From positions 62,001 to 126,000 of the forward strand of contig NZ_WTVK01000002.1 of NCBI RefSeq assembly GCF_012910805.1: 64,000 nucleotides of DNA, written 5' to 3'. How positions within the stretch are numbered: the stretch's first letter is position 1; every line of letters starts with the position of its first letter. The DNA is from Aromatoleum evansii (GTDB lineage Bacteria > Pseudomonadota > Gammaproteobacteria > Burkholderiales > Rhodocyclaceae). Under the pieces are notes generated by a model. The model saw nothing but the letters and a program-made list of their open reading frames with translations. It made no database searches and was not told the origin of the DNA. Below, one piece after another: positions 1 through 64,000 of this stretch. A program made the translations under genes and the position numbers.

Positions 1-1945
1 CATCGCGCACGGAGGTGATGGTGAGCCATTGCGGATAGGTTTCGCCATTCTTGCGGCGATTCCAGATCTCGCCTTCCCAGGCGCCCGCCTCCGCGAGGCG
101 CGACCACATCGACTCGAAGAAGGCCTGGTCGTGGCGGCCGGACTTGAACATCGACGAGCGATGGCCGATCACTTCCTCGGGCGCATAGCCGGTGATCGCA
201 CAGAAAGCCGGGTTCACCGACGTGATCACGCCGTCGGCGTCGGTCGTCATGATCGCCTGGCTCGACGCATTGAACACGACCATCGCCTCGCGCATGAGCT
301 TCTCGTAGCGGCGCCGCTCGGTGACGTCCTGCACGATCGAATACAGCAGGCTGCGGCCCTCGATTTCGATCGGGCCGCTCGCCACCTCCACATCGCGCAC
401 CTCTCCACTCGCGAGGCGGTGACGGAACTGGAAGAAGTCCGCCGCGCGCGCCCGCGCCCGTGCCATCTCCTGCAGCACCTCCTCGCGCGACAGCACGTTG
501 ATGTCGGAGATCGACATGCGCGTCAGTACCGCGTGCCCGTAGCCGTAATACGCACAGGCCTTGTCGTTCGCGTCGACGATGGCGCCGGTCGCCGGATCGA
601 TCACCAGCATCACCACCCGGCTGTTGGCGAACAAGGCCCGATAGCGCATCTCGCTCTCGGCCAAGGCCCGCTCCATGCGCACCCGCTCGGAGATGTCGCG
701 CGCCAGCGCGATGTACCCGCCGGAGCCCTCGGCGCCGGCCAGCCGGCTGATCGAGGCGCTGAAGTGATGCACGCCGTCGGCCAGTTCCAGCGCATATTCG
801 GTCTGCCGCGGCACGCCGTCTGCCGCGATCGCGTCGATGGTCGCATCGAACTTCGCCGCGACCTCGGGCGGGACCGTCTCCGCATAGGGGCGTCCGAGCA
901 GCTGATCGACGGGGGCGGCAAGCAGCGCCGGTTCCGGCGCATGGCACTCCGTGATCCGCCTGTCGGCGTCGATCAGCAGCATCTTGTCGGGCAAGGACGT
1001 GATCAGGGCCGCCAACCGCGCCTCGCGCGCCGTCAGTTCCGCCGTCCGCTCGGCCACCACGCCCTGCAAGGCGCGGCGGTGCTCGCGCAGTTGCATCAGG
1101 CTCATCGCCAGCCAAGCCAGCGCGGAGCACAGCAGCGCCGCCGCGGCGAGTTCGAACGGAAGCGGCGAATCGTCGCCCCACCCGTCGACGGGCACCACGC
1201 CCAACGTCCACACGCCATTGGGAACCACGACGTCATGCTCCACCGGCTGCTCCAGCGGGCGGTCGGAAGAGGCGGCGATGACCTGCCGCGCCCCCGTGTC
1301 CGGATGGGTGCGCCACAACTCGTAGTCGAAGCGGTATTTCTCGACCGACGGCAACAAGGCCGTCTCCAGCACGTCAGGGAAACGGATCACGACCGCGACA
1401 AAGCCCCAGAACGCCTGACGCCCGCTCTCGTCCGGCAGGTACACCGGCAGGCGCCCGACTGCGCCGACGCCGCCCTGGCGCAAGGGAAAGGGTCCGGCCA
1501 GCGTCAGCTTGCCGGTATCGCGGGCAAGAAAGGCCTCACGGTTGCGCGCCGGATCGGCCAGCAGGTCGTGTCCGATCACACCGCTGTTCTCGGCCAGCGG
1601 CACGATCTGCCGCACCACGCCGCCCGGCGCCAGGGCGAGTGCGGAAGCGCCCTGATAGAAAGGCAGCATCTGCTCGGCCAGGGTGTCGAAATTCGGGATG
1701 CTGCCGCCCCCCTGACGCACCAGCGCCGCGAGCGCGTAGGTCACTGCCAGCGCATGCTCGACGTTGCTGCGCAGATCCTGCGCCTTGTCGAACAGCTCGT
1801 CGGCCACCTCGGCGCGGCGGACCTGGATGCGTTGACGCTCGAAATGCGCGATCAGCACGCCTGCAACGAGCGCCGTCACGACGAAGACGAGCAGGCCGAC
1901 CAGCAGCGGGCGCCGCCTGCGTACGAACGCCCACGGATCGATCAT
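1..1945 (-). CDS. CHASE/PAS membrane sensor protein, 3' end beyond window
   Basis: This frame stays open from an ATG at 1945 to the left edge, giving about 648 codons with no stop, so the output domain is missing. Residues about 13-33 form one membrane helix. A periplasmic CHASE-like domain follows to about residue 265 (it contains NREAFLARDTG and PFPLRQGG), then a second membrane helix. After a short linker come three PAS-like segments; the second and third carry typical pieces such as SISDINVLSREEV and GITSVNPAFCAITGYAPEE. The last visible part, RRKNGETYPQWLTITSVRD, is the end of a PAS core. Such proteins sense an extracytoplasmic ligand and usually end in a GGDEF, EAL or histidine kinase domain; which one cannot be told here. 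Confidence 0.85.
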   Translation of the reverse strand, partial: MIDPWAFVRRRRPLLVGLLVFVVTALVAGVLIAHFERQRIQVRRAEVADELFDKAQDLRSNVEHALAVTYALAALVRQGGGSIPNFDTLAEQMLPFYQGASALALAPGGVVRQIVPLAENSGVIGHDLLADPARNREAFLARDTGKLTLAGPFPLRQGGVGAVGRLPVYLPDESGRQAFWGFVAVVIRFPDVLETALLPSVEKYRFDYELWRTHPDTGARQVIAASSDRPLEQPVEHDVVVPNGVWTLGVVPVDGWGDDSPLPFELAAAALLCSALAWLAMSLMQLREHRRALQGVVAERTAELTAREARLAALITSLPDKMLLIDADRRITECHAPEPALLAAPVDQLLGRPYAETVPPEVAAKFDATIDAIAADGVPRQTEYALELADGVHHFSASISRLAGAEGSGGYIALARDISERVRMERALAESEMRYRALFANSRVVMLVIDPATGAIVDANDKACAYYGYGHAVLTRMSISDINVLSREEVLQEMARARARAADFFQFRHRLASGEVRDVEVASGPIEIEGRSLLYSIVQDVTERRRYEKLMREAMVVFNASSQAIMTTDADGVITSVNPAFCAITGYAPEEVIGHRSSMFKSGRHDQAFFESMWSRLAEAGAWEGEIWNRRKNGETYPQWLTITSVRD

Positions 1946-2145
1946 CGCCGCCTCGATCCCGCCCGTGTCCGCCCGCAGGCCATCTGCGGGGCAAGACTCG
2001 CTGACGCAGGACGACGCCTGCCCCGAACATCAAACATGCTTGCAAGCCTCACGCGGCGGCTGGAATGTAAGCAAATGCTAACGCCAGCGCGCGTCGTCCG
2101 CCAGTGAACGGCTGCACGGGCGCTGCGCCGGAAGGCCCCGGCCGC

Positions 2146-3105
2146 TCAACGCGAACCGGCCAGGCCGCCCGGGCGCAGCAACACCAGGATCACCAGCACG
2201 GCACCGAACAAGGCCATCTCGATCCCCGCGGCCCCCGCCAGCCCCGGCGGCAGGCGCTCGACCGCGAGCGACACCCCCTGCGGCAGGGCGACGACCACCA
2301 GCGCGCCCCACAGCGCGCCGGACAAGTGCCGGGCGCCACCGATGAAGGCCAGCATCAGCAGCTCGAACGACAGCATCAGCCCGAACTGCTCCGGGCTCAC
2401 GAACCCGATCCAGTGCGCATACAGCGCGCCGCCCAGCCCGGATAGCCCGCCGCCCAGCACGAAGGCGAGCGTCTTGGCGCGCGCGACGTCGATGCCGGCC
2501 GCCGCCGCCGCGATCTCGTCCTCGCGCACCGCACGCCACGCCCGCCCCAGCCGCGACGCCGCCCAGCGCCGGCAGGCCAGCCACGCCAGCGCCAGCGCCA
2601 CGCAAGCGACCAGCGCCTGGGCGAGCGGCGTCTCCGCCACCCATCCGCCCAACGCCAGCGGCGGCACCGCGAGGCCCGCCGCGCCGCGGGTCAGCGACTC
2701 CCAGCGCACCAGCGCCTCCTCGACCACCAGCGCGAAGGCCAGCGTGCTCATCGCGAAATACAGCCCGCCCAAGCGCCGCGCCGGCAGGCTCGCCAGCCAC
2801 CCGCCACCCGCGCCGAGGGCGATCGCAAGCGGCAAGGACAGCTGCGCCGGCACCCCGCGCAACGCGAACACCGCCTGCGCGTACGCCCCCAGCCCGAGCA
2901 GCGCGCCCTGCCCCAGCGAAACCTGGCCGCACTGCCCCACGACGAGGACCACCCCCAGCCCGGCAATCGCCCACGTCGCCACGAAGGCTGCCTGCGCAAG
3001 CGCATAGTCCACGCCCAGCACCCACACTGCGAGGGCGGCAAGCGCCATGATCACGGCCCACGCCGCGAACCCGGGCCGGCTCGGGGAGCCATGCGCGCCG
3101 TCCAT
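2146..3105 (-). CDS. branched-chain-type ABC transporter permease (LivM family)
   Basis: The 319-residue product is almost entirely hydrophobic helices and carries LivM signatures (GQVSLGQGALLGLGAYAQA near residue 60 and a GGGLSGLGGALYAHWIGFVS segment near 215). LivM is one of two inner-membrane permeases in importers for branched-chain amino acids and many aromatic or dicarboxylic acids. The start MDGAHGSP is preferred because the open frame upstream runs through the neighbouring livH gene. It lies 17 bases downstream of livH in the same direction. No binding protein or ATPase gene is adjacent, so the substrate is unknown. Confidence 0.85.
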   Translation of the reverse strand: MDGAHGSPSRPGFAAWAVIMALAALAVWVLGVDYALAQAAFVATWAIAGLGVVLVVGQCGQVSLGQGALLGLGAYAQAVFALRGVPAQLSLPLAIALGAGGGWLASLPARRLGGLYFAMSTLAFALVVEEALVRWESLTRGAAGLAVPPLALGGWVAETPLAQALVACVALALAWLACRRWAASRLGRAWRAVREDEIAAAAAGIDVARAKTLAFVLGGGLSGLGGALYAHWIGFVSPEQFGLMLSFELLMLAFIGGARHLSGALWGALVVVALPQGVSLAVERLPPGLAGAAGIEMALFGAVLVILVLLRPGGLAGSR

Positions 3106-3122
3106 GCCGCCCGCCCCCCGAC

Positions 3123-4004
3123 TCACGGCCGCCCCCGCAGGCCGGCCGCGAAGCCGCCCGGGAACAGCAGCAGCACCGCCAGCATCAGCAGGTAGGGCAC
3201 GACGTCCTTCATCCCTTCGGGCAGCGCCAGCCCCGCGAGCGCCTCGACCACGCCAATGAACACCCCGCCCGCGAGCGCCCCCGGCAGGCTCGTCATGCCG
3301 CCCAGCACCGCGGCGGGAAACGCCTTCAGCGCCACCAGCCCCATGTTCGGATGGATGAAGGTGACCGGCGCCAGCAGCACCCCGGCGACCGCGGCGAGCC
3401 CGGCGCCGAGCGCCCACGCCAGCGTGTGCATCCCGGCCACCGACACCCCCATCAGCGCGGCGACGCCGGCGTTCTCCGAACACGCGCGCAAAGCCAGGCC
3501 CGCGCGCGTACGGCGGAAGAACAGCGTCAGCGCACCGGCGAGCAGCGCCGTCGCGGCGATCACGACGAGGTGCTCGGCCGCCAGCGTCGCGCCGCCCAGT
3601 CGCACGCTCGCGCCGGCGAAAGGCAGCGGCAGGCGATGCATCGCGTGGCTGGCCGCGGGCACCGCGCCGACCGTGCCACGCATCACCATCCCCAGCCCGA
3701 AGGTCAACAGCAGCGCCGTCAGGTGCGCCGGCCCCAGCGTGCGGCGCAGCACCGTGCGTTCGAGCAGCGCCCCGCAGGCCGCCAGCGCGGCGACCCCGAG
3801 CGTGACCGCGGCGCCGAGCGGCAGCCCGGCCGCTTCGTGCAAGGCCAGCACCACGAAGGCCCCGAGCATGAGGAGCTCGCCCTGCATGAAGCTCACCGCG
3901 CCGGTCGCCTTGTAGATCAGCACGAAGGACAGCGCGACCAATCCGTACACGCAGCCGGTCGCGACGCCGCTCGCGAACACCTGGATCAGGGTTACTGTAG
4001 TCAT
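3123..4004 (-). CDS. branched-chain-type ABC transporter permease (LivH family)
   Basis: This 293-residue integral membrane protein has the LivH hallmarks: an N-terminal GCVYGLVALSFVLIYKATG segment followed by SFMQGELLMLGAF, and near the C-terminus AVLGGMTSLPGALAGG. It should pair with the LivM-type protein immediately downstream to form the membrane channel of an importer. The gene is divergent from the TRIC-family gene, leaving a 163-base shared promoter region. No strong ribosome binding site is visible before the ATG at 4004. Confidence 0.85.
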   Translation of the reverse strand: MTTVTLIQVFASGVATGCVYGLVALSFVLIYKATGAVSFMQGELLMLGAFVVLALHEAAGLPLGAAVTLGVAALAACGALLERTVLRRTLGPAHLTALLLTFGLGMVMRGTVGAVPAASHAMHRLPLPFAGASVRLGGATLAAEHLVVIAATALLAGALTLFFRRTRAGLALRACSENAGVAALMGVSVAGMHTLAWALGAGLAAVAGVLLAPVTFIHPNMGLVALKAFPAAVLGGMTSLPGALAGGVFIGVVEALAGLALPEGMKDVVPYLLMLAVLLLFPGGFAAGLRGRP

Positions 4005-4167
4005 CGATGCCGCGGCGAGCTGGTGTCTGGTGGTGAAAAGGACATGCGTTTCCCGGCAGGAGGGGCTGCCGCGGCTGGGGCAAAGCGCGATTATGCCAAG
4101 CCGGCCGTGCCTTGCACGCTGCGCGTGCCCGATGCGATTTGCGGCACTGCAATGCTATGCTCGCCCG

Positions 4168-4788
4168 ATGCGTCCCATCGACACCCTCGTTTATGGCATC
4201 GGCCTCGCCGGTGTCGCCGCGCAGGCCGCCGCAGGCGTGCTGGAAGCCGGCAACAAACGCTTCGACCTCTTCGGCATGATCGTCGTCGCCCTCGCGGCGG
4301 CGCTTGGCGGCGGCTCGCTGCGCGACATGCTGCTCGACCGCCAGGTTTTCTGGATCGCCGACCAGAGCTACCTCGTCACCGCCCTACTCGCGGGCCTTGC
4401 GGCCTTCGCGCTGGCGCGCGTGACGCGCCTGCCCGCACGCCTGTTCCTGCTGCCCGACGCGATCGGCCTCGCGCTGTTCACGGTGAGCGGCACCCAGGCC
4501 GCGCTCGCCCTCGACGCCCCCTGGCTCGTCGCCAGCCTGATGGGCGTCGTCACCGGCGCCTTCGGCGGTATCGTGCGCGACGTGCTATGCAACGAGGTGC
4601 CGCTGGTGTTCAGTGGCGAACTCTATGCCACCGCGTCCTGGGCCGGCGCGCTGCTGCTGGTCGCGCTGTCCGAATTCGAGGTCGCGCATGCCTGGGCGGC
4701 CCTCATCGCCGGCTCGGTCGTGCTCGGCATCCGCCTCTCGGCGATGCGCTTCGGCTGGCGCCTGCCCGTGTTCCGCGCGCGCATGTAA
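4168..4788 (+). CDS. TRIC/UPF0126 family membrane protein
   Basis: The product (206 residues from MRPIDTL) contains two copies of a three-helix unit. Each has the glycine-rich motif of the YadS/YicG (UPF0126) family: AALGGGSLRDMLLDR near residue 50 and TGAFGGIVRDVLCNEVP near 137. Bacterial members are related to trimeric intracellular cation channels. The open frame extends upstream to 4030, but that extension lacks membrane-protein character, so the ATG at 4168 was chosen. It appears to be transcribed alone. Confidence 0.85.
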   Translation: MRPIDTLVYGIGLAGVAAQAAAGVLEAGNKRFDLFGMIVVALAAALGGGSLRDMLLDRQVFWIADQSYLVTALLAGLAAFALARVTRLPARLFLLPDAIGLALFTVSGTQAALALDAPWLVASLMGVVTGAFGGIVRDVLCNEVPLVFSGELYATASWAGALLLVALSEFEVAHAWAALIAGSVVLGIRLSAMRFGWRLPVFRARM

Positions 4789-4929
4789 GGCATCGCGCAG
4801 CACACGCGACTATCCCGGATGAAAATCGCGGCCTGCGCGCGACAGCCACAAAAGATGGCACACTAGCCGCATCGGCACGGCCAGCGGGCCGAACCGTCGC
4901 AATTCCACCACCCGGGGAGGTTATCGAGA

Positions 4930-5358
4930 ATGAGTTTCCTGCGCGAGTTCAAAGAGTTCGCCATGCGCGGCAACGTCGTCGACCTGGCGGTCGGCGTGGT
5001 CATCGGCGGCGCCTTCGGCAAGATCGTCGATTCGCTGGTCAAGGACGTGATCATGCCCATCGTCGGCCGCATGCTCGGCGGCGTCGATTTCAAGCACCTC
5101 TACGTCAACCTCGGCGACAAGACCTTCGAAACGATGGAAGCGGCGGAAAAGGCCGGCGCGCCGCTGGTGAAGTACGGCGCCTTCATCAATACGACCATCG
5201 ACTTCATCATCATCGCCTTCGCGATCTTCGTCGCCATCAAGGCCATGAACCGTCTCAAGCGCGCCGAGCCGCCGGCACCGCCGCCCGAGCCCGCACCCGA
5301 ACCGGAAGACGTCAAGCTGCTGCGCGAGATCCGTGACGCGCTGAAGCAGCGCGGCTAG
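4930..5358 (+). CDS. mscL: large-conductance mechanosensitive channel
   Basis: MscL is an inner-membrane pentameric channel that opens under membrane tension and releases solutes during osmotic downshock. The 142-residue product matches the family length. It begins [19 protein letters not shown] and has the pore helix with [14 protein letters not shown], a periplasmic loop, a second helix ([18 protein letters not shown]) and a cytoplasmic C-terminal helix ([11 protein letters not shown]) after a proline/glutamate linker. A GGGGAGG ribosome binding site lies about 11 bases before the ATG. The gene is followed by a palindromic repeat that may also stop transcription. Confidence 0.97.
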
Positions 5359-5377
5359 AACCGGCGTCCGCCCCTCA

Positions 5378-5452
5378 GTGGGAGCGGCTTCAGCCGCGAA
5401 TCGGCGCATGAGCAGGCACCGCCGGCCGATTCGCGGCTGAAGCCGCTCCCAT
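5378..5452. repeat. dispersed palindromic repeat, family 1 copy 1
   Basis: The arms GTGGGAGCGGCTTCAGCCGC and its reverse complement flank a short loop, and each arm also contains a smaller palindrome. It lies between convergent genes (mscL and the hydrolase gene), where it could form a strong hairpin and act as a bidirectional terminator. Four similar copies occur elsewhere in the window. Confidence 0.9.
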
Positions 5453-5512
5453 AGCGGTAGTCGGGGCGAAGGGCGGGTGAACTCCCGCCCTTCGCCCCGG
5501 TCGTCCAGGCTC

Positions 5513-6154
5513 TTACGCGTAGTCGCCGACGTAGGGGTTGTTCTTGCGCTCGTCGCCGAAAGTCGAGGTCGGGCCGTGGCCCGGCACGAAGGTGATGTCG
5601 TCGCCGAGCGGGAAGAGCTTCTCGCGGATCGAGTGGATCAGCGTCGCCTGGTCGCCCTTGGGGAAGTCCGTGCGGCCGATCGAGCCCGCGAACAGCACGT
5701 CACCGACGATCGCGAGCCGCGCGTCGGCATGGAAGAACACGACGTGGCCGGGCGTGTGGCCGGGCGTATGGATCACGCGCAGCGTCTCCTCGCCGACAGT
5801 CACGGTGTCGCCGTCGTGCAGCCAGCGGTCCGGCTCGAAGGACTCGACGTCCGGAAAGCCGAACATCTTGCTCTGTTGCGGCATGCCGGCGATCCAGAAG
5901 CGGTCTTCCTCCTGCGGCCCCTCGACCGGCACGCCCAGCTCGCGCGCGAGCTTCGCCGTGCCACCGGCATGGTCGATATGGCCGTGCGTGATCAGCAGCT
6001 TCTCGATCGTTACCCCCAGCTTGTCGGCCATGGCGCGGATGCGCTCCAGGTCGCCGCCCGGATCGACGACCGCCCCCCGCATCGTCTTGTCGCACCACAC
6101 GATGCTGCAGTTCTGCTCGAAGGGGGTCACGGGGACGATGCGCAGCTGGATCAT
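5513..6154 (-). CDS. metallo-beta-lactamase-fold hydrolase, glyoxalase II-like
   Basis: The protein (213 residues from MIQLRIVPVTPF) has the zinc-binding THGHIDHAGG motif near residue 57, further metal ligands in IHTPGHTPGHVVFF near 127 and GDVLFAGSIGRTDFP near 155, and FVPGHGPTSTFGDERKNNP near the end. The size and the NPYV ending match the short YcbL-like glyoxalase II subfamily, whose members hydrolyse glutathione thioesters or related compounds. The exact substrate cannot be inferred. The start at 6154 was preferred over 6178 because family members begin this way. Confidence 0.85.
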   Translation of the reverse strand: MIQLRIVPVTPFEQNCSIVWCDKTMRGAVVDPGGDLERIRAMADKLGVTIEKLLITHGHIDHAGGTAKLARELGVPVEGPQEEDRFWIAGMPQQSKMFGFPDVESFEPDRWLHDGDTVTVGEETLRVIHTPGHTPGHVVFFHADARLAIVGDVLFAGSIGRTDFPKGDQATLIHSIREKLFPLGDDITFVPGHGPTSTFGDERKNNPYVGDYA

Positions 6155-6222
6155 GGCGGGCAGGGATTCGGGTTGCAAGGACTGACAGTTTAGCGCGTCG
6201 AACCGGAACCCCGGAGCCTCTT

Positions 6223-6296
6223 GTGGGAGCGGCTTCAGCCGCGAATGAGCGGCATCACCAGCTGGATCGCCGATTCGCGGCTGAAGCCGCTCCCAC
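6223..6296. repeat. dispersed palindromic repeat, family 1 copy 2
   Basis: This copy has full-length arms (GTGGGAGCGGCTTCAGCCGC and its complement) around a loop of about 25 bases. It lies just downstream of modC and upstream of the hydrolase gene, both on the minus strand. It may serve as terminator of the modABC operon. Confidence 0.9.
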
Positions 6297-6319
6297 AGCA
6301 GGGATTGCCGCCCCCAGCA

Positions 6320-7426
6320 TCAGCGCAGCAGCGCCACGCCCTTGACCTGCGCAAACAGGCTCATGCCCGGCGCGATACCCATTTGCACCGCGGAGCGCTT
6401 CGTGATGCGCGCGAGCAGCGCGCGGCCGGCGACGTCCAGGCGCACCAGCGTGCGTCCGGGGCTCGCATCGTCGAGCGACACCACACGCGCGGGCAGCACG
6501 TTGAGGATGCTCGAATCGTGGCGTTCCGCGAGCGCGAGGCTGACGTCGCGCGCGAGCACGCGGGCACGCACCTGCGCCCCGAGCGGCGCGTCCAGCCCGG
6601 TGATCCACAGCGGGAGTCCGCCGAATTCGAGGCGCGTCAGCGCAAATCGCTCATCGCGCTCCGCGACCTGCGCATCGACGACGACAAAGGCATCCTCGTC
6701 GTGGGCGAAGGGGAGATCCAGGCGCGGCATCACCTCCTCGATCGCGCCGGACGCCAGCACCCGCCCGTCGCGCAGCAGCACGACATGATCAGCGAGCCGC
6801 GCAACCTCCTCCGGCGCATGGCTGACGTACACCACCGGAATGTCCAGTTCGCCGTGCAGGCGCTCCAGGTAAGGCAGGATCTCCGCCTTGCGCTGCGCGT
6901 CGAGCGCCGCGAGCGGCTCGTCCATCAGCAGCAGGCGCGGGCTGGTCGCCAGCGCACGCGCGATCGCGACGCGCTGGCGCTCGCCGCCCGACAACCGCTC
7001 AGGCATGCGTTCGAGCAGCGGGGCTATGCCCAGCAGTTCAATCGCGAAATCGAGCGACACGCGGCGCTCGGCCGTGGCGACGCGCTTCTGGCCGAATTCG
7101 AGGTTGCGCCGCACCGACAGATGCGGGAAAAGGCTCGCCTCCTGGAACACATAGCCGAGCGGACGGCGATGCGTCGGCACGAACACCCCGCGCGCGTCGT
7201 CCTGCCACAGCTCGCCGCGCACCGCGAGATAGCCGTCCGTCGCGCGCTCCAGGCCCGCGAGGCAGCGCAGCAGCGTCGTCTTGCCCGAACCCGAATGCCC
7301 GAACAGCGCGCTCACGCCGCGCCCGGGCAGCTGCAGCGCCGCATCGAGCGCGAAGCCGGACCACACGAGCCGGAAACGTGCCTCGATGCCAGGGTCGGGA
7401 GCCTGAACTGTCGCGGCGGGGTTCAT
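6320..7426 (-). CDS. modC: molybdate ABC transporter ATP-binding protein
   Basis: ModC powers molybdate import. The 368-residue product has an ABC ATPase domain with Walker [10 protein letters not shown] near residue 44, the signature [15 protein letters not shown] near 138, Walker [13 protein letters not shown] and the switch histidine in [13 protein letters not shown]-terminal molybdate-binding Mop-like domain follows from about residue 290 ([12 protein letters not shown] through [12 protein letters not shown]). The start MNPAAT overlaps the modB stop by four bases, indicating coupled translation. Molybdate would supply the cofactor of the formate dehydrogenase encoded about 7 kb away. Confidence 0.95.
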
Positions 7427-8094
7427 CGCACGCTCCCGCGCTTGCGGCTGTGCAACAGGAACAGCACGAGGAAGCTGAACACCACCATGCCGGCGGACAG
7501 CCAGTGCGCCTGCGCGTATTCGAGCGCTTCGACGTGGTCGTAGATCTGCACCGACACGACACGCGTCTTCTCCGGGATGTTGCCGCCTATCATCAGCACC
7601 ACGCCGAACTCGCCGACGGTGTGCGCGAAACCCAGCACCGCGGCGGTGACGAAGCCTGGGCGCGCGAGCGGCAGGACGACGCTGAAAAAGGTGTCGAGCG
7701 CGCCCGCGCGCAGCGTGGCGGCGACCTCCAGCGGCCGCTCGCCGATGGCCTCGAAGGCCTGCTGCAACGGCTGCACGACGAAGGGCAGCGAATAGAACAC
7801 GGAACCAACAACGAGGCCCGCGAAACTGAAGGGCAGCAGGCCGATTCCCAGCGCCTGGGTGAGCTGTCCGACCGGGCCGTGCGGGCCCATCAGCAGCAGC
7901 AGGTAGAAGCCGATCACGGTCGGCGGCAGCACCAGCGGCAGCGCGACGACGGCGCCGACCACGCCTTTCAGGCGCGAGCGCGTGCGTGCGAGCCACCACG
8001 CGACGGGCGTGCCGATCACCAGCAGGATTGCCGTGGTGACGGCCGCCAGCTCCAGCGTCAGGCGGATCGCCGCAAGGTCGGCCGCACTCATCAT
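7423..8094 (-). CDS. modB: molybdate ABC transporter permease
   Basis: This inner-membrane permease (223 residues) starts at [17 protein letters not shown] and has five to six membrane helices. It shows the ModB/CysT signature ([19 protein letters not shown]-like EAA loop near residue 140, followed by [23 protein letters not shown]). A longer open frame to 8172 exists, but its arginine-rich extension is not typical of the family. The gene is the second of modABC, 13 bases after modA and overlapping modC by four bases. Confidence 0.93.
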
Positions 8095-8107
8095 CGCCCC
8101 GCTCGTC

Positions 8108-9468
<1,361 letters not shown>

Positions 9469-9738
9469 GAACAGACTCCTGCTGGTGGGTCCGCAAGGCG
9501 GACATGAGAGCGATGCTGCAGGCCGCCATTGTATACCGCGACGCCACCCGATGAATGGTGTTTGCATTTACTCACCTGTCGGACATGCACCCGCGTTTTC
9601 TCTGCATCCCGCATCAGCGGTCGCACCGGACGGAAAAAGACACGCCCCCGGGCGCGGACCGTGGCGGTCGCGGCGCGGGGGCGAAAGGTGGTCAGGGAGC
9701 GGGTGACGCAGGCGCGCGGCGAGCGCGGCGGGTGGAAC

Positions 9739-11346
9739 TCAGGCGAGGCGGAAGCGGCCGGCGGTGGTCTGCAGGCGGGCCGCGACGCCTTCGAGCTGGT
9801 GGGCAGCGGTCGCGGTCTCCTTCACCGCGGCGCTGTTCTCCTCGCTCATCTGGGCGGTCTGCTCGACACGCCGGGCGATCTCGTTGCTCGCAGTCGACTG
9901 CTCATGCAGCGCGCTGGTGATGTCCTCGACGGCGGACACGACCTGGCGCGCCTGGTCGGTGAGCGCGCTGATCGCGGCACCCGCTTCGCGCGACAAGCTG
10001 TCGACGTCGCCCATGTGATTCACGACCTTTTCCATGCTGGCAACGGCGTCACGGGTGACGTTCTGCACCTGCGAGATCATCTCGGTGATCTCCTGCGTCG
10101 ACTTACCCGTACGCTCGGCGAGCTTGCGCACCTCGTCGGCGACGACCGCGAAGCCCCGGCCCTGCTCGCCGGCGCGCGCGGCCTCGATCGCCGCATTGAG
10201 CGCCAGCAGGTTGGTCTGGTCCGCGATGTCACGGATCACCGCGACGATGGACGAGATCTGGTCGGAGAAGCCGCCGAGCATGCGGATCTGCTCGGCCGTG
10301 TGGGTCACTGCGGAAGCGGTGACCCGTCCGCTTTCCACCATGCGCGTGACGATCTCGTGCCCTTCGGCGGACTTGCGCCCCGACTCGGTCGCGGCGGCGC
10401 GCACATCCTTGGCGTGATCGGAGACCTGCGAGATGCTCACCGACATTTCCTCGACCGATGCCGCCATCGAGGACGCCGCCTGCGACTGCTGCTCGGTGGA
10501 GCCGGAAAGCTGCGTGGTCGTCGCCGCGAGTTGCTCGCTCATCGACGCGAGTCCCTCGGCGTGCTCCTGCAGGTTCGAGGCGATCTCGCGCAGGTTGCCC
10601 TGCATCGTGCGACAGGCGGCGAGCACCTTGGCCAGCTCATCGCGGCCGTCCACTTCGAAGGCGTGCGTCAGATCACCCGCCGCAATACGCTCGGCGGCGT
10701 TCTGCACGATCTGCAGCGGCTTGAGGATGGAGCGCAGTACAAACGCCGCATACACGGCCAGCGCGATCGCGGCGACCGCGGCGATGATGGCGATCTCGAC
10801 CAGCGTCCGGCTACGCTCCTCGTCGAAGTGTTTGTCGGCGTCGAGCGCCTCGCGCCCCATCGACTCGGCGACCTTGGCCAGCTGCTCGCGGATGCGGCTC
10901 ACCGTGGCATCGGCCTCGTCGTCGATCGCATGGATCGCCGGATCGACCTCGTTGCCGGCGTTGAGGGCCGGCAGCAGGCGCTTTTCGAACAGCGTGACGA
11001 TCGTCTCGACGTCCTTGCGGGCCGCGGCCACCGCGGCCTTCTCCTCGGGCGTGTCGGCAGCCTCGGCAAGCCGCTGCAGGTCGCTGCCTGCCTCGGCGTA
11101 AAGCGCCGCGAATTCCTTCCTGGCCGCGTCGATGTCACGGTTGATGATCGTGTCGGCGAAGATCTGATAGAACTGGGTGCCCAGGTGCGAGGCCTCCGCC
11201 GCGCTCGCCTGGGTCTGCGTCTTCGCAAAGCCGTCATCCTGGAAATCGGCGAGGTGACTCATGCGGTAGAGCGCGATCCCCATCACCGTGGCGAGCATGA
11301 TGAGGGCGATGGCTACCATGACCAGCAATCGGTGTTTGACACTCAT
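9739..11346 (-). CDS. methyl-accepting chemotaxis protein
   Basis: The 535-residue receptor has a first membrane helix at about residues 7-27, a helical periplasmic sensor segment of about 155 residues, a second helix at 181-204 and a HAMP domain. A long cytoplasmic signalling coiled coil follows, whose tip contains [20 protein letters not shown]. It should signal through CheA/CheW to the flagellar motor. There is no C-terminal NWETF-like tether; it ends GRFRLA. The ATG at 11346 is preferred over that at 11364 because AGGGAG lies nine bases upstream. The ligand is unknown. Confidence 0.93.
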
Positions 11347-11641
11347 TGTTCGGCTCCCTGACATTTTGCATGTTGCTATTGCGAGACCGCGATTTCTGCC
11401 CCGTGCTGGGATCTTAACGTCTTAACCACGCCTTTATTGAGGGTATTTTTGTGCGAATGCCCAAGCACTTAGGCACCCAGAATGGGGCGCCCGAGCGATG
11501 TCCCCAGCCTGTAATGATCCCGACCGACGGATAATCCTCTTGGACTACGCACTTGGCATTGAATCACGCGTTGCGGGCTGACCGGCAATGCAATAATTGG
11601 CACTCGACGCCTGCTTTTCACGACTCCCGGAGACCTCGACG

Positions 11642-13279
11642 ATGGCACGCATCCACCCCGAAGGCTGGCAACGCATCCCCGCGAGCGGCGCGCTGGCGCG
11701 CGAGCTGGAGACGCTCGCGACGCTCGCGGAAGGACTCCCGGACGACCATGCGGTCTATCACGGCATCCACTGGACGCGGGTGGACCGCGAGCACGCGCTG
11801 TTCGGCGAGATCGACTTCGTCGTCGTCGGCCCCAGCGGGCGCTTGCTGCTGATCGAGCAGAAGTCGGGCTTCCTCGACGAGACGCAGGACGGGCTGGTGA
11901 AGACCTACGCGAAGACGAAGAAGAACGTTGGCGTGCAGATGGCACGCAGCGCGGACCAGCTGCGCGAGCGCCTCGGGGTGTTCCTGAAGGGCCACAAGGC
12001 GCGCATCGACAGCCTGCTCTACTGCCCCGACTACACGGTGCGCCAGCCCGGCAGCGCCGGCGTCGATCCGGCGCGCATCGTCGACGCAAGCCGCCGCCAG
12101 CACCTCGTCGCGGTCGTGCAGAGCCTGCTGCGCGACGAGGTGCGCGACCGCGTGGTGCTCGACAACATCCACCGCTTCCTCACGAATGAGCTGGAACTGG
12201 TGCCGGAGGTGAACGCGATCGTCGGGCAGGCCGAGGCGCTGTACACGCGGCTGGCCGGCGGACTGGCGGAATGGGCGCGGCGCATCGAGATGGAGCCCTT
12301 CCGCCTGCGCGTCACGGGCACCGCCGGCAGCGGCAAGACGCAGCTCGCGATGGCGGTGTTCCGCGACGCGCTCGCGGCGGGGCGGCGACCACTATACGTA
12401 TGCTACAACCGCCCGCTCGCCGACCACATCGCCCTGATCGCGCCGCCCGGCGGGGAAATCGCCACCTACCATCAGCTGTGCGACCGCGTGCTGCGCACGC
12501 ACGGCGAGGTGCCGAACTTTCGCCTGCCCGACGCTTTCACCCGCATCGAACAGCGCTTCCGCTCGCTCGATCCGGGCGCGGCGTGGCACTTCGACGAGCT
12601 GATCGTCGACGAAGGGCAGGATTTCCGCGAGGAGTGGCGCGACGCGCTGCTGCGCCTGCTGCGACCCGCCGGCCGGGCGTGGTGGCTCGAAGACCCCCTG
12701 CAGAACCTGTACGACCGCCCGCCCGTCGAGCTGCCGGGCTGGGTGCGCATCACCAGCGACCGGAACTACCGCAGCCCCGGCGACATCCTCGCCGCGCTGA
12801 ACCGCATGCTGCCCTTGCCACACGCGCTCGAGGCGGGCAGTCCGCTCAGCGGCTCCGACGTGGAGTTCCTGACCTGGACCGACACGGCCGGGCTGGTCGA
12901 CGCCACCAAGCGCGCGATGACCCGCGCCATCGGGCTGGGCTTTCGCCGCGAGATGATCGCGACGATCACCTTCCGTGGGCGCGAGCATTCGGTGTTCACT
13001 CCCTTCGACCGGCTCGGGGCACACCGTCTCAAGGCTTTCACGGGCACCTACGACCTGCTCGGCAACCCGGTGTATTCGGACGGCGACTTCCTTATCGACT
13101 CGGTCTACCGCTTCAAGGGCCAGGCCGCCCCCTGCGTGATCTTCACCGAGATCGATTTCGAGGCGCTGGATCCGCTGACGGTGCGCAAGCTCTTCGTCGG
13201 CGCGACGCGGGCGGGGATGAAGCTGATCATGGTGCTGTCGGAGCGCGCGGCGACGGTACTGACGCGGCGGCTGGACTGA
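11642..13279 (+). CDS. NERD nuclease-domain / superfamily 1 helicase-like protein
   Basis: The 545-residue protein starts with a NERD domain: FGEIDFVVVGPSGRLLLIEQ at about residues 54-73, with the Asp and the Glu-X-Lys of nuclease-related folds. It continues with a UvrD-like ATPase core: Walker A GTAGSGKT at 226-233, DEGQD at 323-327, a SDRNYRSPGDI motif and a C-terminal VYRFKGQAAPCVIFTEID followed by KLFVGATRAGMKL. This pairing suggests DNA processing in repair or defence against foreign DNA; no partner gene is adjacent. The ATG at 11642 was chosen where recognisable sequence begins. Confidence 0.85.
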   Translation: MARIHPEGWQRIPASGALARELETLATLAEGLPDDHAVYHGIHWTRVDREHALFGEIDFVVVGPSGRLLLIEQKSGFLDETQDGLVKTYAKTKKNVGVQMARSADQLRERLGVFLKGHKARIDSLLYCPDYTVRQPGSAGVDPARIVDASRRQHLVAVVQSLLRDEVRDRVVLDNIHRFLTNELELVPEVNAIVGQAEALYTRLAGGLAEWARRIEMEPFRLRVTGTAGSGKTQLAMAVFRDALAAGRRPLYVCYNRPLADHIALIAPPGGEIATYHQLCDRVLRTHGEVPNFRLPDAFTRIEQRFRSLDPGAAWHFDELIVDEGQDFREEWRDALLRLLRPAGRAWWLEDPLQNLYDRPPVELPGWVRITSDRNYRSPGDILAALNRMLPLPHALEAGSPLSGSDVEFLTWTDTAGLVDATKRAMTRAIGLGFRREMIATITFRGREHSVFTPFDRLGAHRLKAFTGTYDLLGNPVYSDGDFLIDSVYRFKGQAAPCVIFTEIDFEALDPLTVRKLFVGATRAGMKLIMVLSERAATVLTRRLD

Positions 13280-13319
13280 GGTCCGCCACCGTCACGCGCG
13301 ACCGGACAGCGAGCGCTGC

Positions 13320-13799
13320 TCAGCGCTTGGCGAACTTGCCGACGAGTTGGGCGAGCTTCTCGCCCTTGCGCCGCTCGGCTTCCTCGGCACGCTGGCGCTC
13401 GCGTTCGGCTTCTGCCGCGGCCTTCTTCCGCTTGGCGACATCGGCAAAGCGCTCCTTGAGCGTCTGCGCGGCGTGCTGGCGCTGTTCCTCGGTGACTTCG
13501 CCGGCTTCCTTGCCGTCGAGGTCGAAGCGCGCGGACGCTTTCTCTACGGCCTTGAGGTAGCGGGTGGTCGCGGTGTGCATGCGCATCGCGCTGCGGATGA
13601 CCTTGCGGTCGACGTCGGGGAAGCGCTCGGCGATGGCCTTGTCGATGCGCAGCGCGAGCGGTTTGACTTCGCCGAAGGTGGGCGAGATTTCCTGAAGCTT
13701 CTGCAGCAGGCCGCGGGCGTCGAGGCCGGCGGGCTTTGCTTCCTTGGCCTCGGCTTGGGGCTGCGGGCTGAGGGCTTCGGGAGTCGTTTCGGTATTCAT
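13320..13799 (-). CDS. ProQ/FinO-family RNA chaperone
   Basis: ProQ/FinO proteins bind structured small RNAs and mRNA ends and affect their stability. The 159-residue product has a low-complexity N-terminus of about 25 residues, then a FinO-like domain (LLQKLQEISPTFGEVKPLAL, then DVDRKVIRSAMRMHTATTRYL) and a highly charged lysine/arginine/glutamate helix to the end. It sits alone, tail to tail with the helicase-like gene. Confidence 0.88.
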   Translation of the reverse strand: MNTETTPEALSPQPQAEAKEAKPAGLDARGLLQKLQEISPTFGEVKPLALRIDKAIAERFPDVDRKVIRSAMRMHTATTRYLKAVEKASARFDLDGKEAGEVTEEQRQHAAQTLKERFADVAKRKKAAAEAERERQRAEEAERRKGEKLAQLVGKFAKR

Positions 13800-14145
13800 T
13801 GCGGGAAGGCGCTGGGACTGCTGAGGAAAAGCGGCATCATCGCATGAAAATGGTCGTTGAGGCCGTATCGAAAGCGGGATTCGGGCAGTCCGGCGATGGC
13901 GGCGTCAGGGCGGACACACACGGCGCTTGTCCCGGCGCATTCGTCCAGCGGGCAGACGCTCGCGGCCTTCGGCTTCCCGGAGCGGACGCGGTCGCGGGGG
14001 CGGCGACGCAAACTCGGGCGCTGCGCGCCCTCAGACATGCGTCGCCTTGTTTCCCCCGCAACCGCGCCCGCTCCGGCTCTCACGACAGCCCGCCGTCCGA
14101 ACGCACCGGCGCGCCGCGTGCGCCCGCCCTGACGGGTGAGCGGGG
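13800..14145. other. intergenic region with no supported gene
   Basis: These 346 bases separate fdsA from the proQ-like gene, both on the minus strand. Open frames cross the region on both strands (about 75-80 codons), but their arginine/proline-rich translations look like shadow frames. I looked for the small fdsC/fdsD genes that often follow fdsA and did not find them. It presumably holds the proQ promoter. Confidence 0.5.
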
Positions 14146-16953
14146 TCAGGTCTCGACGGTTTCCTTCGCGGTGATCCTGGCAGCGCAGTACTTGAACTCG
14201 GGAATCTTGCCGAATGGGTCCAGCGCGGGCTGCGTGAGCAGGTTCGCGGCGGCTTCGACATAACAGAAGGGCATGAAGATGGAACCCTTCTGCATGCCGC
14301 GGTCGGCGCGCGCCTCCAGCGTGATCGCGCCGCGCCGGGTTTCGAGGCTTATCGTCGCGCCGGAATCGACACCAAGCGCGGCGAGGTCGTCGGGGTGCAC
14401 GGTGCACCACGGCTGCGGTTCGAGTGCGTCGAGGACGTTGGCGCGGCGGGTCATGGAGCCGGTGTGCCAGTGTTCGAGCACGCGGCCGGTCGTGAGCACC
14501 ATCGGGTAGTCGGCGTCGGGCAGTTCCGCCGCGGGGAGCGGCGTGACGGCGACGAAGCGCGCGCGGCCGTTCGCGGTCGGGAAGTCCTGCTCGAACAGCA
14601 CCGGATAGGACGGACCGTCCTCGGTGAACTTCGGCGCGATGACGGCGCTCTCCGCTTCGAGCTGCGCCCAGGTAATGCCGGCGTAGGCGGGCAGCGCCTG
14701 GCGCAGTTCGTCGAAGATGTCGGCGGGTCCGGCGTAGTTCCACGGGAGACCGAGGCGCTGCGCGATCTGCTGGATGATCCACCAGTCGGGCCGCGCGTCG
14801 CCGGGCAGCGGCAGCACGGGTTGCGAGAGCTGCACGAGGCGGTCGGTGTTGGTGAAGCTGCCGGTTTTCTCCATCAGGCTGGAGGCGGGCAGGATCACGT
14901 CGGCGAGCATCGCCGTCTCGGTGAGGAAGAGGTCCTGCACGACGAGGTGATCGAGCCCGCCGAGGGCGGCGCGGGCGTGAGCGAGGTCGGGGTCGGACAT
15001 CGCGGGGTTCTCGCCTTCGATGTACATGCCGCGGATCTCGCCGGCGAGCGCGGCATCCATGATCTCGACGACCGTGAGGCCCGGCTTGTCCGGGAGCGGC
15101 GTCTCCCACAACGTCTCGAATTTCGCGCGGATCGCGGGATCGGCGACGCGTTGGTAGTCGGGGAACATCATCGGGATCAGGCCGGCGTCGGACGCCCCCT
15201 GCACGTTGTTCTGGCCGCGCAACGGGTGCAGGCCCGTGCCGCGGCGGCCGATCTGGCCGGTCATCAGCGCGAGCGCGATGAGGCAGCGCGAGTTGTCGGT
15301 GCCGTGGGTGTGCTGCGACACGCCCATGCCCCAGAAGATGATGCTGTTGGGGCCCTTCGCGTACAGGCGGGCGACTTCGCGCGCGGTCTGCGCGGGGATG
15401 CCGGTGATCGACTCGACGCGCTCGGGCGAGAATTGCAGCGCGGCGGCGCGGAAGGCGTCGAAGCCTTCGGTGCGCGCGGCGATGAAGGCCTCGTCGGTGA
15501 GCCCTTCCTCGATGATCACGCAGGCGAGCGACAGCAGCAGCGTGACGTCGGCGTCGGGGCGGAACTGCAGGAAGCGGTGGGCGTGGCGGGCGAGCGGGGT
15601 TTCGCGTGGATCCATCAGCACGAGCTTCGAACCGCGCTCCACCGCGTTCTTGATGAAGGACGCGGCGACCGGGTGGTTCGCGGCCGGGTTGGCGCCGATC
15701 ACGACAATCACGTCGGCGAACTCGACGTCGCGCACCGGGTTCGACACCGCGCCGGAGCCGATGCCTTCCAGGAGTGCGGCGACCGAGGACGCGTGGCACA
15801 GGCGCGTGCAGTGGTCGACGTTGTGCGTGCCGAAGCCCGCGCGCACGAGCTTCTGGAAGAGGTAGGCCTCCTCGTTGCTGCCTTTCGCGGAGCCGAAGCC
15901 GGCAAGCGCGTGCGGGCCGTGCTGGGCCTTGATGCGCGCGAGGCCGGCAGCGGCGAAGTCGAGCGCTTCCTCCCAGCTCGCTTCGCGGAAGGCCGCGAGC
16001 GGGTTGGCCGGGTCGAGGTCGACGGCCTTCGGGATGCCGGGCTTGCGGATCAACGGTTTCGTGAGGCGCTGCGAATGGCGCGGGTAGCCGAAGCCGTAGC
16101 GGCCTTTGACGCACAGGCGGCCTGCATTCGCCGGGCCGTCGCGGCCGACGACGTGGACGATCTTCGCCTGCTCGCCTTCCCCGGCGACGTGGTAGGTGGT
16201 CTGGCAGCCGACCCCGCAGTACGGGCACAGCGAGTCGATGGCCTTCGTCTCGGTGACCGCTGCGGGCGTGGTGATGGGTTCCGCGAAGGCGCCGAGCACC
16301 ACGGCGGGTTCGGGCGCGGCGGTCGCGAGCGCCGCGGGCAGCAGCGCGCCGGTCGGACAGGCCTGCACGCATTCGCCGCAGCCGACACAGGTGGAGGTGC
16401 CCATCGGATCGCCGAAGTCGAACACGATGGCGGTGTCGGCGCCGCGGCGCGCGAGACCGATGACGTCGTTCACCTGTTCCTCGCGGCAGGCGCGCAGGCA
16501 GCGCGTGCATTGGATGCAGGCGGCGAGGTTCACGGCGATGCCGGGATGGCTGCGGTCGGGCGCCGGCTGTTCACGCGGCGCGAAGCGGGACTCCTTCACG
16601 CCCAGCTCGTCGCACCAGTGCGCGAGCTCGGAGCCGGTCTTCTCGGCTTCGGCCGGGACGTCGGCACGCAGCAGTTCCAGCACCATGCGCTGCGAGGCGC
16701 GGGCGCGTTCGCTTTCGGCCTTGACCTTCATCCCGGGCTTGGGCGCGCGGCAGCACGAGGGCGCCAGCACGCGCTCGCCGTCGATCTCTACGACGCAGGC
16801 GCGGCAGTTGCCGTCCGCGCGCAGGCCGTCCGTGTAGCACAGGTGCGGGATCTCGACGCCGGCGCGGCTGGCCGCCTGCAGGATGGATTCGCCGGGAACG
16901 GCGTCGATCTCGCGGCCGTCCAGTTCGAAACGGATGATGTCGGCGGCGTTCAT
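14146..16953 (-). CDS. fdsA: NAD-dependent formate dehydrogenase, catalytic alpha subunit
   Basis: This 935-residue subunit oxidises formate to CO2 at a molybdenum (or tungsten) bis-pterin site and passes electrons along Fe-S clusters to the NADH-forming subunit. In order it shows a [2Fe-2S] domain (Cys39, 50, 53, 67), a NuoG-like cysteine region, two [4Fe-4S] motifs (CIQCTRCLRAC and CVGCGECVQAC), the catalytic-domain cluster CPYCGVGCQ and a RLCHASS motif. The cysteine of RLCHASS is the likely metal ligand in place of selenocysteine. It ends in a pterin-binding domain. The start MNAADII overlaps the stop of fdsGB by four bases. The product is cytoplasmic, with no Tat signal. Confidence 0.95.
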   Translation of the reverse strand: MNAADIIRFELDGREIDAVPGESILQAASRAGVEIPHLCYTDGLRADGNCRACVVEIDGERVLAPSCCRAPKPGMKVKAESERARASQRMVLELLRADVPAEAEKTGSELAHWCDELGVKESRFAPREQPAPDRSHPGIAVNLAACIQCTRCLRACREEQVNDVIGLARRGADTAIVFDFGDPMGTSTCVGCGECVQACPTGALLPAALATAAPEPAVVLGAFAEPITTPAAVTETKAIDSLCPYCGVGCQTTYHVAGEGEQAKIVHVVGRDGPANAGRLCVKGRYGFGYPRHSQRLTKPLIRKPGIPKAVDLDPANPLAAFREASWEEALDFAAAGLARIKAQHGPHALAGFGSAKGSNEEAYLFQKLVRAGFGTHNVDHCTRLCHASSVAALLEGIGSGAVSNPVRDVEFADVIVVIGANPAANHPVAASFIKNAVERGSKLVLMDPRETPLARHAHRFLQFRPDADVTLLLSLACVIIEEGLTDEAFIAARTEGFDAFRAAALQFSPERVESITGIPAQTAREVARLYAKGPNSIIFWGMGVSQHTHGTDNSRCLIALALMTGQIGRRGTGLHPLRGQNNVQGASDAGLIPMMFPDYQRVADPAIRAKFETLWETPLPDKPGLTVVEIMDAALAGEIRGMYIEGENPAMSDPDLAHARAALGGLDHLVVQDLFLTETAMLADVILPASSLMEKTGSFTNTDRLVQLSQPVLPLPGDARPDWWIIQQIAQRLGLPWNYAGPADIFDELRQALPAYAGITWAQLEAESAVIAPKFTEDGPSYPVLFEQDFPTANGRARFVAVTPLPAAELPDADYPMVLTTGRVLEHWHTGSMTRRANVLDALEPQPWCTVHPDDLAALGVDSGATISLETRRGAITLEARADRGMQKGSIFMPFCYVEAAANLLTQPALDPFGKIPEFKYCAARITAKETVET

Positions 16954-18740
16954 GCGCTTTGCTCCTGCTGCTGGGCGGCGACCTCGTGCGGAAAGAAGCG
17001 CAGCACGGATTGCATCGGGTTCGGCGCGGCCTGGCCGAGGCCGCAGATCGAGGCGTCCATCATGGTCTTTCCGAGTTCGGTGAGGAGCCCGGCGTTCCAC
17101 TGCGGCGCCTTCATCAGCTCGGCCGCCTTGGCCGTGCCGACACGACAGGGGGTGCATTGGCCGCAGGATTCGTGGGCGAAGAATTCCATCGCGTTCTCAG
17201 CGAGCACGCGCGCCTGGTCGTGCTGCGAGAACACGACGATGGCCGCGGAGCCGATGAAGCAGCCGTGCGGCGCGAGGGTGTCGAAGTCGAGCGGGACGTC
17301 GGCGAGACTCGCCGGCAGGATCCCGCCCGAGGCGCCGCCGGGGAAATAGCCGTACAGCTCGTGGCCGGGGAGCATGCCGCCGCAGTGCTCATCGACGAGC
17401 TGGCGCAACGTGATGCCGGCGTCGGTGACGATCACGCCGGGCTTCGCGACGCGGCCGCTGACCGAGTAGCTGCGCAGGCCCTTGCGCCCGTTGCGGCCGA
17501 AGCCCGCGAACCAGTCGCCACCCTTCTCGACGATGTCGCGCACCCACCACAGCGTCTCGAGGTTGTGCTCCAGCGTCGGGCGGCCGAACAGGCCGACCTC
17601 GGCGACGTAGGGCGGGCGCAGACGCGGCATGCCGCGCTTGCCTTCGATCGACTCGATCATCGCCGACTCCTCGCCGCACACGTAGGCGCCGGCGCCACGG
17701 CGCAGTTCGATGGGCGGCAGCTCCGGCCACTCGGCGCGCACGCGATCCAGTTCCTCGGCGAGGAGCCGCCGCAGTGCGGGATATTCGTCGCGGATGTAGA
17801 TCCAGATGCCGGCGATGCCGACGACGCGCGCGGCGATCAGCATGCCTTCGATGAAGCGGTGGGGATCGGTCGCGAGGTAGTGGCGGTCCTTGAAGGTGCC
17901 GGGTTCGCCTTCGTCGATATTCACCGCCATGTTGCGCGGCGCCGGCTGGGCGGCCACCGTGCGCCACTTGCGTGCGGCCGGAAAGCCGGCACCGCCGAGA
18001 CCGCGCAGACCCGCGTGATCAAGCGCGGCAACGATGGATTCCGTGTCGCGTGCGCCGCTGCGCACCGCTTCCCACAGCGCGTAGCCGCCCGCGGCACGAT
18101 AGGCGTCGAAGCGGATCGCGTCCGGCAGGGCCTCGTCGCGCCCGCCGCTCGTGACGACCGCGGCGACCTTGTCGGCGTCGGCCTGCAGCACCGGCTGCTG
18201 CCCGACGACCGCGACCGGCGCGGAATCGCAGCGGCCGACACAGGGCACGCGCTGCACGCGCACGTCGGCACCGAGGCGGCTCGCGAGCGAAGCCGCGAGT
18301 TCCGCGCCGCCCGCCATCGCACAGCCGAGCGAGTCGCACACGCGCACGGTGAGCGCCGGGGGGGCTTCCGCGCCGTTCGGGACGAAATCGAAGTGGTGGT
18401 AGAAGGTCGCGACTTCGAACACCTCGGCGCGCGCGAGCTTGAGGGCCTCGGCGAGCGCCGCGAGGTGGTCCGCGTGCAGCGCGCCGTGCGCGTCCTGCAG
18501 GCGGTGCAGGTATTCGATCAGACGGTCGGCGCGCGGCGTGATGCCGGCGTCGAGGTCGGCCGCGAGCGCCGCGGCGGCGGCAGCAAGCGCGGATTCGGGC
18601 AGCGGCTCGCGCCGGCGACCGCGCTCCCCGCTGCCCTTTCCGGCTTTTTCACCACGACCTCCTCCTGAACCTTTACCGGAACGTCCGCCCTGCCCTGCCT
18701 GATCCACGATGTTCGCCATGTCGTTCGCCGTATCCACCAC
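16950..18740 (-). CDS. formate dehydrogenase NuoE/NuoF fusion (gamma-beta subunit)
   Basis: One 596-residue frame joins two subunits that are separate in Cupriavidus-type FDH (FdsG and FdsB). Residues about 50-205 are NuoE-like with a [2Fe-2S] set (CDSLGC and CVGRC). Residues about 230-590 are NuoF-like: GLRGLGGAGFPAARKW for FMN/NADH binding, GAYVCGEESAMIESIEGKRG and a [4Fe-4S] motif ESCGQCTPCRVGT. The fusion should take electrons from FdsA and reduce NAD. The first 45 residues are an unusual Gly/Lys/Arg-rich tail. The start codon is uncertain: GTG at 18740 or ATG at 18719, neither with a strong ribosome binding site. Confidence 0.9.
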   Translation of the reverse strand: MVDTANDMANIVDQAGQGGRSGKGSGGGRGEKAGKGSGERGRRREPLPESALAAAAAALAADLDAGITPRADRLIEYLHRLQDAHGALHADHLAALAEALKLARAEVFEVATFYHHFDFVPNGAEAPPALTVRVCDSLGCAMAGGAELAASLASRLGADVRVQRVPCVGRCDSAPVAVVGQQPVLQADADKVAAVVTSGGRDEALPDAIRFDAYRAAGGYALWEAVRSGARDTESIVAALDHAGLRGLGGAGFPAARKWRTVAAQPAPRNMAVNIDEGEPGTFKDRHYLATDPHRFIEGMLIAARVVGIAGIWIYIRDEYPALRRLLAEELDRVRAEWPELPPIELRRGAGAYVCGEESAMIESIEGKRGMPRLRPPYVAEVGLFGRPTLEHNLETLWWVRDIVEKGGDWFAGFGRNGRKGLRSYSVSGRVAKPGVIVTDAGITLRQLVDEHCGGMLPGHELYGYFPGGASGGILPASLADVPLDFDTLAPHGCFIGSAAIVVFSQHDQARVLAENAMEFFAHESCGQCTPCRVGTAKAAELMKAPQWNAGLLTELGKTMMDASICGLGQAAPNPMQSVLRFFPHEVAAQQQEQSA

Positions 18741-18760
18741 TGCATATCCGCTCGAAGCGC

Positions 18761-18834
18761 AGAGGGGAGGAGCGCGGCGTATTCCGCCGTTCGATCGCCA
18801 AGTGGCGGGATACGCTGCGCCCCTCCCGCCCTGC
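18761..18834. repeat. dispersed palindromic repeat, family 2, divergent copy
   Basis: The left arm resembles GAGGAGCGCGGCGTATTCCG and the right arm TGGCGGGATACGCTGCGCCC. This is a degenerate version of the GTAGGGCGGGAGGAGC repeat seen intact at three other places. It lies between the LysR gene and the formate dehydrogenase genes, just upstream of the latter, so it may influence their expression. Confidence 0.75.
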
Positions 18835-18914
18835 GACGGGGAACCGGCCGCGGCCGGGTCGAGGGGAACAATAGTGCAGCGCCCAGGGCATGAAAAGCGG
18901 AATCTGTCGAAGGC

Positions 18915-19814
18915 CTATTCGCTTTTTCCGAACGACGCCGGGAGCGTGCGCGCCGCCACGAGCACAGCCTCGACGAGCGGCGAGCTCGGTTCCCGTCGCA
19001 GCGTGACGAGTCCCGTTTCCCACGCGACCGCAGGTTTCACGAGGGGCCGGGCGGACATTCCCGAGGGATCGCCGACCAGCCCGAGCACGCTGCGCGGCAG
19101 GATCGTCGCCCAGCGTCCGGTGCGCACGTGCGCGAGCAGGCTGAGGATGGAGTTCGTCTCCAGCCCGACGTGCGGCGTGCATTCGAGGGACTCGAACACG
19201 CGGTCTATGGTCTGGCGGTTCTGCATGTCGCGCGACAGCAGGCACAGCGGCTGGCGGGCGGCGGCTTCCCATGTGATCGCCTCGTCGCGCGATGCCGCAC
19301 CGGACGTCGTCAGGAACACGAGCTGTTCGCGCCACAACGGGCAATACTTCAGGTCGGGTGCGTCCGCCGAATGGGCGTACACGATGCCCGCTTCCAGTTC
19401 GAAATTGCGCAGCGCGTTGAGGATCGTCTGCGTGCTCGCCGAGCCCACTTCGATCGCGACGGCCGGGTGCGCATCGGCGAACGCGCCGGTCAGCGACGCG
19501 ACCACCGGCAAGGCGGTCGGGATCACGCCGAGGCGCAAAGGTCCACGCAGTCCGTCGCGCAGCATCCCGAGCTCGTGGCGCAGGTCGTCCGCCCCCGCCG
19601 CGATGCGCTTCGCGTGCGCGACGACGCATTCGCCTTCGGCCGTCAGCCCCGCGAAGCGCTGCCCGCGCACCACCAGCGCGACGCCCAGTTCGTCCTCCAG
19701 GTCGCGGATCGCCGCCGACAGCGTGGACGGCGACACGTGACAGCTCTCGGCGGCCTTGCCGAAATGCCGCTCGCGCGCGAGGGCCAGGAGGTAGAGGTAT
19801 TTGCGGGCGATCAC
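18915..19814 (-). CDS. LysR-family regulator, probably of formate dehydrogenase
   Basis: The 299-residue product has an N-terminal winged helix-turn-helix (RHFGKAAESCHVSPSTLSAA, residues about 16-35) and a periplasmic-binding-protein-like sensor domain. It lies upstream of and in the same direction as the fds genes, so control of formate dehydrogenase is the simplest guess. LysR regulators are more often divergent from their targets, so the link rests only on position. Confidence 0.85.
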   Translation of the reverse strand: MIARKYLYLLALARERHFGKAAESCHVSPSTLSAAIRDLEDELGVALVVRGQRFAGLTAEGECVVAHAKRIAAGADDLRHELGMLRDGLRGPLRLGVIPTALPVVASLTGAFADAHPAVAIEVGSASTQTILNALRNFELEAGIVYAHSADAPDLKYCPLWREQLVFLTTSGAASRDEAITWEAAARQPLCLLSRDMQNRQTIDRVFESLECTPHVGLETNSILSLLAHVRTGRWATILPRSVLGLVGDPSGMSARPLVKPAVAWETGLVTLRREPSSPLVEAVLVAARTLPASFGKSE

Positions 19815-20042
19815 GAGGGACGTGGAATGGCGGCGCGAGGCCGGATTCGTCGCACTCTACCCGCGCCGGCGCGGCAATGACAATGCGGGCGCCCCCCACC
19901 CCGGATTTGCGACGTTTCGCGCAACACTGATGCCACCTGTGAGAAACGTCACACCGCGGTGCCGTTTGTAGAATTGCGCCCCGTCTGGCATTGGCCGGCC
20001 ATCACCCTCCGATGAGGGCGCCGGCAAGGAAAAAGGTCCGAA

Positions 20043-20945
20043 ATGGATAAACTCGTGGCGATGAGCGTGTTCCGCTGCGTCGTGGACTGCGGCTCGTTTG
20101 CGCGGGCGTCGGCCAAGCTGGGCATTTCGACGACGTCGGCCTCGCGTCACGTCAATGACCTGGAGCAGGCCATCGGGGTCAAGCTGCTGCATCGCAGTCC
20201 GCGCCAGATCAGCCTGACCGAAGGGGGATGCCACTACTACCGGCGATGCTGCCAGCACCTCGACGACATCGCCGCGACCGAATTGAGCCTGTCGAGCGAG
20301 GCGATGGTCATGGCGGGGCCGCTGCGGCTCACCGCACCATGCTCCTTCACGCATGCCTTCCTCGGCCATCATCTGGCGCGTTTCGTCGAGAGCTACCCGA
20401 TGATCCAGACGGAGGTGCTGTTCTCGGACCGCCTGGTGGACCTCGCCGAGGACGCCGTGGACGTGGCCCTGCGCATCACCCGCGTGGTGCCGGACATGTA
20501 CGTCGCACGCCCGCTGGCAGTGATCCGGACCGTGCTTTGCGCGAGCCCTGCCTACCTCCAGCGGCAGGGCACTCCGGCCACCCACGAGGATCTCCGCCAG
20601 CACAACTGCATCGGCTACACCAACCGCACAGTCGGAAACATCTGGGTGCTGCGGCGCGACGGACAGGAATACACGATTCCGACCTCCGGCAATTTCCGCT
20701 CGAACAGCGGCGACATGAACCGCACGGCCGCACTCGCCGGACACGGCATCGTCTGCGAGCCGCTGTTCATCGTCGGGCAGGACCTCGCCGAAGGGCGCCT
20801 GCAGCGCGTGCTGCCCGATTACGAGACGATTCCGACACAGTTGCAGGCGATCTACCTCCCCATCAACCGGGGCTGCCCCCGCGTCCGCGCGCTGGTGGAT
20901 TTCGTCGCGGACGCGCTGCAGGCGGCCGGCCCCTTGTGGCAATGA
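20043..20945 (+). CDS. LysR-family transcriptional regulator
   Basis: The 300-residue protein has a helix-turn-helix at residues about 18-40 (SFARASAKLGISTTSASRHV) and a LysR substrate domain of the CrgA/YafC-like class (AGPLRLTAPCSFTHAFLGHH, VDVALRITRV). It starts at the ATG at 20043 after GGAAAAAGG. It is convergent with the MtrB-like gene, with only nine bases between stops. It may or may not control the porin-cytochrome genes; no operator was recognised. Confidence 0.88.
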   Translation: MDKLVAMSVFRCVVDCGSFARASAKLGISTTSASRHVNDLEQAIGVKLLHRSPRQISLTEGGCHYYRRCCQHLDDIAATELSLSSEAMVMAGPLRLTAPCSFTHAFLGHHLARFVESYPMIQTEVLFSDRLVDLAEDAVDVALRITRVVPDMYVARPLAVIRTVLCASPAYLQRQGTPATHEDLRQHNCIGYTNRTVGNIWVLRRDGQEYTIPTSGNFRSNSGDMNRTAALAGHGIVCEPLFIVGQDLAEGRLQRVLPDYETIPTQLQAIYLPINRGCPRVRALVDFVADALQAAGPLWQ

Positions 20946-20954
20946 GCGGCCGAC

Positions 20955-23558
20955 TCAGAGGCTGTACTGCCAGAACACGCCGAACACGTTGACGTTGTAG
21001 TCCTCCGGCGTCGCGCCCAGATAGAGCTTCTGCCCGATCAGGGGGCTGCCGTCGAGGCCGGTGTAGTGCCAGTCGGCGACGTTGCGCTTTTCCCAGCGAT
21101 GGAAGAAACGCAGCGCGCTGTGCTTGTCCAGCGGCCGCAGCACGCTGGTCTCGAGCACCTGCTGGCGATAGCGCATGTCGGCGAACTCGGTGCCGGCCAT
21201 CGCCGCGGACTGCGTCTCGTTGGTGCCGCTGCCGACCGTCGCCGCTTCCGCCGTGACATAGTCGTAGCTCTGCCGGCTCACCGACCACATGTAGCTGTAG
21301 CGGCTTTCGACGCGTGCCCAGCCGAAGTCGTATGTGAAACCGAGGCCCAGCGCGTGGTTGAGATCGCGCATGCCGGCCGTCCACGCGTTCTCCAGCGGGT
21401 ACATGGCGTCCACGCCTGCGTGCGAGCTCACCCGCGTGCCGGCGACCCCCTGGTTGATGTTGCCCTGCTTCTGCGTCGCCGCCTGCACCGAGTACCACGT
21501 GAAGAAGGAGCTGCCGGGCGCCGGGACGTAGGTCCACTCGAGGTTCAGCGAATCGAGGCGCTCCTCGCCGATGCGGCCGTAGTCCGAAGCACTGTAGTCG
21601 CTCAGCTTGTGCTGCATCGACAGCATCGCGTCCATGTCCTCGCGCAGCATGTAGTTCCAGCGCAGGTTGAGCACCTGCTGGCGACGGTCCGCGAGGTCGA
21701 ACTTGCGCAGCTCCGCCAGCGTGTGGATCGGCGTCGGGCCGGTGTAGTCGTCCCGCGAGCTGGTGTAGAACTGCTCGTAGATGTCGTAGCGGTATTCGCT
21801 GCCGCGGCGGTCGGCGTACTCGTAGGACGCGCGCACGGTCGAACGATCGAACGCACGCGTGTTGAACGCGAACTTGAGGCGGTCCTCCACCGTATCCTTG
21901 ACCTCGCGGTACGGCCGCTCGGTCTCCTCGCGCTCGAAAGTCGCGCCGAGCTGGCTCAGGCGCGTGAGCTGGTAGTCGGCGCCGAGGGTGCCGGTGAGCT
22001 TGGTATAGCTGGTCGGGATGCTGATGTAGTGGATGTTGTTGCTGCGCGCGGCGTTGTAGAAGCCGAAGTTCGCGCCGAACACGCCCGGCAGGCCGTAGTC
22101 GAGACCGGGATAGCCGATGATGCCGGTATTGGGGTCGATGGCGGCGTAGCGGGTGCGGTTGTCTTCGTCGTAGTAGCGCAACTTGGCGCGCACCGTCAGG
22201 TCCTGCAGCGGACTCAGGGACAGACCGAAGTCGGCTAGCCGGGTGTCGATGCGGGCGTCGGCGCGCTGGCGGCTCAGCACGCGCGTCGTGTCGTAGCCGT
22301 TGATCAGTGCCGCATAGCTCGCCGGCACGCCGAAGGCGTTCACGCCGTCGTTGATGGTCGGCGGCAACAGGCGCTCATCCTGGCTCATGCGTCCCGTCGA
22401 CAGCACGGCGGTGAATTGGCCCTGCATCGGCAGCATGCGGGCGTAGTCGACTTTGACGTTGTACGCGTCGTTGTCGGGATTCAGTGCGAAACGCCCCGTT
22501 TCCCAGGTGCTGGCGTTGGCATTGACGGCACCGAAATTGATGGAGAACGGGTTCTCCCAGGTCAGCGACGCGTTGTCGTTGCGGAACAGTGAGGCCGCGA
22601 CGGTCAGGTTCAGGCGATCCTTATCGCCGACGTAACGCAGCCCGCTCAGGAATTCATGCGTCGTGTAGTCGATCGGCTCGACGGTTTCGTTCACCGCCCC
22701 CAGCACGTTGAAGCCCACCGGGTTGCTCGCCGAGCGGCGGATGAAGTCGAAGATGAAGCCGCCGCCGAAAGGCCGCTCGCCCTCGCGCCGCTCGTTGGTA
22801 TAGCTGAAGAAGCCGTTGAGCCGTTCGCCCATCGGCGCGTCGACACGCAGCCCGACCTTCTTGCGGTCGATGTTCAGCGTGGTTTCGCCGGCGTTGGCGA
22901 CCGCCGCCTGCAACGCGGCGTAGCTCGCGGCATCGGCCTGCGTATGCGTGCCGGCGACGAGGCCGGCCGGCAGCGTGAGGCTTCCCGTCCCCACGCCGTT
23001 CCAGATCGGCCGCGCGTTGGTCGCGAACACATGCGGCGTCTGGCTGTAGAAGGCCGAGAACTTCACCCCGTTGTAGCGGCCCGCCTCGACGCGGAAGAAC
23101 TGATCGTCGCGCCCCGGCGCGCTGCCCTGCACGTCGACATACAAGGCGTTGTCGGGCCGCTCGGCGCTCAGCTCGAACCCGGTGAGGAGTGCGCCGTTGC
23201 GCCAGTCGGCATATTCGCGGAACCCCGCTGCACGCGTGTCGACGCGGCCGCCAAGGTAACCCGCCTCGATGCTGCCGGACCAGGTCCAGCCGCTGTCGGT
23301 GGCATTCACCGCCGGCGTCAGCATCGGGTAGAGGTAGAGCTGACCGCTCGGCGTGTGCGACGGCCCCTTGCCGCCCATCACCAGCGAGAATCCCTGCGGG
23401 TCGGTGCCGCGCACGGCGTCGCCGCCGCCCGGCAGCAGGACGTTGCCCAGAACGGTATCGACCCCGACCGCCGAATCCGCATAGGCGCGCCCACTCCCCA
23501 TCACTGCGAGCATCGCGACCAGGGGCAGAAGTGCAAATTTCGTTTGCCTGTTCTTCAT
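20955..23558 (-). CDS. MtrB/PioB-family outer-membrane beta-barrel
   Basis: The 867-residue protein starts with a signal peptide (cleavage after RAYA, about residue 27). It consists of repeated amphipathic strands with many aromatic and charged turns, ending in a phenylalanine/tyrosine-rich strand (NVNVFGVFWQYSL) typical of outer-membrane barrels. Length and composition match MtrB/PioB, the porin sheath that holds a decaheme cytochrome across the outer membrane. I see no cysteine in it, so the N-terminal CXXC found in some MtrB proteins is absent. It lies 18 bases downstream of the decaheme cytochrome gene, so the two likely form one operon. Confidence 0.88.
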   Translation of the reverse strand: MKNRQTKFALLPLVAMLAVMGSGRAYADSAVGVDTVLGNVLLPGGGDAVRGTDPQGFSLVMGGKGPSHTPSGQLYLYPMLTPAVNATDSGWTWSGSIEAGYLGGRVDTRAAGFREYADWRNGALLTGFELSAERPDNALYVDVQGSAPGRDDQFFRVEAGRYNGVKFSAFYSQTPHVFATNARPIWNGVGTGSLTLPAGLVAGTHTQADAASYAALQAAVANAGETTLNIDRKKVGLRVDAPMGERLNGFFSYTNERREGERPFGGGFIFDFIRRSASNPVGFNVLGAVNETVEPIDYTTHEFLSGLRYVGDKDRLNLTVAASLFRNDNASLTWENPFSINFGAVNANASTWETGRFALNPDNDAYNVKVDYARMLPMQGQFTAVLSTGRMSQDERLLPPTINDGVNAFGVPASYAALINGYDTTRVLSRQRADARIDTRLADFGLSLSPLQDLTVRAKLRYYDEDNRTRYAAIDPNTGIIGYPGLDYGLPGVFGANFGFYNAARSNNIHYISIPTSYTKLTGTLGADYQLTRLSQLGATFEREETERPYREVKDTVEDRLKFAFNTRAFDRSTVRASYEYADRRGSEYRYDIYEQFYTSSRDDYTGPTPIHTLAELRKFDLADRRQQVLNLRWNYMLREDMDAMLSMQHKLSDYSASDYGRIGEERLDSLNLEWTYVPAPGSSFFTWYSVQAATQKQGNINQGVAGTRVSSHAGVDAMYPLENAWTAGMRDLNHALGLGFTYDFGWARVESRYSYMWSVSRQSYDYVTAEAATVGSGTNETQSAAMAGTEFADMRYRQQVLETSVLRPLDKHSALRFFHRWEKRNVADWHYTGLDGSPLIGQKLYLGATPEDYNVNVFGVFWQYSL

Positions 23559-23576
23559 TGTTTTCTCCCGTTCCCG

Positions 23577-24593
23577 TCAGCGGTGCATGCGCACGCCGCT
23601 CGGATGGTTCGAACCGTGGATCTGCGCGTGGCAGGTGGAGCAGCTGCGTGCGATGACGCGTTCGTCGGGCACGGCGCCGCCCGCGGTGTTGGCTTGCGTC
23701 AGCAGGTTGTTCTGGTGGGTGGTGTGCGTGTGGCACTGCTGGCACAGGAAGGGACGCGGCGTGGTGAGCAGCTTTTCCTGGTTCGAGCCGTGCGGGGTGT
23801 GGCAGTTGGCGCAGCTCTCGCGCACCGGCGCGTGCTCCCACAGGAAGGGACCGCGCTTTTCCTGATGGCAGCTGTAGCAGAGCTGGTTCAAGGTGTCGGC
23901 CTTGAGCAGCGGCTTGGTCTGCGATCCGTGCGGGTTGTGGCAGTCCGCGCACGACATCTTCCCTTCCGGCAGCGGCATGTGCGAGCGCTTGCGGAATTCC
24001 ATGCGCTGCTGCTGATGGCAGCTGTAGCAGGTCTCGGAGATGCTGTTGGTCTTCTGCAGGCCGTCCGCGGAGAACTTCGCCATCGGGTTGTGGCAGTCGG
24101 TGCAGGCGAGCCCGTTGCTCTGGTGGGCGGAGGCGCGCCAGAAGATGCGCTGGTTGCCGTCGTGGCACTGCAGGCACACCGCGTTGATCTGCACCGGGCC
24201 GTTGTTGCCGGCGTCGCCCCGCTCGCCGCGGATCTCGCCCGGCTTCGACGCCTCGCGCGTGAAGCTGACGATCAGCGACTTGTCGGCGTAGTTCTCGTTC
24301 GCATGCCGCGAGCCCGGTCCGTGGCAGGCCTCGCAGCCCTTGCGTTCGAGATCGTTGCGCGGATTGAGCCGGAAGGCCTTGGCATGCGTCGTGTGCGAGT
24401 AGTTGTCGTTTTCGTTCTTGTGACAGGCGAGGCAACGCTCCTCGCCGATGTATTCGGCACCGGCTGCAAAACCGATCGCTCCGGTGTCCGCCGCCCCGGC
24501 GGTACCCGCCGCAAGCATCAGCGGCGCGATGCCAACCAGCACGCATGTCAGCGCCCGGGCAACCCCCGCCCGGACTCTCCCTCGAATGTTCAT
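23577..24593 (-). CDS. periplasmic decaheme c-type cytochrome (MtrA/PioA/DmsE-like)
   Basis: The 338-residue product has an N-terminal signal peptide (cleavage near GTAGA, residue about 34) and exactly ten CXXCH heme motifs: CLACH, CEACH, CLQCH, CTDCH, CYSCH, CADCH, CYSCH, CANCH, CQQCH, CSTCH. Size and spacing match the MtrA/DmsE family, which carries electrons between the periplasm and the outer surface through an MtrB-type barrel. The paired gene downstream encodes such a barrel. No MtrC-like surface cytochrome or inner-membrane quinol oxidase is adjacent, so the direction of electron flow is open. Confidence 0.92.
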   Translation of the reverse strand: MNIRGRVRAGVARALTCVLVGIAPLMLAAGTAGAADTGAIGFAAGAEYIGEERCLACHKNENDNYSHTTHAKAFRLNPRNDLERKGCEACHGPGSRHANENYADKSLIVSFTREASKPGEIRGERGDAGNNGPVQINAVCLQCHDGNQRIFWRASAHQSNGLACTDCHNPMAKFSADGLQKTNSISETCYSCHQQQRMEFRKRSHMPLPEGKMSCADCHNPHGSQTKPLLKADTLNQLCYSCHQEKRGPFLWEHAPVRESCANCHTPHGSNQEKLLTTPRPFLCQQCHTHTTHQNNLLTQANTAGGAVPDERVIARSCSTCHAQIHGSNHPSGVRMHR

Positions 24594-24945
24594 TGCCTTT
24601 CCCCTTTACATGGCGCCTTGGCGCAAGGCGCACCCGCATCTCATAACCATGAGCACGGCGCGGATTTTGTTTCAGCGCGGCGAGGGGAAAAACGCGGCGG
24701 CGCGGAGGGGTACCCCACGGATTCCGGGATCAAGGCGACGCCCGGATCGCTGACGCCCGTCGGAAACGAGGACGACCGGGAGACAACGCCTACCTCGGTT
24801 GCGCCGGGATATTCCCTCTTGACGCGGCAGTGCGCCGTGGATCAGTGGCTCCGGCACGGGCCGCGCGAAATGGCTGCTTGTCCGGTGAAGCCGGCAGCTT
24901 GCAGTAAAATGGCAGGCTTCCGACCCCAACGCAGGACTTCCCAGA
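24594..24945. other. divergent intergenic region between cytochrome and gpmI genes
   Basis: These 352 bases separate two divergent genes and must carry both promoters. A small inverted repeat (CGCCTTGGCGCAAGGCG) lies near 24615, in the cytochrome leader. No other element was recognised. Confidence 0.5.
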
Positions 24946-26589
<1,644 letters not shown>

Positions 26590-26689
26590 GGCGCGGCTCG
26601 TTGCGAGGAGGAACGGCCGTGCGACGTCCCTCCTCGCCTCCCCCCGCCTGCGGCAAAATGAGCGCTCGTGGATGTTTGTGGAGCCTGCG

Positions 26690-26953
26690 ATGGAAATGAA
26701 ACGCATCAGCGCGGGCAAGCTGCGCGCGATCGGATACGAGCCGCGCGAGCGGCGCCTGCGCGTCGAACTCGACAACGGACAGTTGATCGACTACACCGGG
26801 GTCGGCGAGGAAGTCTGGCGGCGGCTGTCGAACTCGGGCGCCGCGTGGAGCTACTACCGCGACAACATCGAAGAGGAATACACCGGCAAGGCCGTCTCTG
26901 CCGGGGACGGCGTCAAGCGCGCGAACCCGCTCGACGAGCTTTTCCGGAAATAG
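26690..26953 (+). CDS. KTSC-domain small protein
   Basis: The 87-residue product (MEMKRISAGKLRAIGYEP) has the KTSC fold pattern: RRLRVELDNGQLIDYTGVGE, then a short helix and SGAAWSYYRDNIEEEY. KTSC domains occur alone or fused to nucleic-acid enzymes and have no well-defined role. The start at 26690 is supported by GGAG eight bases upstream; an in-frame ATG at 26672 is an alternative. Confidence 0.78.
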   Translation: MEMKRISAGKLRAIGYEPRERRLRVELDNGQLIDYTGVGEEVWRRLSNSGAAWSYYRDNIEEEYTGKAVSAGDGVKRANPLDELFRK

Positions 26954-27009
26954 GGACTGCGCCCGGTCGCCCCCTGCCCAAGCGCGTACGCACCACTGGA
27001 TACTCGTTG

Positions 27010-27372
27010 ATGAGCACACCCAAGTCCCTCACTGCCTTCACCGTCGCGACCACGCCGCCGGCCTATGACCGTCCGCGGCCCGAGCGCCTCGTCGCCGGCA
27101 ATCCGCTGCGCACGACGTGGAACCACTACGAACACGCGGGCATGTCGGCCGGCACGTGGAGCTGCGAACCGGGCGCGTGGCGGATCGCCTTCGCGGACGG
27201 CAAGGATGAGTTCTTCCACGTGCTCGAAGGACGCATCCGCATCATCGACGATGCCGGCGTCGCGCGTGAATTCGGTCCCGGCGACGCGTGCGTGATCCCG
27301 GCCGGCTTCACCGGCCTGTTCGAGGTACTGGAACCGGTGCGCAAGCACTACGTGCTGATCGAGCGCGGCTGA
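27010..27372 (+). CDS. cupin-domain protein (DUF861/EutQ-like)
   Basis: The 120-residue product is a single small beta-barrel. SAGTWSCEPGAWRIAFADGKDEF leads into FHVLEGRIRIIDDAG and a FGPGDACVIPAGFTGLFEVL strand, the pattern of the Cupin_3 family. Only one histidine is seen in the first motif, so metal binding is uncertain. The substrate is unknown. It is read in the same direction as the neighbouring small genes. Confidence 0.82.
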   Translation: MSTPKSLTAFTVATTPPAYDRPRPERLVAGNPLRTTWNHYEHAGMSAGTWSCEPGAWRIAFADGKDEFFHVLEGRIRIIDDAGVAREFGPGDACVIPAGFTGLFEVLEPVRKHYVLIERG

Positions 27373-27541
27373 GGCCCGGCCGCAAGCTGCTGCCGACTGC
27401 CTGCGCCGCCTGCCGGTGGGCGCACGGGGCCGGTCAGGTCGCGAGCCGGGGACATCCGGATCCCCGGGAACGCAAAAGCGCCAGTCCGTGTCATCATAAA
27501 ATGAGTGGCCTTCAAACAATTACGCCGCAGGAGACAACTCG

Positions 27542-28213
27542 ATGACCCAGGCTTACCTTTCGCCCACCGCACTGATCGACAGCGACCACCCGGACGTCCT
27601 CGACTTCACGAGCACGCACTGTCGCGGCAAGGACGTGCGCGAGCGCGCGGTATCGCTGTACTACGCGGTGCGCGACGGCTTCCGCTACGACCCCTACCGC
27701 ATCGACCTGACGGAAACCGGCATGAAGGCGAGCAGCGTCCTCGCCACCGGGGCCGGCTGGTGCGTGCCGAAAGCCACGCTGCTGGCCGCCGCGTGCCGCG
27801 CCGCGGGCATTCCCGCGCGCCCCGGTTACGCCGACGTGCGCAACCACCTCAGCACCGAACGCATGCGCCAGACCTTCGGCTCGGACCTTTACCGCTGGCA
27901 CGGCTATACCGAGATCCTGATCGACGGCGACTGGTACAAGGCCACGCCGGCCTTCAACCTCGCCCTGTGCGAGCGCTTCGGCCTGCTGCCGCTCGAATTC
28001 GACGGCCGCAGCGACTCGATCTACCATGCGTTCGACCGCAGCGGAAACCAGCACATGGAGTACGTGCACCAGCGCGGCTATTATTCCGACGTACCACTGT
28101 CGCAGATCTCCGCCGATTTCCGCACGCATTATCCTGTGTGGCTGGAACAGGCCGAGCAGATGCGGGCGGCGGACTTCCTCGCGGACGTGGAAAGGGAAAA
28201 CCCGCCCGCCTAG
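27542..28213 (+). CDS. transglutaminase-like superfamily protein
   Basis: The 223-residue cytoplasmic protein has a transglutaminase core with the cysteine in GAGWCVPKATLLAAACRAAG and the histidine in YRWHGYTEILIDGDWYKAT. The usual third residue, Asp in a DPT motif, is replaced in KATPAFN. Such proteins may be peptidases or amidases; no substrate is indicated. An AGGAGA box lies about nine bases before the ATG at 27542. Confidence 0.8.
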   Translation: MTQAYLSPTALIDSDHPDVLDFTSTHCRGKDVRERAVSLYYAVRDGFRYDPYRIDLTETGMKASSVLATGAGWCVPKATLLAAACRAAGIPARPGYADVRNHLSTERMRQTFGSDLYRWHGYTEILIDGDWYKATPAFNLALCERFGLLPLEFDGRSDSIYHAFDRSGNQHMEYVHQRGYYSDVPLSQISADFRTHYPVWLEQAEQMRAADFLADVERENPPA

Positions 28214-28246
28214 CGCATCGCACTCGCAACTCGGGAGACATCAGCA

Positions 28247-28885
28247 ATGGAGCCGGATTTCTGGCATTCGAAGTGGGAACGCAACGAGATCGGCTTCCAC
28301 GGCAGCGACGCCAATCCCCTGCTCGTCGAACATTTCGGCGCCCTCGCACGCGGCCCGGGCAGCCGCATCTTCCTGCCCCTGTGCGGCAAGACGCTCGACA
28401 TCCACTGGCTGCTCGCGCAAGGGTATCGCGTCGTCGGCGCGGAGCTGAGCCCGCTCGCGATCGCGCAGCTCTTCACCGAACTGGGCGTCGAGCCCACGGT
28501 GACACGCGTTGGCGCGCTCGATCACTATGCCGCCCCGGATATCGACGTCTACGTCGGCGATTTCTTCGACCTGAAGCGCGAGACGCTCGGCCCGGTCGAT
28601 GCCGTCTACGACCGCGCCGCCCTCGTCGCCCTGCCGAATGCCATGCGCCACCGCTATGCCGCCCATCTGGCGGACATCACGCAGCGCGCGCCGCAGCTCC
28701 TCATCTGCTTCGAGTACGACCCGCGCAAGCACGAAGGCCCGCCGTTCTCGATCGACGCCGACGAAGTGCGCCTCCATTACGAAGGCCGCTACCACCTGAC
28801 CCGGCTCGCGCACCTCGACGTGGAGGGTGGCCTGAAGGGAAAGACCCCGGCGAAGGAAAGCGTGTGGCTACTGAAGGCGGCCTGA
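28247..28885 (+). CDS. tpm: thiopurine S-methyltransferase family protein
   Basis: The 212-residue methyltransferase matches bacterial TPMT in length and motifs: an N-terminal MEPDFWHSKWERNEIGFH, the SAM-binding region FLPLCGKTLDIHWLLAQGY followed by VVGAELSPLAI, and the DRAALVALP segment. Bacterial members methylate thiopurines and also selenium or tellurium oxyanions. A GGGAGA box precedes the ATG. Its stop overlaps the start of the lipocalin gene by one base (TGATG), implying one operon. Confidence 0.92.
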   Translation: MEPDFWHSKWERNEIGFHGSDANPLLVEHFGALARGPGSRIFLPLCGKTLDIHWLLAQGYRVVGAELSPLAIAQLFTELGVEPTVTRVGALDHYAAPDIDVYVGDFFDLKRETLGPVDAVYDRAALVALPNAMRHRYAAHLADITQRAPQLLICFEYDPRKHEGPPFSIDADEVRLHYEGRYHLTRLAHLDVEGGLKGKTPAKESVWLLKAA

Positions 28886-29460
28886 TGCGCCCGGCGATGC
28901 CCATGGCGTCCGCCCTCCCCGCCCTGCTTGCGGCGTTCGTGCTGGGCACGCATGTGCCGGCCGCCACGGCCGAGGCGCCCCAACCCGCGCTGACGAGCAT
29001 TGAGGCGCTGGATGTCCCGCGCTACATGGGCACGTGGTACGAAATCGCCAAGTATCCGAACCGCTTCCAGCGTCACTGCGCGGGCTTCACGCAAGCCGAG
29101 TATCGGCTGCAGGAGGACGGACGGGTGCGCGTCGCCAACCGCTGCAGGACGGCCGACGGTGCGCTCGACGAGGCGATCGGCACCGCCCGCCAGATCGGCG
29201 AGGCGGATTCGCCGCGGCTCAAGGTGCGCTTCGCCCCCGCGTGGTTGTCCTTCATTCCCGCGGTGTGGGGCGACTACTGGGTGATCGACCTCGACCCGGA
29301 CTACCGCCTCGCGGCGGTCAGCGAACCGCGACGCGAGTATCTGTGGATCCTGTCGCGCACGCCGGAGGTCGCGCCGGAAGCCCTGGAGGCGCTGCGCACC
29401 CGCCTCGCCGTGCGGGGCTTCGATCTGTCGCGGCTGGAGATGACGCGGCAGGCGGACTAA
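28885..29460 (+). CDS. bacterial lipocalin (Blc-like)
   Basis: The 191-residue product has a signal sequence (cleavage after ATAEA, about residue 31) and lipocalin motifs: GTWYEIAKYPNRFQ at the barrel mouth, VRVANRCRT, WGDYWVIDLDPDYRLAAVSE and YLWILSRTP. Blc proteins bind lipids or lysophospholipids at the envelope. There is no lipobox cysteine at the cleavage site, so unlike E. coli Blc it may be soluble in the periplasm. It is translationally coupled to tpm. Confidence 0.9.
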   Translation: MRPAMPMASALPALLAAFVLGTHVPAATAEAPQPALTSIEALDVPRYMGTWYEIAKYPNRFQRHCAGFTQAEYRLQEDGRVRVANRCRTADGALDEAIGTARQIGEADSPRLKVRFAPAWLSFIPAVWGDYWVIDLDPDYRLAAVSEPRREYLWILSRTPEVAPEALEALRTRLAVRGFDLSRLEMTRQAD

Positions 29461-29541
29461 GTTCGCATCGCGAGCGACATCGCGCGCGACATCCAGACCC
29501 TGCCGGGCTATGCTCCCAGCGTAATGACGCCGGAGCTTCGC

Positions 29542-30288
<747 letters not shown>

Positions 30289-30292
30289 CGCC

Positions 30293-32656
30293 ATGCGCGC
30301 CATCGACCGCAAGCTGTGGCGCGACCTGTGGCACATGCGCGGGCAGGCGGTCGCGATCGCGCTGGTGGTGATGTGTGGCGTCGGCACCTACGTGATGTTC
30401 CTGTCGACGCTCGGCGCGCTGCGCGCGACGCAGGACGACTACTACCGCGAGTACCGCTTCGCCGAGGTGTTCGCGACGCTGAAACGCGCGCCGGAATCCT
30501 TGCGCGCACGCATCGCCGCGATTCCGGGCGTGGAGCGCGTGGAGACACGCGTCGTCGAGGCGGTGCGGCTCGACATGCCGGACTTCGCGGAACCGGTGAG
30601 CGCGCGCATGGTGTCGCTCGCCGACGATGCGCCGCACGGGCTCAACGGCCTGCATCTGCGCGAGGGGCGCCTGCCGCTGCCGGGGCGCGCGGACGAGGTC
30701 GTCGTCAGCACGCCCTTCGCGAAGGCGCACACGCTGCATCCGGGCGACCGCTTCCACGCCATCCTCAACGGCCGGCGCCAGGCGCTGACGGTGGTCGGCA
30801 CGGCACTGTCGCCGGAGTTCGTGCAGCAGTTGCGGCCCGGCTCGGCCTTCCCCGATCCCAAGCGCTACGGCGTGATGTGGATGGGGCGCAAGGCGCTGGG
30901 GCAGGCCTACGACCTCGACGGCGCCTTCAACGACCTCGCGCTGAGCCTGCGTCCGGGCGCCGACGCGCAGGACGTGATCGACCGCGTCGATGCGCTGATC
31001 ACCCCCTTCGGCGGACTCGGCGCCTATGCGCGCAAGGATCAGCTCTCGCACCGCTTCCTCACGCAGGAGCTGGACCAGCTCGGCACGCTCGCCACCCTGT
31101 TCCCGACGATGTTCATGGGGGTGGCGGCCTTCCTGCTCAACGTCGTGATCAGCCGGCTGGTCACGATGCAGCGCGAGCAGATCGCGACGCTGAAGGCCTT
31201 CGGCTACGGCAACGGCGCGGTGACGGTGCATTACCTGAAGCTCGTGGCGGTGATCGCCGGCGCGGGCATCGCGGGCGGCATCCTGCTGGGGGTGTGGCTG
31301 GGGCACGCGCTGTCCGGGATCTACATGGAGTTCTATTACTTCCCCTGGCTGCGCTTCAGCCTGCAGCCGGCGACCATGCTGGAGGCCGCGGGGGCGAGCC
31401 TTGCCGCGGCGGGCGCGGGGACCATCGTCGCGGTGTGGCGCGCGGCGCGCCTGAGTCCCGCGCAGGCGATGCGCCCGGAGCCGCCGCCGCGCTACCGCGA
31501 GACGCTGGTCGAGCAGCTGGGCCTGAAGCGCTGGCTGTCGCAGCCGACGCGCATGATCCTGCGCCACATCTGGCGCAAGCCGCTGAAGTCGGCGCTGACG
31601 GTGCTGGGCATCGCGCTCGCATGCGGCATCATCCTGACGGGGCTGTTCCAGCGCGACACCGTGGGCTTCATGATGAACGTGCATTACGGCCTCGCGCAGC
31701 GCGAGGACCTGTCGGTCGCCTTCACCGACCCGACGGCCTACCGCGCGCGCTTCGATCTGGCGGGGCTGCACGGCGTCGAGCATGTCGAGGTGTTCCGCTC
31801 GGTGCCGGTGCGGCTGCGCCACGGGCACCTGGAGCATCGCACGACGATCCGCGGCATCGAGCCGGACGGCGAGCTCCAGCGTCTGCTCGACACCGAGTTG
31901 CGGCCCGTCGCGATGCCCTCGGAGGGGATCCTGATGACCGACCATCTCGGCAAGATGCTGGGCGTGCGCGTGGGCGACCGCATCGTCGTCGAAGTGCTGG
32001 AGGGCAACCGGCCGCTGCGCGAAGCGGTGGTCGCGGGCTTGGTGAAGGAGTATCTCGGCGTCGCGGCCTACATGGATCTGGCGGCGCTCAACCGCTTCAT
32101 GCACGAGGGGCCGACGATCTCGGGCGCGTGGCTGGCCGTCGACCACGCGCAGTTGCAGGGGCTGTACGCGCGACTGAAGGAGTTGCCGCGCGTCGCGGGG
32201 GTGGCCGAGCGCATCCAGGAGATCCGCAACTTCAACCGCCTGATGGACGAGACGATGCTGTTCTTCACCTACGTGTCGACGGTGTTCGCAGTGGTCATCG
32301 CCTTCGGCGTGATCTACAACAGCGCGCGCATCGCGCTGACCGAGCGCGGGCGCGAGCTCGCGAGCCTGCGCGTGCTGGGTTTCACGCGCGGCGAGATCGG
32401 CTACATCCTGCTCGGCGAACTGGGCATTCTGACGGCGGTGGCGATCCCGCTCGGCCTGAAACTGGGCGAGGCGATGTGCTACTACATCGCGCTGACGATG
32501 CAGACCGACCTGTTCCGCGTGCCGGTGGTGCTGGTGCCGCAGACCTACGCCTTCGCGGTTGCGGTCGTGATCGTTTCCGCGCTGCTGTCGGGCCTTGCGG
32601 TACGACGCCGCCTCGACCGGCTCGACCTCATCGCGGTATTGAAGACTCCGGAGTGA
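30293..32656 (+). CDS. FtsX-like ABC exporter permease with duplicated domain
   Basis: The 787-residue protein has an N-terminal membrane helix (residues about 19-40), a large extracytoplasmic part and two FtsX permease domains (about residues 270-400, and the C-terminal region with [19 protein letters not shown]). This is the ten-helix type that works with DevA/LolD ATPases. It starts four bases after the ATPase stop. Its role is inferred to be export of a lipid, lipoprotein or small hydrophobic molecule across the envelope together with the downstream adaptor. Confidence 0.88.
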
Positions 32657-32660
32657 CAAC

Positions 32661-33853
<1,193 letters not shown>

Positions 33854-33857
<4 letters not shown>

Positions 33858-35335
33858 AACGTCTTCATCGCCCCCGGGAGAATCGACCCAGCCCCCTTAT
33901 TCCCGGACGGGTGGAGCCTGTGGGCTCGCTTGGGCAGCGGGCCATCCCGGCGATGCGTTCGGCGGCATGCGGCGCACTGCCCTTCGGTGATTGCGCCCTG
34001 CGCCGCCTGGCGCTGTGCTGGCTGCTGGCGCTGCACGCAGCCGTCGCCGGCGCGGCCAGCCTGGCCGGCGGCCCGATGGCCGGGCCGGCGACGGCCACGC
34101 ACGTCGGTGTATGGCTGATGACCGATGCCCCCGCGCAAGTGCAGCTCGAATACTGGCCACTGGGGCGGCCCGACGCCGCGCAGCGCAGCGCACCCGTCGT
34201 CGCCAGCCCGCAGCGCGGCCACACCGTGCGCGTCGAGCTCGGCGGACTGCACGCCGCCACGCGCTACGCCTACCGCGTGCTGCTCGACGGGATCCCCGCC
34301 GAGCTCGGCGAGGAGCCCGTCTTCACCACCGCGACCGCGGATCCCACCGCACCGCGCGAGCTGATGATCGCGACCGGCTCGTGCAACTACGTCCCCGACC
34401 GCCCTTACGAGCCCACGCCGAACGCCTTCGGTGCCGGCTTCGAGATCTTCGACACCATCGCCGCACGGCGGCCCGACATGATGCTGTGGCTGGGCGACAG
34501 CATCTACTACCGCGACGCGGACTTCGCCGAGCCTGACCAGGTCGCCGCGCGGATGCATGCGCGCTGGGCCGCCACGCGCAGCTTCGCGCCCATGCAGCGG
34601 CTGCTGCGCACCGGCCAGCACGTCGCCATCTGGGACGACCACGACTTCGGCCCCGACAACTCGAACCGCGATTTCCCGCTCAAGGCGACGGCGCTGGCGC
34701 TGTTCCGGGACTACTGGGCGAACCCCGGTTACGGACTGCCCGGCGAGCCCGGCATCTTCGCCCGGGTGCCGCTGGGCGATGTCGAGCTGTTCCTGCTCGA
34801 CGACCGTTACCACCGCGACGACGATGCCGGCACGGACCCGGCGCGGACGATGCTGGGCGCGCAGCAGCTCGAATGGCTCAAGGGCGCGCTGCGCCGCTCG
34901 CAGGCCACCTTCAAGGTCGTCACCAACGGCAGCCGCATGCTCAGCGACCGCCCCTCGCCCGAGGCGCGCGGCGGCGAGGGCTGGCACAACTTCCCGCGCG
35001 AGCGCCAGGCCTTCCTCGACTGGCTCGCGGCCGAGCGCATCGACGGCGTGTTCTTCCTCTCCGGCGATATCCACTACACGCACCTGACCGAGCGCGAGCG
35101 CCCCGGCACCTACCCGCTCACCGAGCTGACCTGCTCGCCGCTGACCGCGCGCGTGCATCCCCGCCCGTTCCCGGTGCGCGAGGTGCCCGGGACGCTGGTG
35201 ACACAGCGCAACTTCTGCACGCTGGAGTTCTCCGGGCCGGCCGGCGCGCGCCTGCTGCGCGTCGCCGCGTGGAACGCCGCGGGCACGCGCCTGTGGGAGA
35301 AGGAGATTCCGGCCGCGCGGCTGCGCACGCCGTGA
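33854..35335 (+). CDS. PhoD-type alkaline phosphatase family protein
   Basis: The C-terminal 400 residues form a metallophosphatase of the PhoD family: MIATGSCNYVPDRPYEPTPN, MMLWLGDSIYYRDADF, HVAIWDDHDFGPDNSNRDF and FFLSGDIHYTHLTE supply the metal ligands. A fibronectin-like PhoD N domain precedes it. The ATG at 33854 overlaps the adaptor stop (ATGA) and suggests coupling. The signal peptide (RRLALCWLLALHAAVAGAA) would then begin near residue 50; an ATG at 33953 gives a more normal signal peptide position. The substrate could be phosphodiesters or teichoic-acid-like polymers and is unknown. Confidence 0.88.
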
Positions 35336-35368
35336 GCGCGCCCGGTGGGGGCCGGGTACCGCGCCGCC

Positions 35369-36052
35369 TCAGCCCGGTTGCTGCTGCGGCGCGTCGGCGT
35401 TCTTCGCGATCTTCGCCAGCGCGGTCTTGCCCTTCGCGGTGAGGAAGGGCTCGACGAGGAGCTGCAGGCCTTCCTCGACGTATTCGGCGAGGCTGAAACG
35501 GTCGTCGAAGGCCCAGTGCTTGAGCGCCCAGGCGTGGGCGAAATTGACGATCTGGTAGCCGAGCAGATATTCGTTCACCGGCCGCATGAAGCCGCCGGTG
35601 GTGCAGGCGCGGATCGACTTCTCGATCATGCGGTTGGTGCGCGTCTCGCCGTCCTTGATCAGCACGCGCCGGTCGGCGCGCAGGGACTTGGTCGAGCGGT
35701 AGGCGAGCACCGTCGCCTCGCGCTGGGCGTCGACCACCGCGCAGTAGGCCCATACGGCGCGGCACAGGCGCTCGACGGGATGCGTCAGGCCTTCGATCTG
35801 GCGCGGGATTTCCTGCTCGTAGGTGTCGAGCACGTTCTTCAGCGTCAGGAACAGGATGTCGTCCTTGTCGCCGAAGTACTGGTAGATCAGGCCGGTGCTG
35901 ACCTTGGCTTCGCGGGCGATCTGCAGAATCGTCGTGGTGTAGTAGCCCTGCTCGGAAAAGAGCTTGGTGGCCGCACTGATGATCTGGTGACGGCGCTCCT
36001 CGACCAGCTTGGGGTCCGTGACCACGCTTTTGACGCTTTCTGCTGAACTCAT
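35369..36052 (-). CDS. TetR-family regulator, candidate controller of the aryl-CoA cluster
   Basis: The 227-residue protein has a TetR DNA-binding domain (QIISAATKLFSEQGYYTTTILQI, then EAKVSTGLIYQYFGDKDDIL at about residues 20-70) and a helical ligand domain related to FadR/AcrR-type acyl-CoA regulators. It is the last minus-strand gene of the catabolic region. Aromatic-catabolism clusters in this group (for example the 3-methylbenzoate cluster) use TetR proteins that respond to the aryl-CoA. A similar role is inferred here from context and from repeated GAATG-N6-CAYTC palindromes upstream. Confidence 0.85.
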   Translation of the reverse strand: MSSAESVKSVVTDPKLVEERRHQIISAATKLFSEQGYYTTTILQIAREAKVSTGLIYQYFGDKDDILFLTLKNVLDTYEQEIPRQIEGLTHPVERLCRAVWAYCAVVDAQREATVLAYRSTKSLRADRRVLIKDGETRTNRMIEKSIRACTTGGFMRPVNEYLLGYQIVNFAHAWALKHWAFDDRFSLAEYVEEGLQLLVEPFLTAKGKTALAKIAKNADAPQQQPG

Positions 36053-36157
36053 GTCCCTTCCCTCGGGTGAACCGTTGCCACGACGTCCGGCATGGGCCGG
36101 ACGCGCGTATTGTGCCACCGGCGGGGCCGGGTTATCGCGTCGCCGTTGCCCGCGGAC

Positions 36158-36913
36158 TTACTGACGGTTCAGAAAGGCGCGCACGCGTTCCTGCGTATCG
36201 CCGTCCGCGAGCAGGGCCGCGCTGCCGGCGAGTTCGACTTCGTAGCCATCTTCAGCGCCTTCCACGGCAACCGTGATGCAGCGCTTGCATTCGGACAGCG
36301 CCAGCGGCGGCAGGGCGGCGATGCGCGCGACGAGTTGGCGCGTGAAGGTTTCCAGTTCGGCCGCCGGCGCGACCCAGTGTGCGCAGCCGAGCTGCACCGC
36401 GTCCGCGCCGCCGACGACTTCGGCGCCGAGGATCAGGCGCCGGGCGACGGCCTCGCCGCAGATGCGCGTCATGCGCTGCGTGCCGCCCGCGGCCGGGAGC
36501 AGGCCCAGGCGCGCCTCGGGCAGTCCGACCTTGGCGGTGTCGGCGACGACGCGCAGGTCGCACGCGAGCGCGAGTTCGAAGCCGCCGCCCATCGCCGCGC
36601 CGTTGATCTCGGCGACGGTAACCTGGGGCAGGCGTTCCAGGCGCGCATAGATTTCCTGCATCCGGCGGGTGATCGCGATCATGCGCTCGCGCCCGGGCGC
36701 AGTGGCGAACAGCGAGCCGATCAGATCGAGGTCGGCGCCGGCGCAGAACAGGCGCTCGCCGCTGCGGATGTGCAGCACATTCACGTGGCGCAGGGTCTCG
36801 AGCTCGGCGAGGATGCGGTCGAGCTGCTCGATCCATTCCTCGTTGATCGCATTGACCGGTGCGCGGCACAGCGTCATGGTCGCGACCGAATCTTCAATCG
36901 TCAGCGAAATCAT
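36158..36913 (-). CDS. enoyl-CoA hydratase with both catalytic glutamates
   Basis: The 251-residue crotonase has the oxyanion-hole regions GERLFCAGADLDLIG and EINGAAMGGGFELALACDLR. It has both glutamates expected of hydratases: one in GFELAL and one in GLPEARLGLLPAAGGTQR. It could hydrate a cyclic dienoyl-CoA or cyclohexenecarboxyl-CoA (BadK-like) or an open-chain enoyl-CoA after ring cleavage. It starts at the ATG at 36913 with GAGGA upstream. It lies between a second crotonase and the TetR gene, all in one direction. Confidence 0.87.
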   Translation of the reverse strand: MISLTIEDSVATMTLCRAPVNAINEEWIEQLDRILAELETLRHVNVLHIRSGERLFCAGADLDLIGSLFATAPGRERMIAITRRMQEIYARLERLPQVTVAEINGAAMGGGFELALACDLRVVADTAKVGLPEARLGLLPAAGGTQRMTRICGEAVARRLILGAEVVGGADAVQLGCAHWVAPAAELETFTRQLVARIAALPPLALSECKRCITVAVEGAEDGYEVELAGSAALLADGDTQERVRAFLNRQ

Positions 36914-36947
36914 GTGGATGTCCTCGGGAGCTGCAGGCAGGCATGAA

Positions 36948-37010
36948 ACCGTTCGCCCTGAGCCTGTCGAAGGGCAATTGAGAGGCTTCGACAGGCTCAG
37001 CCCGAACGGT
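36948..37010. repeat. inverted repeat of the CCTGTCGAAG type
   Basis: The arms ACCGTTCGCCCTGAGCCTGT and AGGCTCAGCCCGAACGGT face each other around a short A/T-containing centre. Similar hairpins are widespread in beta- and gammaproteobacterial intergenic regions. It lies between two crotonase genes of the same direction and could attenuate or end transcription. It is the only copy I found here. Confidence 0.8.
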
Positions 37011-37201
37011 ATTGGTGCCGGGCTAATCGAAAAAACGGGGCGTCGCCGGCCTCTGCGCACATCGGAGGAGAGTTCGTTGGCTGAACGCACAGGCCGCAGA
37101 CGCGACGCCCCTGGCAAACCGGCCGGCGAAACTGCGCGTCGAACCGACCGTACGGCAAGGCGTGCCGGGCCGCGGGGACGGCCGCCCGGCACGCCGGAAC
37201 C

Positions 37202-38020
37202 TCAGTTGCCCTCGAACTTCGGCACCTGCTTGTTCACGAAGGCGTTGTAGGCGCGCGTGAAGTCCTGCGTCTGCATGCAGATCGCCTGGGCTTCGGCTTC
37301 GGTCTCCAGCGCCTGCTCGATGGTCTGGTTCCATTCCTGGTGCAGGCACTTCTTCGTCATCGAGTGCGCGAAGGCCGGGCCGTTGGCGAGCGACAGCGCC
37401 ATCTCCTGCGCCTTCGCGAGCACCTTCTCGGCCGGCACGAGGTCGTTGTAGTAACCCCACGCGCGCCCCTCCTCCGCGCTCATCGAGCGGCCGGTGTAGA
37501 GCAGCTCGGAGGCACGGCCCTGGCCGATGATGCGCGGCAGGATGCTGCACGCGCCCATGTCGCAGCCGGCCAGTCCCACGCGCACGAACAGGAAGGCCGT
37601 CTTGGCCTTGGGCGTCGCGTAGCGCAGGTCGGAAGCCATCGAGATGATCGCGCCGGCGCCGGCGCAGATGCCGTCCACCGCCGAGATGATGGGCTGCGGG
37701 CAGTTGCGCATCTCCTTCACGAGGTTGCCGGTCATGCGCGTGAAGGTGAGCAGGCCGTTCATGTCCATCTTCGTCAGCGGGCCGATGATGTCATGCACGT
37801 CGCCACCGGAGCAGAAGTTGCCGCCCGCGCCGGTGATCACGACCGCGCGCACGTCCTCGGCGTACTGCAGCTTGATGAAGGTGTCGCGCAGTTCGGCGTA
37901 GCTCTCGAAGGTGAGCGGGTTCTTGCGTTCGGGACGGTTCAGCGTGATGGTCGCGACGCGGTCGGCGACTTCGAACTTGAAGTGTTCCGGACGCCATTCG
38001 GCGGCTTTGAGCTTGTACAT
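37202..38020 (-). CDS. crotonase-fold protein lacking hydratase glutamates
   Basis: The 272-residue product from [14 protein letters not shown] is a crotonase: oxyanion segments [16 protein letters not shown] and [17 protein letters not shown]. The two hydratase glutamate positions are not glutamate; the loop reads [16 protein letters not shown], with an aspartate at 154. Crotonases with an aspartate in this loop include ring-opening hydrolases (BadI), MenB and dehalogenases, so a hydrolase or lyase step is possible. Similar proteins occur in aerobic 2-aminobenzoyl-CoA clusters. AGGAG lies before the ATG at 38020, and a candidate operator lies 35 bases upstream. Confidence 0.8.
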
Positions 38021-38054
38021 GTGATTCTCCTGGAGTTGGTTGCGCTTTGAATTC

Positions 38055-38070
38055 GAATGAACAGTCACTC
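38055..38070. promoter_or_regulatory. candidate TetR operator (GAATG-N6-CACTC)
   Basis: GAATGAACAGTCACTC lies 35 bases before the crotonase gene start at 38020 and overlaps the last codons of the upstream SDR gene. It matches the near-palindrome found at 38924, 46166 and 53343. Confidence 0.5.
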
Positions 38071-38815
38071 AGCCAGCAAGCGTGAGACCGCCGCTGACGC
38101 TGATGACCTGGCCGGTGATGAAGCTGGCGCGATCGCTGGCGAAGAACAGCACGGCGTCGGCGAGCTCGGACGGCTTGGCGAGGCGGCGCATCGGCGTGGC
38201 CTTGATGAAGGCTTCCTGGTGCTTCTCCGGCACCGCGCGCAGCAGCGGCGTGTCGGTCGGGCCGGGGCACACGCAGTTCACGTTGATGTTGTAGCGCGCG
38301 ACCTCGCGGGCGAGCGACTTGGTGAAGGCGATCGCGCCGCCCTTGGCGCCGGAATACACCGTCTCGCCGAGGCTGCCGACGCGGCCGGCATCGCTTGCGA
38401 CGGTGACGATCTTGCCCGAGCCGCGCTCGATCATCTGCTGCAAGAAGGCCTGCGACACGGCAACCGGCCCGAGCAGGTTGAGGTCGATGACCTTGCGCCA
38501 GAAATCGGGCGTGTTCTCCATGAAGGGCTGGATCTTGCCCCAGCCGGCGACGTTGGCGACGACGTCCACCTGGCCATGGCGGCGATAGATCTCGTCGCGG
38601 AAGGCGTGGATGGAGTCGATGTCGGTCACGTCGAGACGCACGAAATCGACGTCGAGGTGGTGCTCTGCGAGCTGACCGGCCGCGGCCGCGCCCTTGGCGT
38701 CGTCGATGTCGCCGATCACGACCTTGGCGCCCGCCCGCGCCAGCGTCTCCGCCGTCGCATGGCCGATCCCCGATGCGCCGCCCGTGACGACGGCCGTTTT
38801 GCCTTGCAGGTTCAT
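38069..38815 (-). CDS. SDR, BadH-like 2-hydroxycyclohexanecarboxyl-CoA dehydrogenase family
   Basis: The 248-residue short-chain dehydrogenase has the NAD-binding TGGASGIGHATAE motif near residue 11. Its catalytic set is a serine in VASDAGRVGSLGE and the YSGAK tyrosine/lysine pair. It closely resembles BadH-type enzymes (VNCVCPGPTDTPLL, FITGQVISVSGGLTLAG), which oxidise 2-hydroxycyclohexane-1-carboxyl-CoA to the 2-oxo form. This suggests a cyclic hydroxyacyl-CoA substrate after ring reduction and hydration. GAGGAGA lies before the ATG at 38815. Confidence 0.82.
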   Translation of the reverse strand: MNLQGKTAVVTGGASGIGHATAETLARAGAKVVIGDIDDAKGAAAAGQLAEHHLDVDFVRLDVTDIDSIHAFRDEIYRRHGQVDVVANVAGWGKIQPFMENTPDFWRKVIDLNLLGPVAVSQAFLQQMIERGSGKIVTVASDAGRVGSLGETVYSGAKGGAIAFTKSLAREVARYNINVNCVCPGPTDTPLLRAVPEKHQEAFIKATPMRRLAKPSELADAVLFFASDRASFITGQVISVSGGLTLAG

Positions 38816-38923
38816 GTCTGTCTCCTCATTCACCAGTCATTCGAGCCAGGGGCATCTTCGCTTCCGCCGCCCCGTTTCCTGTTTGCTGCAGCGTCCCGAG
38901 TCCGGTTCCGTCAGCAGTTGAAT

Positions 38924-38939
38924 GAATGTTCGTTCATTC
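38924..38939. promoter_or_regulatory. candidate TetR operator (GAATG-N6-CATTC)
   Basis: GAATGTTCGTTCATTC has perfect five-base inverted arms and lies about 110 bases before the BadH-like gene, downstream of the frameshifted ligase. The surrounding bases are AT-richer than average for the window (ATAAATCTAG follows). This is the best single copy of the motif. Confidence 0.6.
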
Positions 38940-39056
38940 GATAAATCTAGTCAAGCCCTTTACACAAAATTCCGTCGGGACCGGGGCTTGTGCGGTACGG
39001 ATTGAAGAAGGCGGGATTTCACTTCGCCCTGCCCCCGCCGCGCCTTGAGCGGCTTC

Positions 39057-39155
39057 GTAGGGCGGGAGGAGCCGAAGGCGTATCCCGCCATGCGGCGTGG
39101 CGGAATGCCTTCGTCCGGTGAAATGGCGGGATACGCTGCGCTCCTCCCGCCCTAC
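39057..39155. repeat. dispersed palindromic repeat, family 2
   Basis: GTAGGGCGGGAGGAGCCGAA at the left and CGCTCCTCCCGCCCTAC at the right are inverted. Between them lie TATCCCGCCA, TGGCGGGATA and an extra internal GTGGCGGAATGCC. It separates the ligase remnant from the BadH-like gene, so the two may be in different transcription units. Confidence 0.9.
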
Positions 39156-39203
39156 GTCCGTGCGTGTCGGCCGCGGCACGGGCCGACACACGGCCGGAAC
39201 GGC

Positions 39204-40773
39204 CTACAGCCGCCCCGCCTGGAGCAGTTCGCGAATGCGGAATTTCTGGATCTTGCCGGTCGCGGTGCGCGGCAGCTCGTCGACGAAGCGCACCGTGCGC
39301 GGACATTTGTAGATCGAGAGACTCGCCATCAGGGTGTCCTGCACCTGCGATGACAGTCGCGAGTGGCTCGCCGACGGATCCTTCGCCACCGCCACCAGCA
39401 CGAGGCGCGTGAGGCCGTCCTCCTGCGGCACGCCGACGACGACGGCCTCGGCGATGTCCGGCGTCGTCATCGCACAGGCCTCGATCTCGGACGGGCTCAC
39501 CCACTGCCCCGAGATTTTCAGCATGTCGTCGGCGCGACCGTTGTGATACCAGTAGCCGTCGCGGTCGAAGCTGAACATGTCGCCGGGGAAGTACCAGCCG
39601 CCGCGCAGGGACTTCGCCGTCTGTTCGGGCAGCTTCCAGTAGCCGCTGAACTGTGAAGGCGTGCGGATCGCGATCTGCCCGGGCACATCGGGTTCCGTGA
39701 TATCCGCGCCGTCTTCGCCCACCAGTCGCACTTCGGCCCAGGGCACGGGCTTGCCGCAGGAGCCCGGGCGCTGTGCATGGCCTTCATTGACGAGGAAGAG
39801 GAAGATCGTTTCCGACGCCCCGATGCCGTCGACGATGGGCTTGCCCGTCTCTTCGAGCCAGGACTGGTACAGCGTCTCCGGCAGTTTCTCGCCCGCCGAC
39901 AGGAAGTGGCGCACGTGACGGAAGCCCTCGCTTGCGCCCGCGCCTTCGCGCAGCAGGTTGCGGTACATCACGGGCGTGCTGAAGAACAGCGCCGGACGAT
40001 GGGTGTCGACCACGCCGAGGATGCGCACCGGGTCGGGCCATCCCGGTGCCACGACGACCGTCGCGCCGCAGCGCAGCCCGCCCATCAGCGAATGGCCCAG
40101 CGCCCAGCCGAAGAACATCTTGGAGGTCGCGAAGATGCGGTCGCCCGGGCGCACGCCGAAGTATTCGGCCTCCATGCGGTCGGCGATCAGCACGCACGCG
40201 TGCGTGTGCATGACTGCCTTGGGCCGCCCGGTGGTGCCCGACGAATACACCCAGAAGGCGATGTCGTCGGGCGCCGCCGGCGTCGAGGCCAGCGTGTCGG
40301 CCTGCCCGGCGAGGAAGTCCTCGAGCGGCACGCCGCCGGCGCGCGGCGCCGCGCACGACGACCTGCGGCGGGTCGGCGAGCTCGGCGGCGATCTCCTGGT
40401 ACAGATGGGCGAATTCCGCATCGACGAACAGCAGGCAGCAGGCGCTGTCCTCGATCACGTAGCGCACGTCGCGCGGCGCGAGACGAACGTTGAGGGCGAC
40501 CGCAACGGCGCCGATACGCATCGTGCCAAGGTAGGCGGCCACCATCTCGGGCGAATCGTCCATCAGGAAGAGGACGCGTTCGCCGCGCGCGACGCCATGC
40601 GCCTTCATCGCATTGCCGGTGCGATTGACCATCGCCTCGAGTTCGCCATAGGTGACCGGATTGCCGGCGCCGACGATCGCAGGCTGGTCTGCGAGGCCAA
40701 GCGCGAGGGGACGGCCGATGATTTCGTCCGCGGCGTTCATCGCGCCGCAACGTGCGGTGTTGTCAAAACTCAT
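39204..40773 (-). pseudogene. benzoate-CoA ligase family gene with a frameshift
   Basis: The gene (523 codons plus one extra base) encodes an adenylating aryl-CoA ligase, but two frames are needed. The N-terminal part (MSFDNTAR, NAADEIIGRPLALG, through ADPPQVVVRGAA) is in one frame. The rest (AGGVPLEDFLAGQ, YSSGTTGRPKAVMHTH, GWYFPGDMFSFDRDGYWYH, the lysine motif PRTATGKIQKF) is in another. The shift lies in a run of G/C at about 40336-40352 and is explained by one extra base. Either the gene is broken or the sequence has an error; all other motifs look intact. If functional it would activate the aromatic acid taken up by the adjacent TRAP system. Confidence 0.85.
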
Positions 40774-40840
40774 GTCTGCTCCAGGACAGCCAGGGGGTTC
40801 CCCGGCCGGCGGGCCGGGGCTCGGGCGGGGCGCTTCCGCC

Positions 40841-41872
40841 TCAATTCGCAAGAAGCGTCCGGGCTTCGGCCAGCAGCTTCTGGCCGTCGTAGCCCTTGGC
40901 GCTGACTTCCTTGACCCAGTCCGCCGCGACCGCCTCGGACGCCTTCTGCCACTTGCCCACCTCGTCGGACGGCACGGTATAGAAGGTGTTCTTGCGGTCG
41001 AGGCCGGCCTGGCGTCCGGTCAGCGTCGCCTCGTCCCACACCCGGCCGGCCCACGCCGACACCTCGGGACCGCTGTTGGCGTCGATGACCTGCTTCAGCT
41101 CCGGCGGCAGGCTGTCGTACTTCGCCGGGTTCATGGCGAGGATGAAGGTCGTTGTCGACATCAGCGGCAACGCGGGGTCGGTCTCGCTGTGATACTTGAC
41201 GACCTCCTGCACCTTCATCGCCGGCACGACCTCCCACGGGATCATCGCGCCGTCGATCACGCCCTTCGCGAGGCTCTCGGTGACCATCGGCACGGGCATC
41301 GGCACCGGGGTGGCGCCGAGCGCCGCGATCATCTTGGTCGCCAGCCGCGTCGGCGCGCGCAGCTTCAGTCCCGCAAGGTCGTCCATCGTCCTGACCTGCT
41401 TCTTCGTCGTGTGCAGCGCCATGCCCGAGATCACGTGGAACACCAGCGGGCGCACGCCCTTGAATTCGGCGGTGGCGTTCTTCGTCGCATAGGTCCATAG
41501 CGCGCGGCTGGACTTCTCGCCCGAGCTGCCCATGAAGGGGAGCTCGAACACCTCGGAGACGAGGAAACGGCCCGCCTGGTAGCCGGGCACTGCCCACACG
41601 ATGTCGGCGACGCCGTCCTTGGCCTGGTCGAAGAGCTGGGCCGGGGTGCCGCCCATCTGCATCGCCGGGTAGATCTGGCACTTCAGGCGTCCGCCCGATT
41701 CGGCGCCGATCTTGGCGCACCAGGGTTCGAGGAACTTGAGTTGCGTGTTCGACGAGGGCGGCAGGAAGTGATGCACGCGCAGCGTCACGACCTTGTCCGA
41801 CTGGGCCTGGGCGGCGCCGCCCGCGAGCAGCAGGGCCGCCAGCAGCGGCTTAAGCAGTTTTCCGGTATTCAT
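40841..41872 (-). CDS. TRAP transporter substrate-binding protein (DctP family)
   Basis: The 343-residue periplasmic protein starts with a signal peptide (cleaved after GGAAQA, about residue 23) and has the DctP pattern: VVTLRVHHFLPPSSNTQLKF, IYPAMQMGGTPAQLFDQ and TPVPMPVPMVTESLAKGVIDG. The arginine of the carboxylate-binding helix is in GLKLRAPTRLATKMI. It would deliver an organic, probably aromatic, acid to the DctQM membrane pair encoded just upstream. GGAGGAGA precedes the ATG at 41872. It precedes the ligase gene. Confidence 0.92.
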   Translation of the reverse strand: MNTGKLLKPLLAALLLAGGAAQAQSDKVVTLRVHHFLPPSSNTQLKFLEPWCAKIGAESGGRLKCQIYPAMQMGGTPAQLFDQAKDGVADIVWAVPGYQAGRFLVSEVFELPFMGSSGEKSSRALWTYATKNATAEFKGVRPLVFHVISGMALHTTKKQVRTMDDLAGLKLRAPTRLATKMIAALGATPVPMPVPMVTESLAKGVIDGAMIPWEVVPAMKVQEVVKYHSETDPALPLMSTTTFILAMNPAKYDSLPPELKQVIDANSGPEVSAWAGRVWDEATLTGRQAGLDRKNTFYTVPSDEVGKWQKASEAVAADWVKEVSAKGYDGQKLLAEARTLLAN

Positions 41873-41911
41873 CGCGTCTCCTCCTTGGAATGATGGGCCG
41901 GCCTCGGCTTG

Positions 41912-43243
41912 TCAGCCGCCGAAGGTCCGGACCAGATACAGCGTGATGGCGGGAAAGAACAGCAGCAGCGTGATGCGCGCGAGGTCCGATGCCAGGAAGG
42001 GCATCACGCCGCGGAAGGTATCGGTGAGGGGCACGTCCTTCGCGGCCTTGTTGATGATGTAGATGTTCATGCCGACCGGCGGATGCACGAGCCCGATTTC
42101 GACCACCATCAGCACCAGGATGCCGAACCAGATCGACTTCTCGTCCGGCGTCAGGCCCCAGAATTCCAGGCCCATGACCATCGGGTAGAAGATGGGGATG
42201 GTGAGCAGGATCATCGCCAGCGCATCCATCACGCAGCCGAGGAAGACGTAGATCAGCAGGATCGCGGTGAGCACCAGCAGCGGCGACAGGCCGCTGTCCC
42301 GCACCCAGTGCGCGAGCTCGGCGGGCATCTGGGTGAGCGCGAGGCCGGTGTTGAGCATGTCCGCGCCGAGCAGCACGAGGAAGATCATCGCGGTGGCCTC
42401 GGCCGCGCCGAGCACGCTCTCGCGGATGCCTTCGGCGCGCATGCCGCCGCTGACCACCGCGAGGATGCCGCAGGCCGCCGCGCCGATCGAGGCCGCCTCG
42501 GTCGGGTTCGCCCAGCCGCCGTAGATGCCGACGATGACGACGAGGAAGATCAGCGCGACCGGCGTCACCTGGGCGATCGAGCGCAGCTTCTCCGCCAGCG
42601 GCACGCGCGGACCGGCAGGACCGGCCTCGGGCTTGAGGGTGACGATGATGCGGATCACCAGCATGTAACCGATCATCGCGATCAGGCCCGGCAGCACGGC
42701 CGCCATGAAGAGCTTGCCGATCGATTCCTGCGTCAGCACCGCGTAGATCACCAGCGGCACCGAGGGCGGGATCAGGATGCCGAGGGTGCCGCCCGCGGCC
42801 AGCGCCCCGGTCGACAGGGCGCCCGAGTAGTTGCAGCGCTTCAACTCGGGCAGCGCGACCTGGCCCATCGTCGCCGCGGTCGCGAGCGAGGAGCCGCAGA
42901 TCGCGCCGAAGCCCGCACAGGCGCCGGTCGAGGCGATCGCGACGCCGCCGCGCCAGTGCCCGACGAGCGAGCTCACGCAGCGGAACAGCACGCGCGACAG
43001 GCCGCCGTGGGTGGCGAACTGGCCCATCAGCAGGAACATCGGGATGACGGCCAGATCGTAGTTGGAGAGCCGCGCGTAGGCGAGGTTCTTCAGCGTGTTG
43101 AGGAAGGGCGCAATTTCGCCGCCCATCATCGTCAGGTAGCCACCCGCGCCGACGATGAACATCGTGATGCCGATATGCACGCGCAACACCAGCATCACCA
43201 GCAGGATCGCGAACATCGTCGCGCCAATTGCTATGCCGCTCAT
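41912..43243 (-). CDS. TRAP transporter large permease (DctM family)
   Basis: The 443-residue, twelve-helix protein carries the DctM signatures GFGAICGSSLATAATMGQVALPELKR and ALAAGGTLGILIPPSVPLVIYAVLTQ, and a C-terminal VHPPVGMNIYIINK segment. DctM is the ion-coupled channel subunit of tripartite transporters. It overlaps dctQ by four bases and is followed by dctP, giving a complete QMP set in one direction. Confidence 0.95.
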   Translation of the reverse strand: MSGIAIGATMFAILLVMLVLRVHIGITMFIVGAGGYLTMMGGEIAPFLNTLKNLAYARLSNYDLAVIPMFLLMGQFATHGGLSRVLFRCVSSLVGHWRGGVAIASTGACAGFGAICGSSLATAATMGQVALPELKRCNYSGALSTGALAAGGTLGILIPPSVPLVIYAVLTQESIGKLFMAAVLPGLIAMIGYMLVIRIIVTLKPEAGPAGPRVPLAEKLRSIAQVTPVALIFLVVIVGIYGGWANPTEAASIGAAACGILAVVSGGMRAEGIRESVLGAAEATAMIFLVLLGADMLNTGLALTQMPAELAHWVRDSGLSPLLVLTAILLIYVFLGCVMDALAMILLTIPIFYPMVMGLEFWGLTPDEKSIWFGILVLMVVEIGLVHPPVGMNIYIINKAAKDVPLTDTFRGVMPFLASDLARITLLLFFPAITLYLVRTFGG

Positions 43244-43899
43244 TTTTCACCTCCGGCCACGACACGGAAGCGACGGCCCGCGATGTACAGGCTGGTGGTC
43301 GCGAACAGCACGAAGGCCGGCACGATCAGCGCGATCGGCACCCAGCCCGGCCAGCCCAGCATCAGCGAGGCCTCGCCCGATTCGTAGGACGACACGGCGG
43401 CGACGCCGGTGCGCCATGCGACGAGCAACGCGACGCCCCCCATCAGCAGCGCGGCAACGCCGTCGAGGAAGGCGCGCCCGCGCCGCGGCAGCCAGTGGGT
43501 GAAGAAGTCGACGCGCACGTGGCCGTCGACCATCTGGCAGTAGGAGAAGAAGGTCGCCGACGCGACGGCCGCGCCCATCTGCAGCACCTCGAAATCGCCC
43601 GGCACCGGCAGCGAGAAGAGCTTGCGTCCGACGATGGACACCAGCGACATGCCTATCATCAACATGAAGAGGGTGCCGCCCATCAGCGCGGACACCCGGC
43701 TCGCCGCGTACAGGCGCCGGCCCCATGGTCCGTGCGGCAGGGCTTCGGGGTGCGCGACGTGCTCGATCGAGCCGGGTTCGAGCTGGACGCCGGCGTCCTC
43801 ATTCGCACCCTCGCCCTCCCCCCCTTGCGCACCGCACACCTTCGTGGGACGCAATCCTGCCGCGGCGGCCGCGTCCAGGCTCACTACGCTCGTATGCAT
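43240..43899 (-). CDS. TRAP transporter small permease (DctQ family)
   Basis: The 219-residue protein has four membrane helices in its last 150 residues (GGTLFMLMIGMSLVSIVGRK, ATFFSYCQMVDGHVRVDFF, and two more) as in DctQ. The N-terminal 65 residues form a hydrophilic extension not usual for the family. The start at 43899 has CGGAGGAGG upstream, so the extension appears to be translated. It heads the dctQMP genes, 113 bases after the acyl-CoA dehydrogenase gene. Confidence 0.88.
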   Translation of the reverse strand: MHTSVVSLDAAAAAGLRPTKVCGAQGGEGEGANEDAGVQLEPGSIEHVAHPEALPHGPWGRRLYAASRVSALMGGTLFMLMIGMSLVSIVGRKLFSLPVPGDFEVLQMGAAVASATFFSYCQMVDGHVRVDFFTHWLPRRGRAFLDGVAALLMGGVALLVAWRTGVAAVSSYESGEASLMLGWPGWVPIALIVPAFVLFATTSLYIAGRRFRVVAGGEK

Positions 43900-43925
43900 G
43901 TTGTGTCCTCCTCCGTGCGTTCATT

Positions 43926-43941
43926 GGCTGAACGTTCACTC
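43926..43941. promoter_or_regulatory. weak candidate operator between acyl-CoA dehydrogenase and dctQ
   Basis: GGCTGAACGTTCACTC contains the perfect palindrome TGAACGTTCA and one conserved outer arm. It lies 27 bases before the dctQ start, where a repressor could block a local promoter. It is weaker than the other copies. Confidence 0.35.
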
Positions 43942-44012
43942 ATTGCAAATGCGGAGAAAATGGGAGATCGCGACGGGCGTCGCAGGACGCCTGTCGTGAT
44001 CCCCTGCCAGGC

Positions 44013-45191
44013 TCAGGCGGCCTGTTCCTGCTCCCAGGCGGAGAGGGTCTGGCGGGCGATGATGAGTTGCTGCACTTCGGTCGCCCCCTCGTAGATGCGT
44101 AGGGCGCGGATCTCGCGGTACAGACGCTCGACCGGATGCTCGCTGACGACGCCGCAGCCGCCCCACAGCTGCACCGCCGCGTCGATGACCTGCTGTGCGG
44201 TCTCGGTGGAGGTCATCTTGGCCATCGCCGCGGCGCCGGTGATGTTCTTGCCCTGATCGCGCATCCACGCGGCGCGGTAGGTGAGCAGCGCGGCGGTATC
44301 GACGTGGGTCGCCATCTGCGCGAGCTTGGCCTGGGTGATCTGGAAGTCGGCCAGCTTCTTGCCGAACATGTCGCGCGTGGTCGCGCGGCGCAGGCCTTCG
44401 TCGAGCGCGCGGCGCGCGAAGCCGAGCGCGGCGGCGGCGACCGAGGTGCGGAAGATGTCCAGCGTCTGCATCGCGACCTTGAAGCCCTGCCCCGGCTCGC
44501 CGAGCAGGTTCGCCGCCGGCACGCGACAGCCCGTGAAGCGCAGGCGCGCGAGCGGGTGCGGGGCGATGACGTCGATGCGCTCGGCGATCTCGAACCCCGG
44601 GAGGTTCGCCTCGACGATGAAGGCGGACAGGCCGCGTGCGCCGGGGGCTTCGCCGGTGCGGGCGAACACCACGTAGAAATCTGCGATGCCGCCGTTGGAG
44701 ATCCAGGTCTTCTCGCCGTCGAGCACGTAGTCCTTGCCGTCAAGGCGCGCGCTGCAGGCCATCGCGGCGACGTCGGAACCGGAATCGGGTTCCGACAGCG
44801 CGAAGGCCGGAATCGCGCGCCCCGCCGCGACTTCGGTCAGGTACTTGCGCTTCTGCGCGTCGCTGCCGTGCAGCGTGATCGCGCCCGAGCCCAGCCCCTG
44901 CATGCCCAGCGCGAAATCGGCGAGGCCCGAGTGGCGCGCCAGCGTCTCGCGCAGCAGGCATACGGCGCGCGTGTCGATCGTGTCGTGGCGACCGCCGTAG
45001 GCCGTGCCGCCGACCATGTAGCGCAGCCAGCCGTCAGCGCCGAGCTTGCGCACCAGCTCGCGGCAGGCGTCGTCGAGGTCGCCATGCGGGTGGCCGTCGA
45101 TGTGGGCTGCTGCCCAGGCCTCCAGCTCGACCTGCATGCCGCGGTGGCGCTCGTCGAAGAAGGGCCACTCCAGATAGCTTCGATCACTCAT
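44013..45191 (-). CDS. acyl-CoA dehydrogenase
   Basis: The 392-residue flavoprotein has family motifs in order: [54 protein letters not shown] and [16 protein letters not shown], whose glutamate is the usual catalytic base. It would introduce a double bond into a saturated (cyclic or open-chain) acyl-CoA and pass electrons to ETF. Its neighbourhood (SDR, crotonase, aryl-CoA ligase) resembles aerobic 2-aminobenzoate clusters as well as cyclohexanecarboxylate-type modules. GAGGAGA precedes the ATG at 45191. Confidence 0.9.
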
Positions 45192-45280
45192 TTTCGCGTC
45201 TCCTCTCGGGGCGGTACGCCAGCGGCGTCCACCCTCCTTTTGGTTGCTGTCCTGTGCGGCGCCCGCTCGGACGGGTCTGC

Positions 45281-46084
45281 TTACATCACCTCGCCGCCCG
45301 ACACCGAGATCGCCTGCCCGGTGACCGCTTCGGAGCCCGGCAGGCACAGCCACAGCACCGCGTTGGCGACCTCTTCCGGGCGCACCAGGCGGCCTTGCGG
45401 GTTGTGCTTCGCCAGCTCGGCGAGCGCGTCGACCTCGCTGCGGCCCGTCTTCTCGCGGATGTTCGCGATCGCATCGCGCACGATGTCGGTGTCGGTGTAG
45501 CCGGGGCACACGGCGTTCACCGTGATGTGCTTGTGCGCCATTTCCAGCGCCAGCGCGCGCGTCAGGCCGATCACGCCATGCTTGGCCGCACAGTAGGCCG
45601 AGACGTAGGGATAGCCCTTCTCGCCCGCGGTGCTGGCGACGTTGATGACGCGGCCCCAGCCGGCGGCGAGCATGCCGGGCAGCGCGGCGCGGGTGGCGAG
45701 GTAGGTGCCGGTGAGGTTCACCTCCAGCATCTGCTGCCACAGCGCGGGCTCGGTGCGCAGGAAGGGCGCGCTGCCGGCCTGGCCCGCGTTGTTGACCAGC
45801 ACCGCGACCGGGCCGAGCGCGCGCGTGGCGGCCGCAAAGGCTGCCTCGACCGAATCCGCGCGGGCAACGTCGACCGCCTCGCAATGCACCTCGATGTCCC
45901 CCTGCCCCGCTTCCGCCCGCAAGGCGGCGGCGCGCTCTTCGAGCTGCCCACGGGTGCGGCCCATCAGCGTCAGGTGCGCACCCTGCGCGGCGGCGGCCGC
46001 GGCGATTGCGGCACCGATGCCGCGGCCGCCGCCGGTGATCACCACGTGTTTGCCAGCGAGTGCGCGATCCAGATCTGCCGCCAT
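45281..46084 (-). CDS. short-chain dehydrogenase/reductase
   Basis: The 267-residue SDR has the [12 protein letters not shown] nucleotide-binding motif, NNAGQAG, a serine in [10 protein letters not shown], and the catalytic YCAAK. It is probably a 3-hydroxyacyl-CoA dehydrogenase acting in the same pathway as the acyl-CoA dehydrogenase 89 bases downstream. The ATG at 46084 is preceded by GGAGG; a longer frame to 46132 is less likely. A candidate operator lies about 85-100 bases upstream. Confidence 0.87.
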
Positions 46085-46165
46085 CACATCCTCCACGTTT
46101 GCTTTTTCTTGCCGGTCGAGCCCGCCGCGCACCGGGGTCCGGATACACCTTGCAGCTCGCTGATG

Positions 46166-46181
46166 GAATAGTCGTTCATTT
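46166..46181. promoter_or_regulatory. candidate TetR operator (GAATA-N6-CATTT)
   Basis: GAATAGTCGTTCATTT lies upstream of the SDR gene at 46084 and resembles the cleaner copies at 38924 and 53343, with one altered base in each arm. It would mark the promoter of the SDR/acyl-CoA dehydrogenase/TRAP unit. Confidence 0.45.
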
Positions 46182-46269
46182 GAATCGCACAGTCAACGGG
46201 AATCTTTCCTTGCCTCGGATTCCCGTTGCCCGGCTCCGCTCCGCGGCCCCCGGGAACGGCCTGCATCAC

Positions 46270-47583
46270 TCAGGGCGCACGGTCGCTCAGGGTTTCCGCG
46301 TAGTCCAGGAAGCGCCGGAGTTCCTCGGGCGGAACGAGCGAGCCGCCCGTCGCCCAGATCACGTGCGTCGCGGCGCGCAGGTCGAGTCCGTGCGCGCGCA
46401 CATAGGCCTGACCTTCGGGCGAATCGTGCAGCCAGCCCGGCCCGCCGACGCCCGCCGCCGCGGACGGCTCGACTTCCACGCCCAGCGATCGCTTGAGGGC
46501 GCGCAAGTGAACGTAGAGCCGATCATCGGGAACGGTGAACACACCCGCGAGCTGCGACGCCATCAAGGGGCTGACCAGCGGGGACGCCTGGCCGACGGCG
46601 AGGCCGTCGGCGTCGGTGCGGTTGTCCAGACCGATGTCGTAGACCGAGACGGGCGCGTCGCCCCCCGAGGCCAGCTGCACCAGCATGCACGGCGAGGCGA
46701 CGGGCTCGGCGAAGAAGCAGTGCACATGCTCGCCGAACAAGGCCTTGAGCCCGTAGGTGATACCGCCGGGCGCGCCGCCGACGCCGCAGGGGATGTAGAC
46801 GAGGAGCGGATGCGCGGCGTCCACGACACGGCCGGCGTCGGCAAGCTGTCGGGCGAGGTGACGCGCCGCCGCCGCATAGCCGAAAAAGAGCAGGGCCGAG
46901 CTTTCGTCATCGACGAAGTGGCAGCGCGGCGAAGCCTCGGCCAGCGCGCGCCCCGCCGCCACGGCCTCGGCGTAGTCGCCTGCGTGTTCCACGACGCGCA
47001 CGCCGCGCTTGCGCAGGCGGTCCTTCTTCCACGCCTTGGCATCCGCCGACATATGTACCACCGCGTCGAAGCCGAGCGCCGCCGCCATCACCCCGATGCT
47101 CAGGCCCAAGTTGCCGGTGCTGCCGACCGACACCGTATATTGCGAGAACAGCGTGCGTGCCGCGGGCGTCGCGAGAACGCGGGGATCGCCGTCCGCGGCC
47201 AGGAACCCGTGTTCGAGCGCGACTGATTCGGCGAAAGCGAGCACCTCGTGAAAGCCGCCGCGTGCCTTGATGGAGCCCGCGACCGGCAGCTGGTCGTCGC
47301 GCTTGATGAACCACGCCCCCGCGGCAGCGTCCCTGCCGGCCAGTTCGTCGCGGAGCGCCGCGGCGGGCATCAGCTGGGATTCGATGTGTCCGCCGCTTGG
47401 CGCGAGCTCCGGAAACAGCGTCGCCATGAGCGGCGCAAAGCGCGCGAGACGCGCCTCGGCCGCGGCGATCAGCGGCGTCGCCGGGGCGGAGGCCGGCAGG
47501 GGCTGGCCCAGCCGCGGATTCAACCACAGCAGCGGCCGGCGTGATTGAAGCTGCGCTAATAGCGCCGGGGGGAGAGCGGTCAT
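46270..47583 (-). CDS. dsdA: D-serine dehydratase (D-serine ammonia-lyase)
   Basis: DsdA converts D-serine to pyruvate and ammonia using PLP. The 437-residue product matches the family in length. It has [20 protein letters not shown], whose Lys106 should hold [23 protein letters not shown], the phosphate loop region [20 protein letters not shown], and a C-terminal [15 protein letters not shown]. It is divergent from a LysR gene and sits between the SDR operon and the aryl-CoA reductase genes, to which it has no obvious metabolic link. Confidence 0.93.
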
Positions 47584-47688
47584 GTCGCGGATCCTCGCAG
47601 GGGTTCTCGAATAGACTGCATCCTATGCCTGGCCCGCGTGTGAAAATAGCGATACTTTCTGGACCGTGCATTAGCCCTTCTAATACCT

Positions 47689-48648
47689 ATGAAGCTGGAT
47701 TCATCCATCCTCGGGGCGCTGCGCTGCTTCGAAGCGGCGGGGCGCCTGCTGAGCTTCACGAAGGCGGCCGAATCGCTGCACCTCACGCAAAGCGCGGTGA
47801 GCCAGCAGGTTCGCCATCTCGAAGACCGCCTCGGCTACGGGCTGTTCCTGCGCCAGCCGCGCGGCCTGAAACTGACGGCGAAGGGTGAAGCGCTGTTCGA
47901 GACCACGGCGCGCGCGCTGAACGAGATCCAGGACACGATCCGGCGCCTCGGCGAGCCGAACGCGCCCCTGCAGGTCAATTGCCTGCCCTCGTTCGCGCTG
48001 CAATGGCTGATGCCGCGCCTGACGGAGTTCCAGCGCGAGCGGCCCGACGTGTCCGTGCGGCTGAAGGCCGAGTTCGAGACGCTCGACCGACAAGCGATGG
48101 ACGCCCAGGACATCGACGTGGCGGTGCGTTACGACCCGGTCCGCTACAGCCGGCTGCAGGCCGACGTTTTGCTGGACGAGTATCTCTTCGCCGCGGCCAC
48201 GCCGGAGTATCTGGCGCGGCATCCCGGGTTTGCGGCCGGGGAGTCGCCCGACGGCGTCGTGCTGCTGCATGACGCATCGCCGTGGGTCGGTGCGGCCGAA
48301 TTCGTGGAATGGCGCACCTGGCTCGAGGCGTTTCACCCCGCCTGGATCGCGCATCTCGAAGGGCCGCAGTTCAACCTGTCGAGCCTGGCGATCGGCGCGG
48401 CCTTGAGCCACCAGGGCGTGGTGATGGCCCGCTCGGCGCTGGTCCAGGACGAGATCCGGAGCGGACGCCTGATGAACGTGTTCGGCCGGCACGTGCGTGC
48501 GCCGGCGCGCTACGTGCTGCTATCCCGCCGCCCCGACGATCGGCGCGTCGCGATCTTCTCGACCTGGCTGAAGGCGGAGTGCGCGCGCTTCGATGCCGCG
48601 CGAATGGCCTGGCTCTCCCCCGGCGGGGCAGGACATTCGCGCGCATGA
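47689..48648 (+). CDS. LysR-family regulator (GcvA/DsdC-like), probably of dsdA
   Basis: The 319-residue protein has the GcvA-like N-terminus SILGALRCFEAAGRLLSFTKAAESLHLTQ compressed here to its helix-turn-helix (SFTKAAESLHLTQSAVSQQV) and a substrate domain with VNCLPSFALQWLMPRL. It is divergently transcribed from dsdA over a 105-base gap, the usual arrangement for a LysR activator and its target. It is the only plus-strand gene between 35.4 and 64.0 kb. Confidence 0.9.
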   Translation: MKLDSSILGALRCFEAAGRLLSFTKAAESLHLTQSAVSQQVRHLEDRLGYGLFLRQPRGLKLTAKGEALFETTARALNEIQDTIRRLGEPNAPLQVNCLPSFALQWLMPRLTEFQRERPDVSVRLKAEFETLDRQAMDAQDIDVAVRYDPVRYSRLQADVLLDEYLFAAATPEYLARHPGFAAGESPDGVVLLHDASPWVGAAEFVEWRTWLEAFHPAWIAHLEGPQFNLSSLAIGAALSHQGVVMARSALVQDEIRSGRLMNVFGRHVRAPARYVLLSRRPDDRRVAIFSTWLKAECARFDAARMAWLSPGGAGHSRA

Positions 48649-48685
48649 GCGGCCGCCGCGGCAAGGCGCGCGCGTCGCCGCGAGC

Positions 48686-49597
48686 TCAGGCCTTGCCGGC
48701 CTGCTTCTGCATCAGCGTGTAGCCGAACAGCGCCGCGCCCAGCGCACCGGCGATCTGGCTGTCGATCCTGGTATCGACGGCCTTGATGCCCAGCAGCTTC
48801 TCGATGCGCTTCACCACGCCCGGGTTCTTGGCGATGCCGCCGGTGATGAAGAACCCCTCCTCCACGCCGATCCGCTCGAGCAGGCTCACCACGCGCTCTG
48901 CCATCGCCTGGCAGTAGGCGGCGATCACCTTGTTCTTGGTGTAGCCGGCCTTGAGCAGCGCCAGCGCCTCGGACTTCGCGAACACGACGCAGATCGACGA
49001 CACCGCTTCCGGCTCCTCATCGACTTCGAAGGAGCGCGGGCCCAGTTCGGCAATGGGGATCTGCATCAGGTCGGAGATGACTTCCATGCCGCGGCCGGTA
49101 CCGGCTGCGCACTTGTCGTTCATCAGGAAGTTCGTGACCTTGCCCTTATCGTCGCAGTGGATGGCCTTGCAGTCCTGGCCGCCCATGTCGAGGATGGTGC
49201 GCACCTTGTTGCCGCCCATGTAGTTCGCGCCGCGGGCATGGCACGCGATCTCGGTGATCGCCTTGTGGGCGAAGGGCACGTTCACACGGCCGTAGCCGGT
49301 ACCGACGACATAGTTGATGTCCTCGAGCTGCATCCCGATCTTGTCCATGATGCCCTGCAGGGCGTTCTTGGCCGAGTCCGGCGAGTTGTTGCCGGTGCGC
49401 ATGCTGTTGTAGCCGTACAGCTCGCCGTCACACACCAGCACCGCCTGCGAGGACACCGAGCCGACGTCGATGCCGCAGGTGATGATCTTGGCGTCCTGCC
49501 AGTTCCTGGTCTCGTCGTACCAGGTGTTTTCCTGCCAGCGCCAGAATTCCTTCTTCTCCGGGGTGGCCAGGCTCACCTTGTCGATTCCTGCATTCAT
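48686..49597 (-). CDS. bzdQ: class I aryl-CoA reductase ATPase subunit, BzdQ-like
   Basis: The 303-residue protein is one of two BadF/BcrAD-type ATPase subunits that couple ATP hydrolysis to low-potential electron transfer into the ring-reducing subunits. It has the phosphate loop CGIDVGSVSSQAVLV after a 38-residue N-terminal extension. Cys163 in MNDKCAAGTGRGMEV and Cys203 in SSICVVFAKSE are the likely ligands of the [4Fe-4S] shared between the two ATPases, and GGIAKNPGVVKRIEKLL follows. The length fits bzd/mbr-type rather than Thauera aromatica bcr-type enzymes. It is last in the four-gene set, 31 bases after bzdP. Confidence 0.9.
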   Translation of the reverse strand: MNAGIDKVSLATPEKKEFWRWQENTWYDETRNWQDAKIITCGIDVGSVSSQAVLVCDGELYGYNSMRTGNNSPDSAKNALQGIMDKIGMQLEDINYVVGTGYGRVNVPFAHKAITEIACHARGANYMGGNKVRTILDMGGQDCKAIHCDDKGKVTNFLMNDKCAAGTGRGMEVISDLMQIPIAELGPRSFEVDEEPEAVSSICVVFAKSEALALLKAGYTKNKVIAAYCQAMAERVVSLLERIGVEEGFFITGGIAKNPGVVKRIEKLLGIKAVDTRIDSQIAGALGAALFGYTLMQKQAGKA

Positions 49598-49628
49598 TTC
49601 ATGTCTCCTCGATTCATGTCCGGTCGGT

Positions 49629-50432
49629 TCAGTGCAGGCGCTCGGCCGCGATCAGCGCGCAGCCCAGCGCGCTGGCGAATTCGGGCAGCTCGGGCAGCAG
49701 CACCTCGTCGACCTCCATCGCGTTCTTGAGCGAAGCGACGAAGCCGGGGTTGTGGCCCATGCCGCCGATCAGCACGACGTTGCCCTCGATGCCGACGCGA
49801 CGCACCATCGCGCACACGCGGCTGGCGACTGCATCGAGCACCGCCTTGGCGATGTCTTCCTTGGGCGTCGAGGAGTGGATCAGCGACACCACCTCGGACT
49901 CCGCGAACACCGTGCATTGCGCGTTCATCGGGATGCTCTTGTCGGAGCGCAGGCTCGCCTCGCCGAACTCCTTGAGCGAGAGCTGCAGCGCGCGGCTCAT
50001 CGCCTCGGCGAAGGAGCCGGCGCCGGCGGCGCACTTCTCGTTGCCGGCGAAGTCGATCGCCTTGCCGTCCGAGTCGGTCTTGATGCCGCGACCTTCCTCG
50101 GCGCCGACGTCCACCACGGTGCGCGCCTGCGGGTACATGTACACCGCGCCGCGCGCCCCGGCGGTCATCTCGGTGACGCCTTCGGTGGCGAAGGCGACCT
50201 GGTTGCGGCCGGCACCGGTGGCGAACACCGATTTCACGTCGCCGCGCGCCACACCCGCCGCCTGCAGCGCGGCGTCGTAGGCCTGCTCGGCCGCCTGGTC
50301 CGCGTCGAGGTCGCCCGGCAGCATCAGGTGCGCCTTCTTCACGACCAGCTGCGGCTTGCCTTCCATGTCGAGCTCCTCGAGCAGCACGACCTTGACGCTG
50401 CGCGAACCCATGTCGATTCCTGCGGTGATCAT
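49629..50432 (-). CDS. bzdP: class I aryl-CoA reductase ATPase subunit, BzdP-like
   Basis: The 267-residue subunit pairs with the BzdQ-like protein. It shows TAGIDMGSRSVKVVLLEE, DVGAEEGRGIK, Cys134 in NEKCAAGAGSF and Cys173 in AQCTVFAESEV as probable cluster ligands, and VVLIGGMGHNPGFVASL. The short length (BcrA of T. aromatica is near 436) supports assignment to the Azoarcus bzd or mbr branch. The gene lies 151 bases after bzdO; GAGGACAG precedes the ATG at 50432. Confidence 0.9.
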   Translation of the reverse strand: MITAGIDMGSRSVKVVLLEELDMEGKPQLVVKKAHLMLPGDLDADQAAEQAYDAALQAAGVARGDVKSVFATGAGRNQVAFATEGVTEMTAGARGAVYMYPQARTVVDVGAEEGRGIKTDSDGKAIDFAGNEKCAAGAGSFAEAMSRALQLSLKEFGEASLRSDKSIPMNAQCTVFAESEVVSLIHSSTPKEDIAKAVLDAVASRVCAMVRRVGIEGNVVLIGGMGHNPGFVASLKNAMEVDEVLLPELPEFASALGCALIAAERLH

Positions 50433-50583
50433 GTTTCTGTCCTCATCTTGTTGGCACTGCTTGTGCGTGTTGTACGGGCGCGCCGGTGCGGGTGAACTCC
50501 CTCCCCTTCAAGGGGAGGAACAAGGTGCCCCGCCTGACTCATGACTTCGATTGCCGCGCCGCTCTCTGCTGGTTTTGGGGGGA

Positions 50584-51894
50584 TCAGGCCGCCAGCTTGC
50601 GCAAGCCCAGCTGCTCCATGAAGGCATCCACACGCGCCTGCGTGCGCACCTCGTCGAACTCGCGCTCGTCGCCCATGTTGCCCTCGTAGGTCATGATCGG
50701 AATGCCGGCCTTGGCCATCGCCTGGCGGTTTTCCATGATGCCGACCGAGAGGCCTTCGCAGCCGCGGTTGAGGTGCATCATGCAGCCGTCGACACCCCAG
50801 TCGCGCGCGATGTCGAGCATCATCCGGGACTTCACCGAGGGGTCGAAGAACTGCTGCCACAGCGGCTTCGAGAGGTTCCAGTCGGCATACAGGCGCAGCG
50901 CCGTGTCGCGGTCCTTCATCTCGATGCCCTTCTCCCACGGCACGGTGCGCGCGCCCCAGGAGCCGTCGTCCTTGTACTCCCACGTGCCTTCGAGGCCGAA
51001 GGTGTAGAGCGAGCCGATCGACACCGCGCCGTAGCTCTCGAGATAGCGGAAGATCTTGAGGAAGGGCCACGGCGGCTGCGTGTCGGACATCAGACGGCAG
51101 CGCTCGTTGGCCACCGCGGCGATGCCGCGCGCGACGCGGTCCTTCACCTCGTCGTACAGCTCGTCCATGAAGTCCGCGCACCACTGCGAGGATTTGTGCA
51201 GGATGCACAGCACATACAGCGAGTACATCGTCTTCTCGTCGAGCGGCGCGGGCCGCGCCTTCTGCAGCTCGCAGATCTGCGCCCAGCGGCTGGTCGAGCG
51301 CATCTCGTTCCTGATCGCGCGGATCAGCAGCTCGTCGTCGCACTTGCGCCCGGTCGCCTTCTCGACGAACTCGATCGAATCGTGCAGCTGGCTCGTGACG
51401 TAGTCGAGGCGCTCGGGCGTGAGGTCCTTGTACGCGCCGACCGACACGTCGACATATAAGTCGGGGATCTTCTTCACGTGCGCGACGTGCTGGTACCACT
51501 TCGCGTGCGAGCAGCAGATCTGCGTCTGGAAGATGAAGTCCGAGGTCGGCCACTTGCCGCCGTAGAAGTATTCATCCAGGTGCATGCTGCCCCAGTAGAT
51601 GCGCATGTAGGAGCACATGTCGCGGGCGAAGCCGTAGGACTCGGCGGCGTCGAGGCAGCGCTGGGTGAACTTCTTGTCGAGCGACACGCCGGCCGAATAC
51701 GGCTCGCCAGTCAGCGGATAGACGTCGTCGCCGAGCGAGGTCGGGATCGCGTCGAAGGACCAGCCCGCCGCGGACCAGCGGATGCCGCCGTTTTCCTTGG
51801 CGCGGGCGTAGTTGTGGTAGTACTGCTCGCGCAGCTGCTTGGCCTTGCCCCACAGCTTGAGCTGTTCGGTCGGGTAGATCGCCTTGGTGTCCAT
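50584..51894 (-). CDS. bzdO: class I aryl-CoA reductase subunit, BzdO/BcrB-like
   Basis: The 436-residue protein belongs to the 2-hydroxyacyl-CoA dehydratase-like fold and, with BzdN, binds the aryl-CoA and an Fe-S cluster for ring reduction. Features include [31 protein letters not shown], and [20 protein letters not shown]. Cysteines at 80, 94 and in the ICC pair are candidates for cluster ligands. CAGGAGA precedes the ATG at 51894. It follows bzdN after 165 bases in which no gene was recognised. Confidence 0.9.
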
Positions 51895-52059
51895 CTCATG
51901 TCTCCTGTCGGGCTCAGAGCTTGCGAATAAATCTGCTGCGCGGGTCGATTGCTGCGTTGCTCACTCGCTCACTCCTCGCCTATCCATCTGATATGTCTCG
52001 TCGTTCGCTCGCTCGCGCCTTGCACTCGACCCTGCTCGCGACGATTTCTTCACAAGCTC

Positions 52060-53199
52060 TCAGAACAGTTCTTCTTCGCTCAGCGTCTCGAGCATCGCCT
52101 CGATGCGGATACGGAACGGGCCGATCGGGTTGGTGATGTCGAATTCGAGGAACAGCGTCGGGATGCCGTTGGCCTCGAGGTGGCGCTTCAGGTCCGGGTA
52201 GTCGCCCTCGTGCGGATCGCAGAACTTCTGCTGCAGGAAGACAGCCGCCTGCACCTTGTATTCCTTGGCGAGATCCAGCACGTGCTGGAAACGCGTGTGC
52301 GACGGGTAATCCTTGGTCGGGCAGGCCGGGCGGTCGCAGTAGCGCTCGGCGATCGCCTTGACGACGTCGTCGTCGTTCTTCGACGCGTTCCAGAAGTAGC
52401 GCGTGCCGGAGCACTGGTCGTCGATGACGATGGTGGCGCCGACCGACTCGACCATCGCCATGAAGGCCACGTCGTCGTTCTCCGAACCGATGGTCATGAA
52501 GCGCGCGCCCGTCGGCCGCGTCACCTCACGCTTGGGCAGCGCGGCGAGCACCTTACGCAGCATCTCGTTGTGTTCGCGCTTGTCGATGAACTGCGCGGTG
52601 ATCGACGCGTACAGCGCCTCGACGCCGGTGACCCTGGGCTCGTCGGCCTTGCGGTAGTCGAACAGCTGGCGCAGCAGGCGGCGGTTCTCGTCCATCACCG
52701 CGAGCGCCTCGCGCAGCATGTCGTCGGTGATCGTCTTGCCGGTGAGCGTCTGCAGGAACACGCGGAACGCCTGCACTTCGGCGCGGTGCGCCTTGCGCGA
52801 ATGCGGCGACTGCACGTCGTTGGGCATCGCGACGTAGTAGTCCCACTTCACGGTGGGCACGTTCTGGCGCCAGGAGCTGTAGGCCTGGCGGTACTGGATG
52901 CAGGACTGGGTCAGGGTCACGCCTTCGGCGTAGTCGAAGCGGCCCAGCAGGCCCTGCGCCAGCGAGTCGCGGCAGAACGGGCAGAACATGCCGAAGATGT
53001 GCGGCTCGGTCACGTTCTGCGGCTCGTGCGCGCCGAGCACGCGCACCGGCAGCATGCCGGCCGCGATCAGCAGCTCTTCCGGCGTGTAGGTGCACATCGT
53101 TGCGACTACCTGGCCGCCAGTGCGCGCCTTCCACGCGCGGGCGTAGTCATGGCGCTTCTCGTACCACTCCTTGAACTGGTCAAACAATCCGTCGTTCAT
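52060..53199 (-). CDS. bzdN: class I aryl-CoA reductase subunit, BzdN/BcrC-like
   Basis: The 379-residue subunit is the second member of the substrate-binding pair. It starts MNDGLFDQFKEWYEKRHDYA with AAGGAGA upstream. It has Cys36 (ATMCTYTPEELL) and the CPFC pair at 73-76, then VFLQQKFCDPHEGDYPDLKR and FLEFDITNPIGPFRIRIEA near the end. These match 2-hydroxyacyl-CoA dehydratase/benzoyl-CoA reductase families. It is the first gene of the N-O-P-Q set. Two candidate operators lie about 150 and 200 bases upstream. Substrate specificity within benzoyl- or substituted benzoyl-CoA cannot be read from sequence. Confidence 0.9.
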   Translation of the reverse strand: MNDGLFDQFKEWYEKRHDYARAWKARTGGQVVATMCTYTPEELLIAAGMLPVRVLGAHEPQNVTEPHIFGMFCPFCRDSLAQGLLGRFDYAEGVTLTQSCIQYRQAYSSWRQNVPTVKWDYYVAMPNDVQSPHSRKAHRAEVQAFRVFLQTLTGKTITDDMLREALAVMDENRRLLRQLFDYRKADEPRVTGVEALYASITAQFIDKREHNEMLRKVLAALPKREVTRPTGARFMTIGSENDDVAFMAMVESVGATIVIDDQCSGTRYFWNASKNDDDVVKAIAERYCDRPACPTKDYPSHTRFQHVLDLAKEYKVQAAVFLQQKFCDPHEGDYPDLKRHLEANGIPTLFLEFDITNPIGPFRIRIEAMLETLSEEELF

Positions 53200-53342
53200 G
53201 AATCCGTCTCCTTGTAATTGCCCCGCGCGCTCCGGGCCATCCGGGCCATCCGCCCTGTCGGGGAGCCTTTCCGGCCAAATCCTTCCAATCCCCATCCGGT
53301 CCTGCCTTCGCTCCAGTCTGTTTGATGTCCATCAACTGACTG

Positions 53343-53408
53343 AATGTTCGTTCACTCTACATCCGGATTTTCACGAAATCAAGAGATGAATGAACAATTA
53401 TTCATTCG
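53343..53408. promoter_or_regulatory. pair of candidate TetR operators upstream of bzdN
   Basis: Two near-palindromes lie 48 bases apart centre to centre. GAATGTTCGTTCACTC is at 53343-53358, and GAATGAACAATTATTCATTC at 53389-53408 has seven-base perfect arms. The stretch is richer in A and T than its surroundings and is the only plausible promoter region for the reductase genes. Confidence 0.6.
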
Positions 53409-53496
53409 CATGCAGCGAAGTGCAGTTCAGGAGGCCCGCGAGGGGTTAGCGGGAACGATTGCCGGGGGAAGAACCGTGCGTGACGGACGCGGCCCT

Positions 53497-53552
53497 GTGG
53501 GAGCGGCTTCAGCCGCGAATGGGCGCCGATTCGCGGCTAAAGCCGCTCCTAC
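53497..53552. repeat. dispersed palindromic repeat, family 1 copy 3
   Basis: GTGGGAGCGGCTTCAGCCGC faces GCGGCTAAAGCCGCTCCTAC across a short loop; this copy has two changed bases in its right arm. It lies in the 526-base space between the rubredoxin gene and the reductase operon, which otherwise holds only the operators. Confidence 0.9.
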
Positions 53553-53726
53553 AGGTGCGTGACGCGTCGAGGGAGGACGGTTTACAGGAGTTCGGGGCTA
53601 GGCATCGCTGCCCTGCCCCGCAGGGGATCAGGTGTCGAAGCGCCCGTCCATCCCGGCGCGGTGATAAGCACCGCGACAAGGCGTGCGACCACGCACGCCT
53701 TCAGGCAGGACGCTGATTACGTTGCC

Positions 53727-53900
53727 TCAGCCTTCCTGCTCGGGTGCCGGGTTGAAGTGTTCCTTGCCGTTGCCGCAGTCGGGACAGACCCAGCCCTCGG
53801 GCACGTCTTCCCACTTGGTGCCGGGCGCGATGCCGTCGTCGGGCAGGCCGTCGGCCTCGTTGTAGGGGAAGTAGCAGGCGCTGCACTGGTAGATGGTCAT
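53727..53900 (-). CDS. rubredoxin
   Basis: The 57-residue protein has the two iron-binding pairs, CSAC near residue 6 and CPDC near residue 40, with the rubredoxin core [20 protein letters not shown] and [17 protein letters not shown]. Rubredoxins carry one electron in the cytoplasm, for example to oxygenases or peroxide-detoxifying enzymes. It is the last gene of the box-type unit and lies just before the reductase operon; which enzyme it serves is unknown. Confidence 0.93.
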
Positions 53901-53973
53901 GATGGTGGTCCTCTCTCTGTCTTTCGTCGGGGGTGGGGTGTTGCCAGGCGCTCTGCGGCGCCGTTGGGGTTTC

Positions 53974-54055
53974 GTAGGGCGGGAGTCATCCCGCCAAGGG
54001 GGTCGGGTCGGCACCGCCGCGTGGCGGGATGCGCCTTCGGCTCCTCCCGCCCTAC
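53974..54055. repeat. dispersed palindromic repeat, family 2
   Basis: GTAGGGCGGGAGTCATCCCG at the left faces CGGCTCCTCCCGCCCTAC at the right, with GTGGCGGGATGCGCC inside. It lies between the crotonase gene and the rubredoxin gene. Confidence 0.9.
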
Positions 54056-54065
54056 GGGTTTCATG

Positions 54066-54869
54066 TCATATCGGGGAACCGGCCGGGAAATTCGGCGTCC
54101 TGCGCTCGCGCACCGCGGCCAGGCCTTCGCGTACTTCCGGGCCGGTGAAGCCGAGCATCTCCAGCGCCACCGAGTTGTCGAAGATCGGGCCGGCCTGGCG
54201 CAGCCAGTTGTTGAGGCTGTGCTTGGTCCAGCGCAAGGCGGTCTGGGGGCCGGCGGCGAGTTTTCTGGCGATGTCGAAGGCGGTGTCGCGCAGTTGCTCG
54301 GCCTCGACCGCCATCGACACGAGGCCGATGCGCTCGGCTTCCTCGCCGCTCACCTCGTTCGACAGCAGCAGATGCAGCTTGGCCTTGGCCATGCCGCACA
54401 GCAGCGGCCAGATGATCGCGGCGTGGTCGCCGGCCGCGACGCCCAGGCGGGTGTGGCCGTCGATGAGGCGCGCGTTCTTCGCGGCGATCGAGATGTCCGC
54501 CAGCAACGCCACCGCCAGCCCGCCGCCGACCGCCGGGCCGTTGATCGCGGAAACGATCACCTTGGAGCAGTTGATCATGTTGTAGACGATGTCGCGCGCT
54601 TCCTTCCACACGCGGGCGCGATGCTCGAACTCGTCGACCATCGCGGCGACCAGATCCAGTGTGCCGCCGGCCGAGAAGCCCTTGTCCTGGCCGCGCACGA
54701 CGATCACGGACACGGCGGGATCGCGGTCGAGGTCGCGCCAGATGTCGGCGAGCTCGCCGTGGCCGGTCGCGTCCGCGGCGGGTAGTTTGCCCGGTTCACC
54801 CAGGATCACCTCGGCGATGCCGTGAGCGTGGAGTTCGACCTTCAGGTTGGTGTAGCGGCTGTAGTCCAT
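54066..54869 (-). CDS. crotonase-fold protein, possible hydrolase
   Basis: The 267-residue protein has the crotonase oxyanion segments ([16 protein letters not shown] and [19 protein letters not shown]). Both hydratase glutamate positions are replaced: GGLAVAL, and [19 protein letters not shown] with Asp148. As in BadI- or MenB-like crotonases the aspartate may take part in a different reaction, such as C-C hydrolysis. It is read with the thioesterase and hydrolase genes of the box-type unit. GAAGGAAA precedes the ATG at 54869. Confidence 0.8.
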
Positions 54870-54908
54870 CGTGTTTCCTTCGTTGCGACGGGTTCGGTGA
54901 CCATCACT

Positions 54909-54982
54909 GTGGAGCGGCTTCAGCCGCGAATGGGCCGATGCGGCATCTCCGTGCGCCGATTCGCGGCTGAAGCCGCTCCCAC
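54909..54982. repeat. dispersed palindromic repeat, family 1 copy 4
   Basis: GTGGAGCGGCTTCAGCCGCG faces CGCGGCTGAAGCCGCTCCC around a loop of about 30 bases. The left arm has lost one G. It separates the thioesterase gene from the crotonase gene in the box-type unit. Confidence 0.9.
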
Positions 54983-54994
54983 AAGCGCGTCACG

Positions 54995-55417
54995 TCAGTC
55001 CTTCGGCGGTTCCAGATAGCGCCCGAAGCGCTCGCGCCATTCGTCGTCGATCAAGGTCGCGCGCGGGGCGCCGCCGAGGTCGGCCCACACGACCGTCTGC
55101 TTCGCGCGGAAGCGCACCTGCTCGCCCATCGACGCGGTCGTGACGATGTCCATCGAGCTGCCGCCGATGCGCGCGACGTAGAGCGTGAAGGTGAGCTCAT
55201 CGCCGTGCATGCTCGGTGCGAAAAAGTCGACTTCGAGGTGGCGCATCGGCACGCCGCGGCGGATCTCCGCGTGCAGCTTGTAGAAGTCCACGCCGATGCC
55301 GCGGTCGAACCAGTCCTCGACCACCTCATTGCACAGCACCAGGCACTGCGGGTAGAAGACGATGCCGGCCGGGTCGCAGTGGTGGAAACGGATGGATTTC
55401 TTGCATTCGAAGATCAT
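54995..55417 (-). CDS. hotdog-fold acyl-CoA thioesterase (4-hydroxybenzoyl-CoA type)
   Basis: The 140-residue protein has the 4HBT motif RFHHCDPAGIVFYPQCLVLC, with the aspartate typical of Pseudomonas-type 4-hydroxybenzoyl-CoA thioesterase, followed by FFAPSMHGDELTFTLYVARI. It probably hydrolyses aryl-CoA or ring-cleavage thioesters, perhaps to release CoA when intermediates build up. It lies six bases after the alpha/beta hydrolase gene. Confidence 0.88.
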   Translation of the reverse strand: MIFECKKSIRFHHCDPAGIVFYPQCLVLCNEVVEDWFDRGIGVDFYKLHAEIRRGVPMRHLEVDFFAPSMHGDELTFTLYVARIGGSSMDIVTTASMGEQVRFRAKQTVVWADLGGAPRATLIDDEWRERFGRYLEPPKD

Positions 55418-55423
55418 GGCGGT

Positions 55424-56194
55424 TCAGTCCAGGATGCGGTTCACGAATTCGCCGACGGCCTCGATCACGGCCGCGGGCTGGTCCTTGTGCGGGGAGTGGC
55501 GGCAGTCGGCGAGCTTGACGAGATCCACGTCGCGCGCCTGCGCGGCGATGCGATCGATCTGGTCCATGGTGCCATACTCGTCGTCCTCGCCCTGGATCGC
55601 GAGCACCGGGCAGGCGACGCGCGGCACGTACTCCTCGATGTTCCACGCGCGAAAATCCGGGTGCAGCCAAATGTCGTTCCAGCCCCGGAAGGCGGCCTCG
55701 ACGTCGGCGTGGTACTTGCCCAGGCGCGCCGGCAGGTCGGTGCTCTGCCACGCGACTTTGGCCTGCGCGATGCTGGTCACCGAGATGTCCTCGACCAGCA
55801 CGTGCGGTGCCATCAGGACCACGCCCGAGAGCGGGGTGCCGGTACCACCCGCACAGATCAGCGCGATGGAGCCGCCGTCGGAGTGGCCAAGGAGGATGGG
55901 CCGGTCGAGCTGCAGCGCATCGAGCAGGGCCGGCAGCACAGTGAGGCCTTCGTCGTGCATGTAGCGCGTCGTGCGCGGCAGCTCCGCCGCATCGGAACGG
56001 CCGTAGCCCGCGCGCGAATAGACGATGGCCTCGCAGCCGGTCGCATCCGCGACCTTCTGCGGGAAGTCGCGCCACATCGACACCGAGCCCAGCCCTTCGT
56101 GCAGGAACACGATCGCGGGCGCACCGTCGCGCGGGTGCGCGGAAGGCAGCCGGACGTATTCGAGATGCTTGCCGCAGACCAGCACTTGCTTCAT
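55424..56194 (-). CDS. alpha/beta-fold hydrolase
   Basis: The 256-residue hydrolase has the oxyanion strand VFLHEGLGSVSMWRDFP, a nucleophile elbow GHSDGGSIAL (serine near residue 98), the acid in IQGEDDEYGTMDQI and a histidine in DCRHSPHKDQP. Related hydrolases are found in aerobic benzoyl-CoA (box) clusters; a lactone or thioester substrate is possible. It begins one base before the livF stop is read out, so it is tightly coupled to the transporter genes. Confidence 0.87.
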   Translation of the reverse strand: MKQVLVCGKHLEYVRLPSAHPRDGAPAIVFLHEGLGSVSMWRDFPQKVADATGCEAIVYSRAGYGRSDAAELPRTTRYMHDEGLTVLPALLDALQLDRPILLGHSDGGSIALICAGGTGTPLSGVVLMAPHVLVEDISVTSIAQAKVAWQSTDLPARLGKYHADVEAAFRGWNDIWLHPDFRAWNIEEYVPRVACPVLAIQGEDDEYGTMDQIDRIAAQARDVDLVKLADCRHSPHKDQPAAVIEAVGEFVNRILD

Positions 56195-56986
56195 TCAGAC
56201 CCCCAGGTGTTTCTTGATGAGCTCGGGATTATTGCGCACCTCCGTGCTCGGACCATCGAACACGACCTGGCCTTTCACGAGGATCATCGAGCGGTCGGTA
56301 AGCGCGGTCACCGCGGAGTGGTTCTTGTCCACGATCACGGTGGCGATGCCGCTGTCGCGGATCTCGCGGATCACGCGCCAGATCTCGCGCACGATCAGCG
56401 GCGCGAGACCTTCGGTGGCCTCGTCGAGGATCAGGAGATCCGGGTTCGTCATCAGCGCGCGGCCGATCGTGAGCATCTGCTGCTCGCCGCCGGAAAGATT
56501 GCCGCCGCCGTTCTCGATGCGCTCGGCAAGGCGCGGGAAGGTCGCCATGACGCGGTCGAAGGTCCAGTCGCGCTGGCCGTCGACGCCGGCGCGCGCGGCC
56601 ATGATCAGGTTCTCCCGGACCGTCAGGTTGGGGAAGATGCCGCGGCCTTCGGGCACATAGGCGATGCCGAGCTTCGCGATCCTGTGCGTCGGCCCGCCCG
56701 TCATGCGCTGGCCGCGCACCAGCACGCCGCCCGCCTTGGGCGTCAGGAAACCCATCATGGTGCGGATCAGCGTCGTCTTGCCCATGCCGTTGCGGCCCAT
56801 CAGCCCGAGCGCCTCGCCCTTGCGGATGTGGAAATTCACGCCGTGCAGGATGTGGCTGGAGCCGTAGTAGGTGTGCAGGCCGATCGCCTCCAGCAGCATC
56901 TCGCGCTCGTCGGGCACCGCCTGCCCGGCAGGATTGGCGGCAGGGTCGGCCGCTGCGTTCACTCTGATCATGGACATGTCATTCAT
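56195..56986 (-). CDS. ABC transporter ATP-binding protein (LivF family)
   Basis: The 263-residue ATPase has GRNGMGKTTLIRTMMGFLTP, AYVPEGRGIFPNLTV, LSGGEQQMLTIGRALM and LILDEATEGLAPLI, all typical of LivF. Starting at the ATG at 56986 gives a short N-terminal extension and an eight-base overlap with livG; GAGGCGGAG lies upstream. It is one of two ATPases in a complete H-M-G-F-binding-protein set presumed to import benzoate or a related acid. Confidence 0.92.
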   Translation of the reverse strand: MNDMSMIRVNAAADPAANPAGQAVPDEREMLLEAIGLHTYYGSSHILHGVNFHIRKGEALGLMGRNGMGKTTLIRTMMGFLTPKAGGVLVRGQRMTGGPTHRIAKLGIAYVPEGRGIFPNLTVRENLIMAARAGVDGQRDWTFDRVMATFPRLAERIENGGGNLSGGEQQMLTIGRALMTNPDLLILDEATEGLAPLIVREIWRVIREIRDSGIATVIVDKNHSAVTALTDRSMILVKGQVVFDGPSTEVRNNPELIKKHLGV

Positions 56987-57737
56987 GCTCCGCCTCGTGT
57001 CCCAGATAGGCCGCCTGCACGTCGGGGCTGTTGCGGATCTGCTCCGGCGAGCCCGATTCCAGCACCTGGCCATTGACCATCACGGTGATGCGGTCGGCGA
57101 CCGCGAACACCGCGTCCATGTCGTGCTCGACGAGGAGGATCGCACGCGTCGCCTTCAGGCGGTTGAGCAGCGTGACCATCTGCGCCGACTCCTCCGAGCC
57201 CATGCCGGCGAGCGGCTCGTCGAGCAGCAGCACCTCGGCGTCGGTCGCGAGCACCATCGCGATCTCCAGCTGGCGCTGCTCGCCGTGCGACATCGTGCCG
57301 GCGACGCGGTCCTCGCGGCCCGACAGGCCGGCCTCGGCGATCGCCGCACGTGCCCGTTCGACCGCTTCGGGCATGCGCAGTGCGTTGGTCAGCAGGCTCC
57401 ACGGACGCGGCTTGCGCGACTGCGCGGCCAGCCGGCAGTTCTCCAGCACCGTGAACTTGGGGAAGATGTTGGTGCGCTGGTAGCTGCGACCGATGCCGAT
57501 CTTCGAGCGCTGGTAGGACGTGAGCGCGGTGATGTCCTCGCCCTTGTAGCGGATCGTGCCTTCGGACGGCGGCAGGTCGCCCGACAGCATGTTGATGCAG
57601 GTCGATTTCCCCGCGCCGTTGGGGCCGAGCAGCGCATGCAGCACGCCACGCTCGAGCTGGATATTGACATCGCGGTTCGCGAGCAGCCCGCCGAAGCGGC
57701 GGGTCATGCCCTCGGCGGCAAGCAGGACTTCACTCAT
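56979..57737 (-). CDS. ABC transporter ATP-binding protein (LivG family)
   Basis: The 252-residue ATPase shows GPNGAGKSTCINMLSGDLPP, SYQRTNIFPKFTVLENC, the variant signature MSHGEQRQLEIAMVL and LLLDEPLAGMGSEES, as in LivG. The start MSEVLLAAEGMTRRFGG overlaps the livM stop by eight bases. It works with the neighbouring LivF-like ATPase. Confidence 0.93.
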   Translation of the reverse strand: MSEVLLAAEGMTRRFGGLLANRDVNIQLERGVLHALLGPNGAGKSTCINMLSGDLPPSEGTIRYKGEDITALTSYQRSKIGIGRSYQRTNIFPKFTVLENCRLAAQSRKPRPWSLLTNALRMPEAVERARAAIAEAGLSGREDRVAGTMSHGEQRQLEIAMVLATDAEVLLLDEPLAGMGSEESAQMVTLLNRLKATRAILLVEHDMDAVFAVADRITVMVNGQVLESGSPEQIRNSPDVQAAYLGHEAEHE

Positions 57738-58698
57738 TGGTCTTTCCCCCATTGATGCGCGCCATGATGCGGGCGGGTGTCGCGGCCATGCCGCCCGGCA
57801 TGAAGAGCACCGCCGCGACGATGGTGAGGCCCATCAGCAGCTGCCAGTGCTTGGTCATGCCGGTGAAGATTTCCTGCAGCCCGACCAGTGCGGCAGCCCC
57901 GGCGATCGCGCCGGCGAGGTTGCCCATGCCGCCCAGGATCACCATCAGCAGCACGTCACCCGACTTGTGCCACGACAGATACTCGGGCGTGACGAAGCCG
58001 AACAGCACTGCGTACAGGAAGCCCGCGAAGCCGGCGAGGCCGCCCGCCAGCGTGAAGGCCGCGAGCTTGTAGCGGAAGGTCGCGTAGCCGAGCGAGAGCA
58101 TGCGGTGCTCGTTGCTGCGGATGCCGACCAGCACGCGGCCGAAGGGCGAGCGCAGCACGAGCTTCAGCAGACCATACACGGCGAGCATCGCGGCGACGAC
58201 GAAGTAGTACAGGTGATGCGGCTCGTTGAGGTCGAACGGCACCCAGCCCGCGATCGTCGCATCCGGCTTGAAGTTGAGGTAGATGCCGTCCGAGCCGCCG
58301 CCCAGCGGCGTGTCGTGGAACACGTAGTAGGCCATCTGCGCGAAGGCGAGCGTCACCATGATGAAGTAGATGCCCTTGGTGCGCAGCACGAACAGCCCGA
58401 TGACGAAGGCCGCCGCGGCCGCCGCGAGGATGGACGCCGGCAGCGCCAGCCACAGGTTCGCCGGGTCGTACTTCGGCGTCATCAGCGCGACTGCATAGGC
58501 GGCGATGCCGAAGTAGGCGGCGTGGCCGAAGCTCACGAGGCCGGTGAAGCCGACCAGCAGGTCCAGGCTCATCGCGAAGATCGCGAGGATCAGCACCTTG
58601 GCGACCATCTCGGCGTAGAAGTCCGAGCCGAAGGCCGGGAAGGCCAGCACGCCGGCCATCACCGCGAGCTTGAAGATTGTGGAGGTACGGGAATTCAT
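57730..58698 (-). CDS. ABC transporter permease (LivM family)
   Basis: The 322-residue membrane protein has the LivM pattern LVGFTGLVSFGHAAYFGIAAYA near residue 50 and AGGLAGFAGFLYAVLFGFVTPE near 220, followed by VILGGMGNLAGAIAGAA. It lies 16 bases downstream of livH and overlaps livG. It differs clearly in sequence from the LivM-type protein at 2.1 kb. Confidence 0.93.
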   Translation of the reverse strand: MNSRTSTIFKLAVMAGVLAFPAFGSDFYAEMVAKVLILAIFAMSLDLLVGFTGLVSFGHAAYFGIAAYAVALMTPKYDPANLWLALPASILAAAAAAFVIGLFVLRTKGIYFIMVTLAFAQMAYYVFHDTPLGGGSDGIYLNFKPDATIAGWVPFDLNEPHHLYYFVVAAMLAVYGLLKLVLRSPFGRVLVGIRSNEHRMLSLGYATFRYKLAAFTLAGGLAGFAGFLYAVLFGFVTPEYLSWHKSGDVLLMVILGGMGNLAGAIAGAAALVGLQEIFTGMTKHWQLLMGLTIVAAVLFMPGGMAATPARIMARINGGKTNE

Positions 58699-58714
58699 GG
58701 TCTTGTCCTTCCTC

Positions 58715-59581
58715 TCAAGCCTTCTTGAAGATGCCTTCGGGGCGCCACAGCAGCACCACGGCCATCACGAGATAGACCATCAGGCCCGCGAGATCGGGCA
58801 GCAGCACCTTGCCGAAGGTGTCCGCGAAGCCGATCACGAGCGCCGCGACGAGCGCGCCCCACACCGAGCCGACGCCGCCGATCACGACGATCACGAAGGA
58901 GATGATCAGCACGCTGCTGCCCATGCCCGGATAGACGGAGGAGATCGGCGCGGCGAGCATGCCGGCCAGCGCCGCGAGCGCGACACCGAGGGCAAACACG
59001 GTGCGGTACAGCAGGTTGATGTCGATGCCGAGCGCCTTGACCATGTCGCGGTCGTGGCTGCCGGCGCGGATCATCATGCCGAGGCGCGTCTTCTGGATCA
59101 GCCAGTACAGCCCGCCCGCGAGCGCGAGGCACACGACCGAGATCACCAGCCGATACAGCGGGTAGCTGAGGTTATCCGAGAGCGGGATCGATGCCGAGAA
59201 CAGCTCGGGGATCGTCACGCCATGCACGTCGTCGCCGACGGCGAGGCTGCGCAGCTCCTCGAAGATCAGGATCAGGCCGTAGGTCAGCAGCACCTGTTCG
59301 AGGTGGTCGCGCTTGTACAGGTGCGAGAACAGCGCCCATTCGAGGATCGCGCCGAACACGAAGGCCAGCGGCAACCCCAGCGCGATCGCCAGCATCAGGT
59401 TGCCGGTCAGGCTCGTGAGCGCGAACGCGAGGTAGGCGCCGACCATGTAGAAGCTGCCGTGCGCGAGGTTGATGATGCCCATGATGCCGAACACCAGCGT
59501 CAGCCCGCTGGCCACGAGGAACAGCAGCAGGCCGTACTGCAGCGAGTTCAGCACCTGGATCAGGAAGGATACGAAATCCAT
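58715..59581 (-). CDS. ABC transporter permease (LivH family)
   Basis: The 288-residue membrane protein has LivH signatures: NSLQYGLLLFLVASGLTLVFGIMGIINLA compressed in its first helices, then HGSFYMVGAYLAF, and near the C-terminus VVIGGVGSVWGALVAAL. It is the first permease after the binding protein in the importer gene set, 76 bases downstream of it. Confidence 0.93.
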   Translation of the reverse strand: MDFVSFLIQVLNSLQYGLLLFLVASGLTLVFGIMGIINLAHGSFYMVGAYLAFALTSLTGNLMLAIALGLPLAFVFGAILEWALFSHLYKRDHLEQVLLTYGLILIFEELRSLAVGDDVHGVTIPELFSASIPLSDNLSYPLYRLVISVVCLALAGGLYWLIQKTRLGMMIRAGSHDRDMVKALGIDINLLYRTVFALGVALAALAGMLAAPISSVYPGMGSSVLIISFVIVVIGGVGSVWGALVAALVIGFADTFGKVLLPDLAGLMVYLVMAVVLLWRPEGIFKKA

Positions 59582-59657
59582 GAGTCTTCCCCTCCGGACG
59601 CTTGTTGAGGGCGCCCGGATATGTTGGAATGGAGCCTACGGAAGGAGCTGCTAAGAC

Positions 59658-60842
59658 TTACATGCGGCAGCCGCGCGCGGGATCCGCCAGCGCCTTCTCG
59701 GCCACGCCGACGAGCTTGTTGTCGCGCCCCTCGACCTTGCGCAGGTAGATGTCCTGCACCGGGTTGTGCGCCTTGGACAGCGTGAAGGCGCCGCGCGGGC
59801 TGTCGATCTTCGCCGTTTCCATCGCCTTGATCACCGCGTCCTTGTCGAACTTGCCGCCCTTCAGCGAATCGAGGCCGGTCTTCAGCATCTGCGCGGCGTC
59901 GTAGCCCTGCACCGCATACACGTCGGGCTGGATCTTGTAGTTCATCGCGTAGGCCTTGCGGAAGGCCTGGTCCTTCGGGTTGGTCAGGTTGTCGGCGTAG
60001 TGCAGAGTCGTCAGCAGGCCTTCTCCCGAGCCGCCCATCGCGTCGATCGTGCCGTCGGTGAGGAAGCCCGAGCCGTACAGCGGGATGGACTTCTTCAGGC
60101 CCGCCGCGTCGTAGTCCTTGACGAACTTGACCGCACCGCCGCCGGCGAAGAACACGAACACCGCGTCGGGCTTCAGCGAGGCGATCTCGGTCAGGAAGGG
60201 CTGGAACTCGACGTTCGGGAAGGGGAGATACAGTTCCTTCGCGACCTTGCCGCCAGCCTTCTCGAAGGCTTCCTTGAAACCCGCGACCGACTGCTCGCCG
60301 AAGGAGTACTTCCACGTCACCGTGACGACGTTCTTGTGACCGCGCTCGGCGACGATCTTGCCCATCGCGTAGGCCGGCTGCCATGCGGAGAAGGAGCTGC
60401 GGAACACGTTGGGCGCGCACAGCGGGCCGGTCAGTTCGTCCGCGCCCGCGTTGGGGATGATCAGCAGCGTCTTGGTGTCGCGCGCGACCTTGGCCATCGC
60501 CAGCGCGACGCCCGAATGCACGGTGCCGACCAGCACGTCGACGTTGTCGCGCTTCACGAGCTTGGACGCGTTCTCGGTCGCCTTGGACGGATCGGACTCG
60601 TCATCGACGACGGAATATTCGACCTCGTAGCCGCCGAGCTTGCCGCCCTGCTCCTGCACGTACTGCTTGAAGCCGTTGGTGATCGCGGTGCCCAGCGCGG
60701 CGTAGGTGCCGGTGTAGGGCAGCATCAGGCCGACCTTGATCTTCTCGGCGGCCTGCGCGGCGCCCAGCGGTACGAGTGCGCCGGCAATCACGCCGAGCAT
60801 GGCCTGCATCAGGGTACGGCGGTTCATTCGTGCATTTTTCAT
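59658..60842 (-). CDS. ABC transporter substrate-binding protein (LivK-like)
   Basis: The 394-residue periplasmic protein starts with a signal peptide of Tat-like appearance (MNRRTLMQAMLGVIAGALVP, cleaved after AAQA, about residue 31) and has the type I fold of LivK proteins: KIKVGLMLPYTGTYAALGTA, VDVLVGTVHSGVALAMAKVA and DAVFVFFAGGGAVKFVKDYD. Its position before the permeases and next to benzoate-CoA ligase suggests benzoate or a similar aromatic acid as ligand. GGAGGAGA precedes the ATG. Confidence 0.92.
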   Translation of the reverse strand: MKNARMNRRTLMQAMLGVIAGALVPLGAAQAAEKIKVGLMLPYTGTYAALGTAITNGFKQYVQEQGGKLGGYEVEYSVVDDESDPSKATENASKLVKRDNVDVLVGTVHSGVALAMAKVARDTKTLLIIPNAGADELTGPLCAPNVFRSSFSAWQPAYAMGKIVAERGHKNVVTVTWKYSFGEQSVAGFKEAFEKAGGKVAKELYLPFPNVEFQPFLTEIASLKPDAVFVFFAGGGAVKFVKDYDAAGLKKSIPLYGSGFLTDGTIDAMGGSGEGLLTTLHYADNLTNPKDQAFRKAYAMNYKIQPDVYAVQGYDAAQMLKTGLDSLKGGKFDKDAVIKAMETAKIDSPRGAFTLSKAHNPVQDIYLRKVEGRDNKLVGVAEKALADPARGCRM

Positions 60843-60898
60843 GGTGTCTCCTCCACGGGGGATGGGTGGGGCTTTGCCCTTGTAATTCCTCGGTCATG

Positions 60899-60977
60899 TA
60901 GGGCGGGAGGAGCGAAGCGCATCCCGCCATTCCGACGCTTGGGGTGGCGGGATGCGCCTTCGGCTTCTCCCGCCCTA
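60899..60977. repeat. dispersed palindromic repeat, family 2
   Basis: GTAGGGCGGGAGGAGCGAAG faces TTCGGCTTCTCCCGCCCTA, with GCATCCCGCCA and TGGCGGGATGC inside. It directly abuts the 3' end of the benzoate-CoA ligase gene and separates it from the transporter genes. Confidence 0.9.
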
Positions 60978-60981
60978 TGTC

Positions 60982-62571
60982 CTACTTTCCAGCCATTGCA
61001 CGCAGCTTGAAGCACTGGATCTTGCCCGTCGCCGTCTTCGGCAGCTCATCGACGAACTCCATCCAGCGCGGATACTTGTACGGCGCGAGGTGCGCCTTCA
61101 CGTGCGCCTTGATCTCGGCCGCGAGCTGCTCCGAACGCTGAAAACCGGGCTTGAGCACGATGAAGGCCTTGGGCTTGATCAGGCGCTCCTCGTCCTCGTG
61201 ACCGACGACCGCCGCCTCGAGGATCGCCGGATGCTGGATCAGGCAGGATTCGACCTCGATCGGCGACACGTAGATACCGCTCACCTTGAGCATGTCGTCG
61301 TTGCGCCCGGCATACACGTAGTAGCCCTCGGCATTGCGCGAGTACTTGTCGCCGCTGCGGGTCCACGGCCCCTGGAAGGTCGCGCGCGTCTTTTCGCGAT
61401 TGTTCCAGTACATCACCGCACTGGTCGGCCCGGAGATCTGCAGCTCGCCCGGCTCGTCCGCGCCTTCGACGACATTGCCCTCGTCGTCGACCAGGCGCAC
61501 CTGGTAGCCAGGCACCGGCTTGCCGGTGGTGCCGTAATGCACGTCGCCGGGGCGGTTCGACAGGAAGATGTGCAGCATTTCGGTCGAGCCGATGCCGTCG
61601 AGGATCTCGACGCCGAAGCGCTCGGTCCAGCGCCGACCGATGTCTTCCGGCAACGCCTCGCCGGCCGAGGTGCACATGCGGATCGCGAGCTCCTCGCGCG
61701 TCGGACAGTCGGCATCCGCCAGCATCGACGCGTACAGGGTCGGCACGCCGTAGAAGATCGTCGGCTGCTGCTCGCGCAGGCGCTTGAAGGCGGCGGCGGG
61801 CGTGGGGCGCTCGGCCATCAGCACGGCAGTCGCGCCGACCGATAGCGGGAAGGTCAGGCCGTTGCCGAGGCCGTAGGCGAAGAAGAGCTTGGCCGCGGAA
61901 TACACGACGTCGCTTTCCTTGATGCCGAGGATGGGCTTCGCGTACAGCTCGGCCGTGTGGATCAGGCTGGACTGGATATGCACGGTGCCCTTGGGCGCGC
62001 CGGTCGAACCGGAAGAGTAGAGCCAGAAACAGGGGTCGTCGCAGGTCGTCGCGACCGCCTCGAACTTGTCGGAGGCGTTCGCCATCAGGGCGGCGACCGA
62101 GTCCGGCCCCTCGCCGCCGGCGACGACGATGCGCTCGAGCGACTCGACCTTGCCCAGCAGCGGCGCAAAGGTGTCGTACAGCGGCGCCGACACGACGGCG
62201 ATGCGCGCGCGGCTGTCGCTGAGCATGTATTCGTAGTCGGACTGCGTGAGCAGCGTGTTCACCGCGATCGGCACGACGCCGGCCTTGATCGCGCCGAGGA
62301 ACACGGTCGGGAAGTCGATGGTGTCGTGCACGCACATCAGGATGCGCTGCTCGCGGGTGATGCCGAGCGCACCGAGGGCGTTGGCGAAGCGGTTCACGCG
62401 CGCCGCGAGTTCATCGTAGCTGTAGCGGCCGTTGTCGTCGATGTAGGCGATCTTGCTACCGCGGCCGGCGTCGAGGTTGCGGCCGATAAGGTCGTCCGCG
62501 GCGTTGTACTGGCGCGGCAGGGTGATCGTGGGCGGACTCGTGCTGTGGTCCGCTGCGCTGAGCGTGGTCAT
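60982..62571 (-). CDS. bclA: benzoate-CoA ligase
   Basis: BclA activates benzoate with ATP and CoA in the cytoplasm, the first step of both aerobic box and anaerobic benzoyl-CoA pathways. The intact 529-residue product starts with the family segment PRQYNAADDLIGRNLDAGRG and has the AMP-binding motif YSSGSTGAPKGTVHIQ, DGIGSTEMLHIFLSNRPGDV, the hinge YVYAGRNDDMLKVSG and the catalytic lysine in PKTATGKIQCFKLR. It lies among box-type genes, so an aerobic role is likely. It is clearly distinct from the frameshifted ligase at 39-40.8 kb. Confidence 0.94.
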   Translation of the reverse strand: MTTLSAADHSTSPPTITLPRQYNAADDLIGRNLDAGRGSKIAYIDDNGRYSYDELAARVNRFANALGALGITREQRILMCVHDTIDFPTVFLGAIKAGVVPIAVNTLLTQSDYEYMLSDSRARIAVVSAPLYDTFAPLLGKVESLERIVVAGGEGPDSVAALMANASDKFEAVATTCDDPCFWLYSSGSTGAPKGTVHIQSSLIHTAELYAKPILGIKESDVVYSAAKLFFAYGLGNGLTFPLSVGATAVLMAERPTPAAAFKRLREQQPTIFYGVPTLYASMLADADCPTREELAIRMCTSAGEALPEDIGRRWTERFGVEILDGIGSTEMLHIFLSNRPGDVHYGTTGKPVPGYQVRLVDDEGNVVEGADEPGELQISGPTSAVMYWNNREKTRATFQGPWTRSGDKYSRNAEGYYVYAGRNDDMLKVSGIYVSPIEVESCLIQHPAILEAAVVGHEDEERLIKPKAFIVLKPGFQRSEQLAAEIKAHVKAHLAPYKYPRWMEFVDELPKTATGKIQCFKLRAMAGK

Positions 62572-62690
62572 TCCTTACTCTCCTCCGTTCTTCCGGCCGG
62601 GGGCCGGGGGTATTCCTGGCCGGTCTTGGTGCCGGCGTTGTTCATTCGGTGGCCGTCGTGGCCTGGCTTACCGGTGCTCGTGGGCACCTT

Positions 62691-62765
62691 GTGGGAGCGG
62701 CTTCAGCCGCGAATGGGCCGTGGGGGCTTGCGAAACCGCCGATTCGCGGCTGAAGCCGCTCCCAC
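62691..62765. repeat. dispersed palindromic repeat, family 1 copy 5
   Basis: GTGGGAGCGGCTTCAGCCGC faces its complement GCGGCTGAAGCCGCTCCCAC with about 30 bases between. It lies between the DUF4863 gene and bclA, suggesting that bclA may have its own promoter. Confidence 0.92.
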
Positions 62766-62788
62766 AGCTAAAGCCCGGCGGTAAAGCC

Positions 62789-63256
62789 CTACGATTTCGT
62801 GAACTCGATTGCGCCCTGCGGCAGCAGATACAGCACATACGCGCGCCCGCCCATCACGGTCGGACGGTGCACGCTGCCCGCTTCATAGACAAACCAGCCC
62901 GCTCCATGACCGTCGAACTTCGCGTCGCCTTCCAGCGGCATGATCATGTCGATCTCGCCGTTGGGGTGCGCGTGCTGCGGGCCGACGACGTCCTGCATCT
63001 CGACGACGTCGACGCTGAAGCCGTGGATCGCGTCGGTCGGCTTGATCACGCGCCCGAACCTGATGCCGCCGTGCTCGCGCTCGCACATCCAGCCGGCGGC
63101 AACCGCATCGCTGCAGGCCTTGGCGATGGCCTGGAACTCCGGCCCGTTCGCCGGAAAGCGTTCGTTGAGGAAATCGGCGAGCTGGCCGTCGAGCGGGCGG
63201 CCGGCAATCTCGTCGGTCACCTTCGCGATCAGGGCCTGGAACTGGTCTGGGGTCAT
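62789..63256 (-). CDS. DUF4863 family protein (4-hydroxylaminobenzoate lyase-like)
   Basis: The 155-residue protein has an N-terminal helical part (TPDQFQALIAKVTDEIAGRP) and a C-terminal cupin-like barrel with QHAHPNGEIDMIMPLEG and YEAGSVHRPTVMGGRAYVLY, whose histidines could bind metal. DUF4863 members are recurrent in box clusters, and the family includes 4-hydroxylaminobenzoate lyase. A role in benzoate metabolism is inferred from position only. Confidence 0.8.
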   Translation of the reverse strand: MTPDQFQALIAKVTDEIAGRPLDGQLADFLNERFPANGPEFQAIAKACSDAVAAGWMCEREHGGIRFGRVIKPTDAIHGFSVDVVEMQDVVGPQHAHPNGEIDMIMPLEGDAKFDGHGAGWFVYEAGSVHRPTVMGGRAYVLYLLPQGAIEFTKS

Positions 63257-63322
63257 GTCTCCGTCTCTCCGTCGGAACTGGGTGTTGGGGTCAGGGGGCG
63301 GGATGCGTGTATGTTTTATAGT

Positions 63323-64000
63323 TCATGCGCCGAGCAACGCAGCGTCGACTGCGTCACGCGACAGGGCTTCCAGCACCGCGGGGCCGCCCTGCACGACGCA
63401 GCGGCGGTGATACATCGCCAGCGCGCGCAGACCGCCCAACTCCTCGCCGCCGCCGGCGCGCCCGGGACCGCCGTGCAGGCAGGTCGGCATCACGTTGCCG
63501 TGGCCGGTGTGGTTCGCGCCCACCGCGGCATCGACGACCATCACGCGGCCATGGAGGTCGGCGATCCCCGGCACCAGTTCGCCGAGGAAGGCCGCGTCGC
63601 CCGAATATACCGAGGCGACGAGGGAGCCGTGGCCGCGACGCGCGATCGCGACGGCGTCACGCGTGTCGGCGTAGGGCACCATGGTCGCGACCGGGCCGAA
63701 GACCTCGACGTCATGCACGTGGCGCGCCGCCAGCCCCTTGTCGCAGTACAGCAGGGTCGGCTGCACGAAGGCGGACACCGCCGCGTCGGCATCGACCGGC
63801 TCGAAATCCGGATCGCCGCCGAACACGACCTCGCATTCCTGCCTGAGCTTCGCCAGGCCCTCGAAGGCCGCGGCCTGCTGCGCCTTGCTCACCAGCGGCC
63901 CGACGCGCACACCCTCGCTGCGCGGGTTCCCCACCTTGCAGCCGGCGAGCTTGCCCGACACTGCATCGGCGAGCGCGCGCGAAACACCCGCGGGCGCGAG
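63323..64000 (-). CDS. aldehyde dehydrogenase, BoxD-like, 5' end beyond window
   Basis: The last 226 codons of an aldehyde dehydrogenase are visible and stay open to the right edge. They contain [52 protein letters not shown] and the C-terminal [20 protein letters not shown] typical of the PaaZ/BoxD group. BoxD oxidises 3,4-dehydroadipyl-CoA semialdehyde in aerobic benzoyl-CoA degradation. The catalytic cysteine and glutamate lie outside the window, so the call rests on the C-terminal part and on the neighbouring genes. Confidence 0.82.

Follow-up and report, generated by a model that had tools for sequence, protein, structure and literature searches.

Which substrate is served by the bzd-type aryl-CoA reductase encoded in this DNA, and which of its subunits makes the choice? 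Few metabolic reactions are as demanding as the biological Birch reduction. The window, a 64,000-nucleotide stretch of an Aromatoleum evansii contig, carries reductase, TRAP transporter, ligase, acyl-CoA dehydrogenase, SDR, crotonase and TetR genes on the minus strand at 35369-53408, and the first-pass annotation had proposed from these a pathway for a substituted benzoate. We consider it probable that the region is an hbd cluster for anaerobic 3-hydroxybenzoate catabolism in a bacterium of the Aromatoleum group, and that its reductase follows the O-subunit logic developed below. Clusters of the hbd type are of an already known kind; the follow-up of their subunits across genomes is the newer part.

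Gene content and probable substrate of the cluster

The genes and predicted sites of the region are the following.

53386..53405, plus strand: predicted operator of HbdR type, upstream of the gene for subunit N (1 mismatch to the consensus)
52060..53199, minus strand: hbdN-type reductase subunit N (TIGR03190, 847 bits, cut-off 454; 87% identical to the genome's own bzdN)
50584..51894, minus strand: hbdO-type reductase subunit O, proposed substrate-specificity subunit (TIGR03191, 959 bits, cut-off 449; 75% identical to own bzdO)
51754..51771, minus strand: O pocket segment AAGWSF, codons 42-47, BzdO residues 43-48 (GSAWAL in 72 bzd O; PMC11971306)
49629..50432, minus strand: reductase subunit P, electron-activating ATPase module (PF01869; 90% identical to own bzdP)
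48686..49597, minus strand: reductase subunit Q (TIGR03192, 661 bits, cut-off 380; 95% identical to own bzdQ)
47689..48648, plus strand: LysR-type regulator gene, at a position held by a GNAT gene in 11 of the genus's 14 readable loci
46270..47427, minus strand: D-serine ammonia-lyase-like gene (PRK02991; found in 4 of the genus's 14 readable hbd loci)
46160..46179, plus strand: weak operator-like site upstream of the SDR gene at the hbdE position (4 mismatches)
45281..46084, minus strand: SDR dehydrogenase, hbdE position (Pfam)
44013..45191, minus strand: acyl-CoA dehydrogenase
43240..43899, minus strand: TRAP transporter small permease DctQ
41912..43243, minus strand: TRAP transporter large permease DctM
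40841..41872, minus strand: TRAP transporter solute-binding protein DctP
39204..40773, minus strand: 3-hydroxybenzoate-CoA ligase HbdA in two frames, break near 40352-40354
38918..38941, plus strand: two overlapping predicted HbdR-type operators upstream of the BadH-like SDR (2 and 3 mismatches)
38069..38815, minus strand: BadH-like SDR dehydrogenase, hbdH position (254 bits, under the BadH cut-off of 431)
37202..38020, minus strand: crotonase-family enzyme (PRK08258)
36158..36913, minus strand: crotonase-family enzyme
35369..36025, minus strand: TetR-family regulator, HbdR position (start at 36025 by the gene caller)

Curated models for N, O and Q were all passed and the iron-sulphur cysteines of O are retained, as expected of a bzd-type class I reductase. 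Models or Pfam likewise confirmed the other genes named in the first-pass annotation (TRAP, ligase, acyl-CoA dehydrogenase, two SDRs, two crotonases and TetR), to which the D-serine ammonia-lyase-like and LysR genes, left out there, must be added. The gene order is not due to chance, since it recurs, with locus-to-locus differences, in 13 other genomes of the genus; the locus of a 14th (G015) is truncated after O. The hbd cluster of Aromatoleum sp. CIB presumably comprises a ligase, a TRAP transporter, a bzd-type reductase, SDRs, an acyl-CoA dehydrogenase and a TetR gene with a palindromic operator. All six gene types are shared by the window with this cluster and with the anaerobic 3-hydroxybenzoate pathway of EbN1 (PMC9765128). 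A genome whose bzd O equals the CIB BzdO of the PDB in 430 of 430 residues (G008) carries the same hbd cluster. The window departs from the CIB and EbN1 systems in its split ligase, in the LysR gene replacing the GNAT gene (likewise in G010), in the D-serine ammonia-lyase-like gene and in the weak operator before the first SDR.

The ligase gene is present, as had been annotated, but not intact: codons 1-140 lie at 40773-40354 and the remainder at 40352-39207 in a different frame, although the gene is open in all 14 other genomes of the genus that carry it. The window's own ligase is thus broken or mis-sequenced, which counts against our reading. Because the gene is split, the window piece scores over only part of the curated HbdA model (754 bits, model positions 144-522); an intact orthologous ligase (L122) passes it with 1042 bits against a cut-off of 1000.

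Judged by the palindromic HbdR operator consensus, the predicted operators of the window fit the hbd regulator, with sites before N (1 mismatch) and sdrH (2 mismatches) and, only at 4 mismatches, before sdrE. Of 31 hbd stretches, among which two genomes are represented twice, 29 hold at least one site; none was found in 21 bzd stretches or in 578,886 shuffled bases. Five of the 15 Aromatoleum loci (L129-L133) have no site within 450 nt upstream of N, which also counts against our reading.

A substituted-benzoate pathway is thereby borne out by the HbdA-model ligase orthologue, by predicted operators that fit HbdR and by Aromatoleum aromaticum EbN1, which reportedly degrades 3-hydroxybenzoate without oxygen, using a TRAP transporter for the substrate and dearomatising it reductively (PMC9765128). 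Among the substrates originally suggested, hydroxybenzoate is the one that fits. A methylbenzoate enzyme was rejected on scores of 51 bits against MbdO versus 802 against BzdO for O, and of 97 against MbdN versus 782 against BzdN for N. Nor were the curated models of a bcr-type (Thauera) reductase passed (BcrB 54 of 487 bits, BcrC 138 of 421, BcrA and BcrD under cut-off); the comparison with bcr and mbr reductases is one of scores. A cyclohexanecarboxyl-CoA route was likewise rejected, as none of its curated models was passed. The aminobenzoate option, and with it the idea of a composite with aerobic 2-aminobenzoyl-CoA genes, found no support: no aminobenzoyl-CoA monooxygenase match was found among the 20 window ORFs at 35-57 kb (three of them matchless and probably not genes) with a model library that may lack one, and the aerobic genes next to the region, BoxB, BoxC and a benzoate-CoA ligase, form a box cluster.

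The benzoate cluster and the ring pocket of O

The first-pass annotation had noted that dch, had, oah and electron-supply genes are not seen here, and called for a genome search for a second reductase cluster. Their absence holds for the locus but not for the genome, because contig C262 carries a second, canonical bzd reductase cluster in which had and oah score above curated cut-offs and an enoyl-CoA hydratase gene stands where dch would be expected. Candidates for electron supply there are an NAD(P)H flavoprotein that has iron-sulphur domains and a small 4Fe-4S protein (22.8 bits, slightly below the Pfam cut-off). Since the N and O subunits of the two clusters diverged before the sampled genomes of the genus, we discarded the idea that this strain had recently duplicated a whole cluster.

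The window's subunits are of the same types as those of the BzdNOPQ benzoyl-CoA reductase, and TIGR03191 rates the two O subunits of the genome almost equally (959 bits for hbd, 954 for benzoate). Thirteen alignment columns of O share no residue between hbd and bzd proteins (27 versus 34 rows), compared with none of N (17 versus 33 rows), in a count that covered O and N and mapped the O columns to BzdO. Five of the 13 cluster at BzdO residues 43-48, in the ring pocket of the solved structure, where this segment has been rebuilt: Ser44 is replaced by Ala in 27 of 27 hbd O, Ala45 by Gly and Leu48 by Phe, while Trp46 is kept. Elsewhere, Gln346 has become Leu, and Ile305 Thr or Ala. The three cluster cysteines of O, Glu65, His131, Trp46, Tyr97, Gln274, Tyr298 and Leu302 are kept in all 61 rows. 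In BzdO with bound ring, C3 lies 3.6-4.0 Å from Ser44-OG and Trp46 is near the ring (PMC11971306; PDB 8s02, 8s1t and 8s2r, all BzdNO). The O subunit solved with substrate is BzdO, about 75% identical to the window O. Two observations count against our reading: a bzd O that was not part of the comparison (G086; L054, L235) already has Phe48, and six further O show other pocket letters.

Reductase gene sets and subunit histories in relatives

We surveyed 29 genomes from four genera, chosen for an hbd-type O subunit, and found O-N-P-Q, O-N or O alone at their hbd loci; because the loci were selected by their O, its constant presence is not a free result. Three loci, those of G131, G330 and G015, were left out of the content count, as their contigs break off directly behind O or within P. 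Intact P-Q is present in 12 of the other 26, every one Aromatoleum (of the 15 loci in this genus, 12 retain the full set of four), and missing from 14. Seven of these, all in genus g11, have O only, each behind an HbdR-like operator predicted 22-131 nt upstream with 0-2 mismatches; N-O without P-Q was found at one locus in g7, four in g2 (N cut by a contig end in two) and two in Aromatoleum, one of which has a broken Q. The Q gene of G004 is truncated and frame-shifted, a sign of decay. Purifying selection acts on the lone O, with a median dN/dS of 0.11, and the six g11 genomes with both O types each have one N above 70% identity and one Q above 80%. Counting against our reading, G331 (g11, 83% complete) yielded no N or Q at E 1e-60, and two scanned bzd stretches of hbd-bearing g11 genomes (L215, L217) have no operator site that would account for production of N-P-Q on 3-hydroxybenzoate alone. 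Seven of 34 HbdA-bearing genomes lack an hbd-type O: three of g48 and G130 have no bzd-type O, G128 has only bzd O, and two are incomplete. Among the 61 genomes of the family with a bzd-type O, 24 have one O each and no HbdA match.

Independent origins from benzoate O, with convergence on the same pocket residues, are possible for the lone O of g11 on the one hand and the hbd O of Aromatoleum and g2 on the other; we do not favor this reading, which is compatible with our main one. A careful tree places g11 hbd O beside a group of bzd O from g11 and Oxalobacteraceae (100/99), and one hbd O clade is rejected (p 0.004) once the 13 signature columns, chosen after they had been seen, are removed. 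However, a quick tree of O gives one hbd clade (97), which is not rejected with all columns in (p 0.085). The g11 O is moreover a mosaic, residues 29-58 being 85% identical to Aromatoleum/g2 hbd O and 56% to g11-type bzd O, with the ends reversed, a pattern explained equally well by recombination of one ancestral hbd O with a local bzd O.

The P and Q genes have a different history from N and O. Protein identity across the two clusters reaches 100% for P and Q within a single genome, where N and O stand at 90% and 78%. In G002, P and Q proteins are 100% identical, and their 4-fold sites agree at 99-100% versus 57-74% for N, O and GNAT. Bearing on a possible assembly artefact, this sameness is present in both G003 (one contig) and G002 (three contigs). 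Trees require a single hbd/bzd label change for N and for O (100/100) but five for P and eight for Q, and the data reject one-clade trees at p 6e-49 for P and at p 5e-5 for Q. The hbd N of G164 falls among the bzd N of g2 (100/99).

Proposed subunit sharing and substrate choice

These patterns suggest that O sets substrate choice and can borrow the other subunits. 3-Hydroxybenzoate would enter through the TRAP transporter and be activated by HbdA; the N-O catalytic and P-Q ATP-driven subunits would then convert 3-hydroxybenzoyl-CoA to 3-hydroxydienoyl-CoA, and the SDRs, crotonases and acyl-CoA dehydrogenase would continue modified beta-oxidation. In this scheme O would be the subunit that defines the 3-hydroxybenzoyl-CoA enzyme, its rebuilt pocket making room for the substrate 3-hydroxyl beside the catalytic Glu65, and N, P, Q and the electron supply would be generic, with the benzoate cluster as their only source in many relatives. 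Association of bzd-type P-Q with N-O is predicted to be only transient (PMC11971306). The broader proposition appears to us evenly balanced: that this group assembles its class I ring reductases from modules, combining one O per substrate, regulated with its own pathway, with a shared bzd N-P-Q and electron supply; that choice lies in the six-residue pocket segment, the substrate 3-hydroxyl replacing the Ser44 hydroxyl near C3; and that repeated copying between clusters keeps the shared parts alike.

Alternatively, HbdNOPQ could be a self-sufficient four-subunit enzyme, the smaller loci being decaying or non-functional remnants and the sameness of P-Q incidental recombination. The four-gene Aromatoleum loci and the decayed Q of G004 agree with this, but we think it unlikely, given that O-only loci recur in seven g11 genomes under purifying selection with a nearby operator, that N-O loci occur in both g2 and g7, and that P-Q copying was repeated in several lineages. 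Far less probable still is a second benzoate enzyme, with benzoyl-CoA as substrate of the reductase and the cluster serving as an isoform under other conditions. Its N, P and Q are close to those of the benzoate enzyme, the bzd family model rates both O alike, and benzoyl-CoA is also an effector of HbdR; yet the ligase is of HbdA type, the ring pocket of O differs in 27 of 27 rows, and regulation of the anaerobic 3-hydroxybenzoate pathway in EbN1 is reported to be specific, some exceptions among the transcripts aside (PMC9765128). Another ring-substituted benzoate (3-methyl-, amino- or dihydroxybenzoate) is similarly improbable as true substrate, for although family models cannot prove a substrate and other meta groups could fit into a pocket that has Ala44 and Gly45, the methylbenzoyl-CoA reductase of known structure is distant and of a different type (51 bits), the ligase matches the HbdA model, and EbN1 is reported to use TRAP and a reductive route on 3-hydroxybenzoate (PMC9765128).

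Our literature search found nothing on O-only or shared-subunit benzoyl-CoA reductases, weak evidence of novelty with subscription papers mostly outside its reach. The solved BzdNO structure accounts for benzoyl-CoA only; the natural variation described here points to one subunit and one short segment for ring specificity, and predicts working hybrids of HbdO with BzdN and BzdPQ. AAGWSF versus GSAWAL also provides a sequence mark for telling O of the 3-hydroxybenzoate type from O of the benzoate type, two types with nearly equal scores under the curated model. A parallel exists in the 2-hydroxyacyl-CoA dehydratase HadBC, whose activator is separate from the catalytic dimer: O resembles HadB and N resembles HadC, but the reaction is another one and sequence similarity to O and N is weak (112 and 135 bits).

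The hbd cluster and the second reductase cluster of the genome

The window belongs to contig C221 in a draft genome of 5.94 Mb. The order of its hbd genes, obtained by gene calling and scans with family models, is listed here with the features next to them.

53.2 kb down to 35.4 kb, minus strand: reductase N, O, P and Q; D-serine ammonia-lyase-like gene; SDR; acyl-CoA dehydrogenase; TRAP small, large and binding proteins; aryl-CoA ligase; BadH-like SDR; two crotonases; TetR
47689-48648, opposite direction to the hbd genes: LysR gene
60982-62571, box block: benzoate-CoA ligase
63323-63961, box block: semialdehyde dehydrogenase piece, scoring under the curated cut-off

The aryl-CoA ligase matches the model for the 3-hydroxybenzoate-CoA ligase HbdA, whose cut-off is passed by the intact orthologue in locus L122. 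Among the substituted-benzoate routes proposed by the first-pass annotation (hydroxy-, methyl-, amino- or cyclohexanecarboxyl-CoA), this match supports the hydroxybenzoate alternative. The ligase gene of the window (39204-40773) changes frame near 40352-40354 and so falls into two parts, and it is open in 14 of the 14 other genomes of the genus having it; either the draft sequence is wrong here or the gene was damaged recently. The cluster type itself is already known: a study of A. aromaticum EbN1 describes anaerobic 3-hydroxybenzoate degradation through a TRAP transporter and reductive dearomatisation, with specific regulation of the pathway, some transcripts excepted (PMC9765128).

A second reductase cluster, envisaged in the same annotation, is indeed present as a canonical bzd cluster on contig C262. 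Its N, O and Q exceed the bzd model cut-offs, its had (618 bits) and oah (649 bits) each exceed their own, its ligase exceeds the benzoate-CoA ligase family model, and its regulator gives a match to the model of the anaerobic benzoate regulator. Three further genes were assigned less directly: dch from position and a Pfam enoyl-CoA hydratase match, ferredoxin from a weak 4Fe-4S match, and a BzdV-like protein from flavin and iron-sulphur domains. The two reductases of this genome are 87% (N), 75% (O), 90% (P) and 95% (Q) identical. The aerobic box (benzoyl-CoA epoxidase) block directly adjoins the hbd cluster (54066-63961 and stretch L010); BoxC, BoxB and a regulator resembling BzdR/BoxR are found in L010, just past the window end.

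Of 17 genomes of the genus, the window's included, 15 carry both hbd-type and bzd-type O, one the bzd type only and one neither. In these 15, hbd-type O is 93-100% and bzd-type O 75-77% identical to the window O; the bzd O of G008 shares 430 of 430 residues with the Aromatoleum sp. CIB BzdO (PDB 8s02). Within the reach of each stretch, 14 of the 15 loci keep the backbone order (N-O, SDR, acyl-CoA dehydrogenase, TRAP, ligase, SDR, crotonases, TetR); the stretch of the fifteenth (G015) ends after O. Variation affects P-Q, GNAT and the ammonia-lyase, and five loci (L129-L133) have an extra gene after the ligase, which has 396-398 codons and lies in reverse direction before the BadH-like SDR. For the L131 copy, NCBIfam gave no match at E 1e-40. 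Between Q and the SDR, the window carries the D-serine ammonia-lyase-like gene and LysR (46270-48648); the former occurs in four of the genus's 14 readable hbd loci, and LysR in two (the window and L124), both without a GNAT gene.

Loss and copying of reductase subunits

With strict cut-offs, 34 of 395 family genomes have HbdA and 61 have bzd-type O. We examined the O loci of 37 of the 61, the remaining 24 having one O each and no HbdA match, and found hbd-type O in 29 (15 in the genus, six in g2, seven in g11 and one in g7). Excluding G015, G131 and G330, whose contigs end just after O or within P, intact P and Q are present in 12 of 26 hbd loci and missing from 14. O stands alone at the hbd locus of the seven g11 genomes. 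N-O without P-Q is found in G017 (N broken into two frames), G164, G086, G216 and G299 (N cut by a contig end in the last two); N-O is accompanied by a Q remnant of 33 residues only in G006, a single contig, and by a truncated, frame-shifted Q in G004. Six g11 genomes carry both O types; searched genome-wide, each gave one N above 70% and one Q above 80% identity, with additional distant homologues (<40%) in G026; G331 (83% complete) gave no N and no Q at E 1e-60. In this sample, selected by the presence of hbd-type O, no hbd locus was seen with hbd-type N, P or Q but without O.

Hbd-type O is missing from seven of the 34 HbdA genomes. Any bzd-type O is absent from G063, G294 and G335 (all g48) and G130, G128 has HbdA and bzd O only, and G350 and G368, also without hbd-type O, are incomplete (53 and 79%). 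G063 and G130 contain a distant class I reductase set; in G063, where stretches L161 and L218 carry hbd genes without a bzd-type reductase, this set lies elsewhere in the genome and may serve 3-hydroxybenzoyl-CoA.

Within genomes, hbd and bzd copies are 87-90% identical for N and 74-78% for O (15 genomes), 89-100% for P and 93-100% for Q (12 genomes), and 71-77% for GNAT (11 genomes). At fourfold-degenerate sites of G001, G002, G003 and G009, P and Q are 92-100% identical and N, O and GNAT 57-76%. In sliding windows, identity in these four jumps at the O/P boundary and falls after Q; four other pairs, including the window's own, rise partially, mainly in Q. DNA trees require one hbd/bzd label change for N and O (100/100) and for GNAT (82/66), five for P and eight for Q, and a tree with a single clade is rejected for both P (p 6e-49) and Q (p 5e-5). 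N seems to have been copied between clusters as well, since the protein tree places the G164 hbd N among the g2 bzd N (100/99).

What is lost and what is copied points to O as the subunit that has to be dedicated, with N, P, Q and the electron supply open to sharing. Such sharing fits the transient contact between bzd-type P-Q and N-O predicted in the structural study of BzdNO (PMC11971306), and would imply that HbdO could work with BzdN and BzdPQ.

The ring pocket and origin of hbd-type O

Comparing 27 hbd O with 34 bzd O (one Bacillota row removed beforehand), we found 13 columns without a shared residue, six of them fixed on both sides. There was no such column between 17 hbd and 33 bzd N, with two Bacillota rows and G164 removed; restoring G164 could only reduce the count. 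P and Q were left out because their hbd and bzd copies are intermixed. Five fixed changes (BzdO 43, 44, 45, 47 and 48; window O plus 1, consistent with the alignment) surround the unchanged Trp46, and the sixth is at 346. In the structural study, the benzoyl-CoA ring lies in BzdO with Trp46 close by, and the cluster water, Glu65 and Ser44-OG are 3.6-4.0 A away from ring C3 (PMC11971306). All 27 of 27 hbd O have Ala in place of Ser44; loss of the serine hydroxyl, together with Ala45 to Gly, would give space for the substrate 3-OH at C3. In the collected gene calls, 35 records (29 genomes without repeats) have AAGWSF, every one of them an hbd-type O, 72 other O have GSAWAL, and eight more have other letters. 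Two of these eight, from the bzd O of G086, have Phe48; position 48 by itself therefore does not distinguish the two types.

A quick tree gave a single hbd O clade (97). A careful tree with a Bacillota outgroup recovered one clade in 12% of bootstraps; without that outgroup, g11 hbd O was placed next to a group of bzd O from g11 and Oxalobacteraceae, and a single clade was not rejected (p 0.085). When the 13 signature columns, selected post hoc, were taken out, the single clade was rejected (p 0.004). O identity is a mosaic, with stretch 29-58 (the pocket) like hbd O and the ends like local bzd O. The pocket may have been held in place by recombination or have arisen twice; both readings place selection on the pocket.

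Operator-like sites

The hbd cluster of Aromatoleum sp. CIB reportedly has a TetR repressor, HbdR, with a palindromic operator, according to a 2024 study. Scanning with the HbdR consensus, allowing up to three mismatches, we found four matches in the window against 0.03 expected.

Before N: one match
Before the BadH-like SDR: two overlapping matches
56967: one match, without a nearby gene start

A site before the first SDR has four mismatches. With this consensus, at least one site was found in 29 of 31 hbd stretches (G131 and G216 each counted twice, and one G063 stretch without a reductase gene), in 0 of 21 bzd stretches and in none of 578,886 shuffled bases; both site-free hbd stretches are short contigs. 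A later set gave sites in one of one hbd and 0 of eight bzd stretches. No site lies within 450 nt before N in five of 15 Aromatoleum loci, the same L129-L133 that carry the extra gene. In G216, the bzd cluster and the hbd genes are direct neighbours, and hbd-type O is on a separate contig. An HbdR-type site with three mismatches lies just upstream of the bzd-cluster N there (L229, 9942), and the benzoate reductase of G216 may be under HbdR control.
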